Source: a bacterium | GTDB lineage: Bacteria; Patescibacteriota; Saccharimonadia; Saccharimonadales; UBA4665 | Reading direction: 5' to 3' | Length of the DNA stretch: 46,086 nt | Assembly (NCBI GenBank): GCA_021851735.1 | Contig: JAJZCD010000005.1 | Coordinates: 1 to 46,086 of the forward strand | In this document: positions 1-46,086 of the stretch, piece after piece | Layout: the number at the start of each line of letters is the position of its first letter | How positions within the stretch are numbered: position 1 is the first letter of the stretch | Program-made: the position numbers and the translations under genes | The notes under the pieces: generated by a model | Databases searched by the model: none | Told to the model about the DNA's origin: nothing | Seen by the model: only the letters and a program-made list of their open reading frames with translations

Positions 1-2
1 AT

Positions 3-110
3 ACACTGTATACTTGGGGCTTTTTCGGTGCCAACGTAAAGGTCAAACCTTCGCAAGTCACACCAGTGGAACTGGTGGATTACCTTTGGGGATATTTAGA
101 TTACTTGTGA
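3..110 (+). CDS. C-terminal fragment of a CDS entering from the left edge (…TLYTWGFFGANVKVKPSQVTPVELVDYLWGYLDYL*)
   Basis: Open frame from base 3 to a TGA at 108-110, directly abutting the stop of the convergent next gene; plausible protein composition. Start lies outside the window. Confidence 0.5.
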   Translation, partial: TLYTWGFFGANVKVKPSQVTPVELVDYLWGYLDYL

Positions 111-476
111 TTACCAGACATATTTCCAAGCCGTACCATCCCACCAGCGGTAACCATACTCCTTGACGGGATCGTTATACGGACAAGTAGTGGTCGATAC
201 GGCACCAACGTTCCGGATGTCATTACCATATTCATAACGGGTGATAGGAGCACATACCGCAGCCGCTTCAACTCCATAGTGACATGAACCCTGTTCGTTC
301 AGTGTCGTAGTTACCTCATAGTTGTACGCCACAGTTGTTGTCGCTTTGGGCGCTGAGCATGCGCTTGTTAGAGAACTTGCATTGCTCGCCATGGCAAATG
401 TTGGCGACGCAATCGCACATAAACCTACCAATGCGACCGTCATGCTAGATATTCCATATTTTATTCGTTTTATCAT
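111..476 (-). CDS. Small secreted protein with Cys residues and a C-terminal YRWWDGTAWKYVW motif
   Basis: N-terminal signal peptide (MIKRIKYGISSMTVALVGLCAIASPTFAMA); strong Shine-Dalgarno (gggagg, 8 nt before ATG). Confidence 0.7.
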   Translation of the reverse strand: MIKRIKYGISSMTVALVGLCAIASPTFAMASNASSLTSACSAPKATTTVAYNYEVTTTLNEQGSCHYGVEAAAVCAPITRYEYGNDIRNVGAVSTTTCPYNDPVKEYGYRWWDGTAWKYVW

Positions 477-858
477 ACAATTAACCTCCCATCCTTAATT
501 ATTGTAATGCTACGCTCATTGCTGGACAACCAAAATAACTATAGCAATACGCAGACGTATCCATCAAGTCATTGCGAAAATCCAACCACTATCGAGGTCT
601 TACGCCTGGATAACGCAACTACAGTAGACGCCTAGACTTTTTCCTTTTGAACCATATACGATAACTACCCAAAAATCCGCAGGATAGCACAGCCCATACG
701 CATTCGATACGTTACCGTGCCGGGCTATATCAATAAGATTGATAGTGATACACGGAGGAGCCATAATCCGCACCTTGAACCAATCGTACAAGGCTTGCTA
801 CATCGATGGAGCATATAGCTCATAGAATATATTGTGCAAGTCGCGTATATTCAGAAGT

Positions 859-1305
859 ATGAAAAAACAATCTACCTCATTACGATCAAACCCAATTTGG
901 AAAGAGATGTATGCTTTAGCCGACTACATGTACGACCGGCAGGTTGAAATCACTGCGAAGTTCCCTGATGAACGATGGGTTACGGTAGCCAAGCTCCGCA
1001 ATACCGCAAACGATGCCATGTTTTACATATCACTAGCGATTGGCAGCAGCCATCTGTATGCGGCAGCATTCGAGTGGAATAGTGCGCGCAAGTACATATT
1101 TGCCATGCAAACTGAGTATATGTTTGCCGGCAAACAAAAGCTCCTGGACACTGAGCCGGAGATCATGAAAAGAATTGACAATCTGCTTCAGGAGGTCGAT
1201 ACACAATTGGCTGCTTCCGAAGAGGCAAGCAAGGAGAAAGACCGTAAAGACCTAGAACCCTGGCTTGAGAAACATCGGCTTTGGAAAGAGATAAACAACA
1301 ACTAG
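859..1305 (+). CDS. Four-helix-bundle protein, 23S rRNA intervening-sequence/Avd-like
   Basis: Helical protein with FPDERWVTVAKLRNTANDAMFYISLAIGSS, resembling the S23/Avd family; start trimmed to the ATG at 859, which has TATATT 7 nt upstream. Confidence 0.45.
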   Translation: MKKQSTSLRSNPIWKEMYALADYMYDRQVEITAKFPDERWVTVAKLRNTANDAMFYISLAIGSSHLYAAAFEWNSARKYIFAMQTEYMFAGKQKLLDTEPEIMKRIDNLLQEVDTQLAASEEASKEKDRKDLEPWLEKHRLWKEINNN

Positions 1306-1608
1306 CGAGTTTGTTGCCACCAAGCATGCTGGTGCAGCCGCAAGCGCTTGGCTCTGAGTTCGTCACCAGTCGACTCTCCATACGCACTGGAAACGGAAGA
1401 CTTAGGGGCACCAGTTTGTGGCAACCACTGCGATTCCTTGCATCGCTATCTTGCTTCTCCTAGAATGTAGCCATAGCCTTTATAATCAGGGAACGCTAGG
1501 AAGGCTTGGCAAATAGCTTGAGGGATAACCTAACAGATAGTCAACGTATCTTGCAGAAAGTGCATAGTACTGCATTGTAAATCATACATAAGGCATAAGG
1601 ATAAAAGA

Positions 1609-2676
1609 ATGAGTGACCAAGTATACCCAGACCCAATAACAGCCTATGAAGCACTGATAGGGCCTTCCGGACCAGGTGTCTCATTACATGATATTCGTAA
1701 CGAGCCCAGCTTAGTCGACATTAGTGAATCATGGCTACAGCAGCATGGGATTAAGCCAAACGATCCAGCAGAGGCACAGGATCTTATATGTAGAGTCCAG
1801 GATACTATTTGGAAACAATTTACGATCTCACTGTGCGGCGAATTACCAGAAGAGAAAGTTGATGCGTTTGATCAGGTCTGGAGTGCTATACCTAGCGTAG
1901 AAGTAGCTCTTGCCTGGCTAAAAATATATTTCCCAGGTTATGACGCGCTGGCAGAACGCGCCCAAGCAGCTATTACCCATGAAATTGAAGCTGCCACATA
2001 TAAGAAGCAGCTGGTATCGTCTTGGGCTAAGCTAGCATGGCACAAAAAGCCGGCTTTTTCTGGAGACCTTCTCAGCCCAACGCAATTAGTAAAATGGGGT
2101 CTGATCAAAAACGAACAAGACAGTGAGCGTAAGCCCCTCATTGAAAAAATATATAAAGAGCTAGAAAGACGCGTCGGCTTAACTATAGCAGCTATCATGA
2201 CTGATGAGCAGTTGTACGATTTCGAGTCTACAGGTAAAAGTGATAGCTCTGCCGACGATGACGACCAAAAAGAAAAACTTCTCGAAGACGCCGTTCCCTA
2301 CTACAAAGTCATAGTCAGCGCAGAAGCAAGAAAACTCGGCTCTGACATCCAGAACAGCTATCATAAACTTGATCTGATTGAGAATCACCAGCCAGACGTT
2401 AGCGACCAACTACACGATTTTCTAGAAAATTACGTAGTAGATAGCTCCGTTGAAGAGACTGCCGACGCGCTGCACAGCCCTGAGGTTAGACGATACTACA
2501 TAGACTGGTTACCATACGAGCTACTCAAGGCCGTGAATTCAAAAAGAATAACACCTAGATATATGAGTGAATACCTCCAACTACATTTTGAGAGTCAGCA
2601 AGACATAGATAAATGGCTACGAGACCGGTGGACCCTATGGTTCGACAAACCTTATCCTGAGATACCCACGGAATAA
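1609..2676 (+). CDS. Hypothetical acidic protein, possibly with a DUF5663-like segment
   Basis: Long ORF (355 aa) with SD-like aagga upstream; segment CGELPEEKVDAFDQVWSAIPSVEVALAWLKIYFPGYDALAERA recalls small CPR DUFs; no firm family. Confidence 0.6.
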   Translation: MSDQVYPDPITAYEALIGPSGPGVSLHDIRNEPSLVDISESWLQQHGIKPNDPAEAQDLICRVQDTIWKQFTISLCGELPEEKVDAFDQVWSAIPSVEVALAWLKIYFPGYDALAERAQAAITHEIEAATYKKQLVSSWAKLAWHKKPAFSGDLLSPTQLVKWGLIKNEQDSERKPLIEKIYKELERRVGLTIAAIMTDEQLYDFESTGKSDSSADDDDQKEKLLEDAVPYYKVIVSAEARKLGSDIQNSYHKLDLIENHQPDVSDQLHDFLENYVVDSSVEETADALHSPEVRRYYIDWLPYELLKAVNSKRITPRYMSEYLQLHFESQQDIDKWLRDRWTLWFDKPYPEIPTE

Positions 2677-2836
2677 CCACAGTTCAAGAAGTAAGGATAC
2701 CAGTCATTTTTGGCGTCCACATCGTAGCCACCTAATGAGCGTTCGCATAGACGCAAGCCCACTTTCTAGAAACCGCTACGATCAACCTCGTACATACGAT
2801 AGCATGTCAACTTTTGCAGCTCTAGGCACGCAATAA

Positions 2837-4165
2837 TTACAGCTCCACCTTATACATAACTACACCATGAGAAGGGACAACCGCAGCAACAGTACCCTTC
2901 GTTTTGCTGGAGGTATGCGTCCACACGTTGCGGAGGATATATGAAGGCCGGCTTTTGAGGCCTATTTGTGTAGTTGTCGTTCTAATAACCGCGGAAGTAC
3001 TCGTATTATTAAACAACAAGACTGCGTCGCTCCCACCTAGTAACGGTTTAGCGAGTATCCAATGCCCACTAGATCGGCTGACCAGGTGTCCTTGCTCACC
3101 CAGAGGGTCCTGATCTATAGCAATAACCTCTGAATTGGTCAGGATTTGTTTAGTGGCTGTCGACATGCTCGCAAGATCATTTCCGGCTATGAGAGGTGCT
3201 GCTTCTTCTGCCCAGAGGCTAAATTCAGCGCGACTTACCGTTGTACTCATAGTACCGTTCCCAACTTCAAGCATATCCGGATCGTTCCAGCCTCCCGGCT
3301 TGGCATAGCCGTGCAATGCTAAATCGTACGATTCATTAGACGGCAGACCCTGAACACCGAGAATATGCCGGACCATCTGAGTATAGCTCGCTGAGATATC
3401 GTGAGTGACGCGCCACATATTAGCGAACTTGGGAGCCCATTGCCAGTCGTGGTTATGGTCGTTGCCATTATTAACATTAGCATCGTTGACATCAAAGAAG
3501 ATTGGGCGGCCGGTAGCTTTTAAGGCACGCGCCATACGCTGCGCGTCACCCTCAGCTATAGAATCGGGTATAGTGCCACGTGTCGTAGTGCCTGGTACGT
3601 TGCAATAATCAAACTTAAGATAGTCAACTCCCCACGAAGCAAACGTTTTTGCATCTTGCTGGTAATGGCCATAGCTACCCGCTGACGTGCCAGCGCAGTT
3701 AGTCCGCCCAGCACTCGTATAAATCCCAAACTTCAAGCCCTTGGAGTGTACGTAATTCGCCAACGCCTTGATGCCATCGGGGAACTTGGCAGGGTTAGCA
3801 ACCAACTGACCCTTGCTGTTACGCTGCAACATATCCCAACCGCCATCAAGATTCACATACGTATATCCGGCCGCCGCCATTCCCGAAGAAACTAGCGCCT
3901 GTGTCTCCCGCTTAACGGTCGCTCCTGTTACGGAGGTACCAAAATGGTTATAGCCGTTCCAGCCCATGGGAGGAGTCGGAGCAATCGCGCACATTGCAGT
4001 ACAGGCAACTGGTGCGGCGACTGCGGAGAATACCCCATAAATTCCACCAACGATGGCGATCGTTACAAATATGAGAATCCTAGTCTCTGACAATTTACGC
4101 CAGATACTGCGATGATTGTGCAGGTGCTTTGAACCTGGGCGGGGTAACTTCTTCTCGCGTACCAT
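2837..4165 (-). CDS. Membrane-anchored alpha-galactosidase, glycoside hydrolase family 27
   Basis: APTPPMGWNGYNHFG, YTYVNLDGGWD, YLKFDYCN and GGWNDPDMLEVGNG are GH27 signatures; N-terminal TM/signal segment. Start trimmed to MVREKKLP, with aaggga upstream. Confidence 0.9.
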   Translation of the reverse strand: MVREKKLPRPGSKHLHNHRSIWRKLSETRILIFVTIAIVGGIYGVFSAVAAPVACTAMCAIAPTPPMGWNGYNHFGTSVTGATVKRETQALVSSGMAAAGYTYVNLDGGWDMLQRNSKGQLVANPAKFPDGIKALANYVHSKGLKFGIYTSAGRTNCAGTSAGSYGHYQQDAKTFASWGVDYLKFDYCNVPGTTTRGTIPDSIAEGDAQRMARALKATGRPIFFDVNDANVNNGNDHNHDWQWAPKFANMWRVTHDISASYTQMVRHILGVQGLPSNESYDLALHGYAKPGGWNDPDMLEVGNGTMSTTVSRAEFSLWAEEAAPLIAGNDLASMSTATKQILTNSEVIAIDQDPLGEQGHLVSRSSGHWILAKPLLGGSDAVLLFNNTSTSAVIRTTTTQIGLKSRPSYILRNVWTHTSSKTKGTVAAVVPSHGVVMYKVEL

Positions 4166-4218
4166 GTCGAATATTCCCTTGTTTTCTATGTTATGAGTAA
4201 GTATGTACCGATGGCTAG

Positions 4219-4248
4219 ATAGTAAACTCATAGTAACCAAAGTGTCAA
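4219..4248 (-). promoter_or_regulatory. Sigma70-like promoter for the GH27 gene (TTGACA-18-TACTAT)
   Basis: Minus strand reads TTGACA ctttggttactatgagtt TACTAT, followed by a ~50-nt leader with an SD-like element. Confidence 0.55.
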
Positions 4249-4336
4249 CTGTTTAGTTAGCAGTACCGTACACCTTTTGTGTATTGGAGCAACATAAAAT
4301 AACAGCCACCGCTAGTGCCTAAAAACACATCTTGTA

Positions 4337-5365
4337 CTACGCCTTGTTAGAGTGATCAGAGTGATGGCCAGTGCCCATGCGTAATCTACGGGGATAACGT
4401 ATTATGAAGTGTAGTATTTTCCGGAGGAGAGTTTTCCCATATTTGATCAGCACCACAAGTATCGCAACCAAAACAGCCGCAGCGGGTATGACGACCCGCA
4501 GGTTTAGATACAGAAAACGCTTGTTAACGACAGTGAAGGTAGAAGCATTAGCGTCCTTGTACTGGAGCTTGAGCCGATACATTCCCGATTGTGCATACAG
4601 GTTGTGCCGGAACGGCAGCGTTGTCTCGAATAACCGGCTGGTACCCGGCAAAATAAGGCCTGAACCTGGATTAACGACCGTGGTACCTATAATGTGGCCT
4701 CCCGGGTCGTACAAGGTAAGTTGCGCCCTGGGCGTAGTTTGCGTATTACCTTGGTTACGGAATGTTAGATAGTTCGTGACGGGCAGACTGAATCGCAGTG
4801 AGCCAACTGTAAAAGGTAACAACCGTATAGCATGGGTTCCTCCTCCCGCTGTCGCAAGGAATACAAGGGAAGCGACACTTGAACGTATAGAAACATTGGT
4901 TCGCGTACCGGGCAATATACTGTCCGCAGGGCTAAAGATAACTGCACCGTAATGGCCGCCGGGAGCAAGCTTGTTGACGTTATTAATATCTACCGTAACA
5001 CGCTTTGTCTGATGTGGTGTTAACACAATCGCAGCATCCGGAAAACTAATAGCACCCTCGAGGCTATGTGGATTCGTGCTTGGCTTGTATTTCGACCCGT
5101 AAAAGCTAACCGCTCCAGTTTCATTGAGCGCTCCGAAATCTAGGGCATCCAATTGGATTAGCAACGTTTTTCCAGTCAAATTCGTGACATCAATGCTCAA
5201 TGTCTTGTGCGTCTCGCCGGGATCGAGCTGCAAATTTGTCAGTGCCGGGGATACTCGTATGGTATTAGCACTGACAGCGGCAGCGAAAGCATTCGTGTGA
5301 GAGAATACAAAAAAGACGCATACACCAAGTAACGATACGACCAAAAGGCGCACATGGTGCATCAT
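4337..5365 (-). CDS. DUF916-like (WxL-interacting-type) surface protein with C-terminal TM
   Basis: Signal peptide, two Ig-like halves (IRVSPALTNLQLDPGETHKTLSIDVTNLTGKTLLI…GGHYGAVIFSP), C-terminal TM and basic tail; 4-bp overlap with upstream paralogue. Confidence 0.65.
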   Translation of the reverse strand: MMHHVRLLVVSLLGVCVFFVFSHTNAFAAAVSANTIRVSPALTNLQLDPGETHKTLSIDVTNLTGKTLLIQLDALDFGALNETGAVSFYGSKYKPSTNPHSLEGAISFPDAAIVLTPHQTKRVTVDINNVNKLAPGGHYGAVIFSPADSILPGTRTNVSIRSSVASLVFLATAGGGTHAIRLLPFTVGSLRFSLPVTNYLTFRNQGNTQTTPRAQLTLYDPGGHIIGTTVVNPGSGLILPGTSRLFETTLPFRHNLYAQSGMYRLKLQYKDANASTFTVVNKRFLYLNLRVVIPAAAVLVAILVVLIKYGKTLLRKILHFIIRYPRRLRMGTGHHSDHSNKA

Positions 5366-6423
5366 TTTCGCACTTTTTTACTTAAATGGTAGGCTCGTGC
5401 AACAAGTTTGCGCCCCATCCCAAAAAGACCGACCGCAGCAAGGATAACGAACAAAAGAGAGATGCTAAGTATTTTCCATGGTATGACCCAAAATGATACT
5501 ACAGCGGTCGTCGGTATGTCCATAGATCCGTTGTTGTATACCATAACCAGTTTGGCATAGTATTTTCCGAATCGAAATTTCTTCGCATTGGAAAAGTTCC
5601 ATTGCAGCCGCTGAACAACGTTACCATGCTTGTCAGTGATTTTTTGGCCGTTTACTAGTTTTGGTACGTATACAGGGAAACCATCCGCAAAGGACTGCCG
5701 GAACAGTCGTGACGAGCCAGGTAATACATTACCGGCCGCCGGATTAATGGGTAGCGTGTCTATAACATTGCCACCTGACGGGTTACGGCTAATATATATG
5801 TCCCCTGAGGGAGGCAAGTAGATATTCCCCGTATTCTTAATCAGGACTGAAAATTGAGCGGGCAGGAATTCAAATAGCTTCTTATTAATAGAAAACTTAG
5901 ATACTTTAAGCTGTGGATGTTCATTGCCATTTTGAGCGTTAAGCAACACCAGCACCGCATTACCTGATTTGACACTCTCCGTATTGTGTTTAATTGGGAG
6001 TGCAGCAGTTTGCGGCTTAAACACAACTGCATAGTAGTAGCCCATACTGGCCGTTGCAGGTAAAGTAATAGTCATCGTAATGGGCGACCATATGTTCGGC
6101 TGAGCTACAAGTGACGTTTTCGAGAACTTCACCCACTTCAGAAAAGCATCTGATGCCTTGCCAGGATAGATTTGTGCCTGACCGCTCGTACCATATGGAC
6201 GAAAAGTCTCAAGCTGCACGCCGATTCTAATTGGAACCGATTCATTATTCTCAACTTGCAGGGTAGTCGTGACACTGTGGCCCGGTTTACCCGTAAGGTT
6301 CACGGATATAGGTGTCGTCGTAATGTTTGTACCCTGTACACTTGGTAGTGCAAAGGCGTCTTGGCTAGTGACACAGCACAGTACTACAAGAAGTACACTT
6401 ATAAACGACAGGCATTTTTTCAT
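5362..6423 (-). CDS. DUF916-like surface protein with C-terminal TM (paralogue of 4337..5365)
   Basis: Signal peptide; VNLTGKPGHSVTTTLQVENNESVPIRIGVQLETF…MGYYYAVVFKP; C-terminal TM and basic tail. Confidence 0.65.
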   Translation of the reverse strand: MKKCLSFISVLLVVLCCVTSQDAFALPSVQGTNITTTPISVNLTGKPGHSVTTTLQVENNESVPIRIGVQLETFRPYGTSGQAQIYPGKASDAFLKWVKFSKTSLVAQPNIWSPITMTITLPATASMGYYYAVVFKPQTAALPIKHNTESVKSGNAVLVLLNAQNGNEHPQLKVSKFSINKKLFEFLPAQFSVLIKNTGNIYLPPSGDIYISRNPSGGNVIDTLPINPAAGNVLPGSSRLFRQSFADGFPVYVPKLVNGQKITDKHGNVVQRLQWNFSNAKKFRFGKYYAKLVMVYNNGSMDIPTTAVVSFWVIPWKILSISLLFVILAAVGLFGMGRKLVARAYHLSKKVRK

Positions 6424-6457
6424 ACGCTTTCTTTATTGTACAGGTGCGTTTAGAAAA

Positions 6458-7513
6458 CTAGAAGCTTCCCGCACCAATGATCGTTATGGTGTCTGCATAG
6501 TCAGCAGCGGCAGGTGTAGTTGGAGAGATCGCGGCATACTCCTTAACCGTAACTATAGCGCCGTTAGCTGTACCCGTAGATGACGCTATCTGACGAGGCG
6601 TTCCATCCAAGCCGCTCCCATTTCCTGCACCTGATGACGCATACGCAGCTGTAGCAGACGTCGTACCCGCGCCTGAACCTTGTGTAATGCCCGCTGCGGG
6701 CAAACCAGTGAGATATCCCTCAGTACCAGCCACCAAGGTTCCGTTCGTACCAGGCGTTTTAGATGCAATGGTATAGTTCTCCGTGGCAGATTTAAGCCCT
6801 GAATTAGCATCAGACGCCCACAAGAACCAACCATATGTTGCGTTTGTGTTGACGGTCGCAGTAATACCGGTCGTACCAGTTACCGAGCCCGTCGATAGCG
6901 TTCCCAGGTTATCCGCATTCGCATTGAGTGCTAGCGTGAACGATGGCGGTACAGTTGCACTGACGGTCACTTGGTCATTGCTAATAATATCCGTTTCAAC
7001 TGTCTGGGCGGCATCAGTGCCGGCGGTAATCACGACGGGCTGTTGCCCAGTAGTTGTAGGATTCGTAGTGATCGCACTGCCGGTCAGGACGCCACAGTAT
7101 GATGTGCTCGGACTTAAGGCCGACATTGACGAGAATGTAATGAGCCCCGTAGCGCCACCTGCCGCAGTTGGAGTACCGGGTAGGTTTAAAGAAGCCCCCG
7201 TAATTGCCGTACAGTTAACTGCGTTGTACGTCTGCGAATATGTTTGGGTTGTGTTTATTGATCCGTTAGTAGCTCCCGTGTAGTTTGGGAAAGATAGCGT
7301 GAGTGTGCTGCCAGTATTGCTACTAGAAGTCGTAAACTCAAAAATAATAGCAGAAGCCGCCCCTGCGTCCATATTAGTCAGAATAACTGAAGAATGCGTT
7401 AAGTATGTTGCTGCGGATACACTCTGGGTAACCATAAAATTGGCAGCTACTAGTAATAAAGCACCCGCGAGAAGTGGTAACTTCCCCCTAACTTTTCCTT
7501 TCGCTTTCAGCAT
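6458..7513 (-). CDS. Secreted Thr/Ser/Ala-rich surface protein with WxL-like C-terminal module
   Basis: Signal peptide MLKAKGKVRGKLPLLAGALLLVAANFMVTQSVSAA; C-terminal half with NATYGWFLWASDANSGL…GTEGYLTGL…ADYADTITIIGAGSF. Confidence 0.65.
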   Translation of the reverse strand: MLKAKGKVRGKLPLLAGALLLVAANFMVTQSVSAATYLTHSSVILTNMDAGAASAIIFEFTTSSSNTGSTLTLSFPNYTGATNGSINTTQTYSQTYNAVNCTAITGASLNLPGTPTAAGGATGLITFSSMSALSPSTSYCGVLTGSAITTNPTTTGQQPVVITAGTDAAQTVETDIISNDQVTVSATVPPSFTLALNANADNLGTLSTGSVTGTTGITATVNTNATYGWFLWASDANSGLKSATENYTIASKTPGTNGTLVAGTEGYLTGLPAAGITQGSGAGTTSATAAYASSGAGNGSGLDGTPRQIASSTGTANGAIVTVKEYAAISPTTPAAADYADTITIIGAGSF

Positions 7514-7521
7514 ATAGCTTT

Positions 7522-7550
7522 AGCATAAGCATTTGCGTAAAAAGTGTCAA
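7522..7550 (-). promoter_or_regulatory. Sigma70-like promoter (TTGACA-17-TATGCT), -10 box 8 nt from the start codon
   Basis: Minus strand: TTGACA ctttttacgcaaatgct TATGCT aaagctat ATG. Confidence 0.7.
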
Positions 7551-7561
7551 CGCTTTTTACG
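7536..7561. repeat. Perfect 9-bp inverted repeat cgtaaaaag-N8-ctttttacg around the -35 box
   Basis: Direct reading; arms at 7536-7544 and 7553-7561. Confidence 0.8.
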
Positions 7562-7574
7562 GGTAAATGTTCAG

Positions 7575-8180
7575 TCAACCGTTCCATTGCCATGATTGTA
7601 GAACCTGAGAGAACGTCTCAGACAACTCCTTGAGAGCATTCGGGTCATCAGCACTTAGCGATATATCGGCTGATTTATCGCCGTGCAGCAAAAATGCCAC
7701 ATCAGCAAAACCGTACGATTGCATATCAGCAAAAACTATAACGGGCTTGCCCTTTATATGTTCAACCGTTTCGCGGTATCGGCCAGGTTGTTGCACCCTC
7801 AGATTGTATGCACTATCATCCCGCAGTGTCGGACCGGCCAACTGGTAGACCGAAACAGTGAGGCTCCACGGTTCACCACTCCTGTAGCCAAAGGAGTACG
7901 CGTCCAGCTCTTGCGCATGTGGCGCTTGCGATGTTCTGGGCGTAAGACTCTCAGGATGACTAAAGCTAATGTATGCATCGTGCACCGTAACCGGTGACGC
8001 ATTAAACGTATGTACGGGCATCTGGATATTGGACGTTGTAAACCGTGTCGTACTCACCGGTTGGGACAGATTACGCACAGCGATCACGGCAACACCGACG
8101 CTACAGATCAGTACTACAGCCACACACATAAACATGATTTTTTTCTTGCGACTTATGGTACGCAGCAGCATGCGTGGCAT
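7575..8180 (-). CDS. Hypothetical membrane-anchored exported protein
   Basis: 201 aa, N-terminal TM (KKKIMFMCVAVVLICSVGVAVIAV), 7-bp gap to upstream gene; likely same operon. Confidence 0.6.
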   Translation of the reverse strand: MPRMLLRTISRKKKIMFMCVAVVLICSVGVAVIAVRNLSQPVSTTRFTTSNIQMPVHTFNASPVTVHDAYISFSHPESLTPRTSQAPHAQELDAYSFGYRSGEPWSLTVSVYQLAGPTLRDDSAYNLRVQQPGRYRETVEHIKGKPVIVFADMQSYGFADVAFLLHGDKSADISLSADDPNALKELSETFSQVLQSWQWNG

Positions 8181-8187
8181 AGTACGC

Positions 8188-9231
8188 TCAGTAACTCGCA
8201 GCCGCTACGAAGTTAAGCACTTCCTGGTAGTCGGTACTCGGAGGATCTGAACTGGCAGCCTTGGCGAGTACATCGAGCGTCGCAGAACCAGACGTAATAG
8301 CAGTAGGCGTTGTGAATACTGGAGTGTATGTTGTCGTTTCGGTCCCTACATTAGTGCCGCTTACGTTGTAGGGACTATCAATAGCTAACGGTCCACCGGC
8401 TGACTGGCTAGCCGTTAATCCCTGTAACCCGAAGCCATGGGTACTACTTGAGAGGTTCCCTGACAATGCAGTAATAGTGGCACCATTGGCCGCACTAAAA
8501 AGGCCACCGTTCTGACCGGCCGCAAAGATACTTGCTCCATACACGCCGTTGGTCGTTAACGAAAAACTGATCGCTCCGCTAGTCACGATAGCCCCCGGCA
8601 ATAGGTTCCCAAGGCTAAGGCTATTCGGCGAGACCGAGTACGTAATGGACGGGCTTACTGTGGCTGCCGATGCAGCGGCGCCAAATTCAGTGTTAGTAAA
8701 CAATCCTTGCATAGCGGCAACCCTGACGTAGTACGTCGTACTTGAAGCCAGGCCCACTATAGGGGTGCCACTTGTTCCCCCCCAGGCAGTGTACGACTGG
8801 TATACAGGGCTAGCCCCAAGAATACCACCGGTCTGGAGATATAGGTTACCGCTTGCAAATGTACTACTCGTAGATACCTCGACTGCAAACTGCACATCAG
8901 ACGGATAGGTACTGGTATTGGGCACATTTTCATAATCATTCAGTGTTACTAGGAGTTGGTCATAGTACGTATTCGAACCATTGCTTACGGTCGGCGCTTG
9001 CGGTATGGCAAGCTGTTCGGTCTGTACTCCGCCCGTACCGGCAGTGTTATTGGGGCTTGACTCTGTTCCGGATACTCCGCCGCCGTTCACTTGTGCATGA
9101 TATGTCGTTGAAGATGAATTACTTGTACCCGCAGGGCCAATGCTGTAACTGTTCAGGTTGTAATTAGTACTTGATGAGAACGCACCAAATAATAGCATCC
9201 CCATACTGATTGCGCGCATATATCGCATCAT
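8188..9231 (-). CDS. Secreted surface protein with Fn3-like region and the same C-terminal module as 6458..7513
   Basis: QFAVEVSTSSTFASGNLYLQTGG…LASSTTYYVRVAAM is Fn3-like; C-terminal TNGVYGASIFAAGQNGGL…TDYQEVLNFVAA. Perfect TATAAT 9 nt before ATG. Confidence 0.65.
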   Translation of the reverse strand: MMRYMRAISMGMLLFGAFSSSTNYNLNSYSIGPAGTSNSSSTTYHAQVNGGGVSGTESSPNNTAGTGGVQTEQLAIPQAPTVSNGSNTYYDQLLVTLNDYENVPNTSTYPSDVQFAVEVSTSSTFASGNLYLQTGGILGASPVYQSYTAWGGTSGTPIVGLASSTTYYVRVAAMQGLFTNTEFGAAASAATVSPSITYSVSPNSLSLGNLLPGAIVTSGAISFSLTTNGVYGASIFAAGQNGGLFSAANGATITALSGNLSSSTHGFGLQGLTASQSAGGPLAIDSPYNVSGTNVGTETTTYTPVFTTPTAITSGSATLDVLAKAASSDPPSTDYQEVLNFVAAASY

Positions 9232-9240
9232 AATACTGTC

Positions 9241-9246
9241 ATTATA
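9241..9246 (-). promoter_or_regulatory. Consensus -10 box TATAAT, 9 nt upstream of the 8188..9231 start codon
   Basis: Minus strand: TATAAT gacagtatt ATG ATG; no good -35 seen. Confidence 0.55.
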
Positions 9247-9455
9247 CTGTACCGGTCATGCCTTCCACGCATCTATCAAGGGCATACCATACTGAACGTT
9301 GTTTTTTTTAACTCATAACATCTGTGGAAAAGCCTGGCACCGCATAGTCTAGATTACGCTTATGATATATACTTACCAGTACAAGACTTAGGGGGATTGC
9401 ACAGGATGGCTTACTAGAGGTAGGGAGCAAACCTGTAGAGCATAAGAAAGGTCGT

Positions 9456-11948
9456 ATGAGGTTGCACGCAAGCAAGCTGACGAGAGAAGCCTGTGAAAGC
9501 ATCAAGCAGCAGGCAACGTATGCTGTTGATTCGCGTACGCAACGATTTGTCTTTCCCATTTTACGCCAGCATACATGGCGCACGTTGCTGGTGTTTTTTG
9601 CCGTTACACTACTAGCAGTGGCATCCATAGCTCTGTACAAGCCCCCACAAACTGCGTACGCAACTTCCGGCATCAATCAGGAGCTGAGCTTTGAAGGAAA
9701 AGTGATGAGCAGTAGCGGTCAGAATATCGCTGATGGCAGTTACAACATGGAATTTAAGATATACACCGGTTGCACCAGTAATACGGGGACCGGTTGCACC
9801 GCAGTATGGACCGAGGATTGGCTTGTAGGCTCAAGCCCGGTGACATTTACAAGTGGTACGTTTCATGTAAACCTCGGTTCCATAACTCCGTTCGGCAGCA
9901 GCGTACCATGGAACACGTACCCACTCTATCTTTCCATGCAGATCGGCAACCAAACAGCCTGCACGCCAGCGGGTAATTTTCAAACAAATTGCGGCGGAGA
10001 CGGAGTCATGAGCCCTTACATTCTACTCACCTCTACACCCTATGCTTTTAACTCCAACGAACTTGGCGGCCTAACGGCGTCCCAGTTCGGTCAGCTTGCC
10101 GCCAACCAAACGTGGACCGGCACCAATACGTTTCAATCGACGATCAACTCTACCACCGCTCTCCTGGTTCAGGACACGAACGCCAACCCCGTACTGTCAG
10201 TCGACACCACTGACAATGCCGTAAACATTGGTTCCACAACTCAAGTACAGCCAGCCGAGCTGTACGTTAAGAACACTAACAGTGCTAACCGTACGGCCAT
10301 CTTCCAGGCGGCAACCGGCCAAACAGCCGACATCCTTGATATTTTCAACTCGAGTGGCGCATTTGTTTCAGGCTACGATAGTAGCGGCAACCTCTATCTT
10401 GATGGTTCAGTGCAGACAGGGGATAGCACGAGTGCTGGTACTGTTAAGATTGCTGACGGTAGCGGCCACACTACCTGGCTTGATGCTGCCGCAAACAGTA
10501 CGAATAACCCTACCATAACGCTCCCTAATGCGAGTGGCACACTATGTCTAGACACCCAGAACTGCAGCATTGCCGGCAGTGGGTATATATTAAACCAGAG
10601 CACTAGTCCCGGGACCGCCCAGACGGGCAACTTCAATATCTCTGGCACGGGGATTGTTAGCACTGAGCTGTTCACGCCCCTTGTTGATGCTACAACGCCA
10701 GGTGGTACGCTGATTATTGGGAGCGGCCATACGCAGACTGGTTCCGTTGTCATCGGCTATGCTATGAAAACGGGTAACATAACACTTGGTGGGAGTGCCA
10801 CTACCGGTACGATTGTCGTCGGAAAGTCAACGGGGTCAAATGCCGTTGACATTGGAAACGGCGCAACAGCAAGCGGTAGTACGCAAACAGTCAATATCGC
10901 TACGAGTGGTCTCAGCGGTGCTACCACGGATGTTACGGTCGGATCAACTGCGAGTGGCGGCGGAGTCACCCTTCAGGCTGAAGGCATCTCCAACACCCTG
11001 ACGGGTAGCGCAACAGCTCCGAGCGACATTATTAAGACGTCAACCAACTCGACTGCAGCCTTCCGAGTTCAGAATTCGACTGCAGCCACTCTCTTTACCG
11101 TTGATACGACGGATAGTACCGTAACGATTGGTGCAGGCACCGCTGGTGATACAACTCCGATACTTTTGACGCTCGACAACGGAAATAGTAGTACCGACCC
11201 GACTGGCATCCCCGGAGCTATGTACTACAACGCTGCCCTTGGCCGCTTCCGTTGCTACGAGAACGGCAGCTGGAAAAACTGCATTGGTATCGATCCAGGT
11301 AACCAGCGACACACGGCATTTTACAGTGATGACTTCTTTACTGCCACTAGCGCCTGGCCTTGGAGCGAGGGAGCGATCAACTCGGGAACCATAGCGAACG
11401 GTACGGGCAGTCCAGAACACCCTGGAGTCTACAATCTCAGCTCTTCCGCGAACTCTGGCAGTGGTTTCAAGTTATACACCGCGGCCAATTCTTACTTCTT
11501 AAGCGGTGGTGATGCTACTGAAATGGTGTTTAATCCAGCAGTACTAACCAATACGACTACTACCTTCGGATTTACAAATGGCACGTATCCAGGGAACATA
11601 ACGAGCGGTGTATACATAGATATAAATGGAGCGACCGTAAGCGGAGTAGCAGAAAGTGGCAGCGTTTCTGCGAGAACCGGAACAACCTATACGTTAACTG
11701 CAGGTACGTGGTATAGGGCTCGGCTAGTTGTAAATAGTGCACTCAGCCAAGTGGACTTCTATCTTTACGACGGCAACAGCAGCAGTACTACGCCGCTCTG
11801 GCACGACACTGTTACAACCGACATACCTCCTTCTACGACCGGCCTGTCGCATGCTGTCATGACAACAAACAGTGGCACGACCGCTCAGGTCTTACTGAAT
11901 CTGGACTACATGGCAATGTGGCATGAGGGCGCCGGGTTAACAAGGTAA
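9456..11948 (+). CDS. Large secreted/anchored fibre-like surface protein with beta repeats and a C-terminal lectin-like domain
   Basis: N-terminal TM; internal repeats (NSTTALLVQDTNANPVLSVDTTDNAVNIG and NSTAAFRVQNSTAATLFTVDTTDSTVTIG); tail-fibre-like PGAMYYNAALGRFRCYENGSWKNC. Confidence 0.75.
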   Translation: MRLHASKLTREACESIKQQATYAVDSRTQRFVFPILRQHTWRTLLVFFAVTLLAVASIALYKPPQTAYATSGINQELSFEGKVMSSSGQNIADGSYNMEFKIYTGCTSNTGTGCTAVWTEDWLVGSSPVTFTSGTFHVNLGSITPFGSSVPWNTYPLYLSMQIGNQTACTPAGNFQTNCGGDGVMSPYILLTSTPYAFNSNELGGLTASQFGQLAANQTWTGTNTFQSTINSTTALLVQDTNANPVLSVDTTDNAVNIGSTTQVQPAELYVKNTNSANRTAIFQAATGQTADILDIFNSSGAFVSGYDSSGNLYLDGSVQTGDSTSAGTVKIADGSGHTTWLDAAANSTNNPTITLPNASGTLCLDTQNCSIAGSGYILNQSTSPGTAQTGNFNISGTGIVSTELFTPLVDATTPGGTLIIGSGHTQTGSVVIGYAMKTGNITLGGSATTGTIVVGKSTGSNAVDIGNGATASGSTQTVNIATSGLSGATTDVTVGSTASGGGVTLQAEGISNTLTGSATAPSDIIKTSTNSTAAFRVQNSTAATLFTVDTTDSTVTIGAGTAGDTTPILLTLDNGNSSTDPTGIPGAMYYNAALGRFRCYENGSWKNCIGIDPGNQRHTAFYSDDFFTATSAWPWSEGAINSGTIANGTGSPEHPGVYNLSSSANSGSGFKLYTAANSYFLSGGDATEMVFNPAVLTNTTTTFGFTNGTYPGNITSGVYIDINGATVSGVAESGSVSARTGTTYTLTAGTWYRARLVVNSALSQVDFYLYDGNSSSTTPLWHDTVTTDIPPSTTGLSHAVMTTNSGTTAQVLLNLDYMAMWHEGAGLTR

Positions 11949-12047
11949 ACGGGCCGCTACGAACAAAGAATCTGTAACGCAAATCTTTCTCTATGCCAAA
12001 AGAAAAGTCGTGGCAGGTAGTATGTGCGTACGCTTAGCAGGTCTACA

Positions 12048-12674
12048 TTACGATTTCGCAACCGGAGCTAGCGCTTGAACGATCTGCTCCATAAGACTGC
12101 TACCAATTGGGTTTGGAGCGTTGATAATGACCCAGGTACCGTTAGCACTAATTAGGGAGCCCGTCGTTCTCGTGGTATCACTGGTAATGAAAACTTTACC
12201 GTATTCGGTGTTGAGCTGATTGGAAGCCCTGATGCTCGCCGGGCTAAAACCAGACGGCAGAGCTTCCTCAGTGAACACTAGCGTCTTACCAACACTGTTT
12301 ACCATCACGAATTCAAGGACGCCCTGTCGATAACTGACTGATGATGGACGTAGCCTAAAATCAGTTGCAAAGCCTGGTTTTATACTGAACACATTGAACC
12401 CGGACACCTCTGAGACAATGCGCGCCGGCAGCCGAGGCACTGATGGACGGCGAACGCCTGGGCGGCGCACCAGATGCAGAACGCCGTACACTAGAACACT
12501 GCATACCATAAGCGCAAGCACCAACAAAACAGCTCGTCGAAACCAGGGGGGAAATCGACGGCTCGTCACGGCCGGTGTAAGCTCGAGCTTGGGGGCGGGG
12601 AGGATGCCATCAATAGACGTAACGCGTGGTCTATGAGGTGGAACTGCCGGCGACTTGCGTGTACTAAGATGCAT
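12048..12674 (-). CDS. Hypothetical membrane-anchored exported protein
   Basis: 208 aa with a TM segment (AVLLVLALMVCSVLVYGVLHLV); promoter TTGTCT-17-TAGATT 6 nt upstream of ATG. Confidence 0.6.
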   Translation of the reverse strand: MHLSTRKSPAVPPHRPRVTSIDGILPAPKLELTPAVTSRRFPPWFRRAVLLVLALMVCSVLVYGVLHLVRRPGVRRPSVPRLPARIVSEVSGFNVFSIKPGFATDFRLRPSSVSYRQGVLEFVMVNSVGKTLVFTEEALPSGFSPASIRASNQLNTEYGKVFITSDTTRTTGSLISANGTWVIINAPNPIGSSLMEQIVQALAPVAKS

Positions 12675-12680
12675 GCGTTT

Positions 12681-12709
12681 AATCTAGCGTATTACAAGCA
12701 ATGAGACAA
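12681..12709 (-). promoter_or_regulatory. Promoter TTGTCT-17-TAGATT, 6 nt from ATG
   Basis: Minus strand: TTGTCT cattgcttgtaatacgc TAGATT aaacgc ATG. Confidence 0.5.
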
Positions 12710-12820
12710 TGCTAATGACAAGTCACCCTCACCTCGCAGGGTGTATTGAGAAGTCAGCATCTCGCCCAGTGACTATTGCGTCCTCATACGGTACACTACG
12801 AAGAGCACCTCAAAAAAACA

Positions 12821-13867
12821 ATGAACACAAAAAAGACAAAACTGGCATCAGGCAGATCCGTACACAGGCGGAAGCTTTCAACATCAAACAAACCAGGGAG
12901 AACGGCCGCGTCCCGTCCTAGATCGGCCTTCAGACGGCTTGTAGTGCGCCCCGCTAATATCTTGGGATTGTTGTGCGTTGGGGTTATGCTTACGGCACTG
13001 ACATTTCATGCCTACGCCGCATCATACAGCGTTCACGCTAATGTCAAAGCGGTCACATTGACAAAACCCGCGACCATTACAAGCCCGACAAACTCTTGGC
13101 TAAGCGTACGCACTATTACCGTAAGCGGCACGTGTCCGGTTGCATGGAACGATTATGTAAATCTGACAGACAATGGTGTTTTTGCCGGCACTGCGTATTG
13201 TGGTAGCAATGGAAGGTTCAACATTAGGCTCACGCTGCGCAGTGGCGTAAACCGGCTGCAAGCGCAAGACTACAACTCATCCAATATTGCCGGTCCTACG
13301 TCGCCCCGAGTAATCGTTGTGTGTACATTACCAAGTACGGGCGGCACTTTTTATATCACCTCAGACTATGCATACACTGTGCAATCTCCTGGTGTTCCAA
13401 CGACCTTTACGATACACATCATCGGTGGGATTCCACCCTACAGAATGACCATTGACTGGGGTGACGGCAGTAGATCCACGCTTATTCGCCAGACCGGAGC
13501 AGATGTGGTAATCCGCCATACGTACGGATGGACCACTGCAGCTATTACATCCATGATTATTAACGTGCAGGCAACCGATGCATCTGGAGCGGCGAGCACG
13601 CTACAGTTAGATGCTCGTATTCGCAATACTGTATTTGCCGGCAACAGTGCAAATACGACAAGCGGGGGCATGCTTGGGAGTGTGCTGAGGTTTCTCAGCT
13701 CGTGGTTGTGGCTGCTCTGGCCGGGCTATGGGATTATCCTCCTGCTCGTTATTAGCTTCTGGCTGGGTGAGTGGCAAGAACGTTCTCGCATTAAAGCAAA
13801 ACACGAGCGAGAGCTGCGCAGACGCCGAGCACGTTACGCCACCCTACACGGCTCAAATTCAAGATAG
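12821..13867 (+). CDS. Secreted PKD-like domain protein with C-terminal TM anchor
   Basis: GGIPPYRMTIDWGDGSRSTLIRQTG…IRHTYG…INVQATDASGAAS is PKD-like; C-terminal WLWLLWPGYGIILLLVISFW TM and basic tail. Start trimmed to MNTKKTK. Confidence 0.65.
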   Translation: MNTKKTKLASGRSVHRRKLSTSNKPGRTAASRPRSAFRRLVVRPANILGLLCVGVMLTALTFHAYAASYSVHANVKAVTLTKPATITSPTNSWLSVRTITVSGTCPVAWNDYVNLTDNGVFAGTAYCGSNGRFNIRLTLRSGVNRLQAQDYNSSNIAGPTSPRVIVVCTLPSTGGTFYITSDYAYTVQSPGVPTTFTIHIIGGIPPYRMTIDWGDGSRSTLIRQTGADVVIRHTYGWTTAAITSMIINVQATDASGAASTLQLDARIRNTVFAGNSANTTSGGMLGSVLRFLSSWLWLLWPGYGIILLLVISFWLGEWQERSRIKAKHERELRRRRARYATLHGSNSR

Positions 13868-13990
13868 TAACTGTTTCCTGCATCCAGAGAAGCAACTAGT
13901 AAGTCTCCCTCACTTGGGCTTTGCACGGCGGAATACGTGCCCGGCTCACACAACGCGCAACCATACTTCAGGGAATCAGCACGGCTCTAA

Positions 13991-14821
13991 TTATCTAACC
14001 GGGCCAAGCGCTTTCAAGAAGCTAAGAGCCGTATCGGGTCGTGGCTGTTGGCACCGTGGGCATGCGGTGCCGGGATTAGGTATATTAAGCCACCAGCCAC
14101 TTGTTAAATGCGGAAACGTCGCATGCGCAATGTTGGTTAGCTGTTGCCACGTAGGGTCACCGGCAGTTGGATTAGTGGAGAGCCCCGACAGGACAGTTAC
14201 GTGCGCATTCGCCTGCTTGACCTTTAGAATCGTACCCTCAACTGCTGCCAGGTATGTTTTGGCAGTAGCTTGGGCATATTGGGCCTGTACATCAATAACA
14301 TCAGCGTATGGGGCGATGGAAGGATCGATTGTGTTGGGAACCGGCGCGGCAATAAGGGTATACCCATGAGCGTGGGCTAGGGCGTAGGCCATTTTATAAT
14401 ACCGTACCGGGTCTTGTTTCTCTGCGCTGGGTGTCAGATGCCACGGCTCATTATCATAGAGGATCGCCCGTACATATGCAGGTATCTTATGTGCCGCCAC
14501 ATCAGACGCAAACTGAGCTTCCGATTTATAGCTTTTAGCCGGAATAATGCGCAGGCCATGCTCGGCAGCAGTCGCATCGGACGGATTGTATGCAAGCGCA
14601 TACATAGTATCTCGAGCGAGAGTCGCCCGGGCCGTAGGATTAGCCGTCATTTCAGCGAGTACGGCCTTAGTCATGATCCAATACCGGGAGCTTGCAGGGG
14701 GCGTCGTAGTAACACTAGAGGGCTTAGCGTGAGTAGGCAACAGATAGATCCCGATAGTAATAAGAATCAAGATCAGAGCTACAGCCCCTCCAACGACAAG
14801 CATGCGATTGCGGCGCATCAC
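13991..14821 (-). CDS. Membrane-anchored TIM-barrel/glycosidase-like exported protein
   Basis: N-terminal TM; VRAILYDNEPWHLTP…YYKMAYALAHAHGYTLIAAP…ADVIDVQAQ pattern; 4-bp overlap with the upstream GT2 gene. Confidence 0.5.
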   Translation of the reverse strand: MMRRNRMLVVGGAVALILILITIGIYLLPTHAKPSSVTTTPPASSRYWIMTKAVLAEMTANPTARATLARDTMYALAYNPSDATAAEHGLRIIPAKSYKSEAQFASDVAAHKIPAYVRAILYDNEPWHLTPSAEKQDPVRYYKMAYALAHAHGYTLIAAPVPNTIDPSIAPYADVIDVQAQYAQATAKTYLAAVEGTILKVKQANAHVTVLSGLSTNPTAGDPTWQQLTNIAHATFPHLTSGWWLNIPNPGTACPRCQQPRPDTALSFLKALGPVR

Positions 14822-16344
14822 TGAGCTGCTCCTCCTTGTGGACGCATGGTGTCCTCTACGCCATTTTGTCTAGTAGTCCAGCCCTGCTTGAGGAAGGTCA
14901 CGGTACCATATATACGGATAATGCGGGTAAGCACGATTGCTGACCAGAGCGACGCAATAGGACGAAGTGCTATCGTAAGGAACTTAACCTTCCAGCTTTC
15001 ATCGCTCCGGCGAAGTGAAAGCGTTCGCAGTTGACTAATCCACCCTATGAGCGCACTCGACACAACGACACGCCACGCTAGGTGTTCCGAGTGCGGCCAG
15101 CTACCAATAACGATCAGAAGCAGGGCAAGGCCCAGCAGCGTCGAGTACACACTCATCAATGTATACCACCACATATAGCTCGAAATTGGATAATACTTCA
15201 ACCTCCAGAAATTACGGACGGTGCGACCCCGCGCCCAACGCGTCCGCTGACGGCTGTGATGTCCCAGCTTCTCTGGCCACATCGTAAATGCAACAGCAGA
15301 TATCTGCTGTACAGATTTACCGCACATCGAACCCGCCAGTGCTGTCAGTGAATCATCAGCAAGTTCTACACGGCGTCCCAACAATACTTCGTTGGAATAT
15401 ACGTCAATAATTTTTCGAAATGCAGATGCTCGAATGAGTGCAAAGGGACCGCGGTTGGTAAACATATCTCCGCTTACTGACCACGCTCCCGAGATAACAA
15501 CTTGAGCATACTCTTGTAATGAGCACTCGATCAAGGTCAACCAATTACGTTTATGGTTGTAGCCAAGCTCGGTTCCGGCAACCGACATAACCGTCGGGTC
15601 AGCAAACCTCTGGATACCTTCTTCAATCGCGGTCATAGATAAGATCGTATCAGAGTCAACCGTTATGAAGATAGTCTGGTCGTCCGGTTTTTTACCTGCG
15701 TCAAGACGGTCAAGCTCATCACGGAACGTAGCAGCATGAGCCCGACGTTTTCCTTCGTTAGCCTTACGCCTCCAGGTTATCGTGGTACGTCCATGCGTAC
15801 CTGCCCAGTAGCGTTTTAGGCGCGTATAGTCTACTTTTGTCGAGCCATCATCAACAAAGTCAACAAGGTCTGGCGGGCGAGTCTGGTTGACGAGCGCGAA
15901 AAGACAAGCGTCTACAGTTTCAGGAGCTTCGTTAAAGGCCGGTATACTTATAACCACGCGAAGATCGCGCAGTTTCTCTACCTCGGCATAATGGGGCCGG
16001 TCGAAACACGACAGTACCCAGCCGATAACTCGGAATAAAAGTGGCACCGCCGAAAACACCAACAATATTCTCAGCTGAGGTGATACTCCGTAGGTAAACC
16101 GCCAACCTATTGCAAAGACTATCGCACCGATTGTCGCAGACAATACTATCCCTCGTTCAGGATGAAACGTTACCGACGGAACGTGATAGCTAGGAGCTAA
16201 AGCTCCCCGAATGATTTTCCGTGACGGAATATCAGTTTGCAGAATATGGCTAGAACCGCCACGACCACTGGCGTAGCGTAAAGCATATCGTAACCAATTT
16301 CTAGAATGAGGTGAATCTTCGTTTCCTCGTTGTTTTACTTTCAT
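14818..16344 (-). CDS. Processive GT2 glycosyltransferase (hyaluronan/Alg8/cellulose-synthase-like)
   Basis: VVISIPAFNEAPE, VDDGSTKVD, TVDSDT, LADDSLT and SRQRTRWARG motifs plus multiple TMs. Start trimmed to MKVKQRGNED because the ORF-track start and the ATG at 16359 lie in or next to the core promoter. Confidence 0.85.
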   Translation of the reverse strand: MKVKQRGNEDSPHSRNWLRYALRYASGRGGSSHILQTDIPSRKIIRGALAPSYHVPSVTFHPERGIVLSATIGAIVFAIGWRFTYGVSPQLRILLVFSAVPLLFRVIGWVLSCFDRPHYAEVEKLRDLRVVISIPAFNEAPETVDACLFALVNQTRPPDLVDFVDDGSTKVDYTRLKRYWAGTHGRTTITWRRKANEGKRRAHAATFRDELDRLDAGKKPDDQTIFITVDSDTILSMTAIEEGIQRFADPTVMSVAGTELGYNHKRNWLTLIECSLQEYAQVVISGAWSVSGDMFTNRGPFALIRASAFRKIIDVYSNEVLLGRRVELADDSLTALAGSMCGKSVQQISAVAFTMWPEKLGHHSRQRTRWARGRTVRNFWRLKYYPISSYMWWYTLMSVYSTLLGLALLLIVIGSWPHSEHLAWRVVVSSALIGWISQLRTLSLRRSDESWKVKFLTIALRPIASLWSAIVLTRIIRIYGTVTFLKQGWTTRQNGVEDTMRPQGGAAQ

Positions 16345-16360
16345 GTTGTAATTCACCATT

Positions 16361-16389
16361 ACTATATACGGCACTCTCTCAGCAGTCAA
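16361..16389 (-). promoter_or_regulatory. Promoter TTGACT-17-TATAGT for the GT2 gene
   Basis: Minus strand: TTGACT gctgagagagtgccgta TATAGT; the first usable ATG (16344) lies 16 nt downstream. Confidence 0.55.
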
Positions 16390-16678
16390 CTAACTTCTCC
16401 CGGAACATATCGCTTCACTCAGCAATGCACCGCATGCTGACAACTCTAAGCACGGCATAAAGTGAATTAAACTTTATTGTAAATGTAGCAACTTTGTATT
16501 AAGATTATTCTAGTTATCGAGACACCTGCTGGAGTAGCCATTTGCACTCCACGCACTACTATGAAACAACCAGTTTTACGTCTCCCTTGATCCGGGAGAT
16601 ATGTTTTGCGTGTATCTATGAGAAGGGCGGTGATAACACACAAAATAAGCTTTGTTAGATAGGGCATTTTGCGAACTC

Positions 16679-17140
16679 ATGAAATTACATACAACTACAC
16701 GTACCCTTAAGAAAATATGGGTTATTCTCGGGCATATTAGTCATGCCCATAGGATATTCACTAAATACTGGGGCGCCCTTTTACTTGTTGCTATATCTAT
16801 CACAATGGCATACTTTTCTGCAATTAGCATTGCCAACCAAATGAGCACGTCATCTACCGAGGCAATCCCTCGGCCAGCGCGAGTGTATACTGGCGAGTTC
16901 ACCATGCCCGCCAATGTGTTTGCGCAAGCGCCAGGCAAACCATCACCACTACCCAACACTATATTCCCAGATACTGTTAAAACGTACACCGTTCAGTCCG
17001 GGGATTCGCTTACCTCGATAGCAGTAAAAGTAGGGATGAACGAAAAATCGTTGAAAAAACTCAACAACATAGTACTGTCGAATAAGCTGAGAACCGGCCA
17101 AAAACTCCTATATTACACACCCCCGGGAGTGCTTCGGTAA
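16679..17140 (+). CDS. Membrane-anchored LysM domain protein
   Basis: TM then KTYTVQSGDSLTSIAVKVGMNEKSLKKLNNIVLSNKLRTGQKLLYYTPPGV (LysM). Confidence 0.85.
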   Translation: MKLHTTTRTLKKIWVILGHISHAHRIFTKYWGALLLVAISITMAYFSAISIANQMSTSSTEAIPRPARVYTGEFTMPANVFAQAPGKPSPLPNTIFPDTVKTYTVQSGDSLTSIAVKVGMNEKSLKKLNNIVLSNKLRTGQKLLYYTPPGVLR

Positions 17141-18813
17141 TGCGAGAACACAAACTCCGCAAACGTTTCGGTTTTCGGCTGCTATCATCGACAGCAACAA
17201 CAATTGGCGTGACCACAATGATCTTTGTAGCGATCATCATACTAAGCGTCAACTTCGGTCCCGCTCTCGTAACTGCACTTGCGAATCAAGCCAATAACCG
17301 GCTCATAACCCCAGGGTGGCAGGCCGCTCAAGCCTCGCTGACAGCAGCACAACCTATATACAAAACAAACTACACATACTACAAACTTCGCGAAGGCCAG
17401 AACCTACAATGGGCCGCAGCACATTTCGGCGTCAGCCTCACTGATCTCCAAGCGTTAAACCCCGGACAAGCCGTCTGGGGAACCACAATTAAAGTCCCCC
17501 CTGTACAACGCTCCCTTGCACCGTTTTCGGCTGCCGAAACAACAACTGCGCATATAACGGTGAGTACTACCACCGCAGGGGCATTGCTCCTAAGCAATAC
17601 CTTCACAAATCCAACGGCATACATCACGGTACCGCTACTCATGCAGCTCTTACAGCCGTACCGCGCCATTACACAGCTCGGACCAAAGTCATTCCTTATA
17701 GACCAATCGATATATATTGAAGGCAATATTAGGACTGACATTACGAGCGCAACCGTAAGAAAACTCTACCTTCTGAGCAACCCCGATTACCATATCACAG
17801 CACTTACATTCTGGGACTCAGAAGCACTACTGAGCGGAATCACCGTCTCAAGTTATAATACCCAATCCAAAAGTCCTGACACCTCCTACGAGGACGGGCG
17901 CAGCTTCCTGCGAGCGTACGGCAACGCACGAATGGACATACTACACTCCACCATTGCGTATCTTGGCATGGCAAAAATGAGAGGTACAACTGGCATACCG
18001 CAAGCAGCACGCGCCTTATTGCTGGGAGGTGAAACTGACGGCGTATCATGGGGTATCGCTGACGGCAGCTATGGAACCAACGATACGACTGGATGGGTCG
18101 AAAATAGCTCCTTCACAGCTAATTATAGCGGTGCTTCTACACATGGGGCGCAGGGTATGATGTGGCGCAACAACTTGTTTATGAAAAACACTGCATACGG
18201 TCTCGATGCGTCCAATAATAGCAATAATGCAACCATTGTAGATAATCACTTTCTTGAAAACGGAATTGACGGCTTCAGAGCTTCCAGCCACAGTGACTAC
18301 AATATAATTACGAATAACGAATCGACAGACAACAAACGTAATGGCTTTTTACTATATAACCATTCCGATCGTAATGTCATTGCCAACAATACGGTAGTTA
18401 CCAACCACAACAGTTTTGGTATATCCGCATCGGACCTCAATACAATCAAAAACAACGCAAGTTATAATCCGCAGGGAAGCCACGTACGAATCAGTGCAGC
18501 GTCTACTCAGAACTATGTGACCGGTAACACATTTTATGGAGGCCCGCGCGGCATATATGTATACGGAAAAGACAACGGCGTTGAGATAGCATATAACACA
18601 TTCGATGCCACTCCGTACCAGCTCATAACTAATGGCGCAAATCGGGTACTATTCAACGGTAACCAAAGCAATAGCTTGGGATATAAACTTGCAAGTTCAG
18701 ACCGGGTCGTATTTGGCGTCAACAAGTTAGACGCCTATATACACATCGACTTGAACCCGTTACAGACGGCTACACACAACGTCACTAGCACAGCTGTTCG
18801 GCACAAGAGCTAG
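17140..18813 (+). CDS. LysM plus right-handed parallel beta-helix protein (epimerase/lyase-like, AlgG/NosD-type fold)
   Basis: TM; YKLREGQNLQWAAAHFGVSLTDLQALNPGQ (LysM-like); Asn-rich rungs NNATIVDNHFLENGIDGFRASSHSDYNIITNNESTDNKRNGFLLYNHSDRNVIANN. Confidence 0.8.
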   Translation: MREHKLRKRFGFRLLSSTATTIGVTTMIFVAIIILSVNFGPALVTALANQANNRLITPGWQAAQASLTAAQPIYKTNYTYYKLREGQNLQWAAAHFGVSLTDLQALNPGQAVWGTTIKVPPVQRSLAPFSAAETTTAHITVSTTTAGALLLSNTFTNPTAYITVPLLMQLLQPYRAITQLGPKSFLIDQSIYIEGNIRTDITSATVRKLYLLSNPDYHITALTFWDSEALLSGITVSSYNTQSKSPDTSYEDGRSFLRAYGNARMDILHSTIAYLGMAKMRGTTGIPQAARALLLGGETDGVSWGIADGSYGTNDTTGWVENSSFTANYSGASTHGAQGMMWRNNLFMKNTAYGLDASNNSNNATIVDNHFLENGIDGFRASSHSDYNIITNNESTDNKRNGFLLYNHSDRNVIANNTVVTNHNSFGISASDLNTIKNNASYNPQGSHVRISAASTQNYVTGNTFYGGPRGIYVYGKDNGVEIAYNTFDATPYQLITNGANRVLFNGNQSNSLGYKLASSDRVVFGVNKLDAYIHIDLNPLQTATHNVTSTAVRHKS

Positions 18814-18865
18814 CTTTACCACGTATACACTATTCATAGCCACAGGGTCTATAGCGCAGACAAAC

Positions 18866-18894
18866 TTGAACGGTAGTCTTTTTTACACTACTAT
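18866..18894 (+). promoter_or_regulatory. Promoter TTGAAC-17-TACTAT, 6 nt from ATG
   Basis: TTGAAC ggtagtcttttttacac TACTAT tgccat ATG. Confidence 0.6.
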
Positions 18895-18900
18895 TGCCAT

Positions 18901-19386
18901 ATGGTAATAACCATCGAAGATCTGCCGGCCGTGCGATCACTTTATAGAAATAAAAAGATTGTCCTTGGCAGTGGAACGTTTGATTTATTTCACCCAGCCC
19001 ATGTGCTCTATCTAAACCGAGTAACAGCCTACGGCGACATAGTCGTAATTATGATAAACAGCGACACAAGGACCAGAAGCACAAAAGGTAAAGGTCGCCC
19101 CATTTACACCGAACAACTCCGTGCGCTAATTGTAAACGCTATAAACGGCATCGATTACGTGTTTGTCGAGCCGGGAACAAATAAAGTTGGTTCCGTTGAC
19201 ACTGTACATGAGCAAGTATTCTCTACCCTCAAGCCTGATATCTACGTTACCTCAAATGAGCAATGGCTCGCTTGTAAGCAAATTATGGGCAGCACCAAAC
19301 TAATCGTAATTCCAAGATCAGACGAAGAAAAGTATCATTCTACGACTAAAACAATTAAATACATCGTAGAGCATAAGATAGTATAA
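18901..19386 (+). CDS. Cytidylyltransferase/nucleotidyltransferase-fold protein (TagD/RfaE2-like)
   Basis: KIVLGSGTFDLFHPAHVLYLNRVTAYGDIVVIMINSDTRTRSTKGKGRPIYTEQLRALIVNAINGIDYVF. Confidence 0.85.
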   Translation: MVITIEDLPAVRSLYRNKKIVLGSGTFDLFHPAHVLYLNRVTAYGDIVVIMINSDTRTRSTKGKGRPIYTEQLRALIVNAINGIDYVFVEPGTNKVGSVDTVHEQVFSTLKPDIYVTSNEQWLACKQIMGSTKLIVIPRSDEEKYHSTTKTIKYIVEHKIV

Positions 19387-19461
19387 ATTAGCACTAGCCA
19401 TACACGTATACGCACGCTCAGAGGGCATTCGTGAACAGTGGATCACCGCGTACATTGTCAG

Positions 19462-19491
19462 CCCGCTAAGAGTCTTCGAATGCGGGTTTTT
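19462..19491 (+). terminator. Rho-independent terminator (cccgc…gcgggttttt)
   Basis: 5-bp GC stem followed by a T tract after the cytidylyltransferase gene, just before the convergent chitinase gene. Confidence 0.6.
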
Positions 19492-21064
19492 ATTTAGCTG
19501 CTTCAATAGCATTGACCTGAGCTTGTGTCAGGGCGACCCATGGTGAACCATCAGGATTTGAGGAAGCTGCTGCCGGACTATCACCTTGATTCCACCACTT
19601 AGCTTGGAAGGGCACTTCATTGAACAGGACGCGTTGACCAGTATTGTAAATCGCGGTACCCGACCAATTAGGATACGTTCCAGTCGGAAGCGTTGGTTGT
19701 GGTATGGGTTTTTCTCCGGGTAGTACCGGCCCTATAAGTTCCCACGGTGTCTGCCACGATTGTAGTACCGGATCGTCTGGCGCGCTACCTTGATTCCACC
19801 ACTTAGCTTGGTAAACGTTATGATGCCATACAACTTTTGTTCCTTCCAAATACGTACCTGTTGGTGACCATATCTGGTAAGGACTCGTGGCCGGGTTGTC
19901 CGGCGTCTGTTTTGTTGTTATAGGATCGGCTTTAGTGATAATACCGGCACTCAGCGTAATACTACCATCAAAGCCAGCACCAAGAAGATTGGAGAACTTT
20001 TGGCTCCCTTGTTTGACCCCACTGCAGGAGTCGGAAACAATCTTCGTGTCTACATAGTTACTGCCACACGTCAAGTCACGGTTCGCTGACCACATTGACA
20101 TGCGGCCGACACCATGGGCCCTCGCGAAGGCGTTGAGTCCCTTAGCATCACTAAGCGTAAATACTTCATTGGCATTATCATTCTGTCCTATCATGGGAGT
20201 TGCCCCAATTTTTGACCATAAGGTCGTATTGTCCAGGTGTATGCCCGCACGATCGTACAAAATACCCAGCTGTCGCACGGTTTGTGTGAGTGCGCTCTCT
20301 GATCCGGTCAGCATCGTCTGGCCCTTCGTAAGACTTGCGCCGTAGTCCATCGTCATAACATTAACACCCGCGAGGTCAACCTTCTTAGCAAGAAGCTGAC
20401 TAACCGCATTGGTACCCGCCTCGCTTAAGCCCTGTGGCGTAGCAGGTAGCGTAACCCAGATCGCAAGTTGTTTACCGGCAGCTCGACGCTCAGACTGTAG
20501 CTTTGCGAGCACCTCGGCCCGGCGTACCCCTGCAGCAGTGCTCGTGAGCCCTTTGCCCTCAAGATCAAGGTCGATAGTATTGATGTTATATCGATCAATA
20601 ACTGTTTTATACGCGTCAAACAGCTTTGTTTGGTTCGTGCAGTTAACCGCTAACTCGTTATTATCAAGACCACCAAACGAAATCGCGACACTGCCACCTT
20701 GTTGCTGCAGACGAGCAATACGGCGGTCAAGATCAAGAGCTCTGGAAGCTTGGTCTAAGGTGTAGGCTGCGCCCCAAGTTGGTGTACATGGATCTTGCGG
20801 AGACGAAACAATAAACGATAGCACCGCATCACGATGTGACGTAGCACCCATGTTCTCAAACGGGAACAACGGCGTTGCAGTCACATCGACATATGCCGCA
20901 AACCAGGGATGTCGCGGCGCCGCTGACTGCACCTTATGGTGTTGCCGGACGGCAAAGATGACGCCCGACGCGATACCGGCCAGTAGAAAAACGGCCAGTA
21001 GTACGCGCCACAGAGATAACTTTCGAACGGGCTCTTGGCTTACGGTTGGCGTAGATGGAGTCAT
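19490..21064 (-). CDS. GH18 chitinase-like protein with two C-terminal CBM5/12-like repeats, N-terminal TM anchor
   Basis: INTIDLDLEGKGL (GH18 DxDxE), VNVMTMDYGA; two copies of …YQAKWWNQG…/…FQAKWWNQG… chitin-binding repeats. Confidence 0.88.
   Translation of the reverse strand: MTPSTPTVSQEPVRKLSLWRVLLAVFLLAGIASGVIFAVRQHHKVQSAAPRHPWFAAYVDVTATPLFPFENMGATSHRDAVLSFIVSSPQDPCTPTWGAAYTLDQASRALDLDRRIARLQQQGGSVAISFGGLDNNELAVNCTNQTKLFDAYKTVIDRYNINTIDLDLEGKGLTSTAAGVRRAEVLAKLQSERRAAGKQLAIWVTLPATPQGLSEAGTNAVSQLLAKKVDLAGVNVMTMDYGASLTKGQTMLTGSESALTQTVRQLGILYDRAGIHLDNTTLWSKIGATPMIGQNDNANEVFTLSDAKGLNAFARAHGVGRMSMWSANRDLTCGSNYVDTKIVSDSCSGVKQGSQKFSNLLGAGFDGSITLSAGIITKADPITTKQTPDNPATSPYQIWSPTGTYLEGTKVVWHHNVYQAKWWNQGSAPDDPVLQSWQTPWELIGPVLPGEKPIPQPTLPTGTYPNWSGTAIYNTGQRVLFNEVPFQAKWWNQGDSPAAASSNPDGSPWVALTQAQVNAIEAAK
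19583..19811. repeat. 25-bp exact direct repeat (accttgattccaccacttagcttgg) in the two CBM repeats
   Basis: Identical copies at 19583-19607 and 19787-19811, encoding the AKWWNQG core. Confidence 0.85.
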
Positions 21065-23385
21065 GCGGTGACCTGTTCCTCTGTTCTTTTCACCGTAGCG
21101 TTTTTAGCTACATGCCTTCTTTCGGTAAATGGCACATCATTCTTAGTATCACCATGGTATAACACAGCTTGCCAATCAAAGGTCGGCTTCGACGTACTAG
21201 CTTTTCCTGTTACTGGTGGTGCTACCTCAACGAACAACCATTTGGTAAGTCCAATGAGCGTATCCGAGATCGTATGCCAGATGCCAATGTACGCTATGAT
21301 TGCCCAGATAGCAACTACCGCATTAAAGCCAGCGAACAGTGCATTCCCCCAGTTGTGGGCAAGCTCATCCTGACGCAGTGTGAACAGTGAAAATCCAACA
21401 ATGCCAAGCGGCACAATGATATAGAGGAGCGGAGCGATTGTTCGATTCTTCACCTTTGGCGTCCGAGCGAAGGGTATCTTTTTACCGGTCAGTGCCTGCT
21501 GGAGTGACTTCAAAACGCCGGCAAGGTTAACGGGCAATAAGATCAGGTTGAATCCATAAATACGCAGCACATCAGTTCGTTTGTACCCGCAATATTTTAA
21601 GTCACTCGCCATAGCAATGAAGTACGGTAAGGCCGCAAGCAAAACAAAGGGGCTGAGGAGACGACCATCGTAAGGGAAGGCGAGCAAGAAGATAAGTCCA
21701 ATACTTGCCCAGGTAATAGAGGCCATGTAATTGAGGCGAATTAAGACTTCGAAACGTGGCACTACCTCACTCCGCCGGTTGCGTTCACGTATAGTGACCC
21801 AGAGTTTTGGCAGAATGAGAAGCCCGCCATTGGCCCAGCGACGACGTTGCACTATAAGTGAGCCAAAATCCGGAGGTGTTGCACTATAGCTCAAGCGCTC
21901 AGGATAATTGACGAGCGTCCAGCCATGTAGCGCAAGGTCAATACTCGACTCCGTGTCCTCGATAACCGTCCTATCCTGTACGTAGCGTTTTATCTCGTAT
22001 CCACCTACCCATTCCGTCTCAACGATATCTTCGAGCGCGCGCTTGCGAATAACAGCATTCGCTCCAACCCAGAACGTTGCATTGTAATATGTCATTCCTT
22101 GGTGCAGGATATGCTGTATATCGGTGGTTGCACCGGCAAGCCGTTCGATACGCGTTCTTGCGCCGCGGAATGAAGAGTAGGGGGTTTGCGTAACGGCCAC
22201 TTTCGCATTTTCAGGTTGCTCAAGGAAATACACGAGTCGCAAGCAGTAGTCACGCAGCAGTATCGAATCTGCATCAAGTGTAAGCAGGTAATCACTATCC
22301 GGCACTACAAAATCATCAGGTCCAAGTTTTCGACTCCCTTGAACTGCAACCAGCGCCGGGCCTTCCGGTGTCTCCTCTTTGTGCCAGGTTCCACCCATGA
22401 GACTAATGTACGAATTGAGGTTCATAGCTTTATTAAACTCGTGCGAGAAGGAAGCAAAGGTCTTACGCTCAAAGCTATCGATTTCGACATCAAAAATTGC
22501 GGTAAGGCGCTGGTATAACTGATGTACCCGATCTGTTGGTAACGAGGCCGCTTCATCGGTCGCTGCTACAAGCGCGTTAGCGACTAGGGATAACTCACGC
22601 GCGAGATCGCGAAGAACATGTTCGGCAAAGAACGTGTCAACATGATCACCATCCGGCTGTGCCTGCTCATGCTCAGCCAGCTTTTCGAGCCAGCCAGCAG
22701 CACTCCTGTAATGTTCGACCAGCTCCTTCACTGTCTTGACTGTCGCTACACGTGCATGACCACGACGTCGCTCAAATGTGCTCAATGCAGTCGCAAAACG
22801 CTCCCTCGGTTCAGCGAGCAGCTGCGTAATGTCCGCAGCCAGCTGGCGTGTTGCAGCCAACCGCTCAGCAGCCTTCGCACTTTTCGGATGGGGATTGTCG
22901 TCAATAAGCAGTACGATACGTTTCTTGGGATATTCTTGCAGCGCGGCACTCAGTAGTGTTTTACGGACAACCTGCGGCTCTTCATTCACCGCTGGGACTA
23001 ATACCGTGATAGAAGGTTGCTTAGCTGCGAAATACCGTTCAAGCTTTGCACGCGGTATGCGGACATGCTTTGCGAATCGTTGCAGCGCACCCTGTCGGGC
23101 GACGAGGTACATGAGCGCCGAAAACGTCAGGAAGGTCATAATTATAAGATAGCTAATGGCTTCCATCGTAAACTTGAACGTCTGCGGACCTTCAAAGAAC
23201 TGTCTAATAATAGTAGAGATGAAGTACGCAGCCCATAGCAGAACCGTCATAACAATAGCCAGCCGGCTCATCGCCATTTTTCGAGTAGACGGCTTTGGAT
23301 GCATAATTGGCAGAGCCTGAGTGCGTTTTTCGGCACCCCACTGGCGACCGCGCTGTTGCTTGTGTGTCTTGTGTATGGTGGGCAT
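21061..23385 (-). CDS. Processive GT2 glycosyltransferase (cellulose/hyaluronan-synthase-like) with a large helical insertion
   Basis: TVLVPAVNEEPQ, LLIDDNP, LTLDADS, VIEDTESS and QRRRW motifs; multiple TMs; 4-bp overlap with the GH18 gene. Confidence 0.85.
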   Translation of the reverse strand: MPTIHKTHKQQRGRQWGAEKRTQALPIMHPKPSTRKMAMSRLAIVMTVLLWAAYFISTIIRQFFEGPQTFKFTMEAISYLIIMTFLTFSALMYLVARQGALQRFAKHVRIPRAKLERYFAAKQPSITVLVPAVNEEPQVVRKTLLSAALQEYPKKRIVLLIDDNPHPKSAKAAERLAATRQLAADITQLLAEPRERFATALSTFERRRGHARVATVKTVKELVEHYRSAAGWLEKLAEHEQAQPDGDHVDTFFAEHVLRDLARELSLVANALVAATDEAASLPTDRVHQLYQRLTAIFDVEIDSFERKTFASFSHEFNKAMNLNSYISLMGGTWHKEETPEGPALVAVQGSRKLGPDDFVVPDSDYLLTLDADSILLRDYCLRLVYFLEQPENAKVAVTQTPYSSFRGARTRIERLAGATTDIQHILHQGMTYYNATFWVGANAVIRKRALEDIVETEWVGGYEIKRYVQDRTVIEDTESSIDLALHGWTLVNYPERLSYSATPPDFGSLIVQRRRWANGGLLILPKLWVTIRERNRRSEVVPRFEVLIRLNYMASITWASIGLIFLLAFPYDGRLLSPFVLLAALPYFIAMASDLKYCGYKRTDVLRIYGFNLILLPVNLAGVLKSLQQALTGKKIPFARTPKVKNRTIAPLLYIIVPLGIVGFSLFTLRQDELAHNWGNALFAGFNAVVAIWAIIAYIGIWHTISDTLIGLTKWLFVEVAPPVTGKASTSKPTFDWQAVLYHGDTKNDVPFTERRHVAKNATVKRTEEQVTA

Positions 23386-23714
23386 AATTTCCGTCCTATA
23401 TAAAGAAAAACTGCATATTTCAGAATCTACACTGCTTGTCGCAACGTAGTGTGTACATTCTCATCATCGGTTCACAGCCTTAATACTAGACGCTTCACCG
23501 GATTTACATAATAATAACACCTGTTCACATATATTGCAAGCATTATGTTGGGCAGTTGCTAGGCTATTGCAGCTTTGCAGCAATTCCGCTTATTGACACC
23601 AACAACAGGGATCAGCTCCCACGGCCACCCGCATACCAAACGCCCTGAGTTAGATGAGCTCTCTATGCAACTCAGATACTACCGAGTCAAGCGCAATCTG
23701 TTACACTACAGTGT

Positions 23715-24359
23715 ATGCATAAGACACGTGCCGTCGTTTTCGACGTTGACGGAACATTATCGCCAGACGTATCATGGCTTGCGCTCACTCGAGACTTAGG
23801 AGCATCCGTTGAGAGACATGAGCAGATTTATCACGACTACAAGCATGGCAAGACAGATTACGTAACCGCCAAATCACAACTGCTCACCCTCTGGCAGGCA
23901 ACCGGAAATGCCAATAAGGAATTCTTTGCCCAGCTGTTTGACGCACTACCCCTTAACCCAGCAGCGGAAAAGGTCGTGCAAGCCGCCAAAATCGATTACA
24001 CGGTTTGCCTAATAAGTGGCTCGATGGACCTATATACTAAAATCGTGGCCGAGAAACTTGCTATCGACCACTGGTACGCAAACACTACGTTACACTGGGA
24101 CACTAACGGCAGCCTTGTCGATATGGATTACGACTTAGATCAGGCGAGCAAAAAGCTTGAACAGTTCGACCAATTCTGCGAAACAAACCGTATCAGAACC
24201 GAGGATTGTTTCGTTGTGGGCGACGGAGAAAATGAGGAACTACTATTTGAGACATGCAAGCACGGCATATTGCTTGGCAGCAACCCTAACACTTCGACAC
24301 ATGCGTGGAGGCACATTACCCAATTGGCAGATTGTGAACCGATTCTACGTGACAACTAA
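23715..24359 (+). CDS. HAD-family hydrolase, phosphoserine-phosphatase-like
   Basis: AVVFDVDGTLSPDVSW, CLISGSMDLYTKIVAE, CFVVGDGENEELL (HAD motifs). Confidence 0.88.
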   Translation: MHKTRAVVFDVDGTLSPDVSWLALTRDLGASVERHEQIYHDYKHGKTDYVTAKSQLLTLWQATGNANKEFFAQLFDALPLNPAAEKVVQAAKIDYTVCLISGSMDLYTKIVAEKLAIDHWYANTTLHWDTNGSLVDMDYDLDQASKKLEQFDQFCETNRIRTEDCFVVGDGENEELLFETCKHGILLGSNPNTSTHAWRHITQLADCEPILRDN

Positions 24360-24401
24360 AAATGCTCGTAGAAGAAATACTCTCGGCGTTCAGGCACACT
24401 A

Positions 24402-25568
24402 TTAAAATATCTCCTCCAGGCTGCCATCCTCGCAAACGCTATAATAGGCAGTAAGTCCGTCCCGTGAGGTCGTGGAGAGAGTATTGGAATCTATAATCGT
24501 AATAAATAATCTCGGTTCATCAATGCCGTAATAGTATGGGGTCAACACATGGTTAGAATCAATCGGGGCCTGTAACAAACGTACAACAACTGCTAAAGCA
24601 TCCGTCAGCTTACTATATTTAACTTCAAAGGAACGACATTCGGCATCCACAAAGGCCCTTCTTACTTTGTCAGGGAAGTCACGAGCCTCTCGTACTTTGT
24701 CGTCGTATGGATCTCCCAAAAGCTCTGGATGATGGCTAGCAACCGACAGACGAGGGCCCCATTCCATGGTAACTGTGTGGTCCAATTGATACGCATCTGA
24801 CGCGTCATCTTTCGCCATACTTACGATAAGCGTGGAAGGCTCAGCCCGTATACTCACATCCCGCACGCCAAGCTTAAAGTCGAAGGTAGCATAATCGAGT
24901 GCACTGTAGCCGCAGTATCTATTTATAGCAAGCTCTTCAAAATTCAATTGCAGCAAGTCTACTAAGCATGCGCTACCGACACGACGTAACGCATCAGCCA
25001 TGTGCACCTTTTTCGTATTGAGCACACCGCAAGCTTCATCGTAAAGCCGCCGATCGTGGATAGCTTGCGAAATATCCTCTTCACCTATTACCGAGAGTTT
25101 AACGGCGAGCGAATCAACAAGTGTCACACCATGTATAATTCCTCCGATTACGACCGCTTCTTTAAGTGGAAGATCATCAATCGGATATTTTCCGTAGTTA
25201 ACTCTGTATGTGCCGTATCTTTCGTCGAACTCAGTTGAAAGGCTGTGAGATGATTTAGGTCTCACAGTACTAAAACGAGATAAAAACGTACCTCTGGATT
25301 GTTTCCCTGACGCCGAATGACCAGCTGGTATAAAGTTATCACATTGCTCCAAATACCTTCTGAGAGGCCATCCATGTTCGGGCCTCCCGTCATCTGCCGC
25401 AATCTGGACAACCGTACCATCCGGCATGCACGCCCAAAAAGTCTCCGCAACACGTCTCTGCCTCGACTCGAGCTCTGCTGCTTTAGCGTAGCAGATGATG
25501 ATCGCTTCTTGGCTAGCTATACTAGACTCACTACCAAAATGTCCTGACAGATCTTCCTGACCACTCAT
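24402..25568 (-). CDS. Hypothetical protein (388 aa), no recognised family
   Basis: Long ORF with its own promoter TTGACT-17-GATAGT 8 nt before ATG. Confidence 0.6.
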   Translation of the reverse strand: MSGQEDLSGHFGSESSIASQEAIIICYAKAAELESRQRRVAETFWACMPDGTVVQIAADDGRPEHGWPLRRYLEQCDNFIPAGHSASGKQSRGTFLSRFSTVRPKSSHSLSTEFDERYGTYRVNYGKYPIDDLPLKEAVVIGGIIHGVTLVDSLAVKLSVIGEEDISQAIHDRRLYDEACGVLNTKKVHMADALRRVGSACLVDLLQLNFEELAINRYCGYSALDYATFDFKLGVRDVSIRAEPSTLIVSMAKDDASDAYQLDHTVTMEWGPRLSVASHHPELLGDPYDDKVREARDFPDKVRRAFVDAECRSFEVKYSKLTDALAVVVRLLQAPIDSNHVLTPYYYGIDEPRLFITIIDSNTLSTTSRDGLTAYYSVCEDGSLEEIF

Positions 25569-25576
25569 AGTAAAGC

Positions 25577-25605
25577 ACTATCGTAGCCCTGTAGACTAAA
25601 GTCAA
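25577..25605 (-). promoter_or_regulatory. Promoter TTGACT-17-GATAGT, 8 nt from ATG
   Basis: Minus strand: TTGACT ttagtctacagggctac GATAGT gctttact ATG. Confidence 0.55.
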
Positions 25606-26231
25606 GCGGCACAACTAGCACTATCGCGGTGTACGTTGAAAGAATGTTTTGAGATAACACAAAATGAAGACCTACCAGCCTCAGCTTACAAGCTAATAAT
25701 TGTACGGCAGCACACAGCAGACGAACTAAACGATACGGTTTTTAACAAAATAGCACAGCAATTTATGAGTCAATAGTATACGTAGCTTTAGCCGCACGAC
25801 GTGGACGAAGTCTACATCGTCGGAAAGCTTAGGCAGAATGAGTATTTTTCGTGCTGCTTACCGCATCCTCGTGTACCCCCCCAAACTATCCTCCGTAAAG
25901 TTAGTTACGAATTTTTCTGACCTCTGTTTTTTGTACGATGTTTGGTCTTCTTATATAGTACCTATATAGTGTCAGGATACGTCATGGCTGAACATACTAC
26001 TACTCCACTACGACACCATAGGTTACTTAATGCAGGGCAACGCACCATTCTTGGATAGGTTGTACTGCCGTATACGCTAACAAGTATTTTGATTTGCACT
26101 CACATACTGAGTAGCCACATGCCGATTAGTTCTTTGTGCCTAGCTCTATCGTTTCACTAGAAAACTAACATACGGCCGCCGTCTGCCGTATTAGCTTTAG
26201 TCGTAGCGTCATACTTGGATTCTACAGCAGA

Positions 26232-26726
26232 CTAAACCCGTAGTCTCTCGCCATTGAGTAGGGCAAACCCTCGTGCAATAACGTCCAATTCTTTATCTTC
26301 CGAATCACGGTTGATCGAGTATGTACCGGCCTCGCCTTCCGCGAACCAACCACAGTTCATATGATCATCCGGCTCAAGACTGACATCGTCAAGTAGGTCC
26401 TTAAACTGCGCAAAGTAGCACGCCTCTATAGCATGAGCACCCTTCACTTCATTTATGTACGTGAATACACTAAATGGGTCGCCAACGGTAATGTCCTTAC
26501 CAAGTTCTTCACGGACTTCACGCTTGAGTCCGAACAAAATATCTTCGCCAAAATCAATATGACCACCGGGCAGTTCATACACTCCAGGGAAGAATTTCTT
26601 AGTCATTGCTCGTTGGGCAAGAAATACTTTTTCGACACCATCAAAATTGTGGTGAATAAATACACACGCCACTATAACCTGTTTGCCGACAGCGGGCGTT
26701 TCACTATGGTGTACTATTTTCGTCAT
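26232..26726 (-). CDS. NUDIX hydrolase
   Basis: Nudix box GGHIDFGEDILFGLKREVREELGKDI; start trimmed to MTKIVHHS, with TATACT 7 nt upstream. Confidence 0.88.
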   Translation of the reverse strand: MTKIVHHSETPAVGKQVIVACVFIHHNFDGVEKVFLAQRAMTKKFFPGVYELPGGHIDFGEDILFGLKREVREELGKDITVGDPFSVFTYINEVKGAHAIEACYFAQFKDLLDDVSLEPDDHMNCGWFAEGEAGTYSINRDSEDKELDVIARGFALLNGERLRV

Positions 26727-27008
26727 ATCTATGAGTATACCGTAGTTGCCATTGCTAGACTTTAGATTACAATCGATACGCAAAGTCATCATCGACAAAC
26801 TCGGGCGGATAGATATAACCACCTACAATCCACTGTGTGGGTTGTTCTGCTCGCCTCAGAAACAGCAAACATCGTCGGTATACCACACATCAGCAAAAAC
26901 ACGAACCAGCTTTTTGTAAATTGGATTACAAAAGGCGCACATGCTTGTGTGGTATAGATAACAGGTAGCGCGCACATTAAGTTTGCTAAAAAGAATGAGG
27001 TTCTGCAA

Positions 27009-27815
27009 TTGTTACTTTGGTTTAACTTCGGCTATTCTCCATTCCGGTTTCTGTTTCTACTAATGGCGCTCATCGCACTATTAGTGGTTGTATCGCACGT
27101 CATTGCCGCATTAATTACCGTGGCTATTACTCGTGCTAATCGCGGCATGTTGGTGTTCAAAACGCCAACCATACATCGCCATATCACCACGACCCGGACG
27201 TTTCGGGGAGTCACAACAAAAAATGCATTACTCACGGCCATAATGCTCTGTGTCGGCTGCGGTACGCTATACGCTGCCGCAAATACCTACGAGGTACTCA
27301 CGCGCCATAATCTTCCGGTGGTATCAGTTGTAAAACCCGTAAAACTGACTAACAATCCCACATACCAAGAACAATTATTGTCCGCATACAGTGCCCACTA
27401 CAAGGCAGGCGAGTTTGGCGTTCCCGCCAGTATTACATATCCGGAGACAGGTAAAACGGTAGATATTGTTACGGCAGTAACACAACATAATCAATGGCTC
27501 GCTAATAATAATCTTGCTCAAGAGTTCTTAGCCAAACAACCCATACAAAAGGTGTTTGGTCTGTCTGTCGTGTACATGCGACAGGGCACCCTGACCATAC
27601 GTGACCTAGGCAGTGTCATGCAGGGCGACCTAATACGCGTCAAAACAACCAAAGGCTGGAATCTCGACTACACGGTCTCCGAGGTTTCTCAGCATCCGTC
27701 GAGTTTACACATAACAAACAGCGCATCGGTCATCGAGGTAATCATGGTCAACAATACCTCAGGAGCAATCTCGTGCTTTACCGGCTCGCTGCAAAACGTT
27801 GGAGGGCGCGACTAA
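27009..27815 (+). CDS. Membrane protein with a degenerate sortase-like C-terminal domain
   Basis: Two N-terminal TMs; SVVYMRQGTLTIRDLGSVMQGDLIRVKTTKGWNLDYTVSEV resembles the sortase VxxGH…L..L..GD.I.V…Y.V segment, without the His. TTG start; stop overlaps the next gene start. Confidence 0.4.
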   Translation: MLLWFNFGYSPFRFLFLLMALIALLVVVSHVIAALITVAITRANRGMLVFKTPTIHRHITTTRTFRGVTTKNALLTAIMLCVGCGTLYAAANTYEVLTRHNLPVVSVVKPVKLTNNPTYQEQLLSAYSAHYKAGEFGVPASITYPETGKTVDIVTAVTQHNQWLANNNLAQEFLAKQPIQKVFGLSVVYMRQGTLTIRDLGSVMQGDLIRVKTTKGWNLDYTVSEVSQHPSSLHITNSASVIEVIMVNNTSGAISCFTGSLQNVGGRD

Positions 27816-29116
27816 TGGATAACACAACACTGTACACCGCATTTCGAGACACCACGTTGTTCTTTGCGACAATAATGCTACTAAAATATACGGTATTTCT
27901 ACTCGTAGCACCGTTTCACCGAGTCAAAGAAACATTGCGAACCAGGCGAATTGTTAAAAACGGCAACCAAGATTACCAACCGTTAGTCTCCGTCGTGATA
28001 CCCGCTTGGAATGAAGAAGTAGGTATTGTATCGACCATACAATCTATCGTAGAAAACGACTACGAAAAGATCGAGATAGTCGTTGTAAATGACGGATCCG
28101 TCGACAATACCGACAAATTAATACGTTCGTACCGCAAAAAAATCACCTCTACATTAAAGAAAAGCAACAAATCACTGGTATACCTCCCCAAAGAAAACGG
28201 CGGCAAGGGCAAAGCCCTCAATCACGGTATACAAAAGGCAACCGGTGAGATTATCATCACGATGGACGCCGATTCCATCGCGCACCCGGAAATGGTCCGG
28301 CGCATCGTGCACTACTTTGCGGACGACCATGTCGATGCCGTCGTCGGCAATGTCAAGATCGCCGGAGAAATCGGTTTTATTAACCTCCTGCAGCGACTAG
28401 AGTATCTGTTCGGGTTTTACCATAAACGAGCCCATTCCGTACTTGGTGCAGAGTACATATACGGTGGTGCCTGCGCAGCATTCCGCCATTCGGCAGTTTT
28501 TGAACCGCTCGGCAATTTCGACACTGCCACAATGACCGAAGATATTGAAATGTCTATGCGTACCCGGTATCACGGCCGCACGTCCGTCTATGCCGATGAT
28601 GCAATTTGCTACACGGAAGGTGCTAGCTCAGTGACCTCACTATTAAAACAACGGCTACGCTGGAAAAAAGGTCGTCTTGAAGTCTTTCGCAAGTACAAGG
28701 GCCTGTTCTTCAGTCTGCGGGCACGCCACAATAAATGGCTTACCTGGTTTATCCTGCCATTCGCACTTTTCGGCGATATACAGCTGCTCTTCGAACCTAT
28801 CGGCGTAACCCTGTTAGTCGTTTATAGTTACATCACCGGAGATTACAGCTCAATCCTGCTTGGTGCGTTCTTTATAGGAATCATGTACATCATTGTAGGC
28901 TTATTTAGCGAGCGGGCCCAAAACTGGTGGCTAGTACCGCTATTCCCATTCACCTGGGCAATGTTTTATGCGCTTGTGTGGATAGAATACTTAGCCTTGC
29001 TCAAGTCCCTGACAGTGCTCGTGAGAGATGAATCAATAGCCTGGCAAAAATGGCAACGTAAGGGTGTGCGCATTGTTCAACCAAAACCAGCAGAGGCGTT
29101 ACATGAGAAGTCGTGA
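27815..29116 (+). CDS. Processive GT2 glycosyltransferase, PgaC/IcaA-like
   Basis: VSVVIPAWNEEVGI, VVNDGSVDNT, NGGKGKALNHGI, ITMDADS, TEDIEM, QRLRWKKG; TM helices. Confidence 0.88.
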   Translation: MDNTTLYTAFRDTTLFFATIMLLKYTVFLLVAPFHRVKETLRTRRIVKNGNQDYQPLVSVVIPAWNEEVGIVSTIQSIVENDYEKIEIVVVNDGSVDNTDKLIRSYRKKITSTLKKSNKSLVYLPKENGGKGKALNHGIQKATGEIIITMDADSIAHPEMVRRIVHYFADDHVDAVVGNVKIAGEIGFINLLQRLEYLFGFYHKRAHSVLGAEYIYGGACAAFRHSAVFEPLGNFDTATMTEDIEMSMRTRYHGRTSVYADDAICYTEGASSVTSLLKQRLRWKKGRLEVFRKYKGLFFSLRARHNKWLTWFILPFALFGDIQLLFEPIGVTLLVVYSYITGDYSSILLGAFFIGIMYIIVGLFSERAQNWWLVPLFPFTWAMFYALVWIEYLALLKSLTVLVRDESIAWQKWQRKGVRIVQPKPAEALHEKS

Positions 29117-30248
29117 CATTGTCATATTCACGGCTATTTTTGTGTTCCTAACCGGATTTACCGCTAAAGTAGTATCCTTGCAACTCACGGGCAGTTCATT
29201 CCCATACCTAACAGCAAATCATGCCGGGCTATCGCTCCACCGGCAGCGGTGCACCAACACGCCCATACCGGTCCGGCCTTCGACTAATGACCCACAGCTC
29301 AAGGCGCTTGCTGAATACGAACAAGCCTGCCGTTCCGCATTCGCCAGCGACCTCATGCTGTTTACCGATATGCCCGTAACAACAACTGAGGCTTTGCAAG
29401 CGGCAGACACTATGTCGGCCAGACTCAAAGAGTTCAGTGCGTGGCACGTAACCCCGATTGTCGTGGTCGAACCGGATTCAAGCATCGGACTCCTCAGTTT
29501 CCATACCTATGCTAGCGGTGCTTACGACACGTGGAATGCAGACTATTTCAGTCGACTCAAAGCAGACGGTGTAACTGGCAGTGAAATGGGTATTTGGATA
29601 CCATTCCCCGAACCACAGCAACCAACCTGGCGGGGAAATAGCAACCCCGACGATTTCGCCAAGTCCGTTAATCGGTACTTTGGAATCGAAAAACAGTATT
29701 TTCCGCAAGCCAAAACCGCCATCCTGCTCGATTCCCAGGTAAACCGAGAGAGCCTGTCTCAAGTGCTCGCCTATACTCGGCTCATTAAGAATTCATTGGT
29801 CGATATAGCCGGGTTACAAGGCTTCCCGTGGTATCCGTCTGACGTCGGCGACCCCCGTGCACCTATTACATCCGCATCGGTGTTTGCACCCGCAAGTATG
29901 CTTGAACAAATCGCTCGGTCAATCGGCACAAAAACCGTCCTCATCAATACCGGCACCTTTCGCCAGAAAATCCTAAGCGATGGCAGCGAACTAGCTGTCC
30001 CAAACGCCCAACGTGAAGCCACCATTACCAGCATTATGAAGCAGGTGCAGATGTTACAGAAAGACCACTACTCCGTAACCGTTAACATATTCGCCCAAAA
30101 CAAACTTGCAGACAGTGAAGCCACAAACTGGTCATATTGGCAGCAGGGCGACTACGATCTATCGCCGGCAACGGCAATATTTACAAACTTCGTTAATCGT
30201 TTGCACAGCGATCACGTAGCGATCAGTATTTTTGATTCACGCAAATAG
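29103..30248 (+). CDS. Membrane-anchored exported TIM-barrel/glycosidase-like protein
   Basis: Overlaps upstream GT2 gene by 14 bp; signal/TM; alternating beta/alpha pattern (VTPIVVVEPDSS, GSEMGIWIPFPEP, AKTAILLDSQ, VTVNIFAQNK). Confidence 0.5.
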   Translation: MRSRDIVIFTAIFVFLTGFTAKVVSLQLTGSSFPYLTANHAGLSLHRQRCTNTPIPVRPSTNDPQLKALAEYEQACRSAFASDLMLFTDMPVTTTEALQAADTMSARLKEFSAWHVTPIVVVEPDSSIGLLSFHTYASGAYDTWNADYFSRLKADGVTGSEMGIWIPFPEPQQPTWRGNSNPDDFAKSVNRYFGIEKQYFPQAKTAILLDSQVNRESLSQVLAYTRLIKNSLVDIAGLQGFPWYPSDVGDPRAPITSASVFAPASMLEQIARSIGTKTVLINTGTFRQKILSDGSELAVPNAQREATITSIMKQVQMLQKDHYSVTVNIFAQNKLADSEATNWSYWQQGDYDLSPATAIFTNFVNRLHSDHVAISIFDSRK

Positions 30249-30388
30249 CATACCGCATACAACGTACATTACTCATTCATAGAAATACAACTGCAATATA
30301 GTTTCCAGACAAACCCGGCAACAAGCCTGCAAAAAATCTTACACCTTTGTACGAGCCACTCTTCTATACTGCCCACGTGCGCCTACAT

Positions 30389-31174
30389 ATGCCAAAACCT
30401 AGCCTCCACGAACAGCCGACGTCTTTGGTTGAGCAACCACAATCTGAAGACATGCAGTATCCTTTTAATGCCGTGCCGGGGAGTCACACGCGCCTTTGGC
30501 CAACTTCATGGCGGGACGGACTCATGGCGGGGATCGGTGCCATACTAACGATCATCATCATTGCCGGCAGTGTCCTTATATATCGAGCAACTATCACACC
30601 GCTCGGCGTTGAAACAGCAAACGTCGCCAGCTCGTGGATTCCGCAGACAGTCAAGCACTGGAACCCCCTGATCGATGAAATGGCTAAAATCTACAATATA
30701 GACCCCACTGCAATCGCGATCCTTATGACCATGGAATCAGGCGGCTACGCTGAAGCAACTAGTCCGGATGGGGCCGTTGGACTCATGCAAATTACGCCGC
30801 CGACAGCTAGCGACATCGCCAAAAAGTATCTCAAGCAGCCCGTCAAAACGTATAACTTATTTAACCCGCGTACTAATATCGAGTTTGGCACAGCGTATCT
30901 AGCATACCTACGTAATGAGTTTGGCGATCGCAATCAGGGCCCCTCATGGGATTACACTATGGAACTCGTGGCTGCCGCCTACAACGGTGGCCCTGGTACA
31001 GCTGCAGATTTATACTACGGCAAAGGCATGACCGACACCCAAACAGTCGTGTACTCACGAGACGCACTTAACATGTGGCGGGAACGCCACGCAAAAGACA
31101 GCCCGACATTCGACCGGTGGAAAGAGCGCGGTGGGAGCCGCCTGTTAGCGCTAGCGCAAGCCCACAATGAATAG
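30389..31174 (+). CDS. Lytic transglycosylase (SLT/GH23-like), membrane anchored
   Basis: IYNIDPTAIAILMTMESGGYAEATSPDGAVGLMQITPPTA…NPRTNIEFGTAYLAYL…VAAAYNGGPG. Confidence 0.88.
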   Translation: MPKPSLHEQPTSLVEQPQSEDMQYPFNAVPGSHTRLWPTSWRDGLMAGIGAILTIIIIAGSVLIYRATITPLGVETANVASSWIPQTVKHWNPLIDEMAKIYNIDPTAIAILMTMESGGYAEATSPDGAVGLMQITPPTASDIAKKYLKQPVKTYNLFNPRTNIEFGTAYLAYLRNEFGDRNQGPSWDYTMELVAAAYNGGPGTAADLYYGKGMTDTQTVVYSRDALNMWRERHAKDSPTFDRWKERGGSRLLALAQAHNE

Positions 31175-31198
31175 GCGACTCGGAGTGACTAGCAAGAA

Positions 31199-32071
31199 TC
31201 AGTAGCGCGCTAAAACCGCGCTGCTAGCAAGCAGTGCCGACAGCGCCAGCAGATTAACCAGCGAAAAACCGAACATGCCGCGTGCCCATGTGCCAGGCTG
31301 CAATGCTTTAAACCCGCTAACACCCCGATAGAGCCAGTACACGCCAAGCGCACTGACGACAACGCCAAATACCCAGCCTGTCGACGCATAGATTGCAAGG
31401 TACACGATTACTATCAGGTATAGCACCGTATAGACTAGCATCCACCGCTGCGTACTGCGTACACCGTACCGTACTGCCCAGACCGGCAGTTTGGCTGCCG
31501 CATAATCTTTTTTCCGGAAAATTGCTATAGCATAAAAATGCACCATCTGCCAAAAGACCATTACCAGGCCAAGCAGCAGGGCGGTCAAATCAAAACGACC
31601 CGTGACAGCCGTATACCCAGCAACGAGTGGCACCGCTCCGGAAATCGTACCGATCAAAGTACTCCACGGCGTCGTCCGCTTGCTCCAGGCATACAGCACT
31701 ACATAATCTATGTACGCAATAAGCCCAAGCAGCGACGTGAGCACATTCACATAGCGAAGTAGCATCACGAAACCAAGCACGCCCGTAATCGCCGCCAGAG
31801 CTACAAGTGCGCGCGCAGACACTACACCGGTAACCGTTCCGCGATGCTGCGTTCGTGGCATATACGCGTCGATACCCCGGTCCGTCACATTATTAACCGC
31901 GCACGCCGATACGACTACAAGTGTGGTACCAACTAGCGTCGCCACAAACAAACCCCAATCAACATGCCAGGCGCACGCAAATAGAAATCCGGCAGCCGCC
32001 GTCATTACGTTTGCATAGGTACGCTCAGGCTTTAATGCCGCATAGTATGCTTTTAGCATATGTGTCGCCAA
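31199..32071 (-). CDS. cyoE: Protoheme IX farnesyltransferase (heme O synthase)
   Basis: UbiA-family NNVTDRGIDAYMPRTQHR; multiple TMs; follows cyoABCD. Confidence 0.9.
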   Translation of the reverse strand: MATHMLKAYYAALKPERTYANVMTAAAGFLFACAWHVDWGLFVATLVGTTLVVVSACAVNNVTDRGIDAYMPRTQHRGTVTGVVSARALVALAAITGVLGFVMLLRYVNVLTSLLGLIAYIDYVVLYAWSKRTTPWSTLIGTISGAVPLVAGYTAVTGRFDLTALLLGLVMVFWQMVHFYAIAIFRKKDYAAAKLPVWAVRYGVRSTQRWMLVYTVLYLIVIVYLAIYASTGWVFGVVVSALGVYWLYRGVSGFKALQPGTWARGMFGFSLVNLLALSALLASSAVLARY

Positions 32072-32106
32072 CCCCGTACCGTGGACTGATTCATACGCAT
32101 CATCAC

Positions 32107-32484
32107 CTAGAGCACGCTCTGCGACTTTAGATACTGTTGCATGAGCTTTGGTGAGCGCATCATGCGGTAGTTCAAGTTATTCATAATCCACAAGCTGCCG
32201 AATACCAATATGATCACGACCAGCAACATCATAGACATAACTATAAGCCGCCAGTGCGTCCCACGCTCTTCAGTCACATGTAGAAACAGTACCATTTGGA
32301 CGACAAACTGCGCGATAGCAAATACCGCCAAGAACACAGCTAGCACCGTTTTACTGGAAGTACCATGTGTCGCTAGCAAGTACGCACCAAGCGTCAGGAT
32401 GACGGAACCAACGAATCCCAGCACGTACTTACCGTACGTCAGATGCAGTATCTCATCATGGTCCGCAACCGTTACGTTACTCAT
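32107..32484 (-). CDS. cyoD: Cytochrome bo-type quinol oxidase subunit IV
   Basis: Three-TM small subunit; position after cyoC; start trimmed to MSNVTVADHDE (4-bp overlap with cyoC). Confidence 0.85.
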   Translation of the reverse strand: MSNVTVADHDEILHLTYGKYVLGFVGSVILTLGAYLLATHGTSSKTVLAVFLAVFAIAQFVVQMVLFLHVTEERGTHWRLIVMSMMLLVVIILVFGSLWIMNNLNYRMMRSPKLMQQYLKSQSVL

Positions 32485-33086
32485 ACGTTCAAACTCCCAT
32501 ACAGATACACAATGGTAAAGATAAAGATCCAAATGACGTCCAGAAAATGCCAGAATAGACTGAGCAACGTCAGGCGCTTGCGGATACTATCAGTAAGCCC
32601 TTTCTTCCAGGTGTACACGCCCAACACGGCCATCCACAGCAGCCCAAAAGTAATGTGCAACCCGTGCGTACCGACTAGCACGAAGAAGCTGCTAAGAAAC
32701 CCGCTGCGGCGCCAGCTGTCGCCGGCACGGATAAGACCATGGAACTCGTTAAGCTCCATCCCAAGGAAGGTAAGACCGAGCAGGAATGTCACACCAAGCC
32801 AAAATAGGACCGCTCGCTTAGACCGCCGCTGTGCTGCCAGCATAGCAAGGCCACAGGTAAAACTGCTCGTAAGTAGCGCAAACGTCTCTCCGAGCGTATA
32901 GGGCAAATCGAACAACTGATGACCATTCGGTCCGCCATATGTATTATGGCGCAGTACGGAGAATACAGCGAAGAGACCGGCAAACAACACGCAGTCAGTC
33001 ATCAGGTACACCCAGAAGCCAAAGACCGTCTTTTCAGCTGCCTCGTGCTCGCGACGTTGTTCGATCATTTGCGCGGTTTCACTCAT
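32481..33086 (-). CDS. cyoC: Cytochrome bo-type quinol oxidase subunit III
   Basis: KTVFGFWVYLMTDCVLFAGLFAVF, TFLGMELNEFHGLI, LVGTHGLHITFGLLW. Confidence 0.92.
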   Translation of the reverse strand: MSETAQMIEQRREHEAAEKTVFGFWVYLMTDCVLFAGLFAVFSVLRHNTYGGPNGHQLFDLPYTLGETFALLTSSFTCGLAMLAAQRRSKRAVLFWLGVTFLLGLTFLGMELNEFHGLIRAGDSWRRSGFLSSFFVLVGTHGLHITFGLLWMAVLGVYTWKKGLTDSIRKRLTLLSLFWHFLDVIWIFIFTIVYLYGSLNV

Positions 33087-35095
33087 TGATGGTATGCCTC
33101 ATATTCCTTTAACTGGCGCAGCCGGGCATGTTCCAGCTTTTCGACCGTCCGGGCACTCATCCGGTATTCCGGCTCGTCGTTCATAGAACGAATTATGAGT
33201 GTCGCCACAATACCGAGTAGCGACAACAGTGCCAGCCAGTATATATGCCAGACCATACCCGCCCCGAACAGAAATGCCAAGCCTCCGATTACCACACTCA
33301 AACTGCTATTTTTCGGCAGCACGATATCTTCATATTCTTGACGGGTCGCTTTACCGGACTCTTTATCCGCCCAGAACTGGTCACGGTCAGTAACAACCGG
33401 CAGTTTGGTAAAGCTGTAAAACGGCACCGGCGATGGTGTGGCCCATTCTAGTGTTCGGCCATTCCACGGGTCACCGGTCAGATCACGACGTTGGTTACGC
33501 TGCCATATGCTGAGTGCGAGCTGCAGCAGTTGGAAAGCTACGCCAATACCAATGAGTGCAACGCCGACACCCGCCACGATAAAGAGCGGCTGCCACCCCA
33601 GTGAAGCGCTATAGTGATCAAGGCGGCGTGTTGCGCCCATAAAACCCAAAATGTACAGCGGTACAAACGCAACGATGAAGCCAACACCCCAGAACCAATA
33701 TACCAGCCTGCCGAGACCCTCGTGCAACCGGAACCCAAATATCTTCGGGAACCAGTAGGTGAGCGCCGCAAAGTCCGCAAATACCACACCGCCGACGATC
33801 ATCATATGGAAATGAGCCACCAGGAATAAGCTGTTATGGACCTGGTAGTCGATCGCTGGAACGCTCATCAGTACGCCTGCCACGCCGCCAATCGTAAAGA
33901 TCACCACGAATGCAATAAACCACAGCATCGGCGTCTTAAAGCTAATGCGCCCTCGATACATCGTAAACAACCAGTTGAATATCTTTACTCCTGTTGGTAC
34001 CGCAATGACTGCTGTCATGATCCCGAAGAAAGCATTGACGTCCGCGCCCGCTCCCATCGTAAAGAAGTGATGCAGCCATACCGTAAAGCTCAGGAGCACG
34101 ATAGCGGCAATCGCCCACACCATGCTCGTATATCCAAATAGGTGCTTGCGGCTAAAGGTTGCGACCACCTCAGACCAGACACCGAATGCCGGCAATACCA
34201 ATATATACACTTCGGGATGTCCCCAAGCCCAGATGAGGTTTACATACATCATGGCATTGCCTCCGCCGCCGCTGGTAAAGAAATGCGTCCCGATTGTACG
34301 ATCAAGTGCTAGTAGCGCCAGAGTTACCGTCAGCATGGGGAAGGCAAATGCTACTAATGACATGGAACCTAGTACACTCCACGCGAACATTGGCATTTTC
34401 ATAAGCGTCATACCTGGCGCCCGCATCTTGAGAATTGTCACCAGGAAATTAATGCCCGAAAGCAGACTCCCGACACCAGCAATTTGCAGTGCCCATATCC
34501 AATAATCCACACCAACCGTCGGGCTGAATTTAAGCTCAGAAAGTGGTGGATAGGAAAGCCAGCCGGCAGCCGTGAAATTACCGATCACGAGCGACCCGTT
34601 AACGAGTGCCATGCCCACAAAGAACAACCAGAAGCTGGTAGCGTTCATAAATGGAAATGCCACGTCGCGCGCACCAAGCTGCAAGGGTAATACCAGGTTT
34701 ATAATGCCAAACATGAACCCCATAGCAACAAAGAAAATCATGATGGTACCATGCGCGCTCACTATTTGCTGGAAGTGATTACTACTCAAGATACCACTGC
34801 TGCTTCCCACGCTGAGCGCTTGCTGTGTACGCAGCAGCGCCGCATCGCCACCACCGCGCAGTAGCATCACGAACGCAACCACAATGTACATAACACCAAT
34901 GCGCTTCGGATCTTGTGTTGTCAGCCACTCTCGCCATAACCAGCGCCATCGCTTAAGATAGGTAATCGTGCCAATAACGAGCAGCAAGCCAAGTACAATT
35001 GCTGCCGCGCCGCCGCGCTCAATGTTATTTTGTGGCAGTTGACTCCAGCTCAGCTTACCGAGCAAAGCAAATGCGAACTGATGTATGGCGATCAT
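33083..35095 (-). CDS. cyoB: Cytochrome bo-type quinol oxidase subunit I (heme-copper oxidase)
   Basis: WAWGHPEVYILVLPAFG, VWLHHFFTMG, HNSLFLVAHFHMMIVGG ligands. Confidence 0.95.
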   Translation of the reverse strand: MIAIHQFAFALLGKLSWSQLPQNNIERGGAAAIVLGLLLVIGTITYLKRWRWLWREWLTTQDPKRIGVMYIVVAFVMLLRGGGDAALLRTQQALSVGSSSGILSSNHFQQIVSAHGTIMIFFVAMGFMFGIINLVLPLQLGARDVAFPFMNATSFWLFFVGMALVNGSLVIGNFTAAGWLSYPPLSELKFSPTVGVDYWIWALQIAGVGSLLSGINFLVTILKMRAPGMTLMKMPMFAWSVLGSMSLVAFAFPMLTVTLALLALDRTIGTHFFTSGGGGNAMMYVNLIWAWGHPEVYILVLPAFGVWSEVVATFSRKHLFGYTSMVWAIAAIVLLSFTVWLHHFFTMGAGADVNAFFGIMTAVIAVPTGVKIFNWLFTMYRGRISFKTPMLWFIAFVVIFTIGGVAGVLMSVPAIDYQVHNSLFLVAHFHMMIVGGVVFADFAALTYWFPKIFGFRLHEGLGRLVYWFWGVGFIVAFVPLYILGFMGATRRLDHYSASLGWQPLFIVAGVGVALIGIGVAFQLLQLALSIWQRNQRRDLTGDPWNGRTLEWATPSPVPFYSFTKLPVVTDRDQFWADKESGKATRQEYEDIVLPKNSSLSVVIGGLAFLFGAGMVWHIYWLALLSLLGIVATLIIRSMNDEPEYRMSARTVEKLEHARLRQLKEYEAYHQ

Positions 35096-35997
35096 AGCCG
35101 TGTCGCCCCAGCGGTATGTTTTCCAAGTTGTGGTAATTTGGGTGTCATATACTTCAGCACAGTCGTATTATACAACTGCGGCTGGACCCAGCTATAGTAC
35201 GTTACCGGATTGCCGGTACTGGGCTTGGCAAGCGCAGCGTACCGTGCGGCTGTTAATTTACTGCCGGAATGCTGGGCTGCTCCAATCCATTTCGCAAAAT
35301 TATCTTTCGACATCGATCGTATCGTAAATGTCATTCGCGCAAAACCTGAACCGCTAATATTGGCTGCCCAGCCCGGGAAACTGCCAATTTTATTAGCTTC
35401 CAAGTTTTGTTGTGCCGACATTCCCGGCATGGCGTACATCTGACCCGCCAGCTGCGGGTCCCAGAAACTTGTCATGACAGCATCACTCGTAATTTCAAAA
35501 TCTACCGGCTGGTTGAGCGGTATAGCTGCTTCGTTGACGCTCGCTATGTTTTGATTCGGATAAATAAACAACCATTTCCAATCCAGTGCGATAACCTGTA
35601 CATGCAACGTTGGTTTAGCAGAGCTCAGTTGCTTGAACGGATCAAGTGCATACGTACTTTGCCAGGTTACGACCGAAATAATAGCAACGATGATGCCCGG
35701 TACTACCCACCAAATCGTTTCAGCCATCCGATTACCTGTAAGCTCCGGACTGTATTTGGCATACCGCTGGTTACCCTCCCGGTATTTCCACGCGAATACG
35801 CCTAACAATGTGAACACCGGCACGACAATCAGTACGGCCAAGAGGGAACAGAATATCAATAGATTGCGCTCTTTATCGCCGATGACACCGGCAGGCTGCA
35901 ACACCGGTATAGTATGCAGGCGCAAGTACCATCCAGACACGCCAACAACCAGCGCAGCAATTACAACCCCCAGCCAGACTCTCAAATGTTTTTTCAT
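35092..35997 (-). CDS. cyoA: Cytochrome bo-type quinol oxidase subunit II
   Basis: VIGDKERNLL, HVQVIALDWKWLFIYP, VMTSFWDPQLAGQMYAMPGM without CuA cysteines; start trimmed to MKKHLRVW. Confidence 0.9.
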   Translation of the reverse strand: MKKHLRVWLGVVIAALVVGVSGWYLRLHTIPVLQPAGVIGDKERNLLIFCSLLAVLIVVPVFTLLGVFAWKYREGNQRYAKYSPELTGNRMAETIWWVVPGIIVAIISVVTWQSTYALDPFKQLSSAKPTLHVQVIALDWKWLFIYPNQNIASVNEAAIPLNQPVDFEITSDAVMTSFWDPQLAGQMYAMPGMSAQQNLEANKIGSFPGWAANISGSGFARMTFTIRSMSKDNFAKWIGAAQHSGSKLTAARYAALAKPSTGNPVTYYSWVQPQLYNTTVLKYMTPKLPQLGKHTAGATRL

Positions 35998-36153
35998 ATC
36001 GTAACGTCTGTCGTACTTATTCTGCTTACGATTGTACCACGGCTGAGCCACATTCTCATCGAGCTACACAGTTTTTCTGTGCTCTTATAGATTAAAGAAA
36101 CCTAGCTACCAAATTGTGATCAGAAAAGCAAACGCTTGTAGCGCCCCTAACCC

Positions 36154-37818
36154 CTAGAAATGGTCACGGATATGACTGTAGCTATACTGCCAATCGGCAT
36201 CAGCTTTCTTGTGAGGGTTGAAGATATTCGCCGGGTCAAAAATACTTTTCACCTCCCGGAACATGGCTACAACTGGTTTGCCGAACTGCGCCTCTAGCCA
36301 CGGACCGCGCACCAATCCATCGTTGTGCTCGCCGCTCAGGCTGCCTCCATATTTAAGTACCAAGTCATTGACTTCACGCTGAGAGGGTTCGATCTTTTTA
36401 CGTTCATTAGGATCCTCAATTTTCATGAGCGGAATGACATGGAAGTTGCCGTCTCCCATGTGACCAGCTATAGTCGCAAATAGCTTGTATTTCTTAATGA
36501 TCTTCTGAAGTTTTGGCAAAAACTCTGCCAAGTTTTTGGGCGGGACGATAAAGTCATCAATATATGGCGCCGTATGCTTGTCTTTCACTTTACTCCTAAG
36601 CAGCTGGAAGCTGTAGCGTCGCATAATCCAGAATTTCTCGCTCTTACCTTCCGTAGGGTCTTCCTCGAACCCGTTGATTTCATACCGTGCCCGATATGTA
36701 GCCAGGTCACGGTGTAATGCCTTAACCCGCTCGCGTACTTCTTGCTCAGTCTCGCCATTAAACTCAACCATCAGGATAAGCTTCGGTATACCACGCAGGA
36801 GTTGCAGACCATCAGGGGTAAGTGTAAGCAATAAATGTATGAATCGTTTTACTCCGAGCAACTTCAAAAAGCTCGGCATAAACCGTATGCTGAGCCAAAG
36901 CGTGGCGTCGTCAAAACTCTCGAATGTCGCCGGTTTATGTTCCAGCACGGTCGGGATAAGCTCACCCAGTTCATTGATATTCCTGAGAAACAACACGAGT
37001 AAACCGGAATGCGGTTTATGCGGAACGAGCCGGTACGTTATATCCGTTACGAAACCAAGCGTGCCCTCCGAGCCCACAATGAGTTTCGTCAAATCAAATA
37101 TACCGGTTTCACGGTCCCAGACTTCCCATAGTGTATAGCCCATGCTGTTTTTGCTGACCTGCGGAGCAGCCGCTTTAATTTCATCGTAGTGTTTCTCGCA
37201 CAAGTCATAGATACGCTTGTAGATTTTACCTTCGTAGTCATTCTGAGCAATTTTCTTGTCAAGCTCGTGTTTGTTAAGAGGCTTTACGACATATTCATTG
37301 CCATCAGCCAACACGACGCGTAGCTCGTTCACGAAATCCTTGACTTTGCCGTACTCCAGGCTTTTCTCGCCTCCAGAGTTGTTGGCTACCATACCGCCGA
37401 CAGAACATAAATCACGACTGGCTGGGTAGCTGGGCATAAGTGCGTTCATTTTCAGTGTCTCGACTTCAAAATCACGGTAAAACACCCCGGGCTGTGTTTG
37501 CGCCTCGGTAGCGGTCACACGCTCAATCTTAGTAAAGTGAGCGTTGAAATCGACGATGATCGATTCATTAATCGCACCACCAGCCATATCAGTTCCCGCA
37601 CTACGGGCGGTGACTGATAAATCAGGCATGTGCTTCTTACTCTGGGCGACCAATGTTACCAATGTCTGGACATCAGCACTATCTTTAGGTTTTACGACCA
37701 GTTGAGGCACCAGTTCAAACATACTGGCGTCATGACTATATTTTTCTTTGGCGGTAGCGGAGTCATCAAGCTCTCCTTTAAAACCGCTGTTGCTCAATTT
37801 TTGCTTAAAGTCTTCCAT
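36154..37818 (-). CDS. FAD-linked oxidoreductase, D-lactate dehydrogenase/glycolate oxidase (GlcD-type)
   Basis: SARSAGTDMAGGAIN, CSVGGMVANNSGGEKSLEYG, IAGHMGDGNFHVIP, SGEHNDG. Confidence 0.9.
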   Translation of the reverse strand: MEDFKQKLSNSGFKGELDDSATAKEKYSHDASMFELVPQLVVKPKDSADVQTLVTLVAQSKKHMPDLSVTARSAGTDMAGGAINESIIVDFNAHFTKIERVTATEAQTQPGVFYRDFEVETLKMNALMPSYPASRDLCSVGGMVANNSGGEKSLEYGKVKDFVNELRVVLADGNEYVVKPLNKHELDKKIAQNDYEGKIYKRIYDLCEKHYDEIKAAAPQVSKNSMGYTLWEVWDRETGIFDLTKLIVGSEGTLGFVTDITYRLVPHKPHSGLLVLFLRNINELGELIPTVLEHKPATFESFDDATLWLSIRFMPSFLKLLGVKRFIHLLLTLTPDGLQLLRGIPKLILMVEFNGETEQEVRERVKALHRDLATYRARYEINGFEEDPTEGKSEKFWIMRRYSFQLLRSKVKDKHTAPYIDDFIVPPKNLAEFLPKLQKIIKKYKLFATIAGHMGDGNFHVIPLMKIEDPNERKKIEPSQREVNDLVLKYGGSLSGEHNDGLVRGPWLEAQFGKPVVAMFREVKSIFDPANIFNPHKKADADWQYSYSHIRDHF

Positions 37819-38126
37819 ACTGCTTAAGCTTAGCACACAATGCTAGCGTTGCGTTAGGACGCAACCGTGTGAGCGCAATCAGCATCATGGGCATAGCGTC
37901 AGCCAACGTAGCAAGCTAGCTCTGACCGATGTACATAAAGACATATTTTCTCACGGGGCTACTGGCGTGCCGCTGGTTATAAGAAGCTAGTATCGACCTT
38001 GAAGCTAGAGCCCAGGCTTCAACTCCCCGATTGTCGAACTGGACTTGCGTGTCCCTACATGTGCATGGCTTACACTCACGCTGACTTACCGGCAAACTAC
38101 CATACCGAACGGCTATCCAAGGTTAT

Positions 38127-38156
38127 TTGCATACCACTTATAGTTATTGCTACAAT
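38127..38156 (+). promoter_or_regulatory. Promoter TTGCAT-18-TACAAT with extended -10 (TGC), 10 nt from ATG
   Basis: TTGCAT accacttatagttattgc TACAAT gacgattgat ATG. Confidence 0.6.
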
Positions 38157-38166
38157 GACGATTGAT

Positions 38167-39366
38167 ATGAAAAATACGACACAAAAACAACACATAGTAA
38201 TCGTAGGTGGTGGTTTCGGGGGCATAAAAACTGCGTTAGAGCTCTCCAAGCAGCCACACCTTTTTGACGTCACACTAATATCGGATCGACCAGATTTTTG
38301 GTATTTTCCGACTATGTACCACACTGCCACTGGTGGAACACGAGCTCAGAGCAGTATACCGCTTAGGTTCTTATTCAGAAACACCCACGTTAAGCTTATA
38401 GAAGGCCAAGCGCTCGGACTGGACCGTGAGACAAAAGTCCTCACACTCGCCGGGAATAAGACCGTGCACTACGACAAGCTCATCATGGCACTCGGTGTTG
38501 TCACCAACTATTTTGGCATACCGGGGCTCGCAGAGTTCAGCTACGGCATCAAGTCTATCGGCGAGGCAGAACAGCTAAAACGACATCTACACCAACAACT
38601 CCTCGATGAAGGGAAGCCAGACCTTAACTACATAGTAGTCGGTGGCGGCCCCACTGGCATAGAGCTAGCCGGCGCACTCGGCGCATATCTCAAGTTCATC
38701 ATGAAACAACACGGATTACCGGATCGTACCGTCCATGTTGACCTCGTAGAGATGGCTAAACATCTCATGCCCCGCATGCCAAAGAGCGTCGGCAAAGCCA
38801 TTGAGCGGCGCCTGAAAAGCCTCGGAGTAACGTTATACCTAGGTAAATCAGTAGAAGGCCAGAACGCCGATGAACTCGTCGTTGCGGGGAAACCCATTCG
38901 CAGCCACACTGTCGTCTGGACCGCCGGCCAGGCAAATAATCCATTCTTCAACGAAAATTCATTCCGCATTAGCCCCCGCAAGAAGGTTGTGGTAGATGAA
39001 TTCTTACGTGCAGAAAGTGACATATTCGTTATAGGCGACAACGCCGAAACAGAGTACAGCGGCATGGCGCAAACCGCCATATACGACGCCGAGTTCGTCA
39101 CCAACAATCTCGTCAAAGAATCCGAAGGAGAGCCGAAACTAGCATATCGACCCAAAAAGCCAGTCTACGTCACCCCAGCTGGGCCCAAATGGGCAGCAAT
39201 CGAGTGGGGAAATACCCATATTTACGGGAAACTCGGTTGGTTACTACGAGAAGCCGGTGACTTTGTGTCGTTCACTGACATAGAATCGATTCCTGACGCC
39301 ACCGTCCAATGGGCGCGAGTCCTGCAAGATCAACATCTCTGTAAGGTATGCGGGTCCGTTGCATAA
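38167..39366 (+). CDS. ndh: Type II NADH dehydrogenase (NDH-2 family)
   Basis: HIVIVGGGFGGIKTALEL, DRPDFWYFPTMYHTATGG, YIVVGGGPTGIELAGAL, DIFVIGDNAE; start trimmed to the ATG following the promoter. Confidence 0.88.
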   Translation: MKNTTQKQHIVIVGGGFGGIKTALELSKQPHLFDVTLISDRPDFWYFPTMYHTATGGTRAQSSIPLRFLFRNTHVKLIEGQALGLDRETKVLTLAGNKTVHYDKLIMALGVVTNYFGIPGLAEFSYGIKSIGEAEQLKRHLHQQLLDEGKPDLNYIVVGGGPTGIELAGALGAYLKFIMKQHGLPDRTVHVDLVEMAKHLMPRMPKSVGKAIERRLKSLGVTLYLGKSVEGQNADELVVAGKPIRSHTVVWTAGQANNPFFNENSFRISPRKKVVVDEFLRAESDIFVIGDNAETEYSGMAQTAIYDAEFVTNNLVKESEGEPKLAYRPKKPVYVTPAGPKWAAIEWGNTHIYGKLGWLLREAGDFVSFTDIESIPDATVQWARVLQDQHLCKVCGSVA

Positions 39367-39615
39367 AGCAATCTCATTTTTACAGAACAGTATCTAGTCC
39401 TAAACACTACGCATCCTTTTCGTGCCAACCATGAACCACCGGTACTCCAAATCGCTTGATACAGAGTAGCTTCCTTGATTGTCCCGCCAAACCAAGTAGC
39501 TGCTGAACAGACTGCGATATAGTGGGTATACACAAGCACAAAACATGTGTTATCTTAGTGCTGACGAAAATTAAATGTAAGACGTTGGAGCAACCAACTT
39601 GTAGTATGTTCGTGT

Positions 39616-41223
39616 ATGAAAAAATATGAAATAGCCGTAATTGGCGGCGGCTTCACTGGCGCCGCATTGGCTGCTGCACTAGTCCGTGCTGCGGTCGACA
39701 GATGTATGGAAAACCTTTCGATTACGATGTACGAACCGGGTAGCATTGGCCCCGGGCTGGCGTATGACGTAGAAGCCCCAGAATCATTCAAACTGAATCA
39801 TGAGCTAGACCTGATGGGTTCAGTTAATGTACATCTAGCGCATACAGACGTACGTGATTTCTACTGCTGGGTCAAAAAAAATTTGCAAGACTTGCAGTAC
39901 ATATACCCCGCATACAACTTGCGGAATCCGAAAGAATACGTACCTCGTAGTTTATTCGGCAGATATCTACAAGCACGATATGCAGAGACCAAGTGGTACG
40001 CCTTACAGCACAATGTTATGATCACCGAATGCCATACGCATGTCAAAGACATCCAGAAAATGGGTGGTAAATTCAGTGTCCACGCTAACGATATTCGCCA
40101 GTTCGACGCTGTCATCCTTGCTACAGGGAACTACTTTGACGCTGTAGACACGGCCACGCTGCCAAGCAACAAACACTTTCGAGCCTCCGACTACGAAGGC
40201 TACATGGGGGAAACTATACCGGAAGGCTCCTTCATGCTAATCGCCGGAACAGCGCTTTCTGCATACGATGCAGCGCTCTGCGCACTAGAATCGACGCGCT
40301 ACCGTACTGTTATTATGGCGTCACGCCGTGGCATGCTCCGCAAAGTCCGTGGCGCAACAAAACCATATCTACGACAATTTTTGACCATTGAGAACCTTGA
40401 AACACTGGCCGGAGGGGCTAATGCTCAGTTCACACTAGAACACATCCTGCACCTGCTCCAGGCAGAGCTAGATCATGCGTACGGTAGGCCGGTGCGCTGG
40501 AAAGAAGGATATACCGTTGAAGAAATAGTAGATGCGCTCAAACAAGACATCATAGTAGCCCAAACAGGACAGGAGCTGCTTTGGCGTTCTATACACGCCT
40601 CTTTAACCGACAAAGAACGTCATGAAATATACGACCGGCTGACTATATCTGACAAGAAACTGTTTCTCAAGAAATACCTGAGCCTATACCAATTGTTCAG
40701 CGCACCCATGCCGATTACGAACGCCAGGAAATTGCAGCATTACCTTGCAAACGGCCAATTGAAACTCGTCAATGGTTTGGATGACATACGTTACATACCC
40801 AATGCGAAACAGTTCGTGTTATCCTACAAGCCCAGCGTGCAAGATCTTTTAGATACTGACATCCGTAGCAATGCTCAAGACTACCCGATAAAAGCTGACG
40901 TCCTTGTAAACGCTAGGGGCTTTGGCCGCGACATATCACCGATACCACTCTATTCCCGGATGCTAGCCCACCAGCTCATATCTGCCCACCCACTTGGCGG
41001 TATACGGGCAGACATTGCTACGCATAACGTTCTAGACACATCAGGACGGCCAATACGAAAATTATACGCCGTAGGACACATGGTCTGCGGTGAGACGTCA
41101 CTCGTGCACACTTCATTACAATTGTCGCGTATGTGTCTGGACATAGGGGAGCATGTACTGGATCAATATGACACACAGGCTGCTCACCGATCAGATGAGA
41201 TGGATATGCAACTTGCAGTATGA
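39616..41223 (+). CDS. FAD/NAD(P)-binding protein (PF13454-like)
   Basis: KYEIAVIGGGFTGAALAAALV, GPGLAYDVEAPESFKLNHELDLMG, VLVNARGFGRDISPIP. Confidence 0.8.
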   Translation: MKKYEIAVIGGGFTGAALAAALVRAAVDRCMENLSITMYEPGSIGPGLAYDVEAPESFKLNHELDLMGSVNVHLAHTDVRDFYCWVKKNLQDLQYIYPAYNLRNPKEYVPRSLFGRYLQARYAETKWYALQHNVMITECHTHVKDIQKMGGKFSVHANDIRQFDAVILATGNYFDAVDTATLPSNKHFRASDYEGYMGETIPEGSFMLIAGTALSAYDAALCALESTRYRTVIMASRRGMLRKVRGATKPYLRQFLTIENLETLAGGANAQFTLEHILHLLQAELDHAYGRPVRWKEGYTVEEIVDALKQDIIVAQTGQELLWRSIHASLTDKERHEIYDRLTISDKKLFLKKYLSLYQLFSAPMPITNARKLQHYLANGQLKLVNGLDDIRYIPNAKQFVLSYKPSVQDLLDTDIRSNAQDYPIKADVLVNARGFGRDISPIPLYSRMLAHQLISAHPLGGIRADIATHNVLDTSGRPIRKLYAVGHMVCGETSLVHTSLQLSRMCLDIGEHVLDQYDTQAAHRSDEMDMQLAV

Positions 41224-41332
41224 GCGTGCTAAATCGTATAGTACCCCCGCGTTCTTATTGACAATGGTATGTCACTGAGGACATCGTACGTAGTACCACG
41301 TCTGGCTGGCTCTGTGGCATAATAAAGACTAT

Positions 41333-44300
41333 ATGCAGGGCTTTGATGACGTATACGCCGCACTAAATACCGCTCAGAAAAAAGCAGTAGACGCCATAGA
41401 TGGTCCCGTACTCGTTATAGCCGGCCCGGGCACCGGGAAGACTCAATTGCTTAGCGCACGCACAGCCCAGATACTCCGTAAGACCGACACCCTGCCACAG
41501 AACATTCTGTGTCTGACGTTCACTGAAAGCGGCGCAGCCAACATGCGTGAACGCTTGACACGGTTTATTGGGAAGAGTGCCTACGACGTACAGATTGGCA
41601 CATACCATTCGTTTGGAGGTAACCTGATTCGAAACTACCCGGAATATTTTTCCGAAACTCGTTTGGAACGGCCGGTAGATGAGTTAGGACAATACCAAAT
41701 AATCGAAAAAATCGTCGACCAGCTCAGCTATCGCAACCCATTAAAGCAGACCCGCCATCACCTGCATGACCTCATTAGTACTATCAGCGAGGTCAAACGC
41801 GGGTTACTTGAGCCGGAAGACTTGCGCAGCATAGCTCAGAGTAACCTGGCCGTCATAGAGCAAGCCAGTAAAATCACCAGCGAGTACTTAGCCGCCCATA
41901 CAAAACGTCTGCCAAGCTCACTAGCTATCGCTGAGCCATTGTTCGGAGAGATTTATGGCGGGTTGCAGGATTTGGCCGAAACTGCCGACATCCGACCGCC
42001 GTTTGAGAACCTAGCCCGCTTAGCTGCCAACGCGCTCGAGAATGCGCTCACGGCAGCCACTGAAGCCGGCAAGACCACACCGCTCACCGCATGGAAAAAC
42101 ACATGGCTTGTCAAAAATGCCGACAACCAGTACGTGCTTGCCGGCGCACTTGAATCCGCCCGTATCGCCGCACTAGCGGAGGTTCTTGAATCGTATACAC
42201 AGGCCCTGGCCGACCGTGGGTTGTATGATTTCGATGACATGATTCTGCGTGCTATCCACACACTCGAAACCAACCCGGATCTAAAATATACGTTGCAGGA
42301 ACGCTACCAGTACATTCTGCTCGACGAGTTCCAAGACACGAACGCCGCTCAGCTACGGCTCGTGGAGCTGCTCACCGACAGCCCAACACACGAAGGCCGA
42401 CCAAACGTGCTAGCCGTAGGCGATGATGATCAAGCTATCTATGCGTTCCAAGGGGCACAATACAGTAATATGCTAGATTTCTTTCGACTCTTTAACGATG
42501 TGCTTGTCATAAACTTACGTGAGAACTACCGTTCAACAGCAGCAGTGCTCGAGACAGCTAAAAATGTTTCCGGCCAGATATCCGATACCCTAAGCGCTAG
42601 TTTCCCCGACCTAGACAAAACACTTATCCCGGCCCGCCACTCCGCACACAGCGACACGCCAAGCGAAACCGCTGGAGCAGCGATTGCACACACCGAGTAC
42701 ACCAGCGAAATTGCCGAGCTATCAGGAGTAGCCGAGCATATCAAGCAGCTCCTACATGACGGCATACAGCCCAGTGAAATCGCCGTACTCGCGCCCAAAC
42801 ACCGCTATTTAGAACCGCTCGTACCGTATTTGGACGGTGTTCCACTCCGCTACGAGCGCCGCGAAAACATATTGGAAACACCAGTCATACGCCAGCTACT
42901 TACCATGAGTAAGCTCGTCCTAGCGCTTCATGAGCGTAATTTTACCGTAGCAGATAGTTACTGGCCCGAAGTACTGAGTTACACGTTTTGGAAATTTTCG
43001 ATCAGTAGTATCTGGCAATTGAGTTGGTCGGCAATCGACCAGCATAAACATTGGAGCGAGCTCTTGCTAACGCACGAAGATTTCCGTCCCGCGGCTCTAT
43101 TGTTCTTAAAGCTGGCCGGGCAAGTCGAAACCGAAACACTCGAAGTCATACTGGATCGGCTCATTGGGACTGAGGACGTCCAAACTGGCGAGACCGATCT
43201 ACCGACTGTATGCTCTGAGATGCGTACCGAGCTACTACTCGAGGACGACAGTAGCATGCATCAGGCCGTGACCGCACTGACTGTACTGCGCGCCCGCTTG
43301 CATGAACATCAACTGCAACGAGGTAGCGCCCTAGGTTTACGTGACCTACTGGAGTTCGTTGCCGCATACGAGGCTGCAGGCGAGCAGATGATAAACACCA
43401 GTCCGTACAGCGAGGCTGCCGATGCCGTACAACTCATGACAGTCTTCAAATCTAAGGGACTAGAATTTACGCATGTATTTTTATTATGCTGCCAAGACGA
43501 TGTGTGGGGCAGTAGCTCTCGCAGCAACGGTAACAAGCTCACGTTACCCGCTAACCTGACGCCTATTCGACACGCTGGTACTACCGAAGATGAGCGACTG
43601 CGTATACTATACGTTGCCATGACCCGGGCCAAACGCGGCTTGCATCTGAGCAGCCATGCCGCCACCTACGCTGGTAAAAAACCAGCTCGGCTCAAGTACC
43701 TGGCCGAAACCGAGCAACCTGACGGCTCAGTTATCAGTGAGGTGTTACCCGCACCGCACAACGTACTTATTCGTGACACAACTACCTCACTACCACTTGA
43801 GAGCTTAGAAACCAACTGGCGCACCCGGCACGCCACCCTCACACCACCATTGCGGGAACTCCTGCGCGAGCGACTGCAACGGTACCGTTTGAGTCCGACG
43901 CATCTCATTAAGTTTATCGACTTGGATCATGGCGGCCCGCAAAGCTTTCAGTTGGAGAGTTTACTACGGTTCCCAAGCGCACCGACCATCGACACCGCAT
44001 TTGGCAACGCTATGCATGAAACACTGGAATGGCTGCAGCAACAAACTAACCAACACCACGTCACGCCACAACTGGCCGCAGCCAACGGCTACCTAGCTAC
44101 TCGCCTAGAAATGCAGACACTGTTACCGGAACAGCAGGCAATGCAACAGGCAAGGGGAGAGCACGCACTAAAAGCAATACTCAGCAATCAATCGTTTACG
44201 CCTGGCAATACACCCGAATACAATTTTCGCGACGAAGGCGTAATAGTAGAAGAAGCTCACATGTCCGGGAAAATAGACCTGTTAGAAATTGACCAGGCGC

Positions 44301-44716
44301 ACAAACGCATAACACTGATCGATTACAAAACCGGCGTACTTGGTAACAACCCCGCTAAACGTTACCGCTATGAGCTCCAGCTTTACTGTTACAAACTACT
44401 ACTACAGCACTCGCACACCTTTAAGGATTACTCGGTAGAGCAGGGAGCTGTAGTGTTTGTAGAGCCTGATAGCGATGGTAAAATTCACCGCCACACCATA
44501 ACCTTCAAAGATGACCAGCTTGAGCACACGCGCCAGCTAATAGCCGCCGTATGGCAACACATCACACAACTTAATTTGCCTGACGTGAGTAGCTACCCAT
44601 CAAACCTGGCCGGCATGAAACAATTCGCACAAGACCTTATTGCCGGCAAACCAGCACAAACAGTACAAACCAATCTCCTGGAAACATCTGACTATACAAT
44701 TCCCGTCAATCCCTAA
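41333..44716 (+). CDS. UvrD/PcrA-like superfamily I helicase with C-terminal PD-(D/E)XK nuclease-like domain
   Basis: VIAGPGTGKTQLL (Walker A), ILLDEFQDTN, VGDDDQAIYAFQGA, LYVAMTRAK; C-terminal GKIDLLEIDQAHKRITLIDYKTG…YELQLYCYKL. Confidence 0.92.
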   Translation: MQGFDDVYAALNTAQKKAVDAIDGPVLVIAGPGTGKTQLLSARTAQILRKTDTLPQNILCLTFTESGAANMRERLTRFIGKSAYDVQIGTYHSFGGNLIRNYPEYFSETRLERPVDELGQYQIIEKIVDQLSYRNPLKQTRHHLHDLISTISEVKRGLLEPEDLRSIAQSNLAVIEQASKITSEYLAAHTKRLPSSLAIAEPLFGEIYGGLQDLAETADIRPPFENLARLAANALENALTAATEAGKTTPLTAWKNTWLVKNADNQYVLAGALESARIAALAEVLESYTQALADRGLYDFDDMILRAIHTLETNPDLKYTLQERYQYILLDEFQDTNAAQLRLVELLTDSPTHEGRPNVLAVGDDDQAIYAFQGAQYSNMLDFFRLFNDVLVINLRENYRSTAAVLETAKNVSGQISDTLSASFPDLDKTLIPARHSAHSDTPSETAGAAIAHTEYTSEIAELSGVAEHIKQLLHDGIQPSEIAVLAPKHRYLEPLVPYLDGVPLRYERRENILETPVIRQLLTMSKLVLALHERNFTVADSYWPEVLSYTFWKFSISSIWQLSWSAIDQHKHWSELLLTHEDFRPAALLFLKLAGQVETETLEVILDRLIGTEDVQTGETDLPTVCSEMRTELLLEDDSSMHQAVTALTVLRARLHEHQLQRGSALGLRDLLEFVAAYEAAGEQMINTSPYSEAADAVQLMTVFKSKGLEFTHVFLLCCQDDVWGSSSRSNGNKLTLPANLTPIRHAGTTEDERLRILYVAMTRAKRGLHLSSHAATYAGKKPARLKYLAETEQPDGSVISEVLPAPHNVLIRDTTTSLPLESLETNWRTRHATLTPPLRELLRERLQRYRLSPTHLIKFIDLDHGGPQSFQLESLLRFPSAPTIDTAFGNAMHETLEWLQQQTNQHHVTPQLAAANGYLATRLEMQTLLPEQQAMQQARGEHALKAILSNQSFTPGNTPEYNFRDEGVIVEEAHMSGKIDLLEIDQAHKRITLIDYKTGVLGNNPAKRYRYELQLYCYKLLLQHSHTFKDYSVEQGAVVFVEPDSDGKIHRHTITFKDDQLEHTRQLIAAVWQHITQLNLPDVSSYPSNLAGMKQFAQDLIAGKPAQTVQTNLLETSDYTIPVNP

Positions 44717-44737
44717 TATTGGCATCCGTTGCCTTAT

Positions 44738-44772
44738 AAAAAACCGCCGAGTGATTATTCCGGCGGTTTTTT
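44738..44772. terminator. Bidirectional rho-independent terminator (aaaaaaccgccg…cggcggtttttt)
   Basis: 6-bp GC stem flanked by A6 and T6 between convergent helicase and MIP genes. Confidence 0.9.
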
Positions 44773-44791
44773 AAACGCAATCGTTTGCTTG

Positions 44792-45634
44792 TTACGCTGC
44801 GTTTGGATTGCGGCGGCGCGCAGCCGTCGTCTTCTTTTTCGCGGCAGGCTTTTTCGCCGCTGTTGAGCGCTTCGTGGCACTCGTCTTGCTCTTTGCAGCA
44901 GTACTTTTCTTAGGACTTGCCAGCCCAGCTGCTGCTGTCTCTGACTGGGTCAACGTAGCATTCAGCTCACTTGTCTTGGCCTTTTCAGCCTTAGACGTAG
45001 CAGTCTCAGCTATCTCAGTCTCTACAAATAACAGGTTGTACAAGTTGAAACCAACGATAGCACCAAGCACTGGACCGAGTACGTACGTACCCCAGCCCCA
45101 TTGGTGCAAGCCAAGCGCAATCGCCGGGTTCAAAGCCCCAACTGAACCGAGTGATGCAACAAGTGAACCACCCGTCAATGCACCACCAATCGCAGCAGCT
45201 TTAGCGAATAGGTTAAAGCGCTGGTAAATAGCGGCAGCCCACACAAAAGCGAATACAAACGTACCAACGCCCTCAGCAACCAGGATGCGAGAGTTAAAGG
45301 TACCGGTGTTGTGAATGCCCGTTAGCTTCGTGAGGTACACGAATAGCTCCCAAGCAACCGCGCCACCGAGTAGCTGCACAGCCAAGTAGCTCAGTGCTTG
45401 CAGCGTACGCAGCTTGCGAACTGTCCATAGACCAATGGTGATGGCCGGGTTAAAAATTGCGCCGGAAATACCAGCAAGTGCCAGCGTCATCAGGAGCATC
45501 ATTAGACCTGCTGCCGTAGCTATAAAGTAGTTCAAACTCAGCTGTGAGTGACTAATCGCAAGCACGACTAGCGTTAGGGCAGTGGTGCCCAAAAACTCAC
45601 CCACGAGCATCGCGAGCTTGTTTTTACGAAACAT
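44792..45634 (-). CDS. MIP-family (aquaporin/glycerol-facilitator-like) channel with Lys/Ala-rich C-terminal tail
   Basis: Two NPA boxes (SGAIFNPAITIG, VGALNPAIALG); tail SPKKSTAAKSKTSATKRSTAAKKPAAKKKTTAARRRNPNAA; strong SD ggaggt. Confidence 0.9.
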   Translation of the reverse strand: MFRKNKLAMLVGEFLGTTALTLVVLAISHSQLSLNYFIATAAGLMMLLMTLALAGISGAIFNPAITIGLWTVRKLRTLQALSYLAVQLLGGAVAWELFVYLTKLTGIHNTGTFNSRILVAEGVGTFVFAFVWAAAIYQRFNLFAKAAAIGGALTGGSLVASLGSVGALNPAIALGLHQWGWGTYVLGPVLGAIVGFNLYNLLFVETEIAETATSKAEKAKTSELNATLTQSETAAAGLASPKKSTAAKSKTSATKRSTAAKKPAAKKKTTAARRRNPNAA

Positions 45635-45656
45635 ATGTTACCTCCAATTTGTTTGT

Positions 45657-45687
45657 AATAGTTTAAGCGTACCGTGCTGAAACTATT
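45657..45687. repeat. 8-bp inverted repeat aatagttt-N15-aaactatt upstream of the MIP gene
   Basis: Direct reading; arms at 45657-45664 and 45680-45687. Confidence 0.75.
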
Positions 45688-45729
45688 TTGTAAAGAGTTG
45701 CCCAAGTAGCAACATATACTCCAACCACA

Positions 45730-46083
45730 TTAAGCAGCACGTGGAACTTCAATGACTTCAACGCCATTGGTTGATGGATGCACCTCTAAAAGCCTCGCGT
45801 CAGGGTGGCCCGTGAGCAGAACCTCACATGTCGCAGCAGTGCGGACGAGAGCAGCAGCACCTATGGCAATTTTTTGATCTTTAGTAAGATCGGCCTTTTG
45901 CACTACTTCATGCAAGAGTGCTGCGATACTGTCATGATAGCCTTGCACATGAGGTTCCATATCTCTCCGATTAATGCCGTACTGTGTGTAATTTGTAATA
46001 TGAACCTGTGCTTGATTTTGGCCTACTACTCCGTATTTAAAGCCTGTCGAGTAGTTACCTGCAGCTTCTGCAAGCTCAATCAA
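45730..46083 (-). CDS. Hypothetical protein, possibly truncated by the window edge
   Basis: Frame open to the right edge; the only candidate start in the window is a TTG at the last codon. Confidence 0.5.
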   Translation of the reverse strand: MIELAEAAGNYSTGFKYGVVGQNQAQVHITNYTQYGINRRDMEPHVQGYHDSIAALLHEVVQKADLTKDQKIAIGAAALVRTAATCEVLLTGHPDARLLEVHPSTNGVEVIEVPRAA

Positions 46084-46086
46084 CGT

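Follow-up and report, generated by a model that had tools for sequence, protein, structure and literature searches.

Several genes of a Saccharibacteria genome carry a sigma70-like -10 box only a few nucleotides before the start codon, and we asked whether their mRNAs could begin at, or almost at, the first codon. The window, that is, the whole stretch of 46,086 nt in which this arrangement was noticed, is contig C42 of a genome (G000) of 1.126 Mb in 53 contigs, 97.7% complete, belonging to the Saccharibacteria within the Patescibacteria (CPR), a placement based on its helicase, whose closest relatives are from Candidatus Saccharibacteria. The 12 box-start strings quoted in the original prediction were all found verbatim at ATGs of open frames (Table 1), as were the Shine-Dalgarno (SD) sequences of 2 genes cited as contrast. 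All 12 boxes are present, but 2 of them are not strict TANNNT (those of the 388-aa gene and of the helicase). The further claim that transcription would start at or within about 3 nt of the ATG holds best for spacings of 6–7 nt, which are the strongest individual examples, while spacings of 8–10 nt (7 of the 12) would imply leaders of about 1–4 nt rather than none; the NDH-2 box, the farthest of the set, would leave a leader of about 3–4 nt at best.

Table 1. Start regions in the window: boxes close to ATGs, and 2 SD-led genes for contrast (positions are those of the window)
Feature	Positions	Strand	Element and spacing	Remark
Avd-like gene, ATG 859	846..861	+	TATATT-7-ATG	exact string; start less certain
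351-aa protein (6458-7513), ATG 7513	7511..7550	-	TTGACA-17-TATGCT-8-ATG	exact string; comparative start
347-aa gene, ATG 9231	9229..9246	-	TATAAT-9-ATG	exact string; start uncertain, several ATGs follow
208-aa gene (12048-12674)	12674..12710	-	TTGTCT-17-TAGATT-6-ATG, start 12674	exact string
Cytidylyltransferase-like gene (18901-19386)	18866..18903	+	TTGAAC-17-TACTAT-6-ATG	exact string; codon model likewise picked 18901
HAD-like gene (23715-24359)	23699..23717	+	extended -10 TGTTACACT-7-ATG	exact string; first 150 nt without other in-frame start
388-aa gene (24402-25568), ATG 25568	25566..25605	-	TTGACT-17-GATAGT-8-ATG	exact string; weak, non-TANNNT box
NUDIX-like gene, ATG 26726	26724..26739	-	TATACT-7-ATG	exact string; start backed by alignment with relative
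FAD protein (36154-37818), ATG 37818	37816..37835	-	extended -10 TGCTAAGCT-8-ATG	exact string; comparative start
NDH-2, ATG 38167	38127..38169	+	TTGCAT-18-TACAAT-10-ATG	exact string; comparative start
PF13454 FAD/NAD-binding protein (39616-41223)	39602..39618	+	TAGTAT-8-ATG	exact string
UvrD/PDDEXK helicase (41333-44716)	41315..41335	+	TGGCATAAT-9-ATG	exact string; orthologue comparison
SD-led contrast gene, ATG 476	474..490	-	gggagg-ttaattgt-ATG	
SD-led contrast gene, ATG 45634	45632..45646	-	ggaggtaacat-ATG	

The start of the 208-aa gene is unambiguous, with an in-frame stop 12 nt upstream and the next in-frame start 105 nt downstream; for the Avd-like gene, our codon model preferred another ATG 48 nt downstream, and the box of the NUDIX-like gene is absent in the aligned relative (L187). 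Taken together, TANNNT lies 6–10 nt before the start in about 10 of the 29 non-operon genes of the window, compared to about 3.8 expected from a per-position background of 2.6% (binomial P = 0.003). This enrichment is suggestive, individual examples with a spacing of 9–10 nt could be chance matches, and it is the whole genome that settles the question. As a side observation on the gene content of the window, the 524-aa protein at 19490-21064 (- strand) has a GH18 (chitinase-type) domain and CBM5/12 modules and adjoins a 774-aa glycosyltransferase (21061-23385).

We analyzed 1,122,666 bases, nearly the whole genome, in which the codon model called 953 genes, and considered as lead genes those with a divergent neighbour or separated by 100 nt or more from the preceding gene. 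A position-specific search supported the original prediction: TANNNT at -13/-12 precedes 141 of 616 lead genes, while 200 dinucleotide shuffles gave 34.9 ± 6.0 (maximum 53) and the 2 other controls, internal in-frame ATGs and intergenic ATGs that are not starts, gave 3.7% and 5.3%. Among the 806 non-operon genes, the box was found at -12 in 117 cases and at -13 in 66, against about 21 per position elsewhere. The distribution of spacings also tails at 8–11 nt, and some of these transcripts may have leaders of 1–4 nt. By excess over background, about 17% of the non-operon genes carry the box at spacings of 6–7 nt (-12/-13) and about 25% at spacings of 6–11 nt, shares that are approximate as they depend on starts from a home-made gene caller.

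The frequency of the box depends on gene context. TANNNT at -13/-12 was found in 26.2% of divergent genes and, for neighbours on the same strand, in 20.6% with a gap of at least 100 nt, 23.5% with 40–100 nt and 17.6% with 15–40 nt; in operon-internal genes (gap below 15 nt), it fell near background, 5.1% vs 2.4%. The SD behaved in the opposite way, with 24% in divergent genes and 56% in operon-internal ones. Moreover, box and SD occurred together in only 1 of 252 divergent and 1 of 364 distant same-strand lead genes. The two modes of initiation that had been proposed to coexist are indeed both there, as 2 nearly exclusive gene sets split by operon context. Leaderless (TA-led) genes in the sense of Zheng 2011 (PMC3160421) have a TANNNT-like box about 10–12 nt before the start, above shuffled sequence, and no SD between the two, and the genes here show both features. 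The box also prefers the first genes of transcription units, as is generally expected of leaderless genes.

We then characterized the motif itself. Alignment of the 183 genes on their boxes gave T (58%) G (58%) n TA t a c/a T, an extended -10 element. TGnTAnnnT occurs at exactly -12 in 68 genes, compared to about 2 per other position (about 30 times enriched), and TGn accompanies 44% of boxes against a background of 5.5%. The -35 is weak, with TTG at a spacing of 16–18 nt in 18.6% of cases vs 5.5–8.7% at control spacings, and it is more frequent in boxes lacking TG (27/102) than in those having it (7/81). Such a trade-off between -35 and TGn is typical of sigma70 promoters, and the boxes indeed show a -10 consensus combined with either a -35 at 16–18 nt or the TGn extension. 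Counting the A of the ATG as +1 puts the box at -12 to -7, the canonical -10 register. A T or C precedes the ATG in 84% of cases, which fits the usual transcription start, a pyrimidine at -1 followed by a purine at +1. The start codon was ATG in 178 of the 183 box genes; in other terms, the box is found in 178/711 ATG genes (25%), 5/70 GTG genes (7%) and 0/25 TTG genes, on a background of about 5%, and the annotation-free scan detected no excess for GTG or TTG at the N6 spacing. Finally, within 140 nt upstream of box-led genes, no other extended -10 was found above the coding background (0.00–0.015 per 10 nt vs 0.012), while SD-led and other genes showed about 0.03 per 10 nt, about 2.5 times background. 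Separately, we noticed 4 proteins with sigma70 region 2 in this 1.1-Mb genome (G000: C35, C36, C17), one of them within a 704-aa open frame; relatives have 1–6.

The explanation that in our opinion best accounts for these data, and that we hold with high confidence, is that leaderless, AUG-only mRNAs transcribed from extended -10 promoters would be widespread in this genome and coexist with SD initiation. The promoters would belong to the ordinary sigma70 family, most of them being extended -10 promoters (TGnTAtAcT/TATAAT), often without a recognisable -35. The first transcribed nucleotide would be the A of the start codon or lie within about 1–3 nt of it, leaving an mRNA that is leaderless or nearly so. 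Initiation by the 70S ribosome, or by 30S-IF2, on a 5'-terminal AUG is established in other bacteria, and the same SD-independent route presumably operates here. It would serve between about a fifth and a quarter of the genes that have their own promoter, while the SD would serve operon-internal genes and also other lead genes, a distinct set whose promoters lie further upstream.

Among the alternatives, the least unlikely, which we nevertheless reject as very improbable, takes the TA box for a non-canonical, AT-rich signal of ribosome binding, as proposed for Bacteroidetes, that would be read in an mRNA leader, rather than for a promoter. A signal of this type is expected to be placed relative to the start codon, as the box is. 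A further point in its favour comes from a genome of family f21 (G052, loci L244-L253), in which TANNNT at -12 precedes 28% of sampled lead genes and also 12% of operon-internal genes, with no SD signal above background in either class; T stands at -1 in 76% of its operon-internal genes. These operon-internal boxes may mark promoters within operons, or have another role. However, in our genome the box is near background precisely in operon-internal genes, where a ribosome-binding signal should be most needed. Moreover, its anatomy is that of a sigma70 extended -10, with TGn, a -35 at 16–18 nt trading off with it, and a pyrimidine at -1 before the A at +1, and the genes that carry it have no other promoter.

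A second alternative, that starts are misannotated and normal promoters serve true starts further downstream, with ordinary leaders and SD, is less probable still. It draws on the simplicity of the codon model, whose calls agree with comparative starts in 181 of 255 genes and which, used alone, misplaced some of them (12305 instead of 12674, for example). We therefore re-derived starts by protein homology alone where possible, and at these 255 homology-defined starts the same box peak was present, both in the own genome and in relatives. In several genes of the window, 100 nt or more are free of any alternative start, and the restriction of the excess to ATG also speaks against wrongly placed starts.

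Conservation was analyzed in pairs formed by a gene of the own genome and its counterpart in a relative. The box was found in both members of 26 pairs, in the own genome only in 20, in the relative only in 29 and in neither in 179 (odds ratio 8.0, P = 6e-9); control positions gave no such association. Upstream identity is otherwise about 30%, and in box-led pairs it was raised at box positions -12, -11 and -7 and at -1, while codon-type period-3 conservation began at codon 2. Therefore, translation does start at these ATGs, and selection acts on the box. Judging from these alignments, the box is selectively kept while the surrounding DNA is randomised. The remaining idea, that boxes are chance AT-rich matches or in-frame TAA/TAG stops upstream of starts, can be dismissed genome-wide, since AT-rich upstream DNA does give 2–3% TANNNT per position and -12 is in frame, but the peak extends to -13, which is not in frame, and is missing at -9, the extended element is enriched at exactly -12, the box is conserved, and shuffles, internal ATGs and E. 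coli (150 kb, same gene caller, enrichment ratio 1.0) do not produce it.

The helicase of the window illustrates both modes in a single gene. We compared 73 orthologues for the 6–9 nt before the ATG and found a box without SD in 41, an SD without box in 22, both in 4 and neither in 6. The CATAAT variant of the window gene is shared by L002, its nearest relative, and L003 carries GATAAT instead. Among orthologues in lead position, 34 have the box and 2 the SD; among those lying at most 30 nt from an upstream gene, 7 have the box and 20 the SD (Fisher P = 1e-8, a value that overstates independence because the orthologues are related). The trend is nevertheless unambiguous: which signal a copy carries depends on its transcriptional context. 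This series, SD-led in an operon and putatively leaderless when alone, offers a natural experiment on the interconversion of initiation modes.

We also looked at the distribution of the signal across the phylum. With the same caller, D. radiodurans MP1 gave an enrichment ratio of 7.1, as expected, while Saccharibacteria loci gave 2.9, a genome of the same genus (G001) 4.3 and the other Patescibacteria samples 1.8. In an annotation-free scan of 95 other Patescibacteria genomes, TGNTAYAMT-N6-ATG occurred 1016 times, compared to 839 times for 4 control spacings together (210 each), a 4.8-fold excess; at a false discovery rate of 5%, the excess holds in 65 of 96 genomes, our own among them. These results suggest that many genes with extended -10 promoters are probably leaderless in most of the phylum Patescibacteria, their mRNA beginning at the first codon. 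The leaderless reading is supported by the one-base precision of the position peak, the conservation, the lack of an SD and of another promoter, the switch with operon context and this phylum-wide excess, all of them seen in the sequence and pointing to 5' ends, and to a ribosomal step, that we infer. A broader proposal would make leaderless initiation from such promoters an old property of the whole phylum, some families, such as f21, having wholly lost a recognisable SD and combining the leaderless with another non-SD mode; we put this forward only tentatively, and lean against it in this full form. Across the 96 genomes, an index of GGAGG-N4-8-ATG, which is diluted by intragenic GGAGG, showed no correlation with the leaderless index (rho 0.12, P = 0.25), and therefore we claim no cross-lineage trade-off between modes.

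Two further observations concern other spacings and other lineages. In the Saccharibacteria loci L002-L081, TGNTAYAMT-ATG spacings of 9 and 10 nt are also raised (39 and 30 vs a mean of 10), as if there were a second class with a leader of 3–4 nt. Family f20 (5 genomes) showed no excess in the scan (ratio 1.0). In one of its genomes (G086, L234-L243), few genes end in TGA (8/141) and coding density rises when TGA is read through; its SD is below background (2% vs 6%) and no extended -10 peak is seen at -12. The lineage may have a recoded genetic code and use still another mode of initiation.

Concerning the translation apparatus, the 3' tail of the 16S rRNA keeps CCTCC (GGATTACCTCCTTTCT), and the genome encodes an S1-domain protein (a 364-aa frame at C21 with at least 2 S1 matches) and bS21. 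SD initiation is therefore available and used, with the putative leaderless route beside it. No match to Era in the genome reaches the family cut-off, and most CPR are without Era (PMC10582724). We also observed that at the 3' end of the 16S gene (G000:C21:3134-4666) the highly conserved GGATCACCTCC, within the Era recognition site, reads GGATTACCTCC here.

The signature described here is not new in itself. Zheng 2011 (PMC3160421) defined TANNNT about 12 nt before the start as a leaderless signature, validated by dinucleotide shuffles, and found such TA-led genes abundant in Actinobacteria and Deinococcus-Thermus among the genomes available by 2011; TM7 is not mentioned in its text. The Patescibacteria genes show the same signature. 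In Actinobacteria (Mycobacterium; PMC4633059, PMC3898074), mapping identified hundreds of genes with a transcription start at the start codon, and SD-led and leaderless genes coexist. This coexistence is shared with our genome, where the putative leaderless genes were recognised from sequence. GTG serves as well as ATG in mycobacterial leaderless genes, while here GTG and TTG show no excess, and the promoters lean on the TGn extension. According to GeneMarkS-2 predictions (PMC9581028), leaderless transcription occurs in 21.6% of the representative bacteria; CPR genomes may be among them without having been remarked on. In the open-access literature searched, we found no description of leaderless or SD initiation in Saccharibacteria, Patescibacteria or CPR. 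The mechanism would, by inference, be the same as in the known leaderless systems; what appears to be new is its phylum-wide holder, with AUG-only use and the dominance of the extended -10 as local features.

Patescibacteria make up a very large, mostly uncultured share of bacterial diversity and have reduced ribosomes. If leaderless genes are common in them, start prediction tuned to the SD mislabels starts in thousands of genomes, and expression cassettes for the few cultured strains would need a promoter placed directly against the ATG. Initiation by a stripped-down ribosome on a bare AUG would, in turn, become directly testable in cultivable Saccharibacteria.

We finally considered divergent genes, for which we used called gene pairs; an annotation-free CAT-N-ATG scan with open frames both ways was dropped, as chance open frames swamped the signal. 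When divergent starts lie less than 45 nt apart, the box at -12/-13 is present on 45% of sides, vs 17% at 200–600 nt, and 8 of 39 such compact pairs have it on both sides. Pairs 22–27 nt apart leave no room for two leaders, and two conventional leadered promoters would therefore lie inside the other gene. In divergent pairs about 20–30 nt apart with overlapping or adjacent -10 boxes serving the two genes, both mRNAs would thus be leaderless. Symmetric bidirectional bacterial promoters are known (PMC12825309, PMC10268837), in which a near-palindromic -10 region likewise serves two divergent genes; here the starts are only about 20–27 nt apart, both messages would be leaderless, and the cases are few. 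In G052, a pair 27 nt apart (L249, 12650/12678) has the box on both sides. Our own genome has a pair with starts 22 nt apart on contig C20 (6121/6144), where both boxes come from a single near-palindrome, ATTGTATACT.
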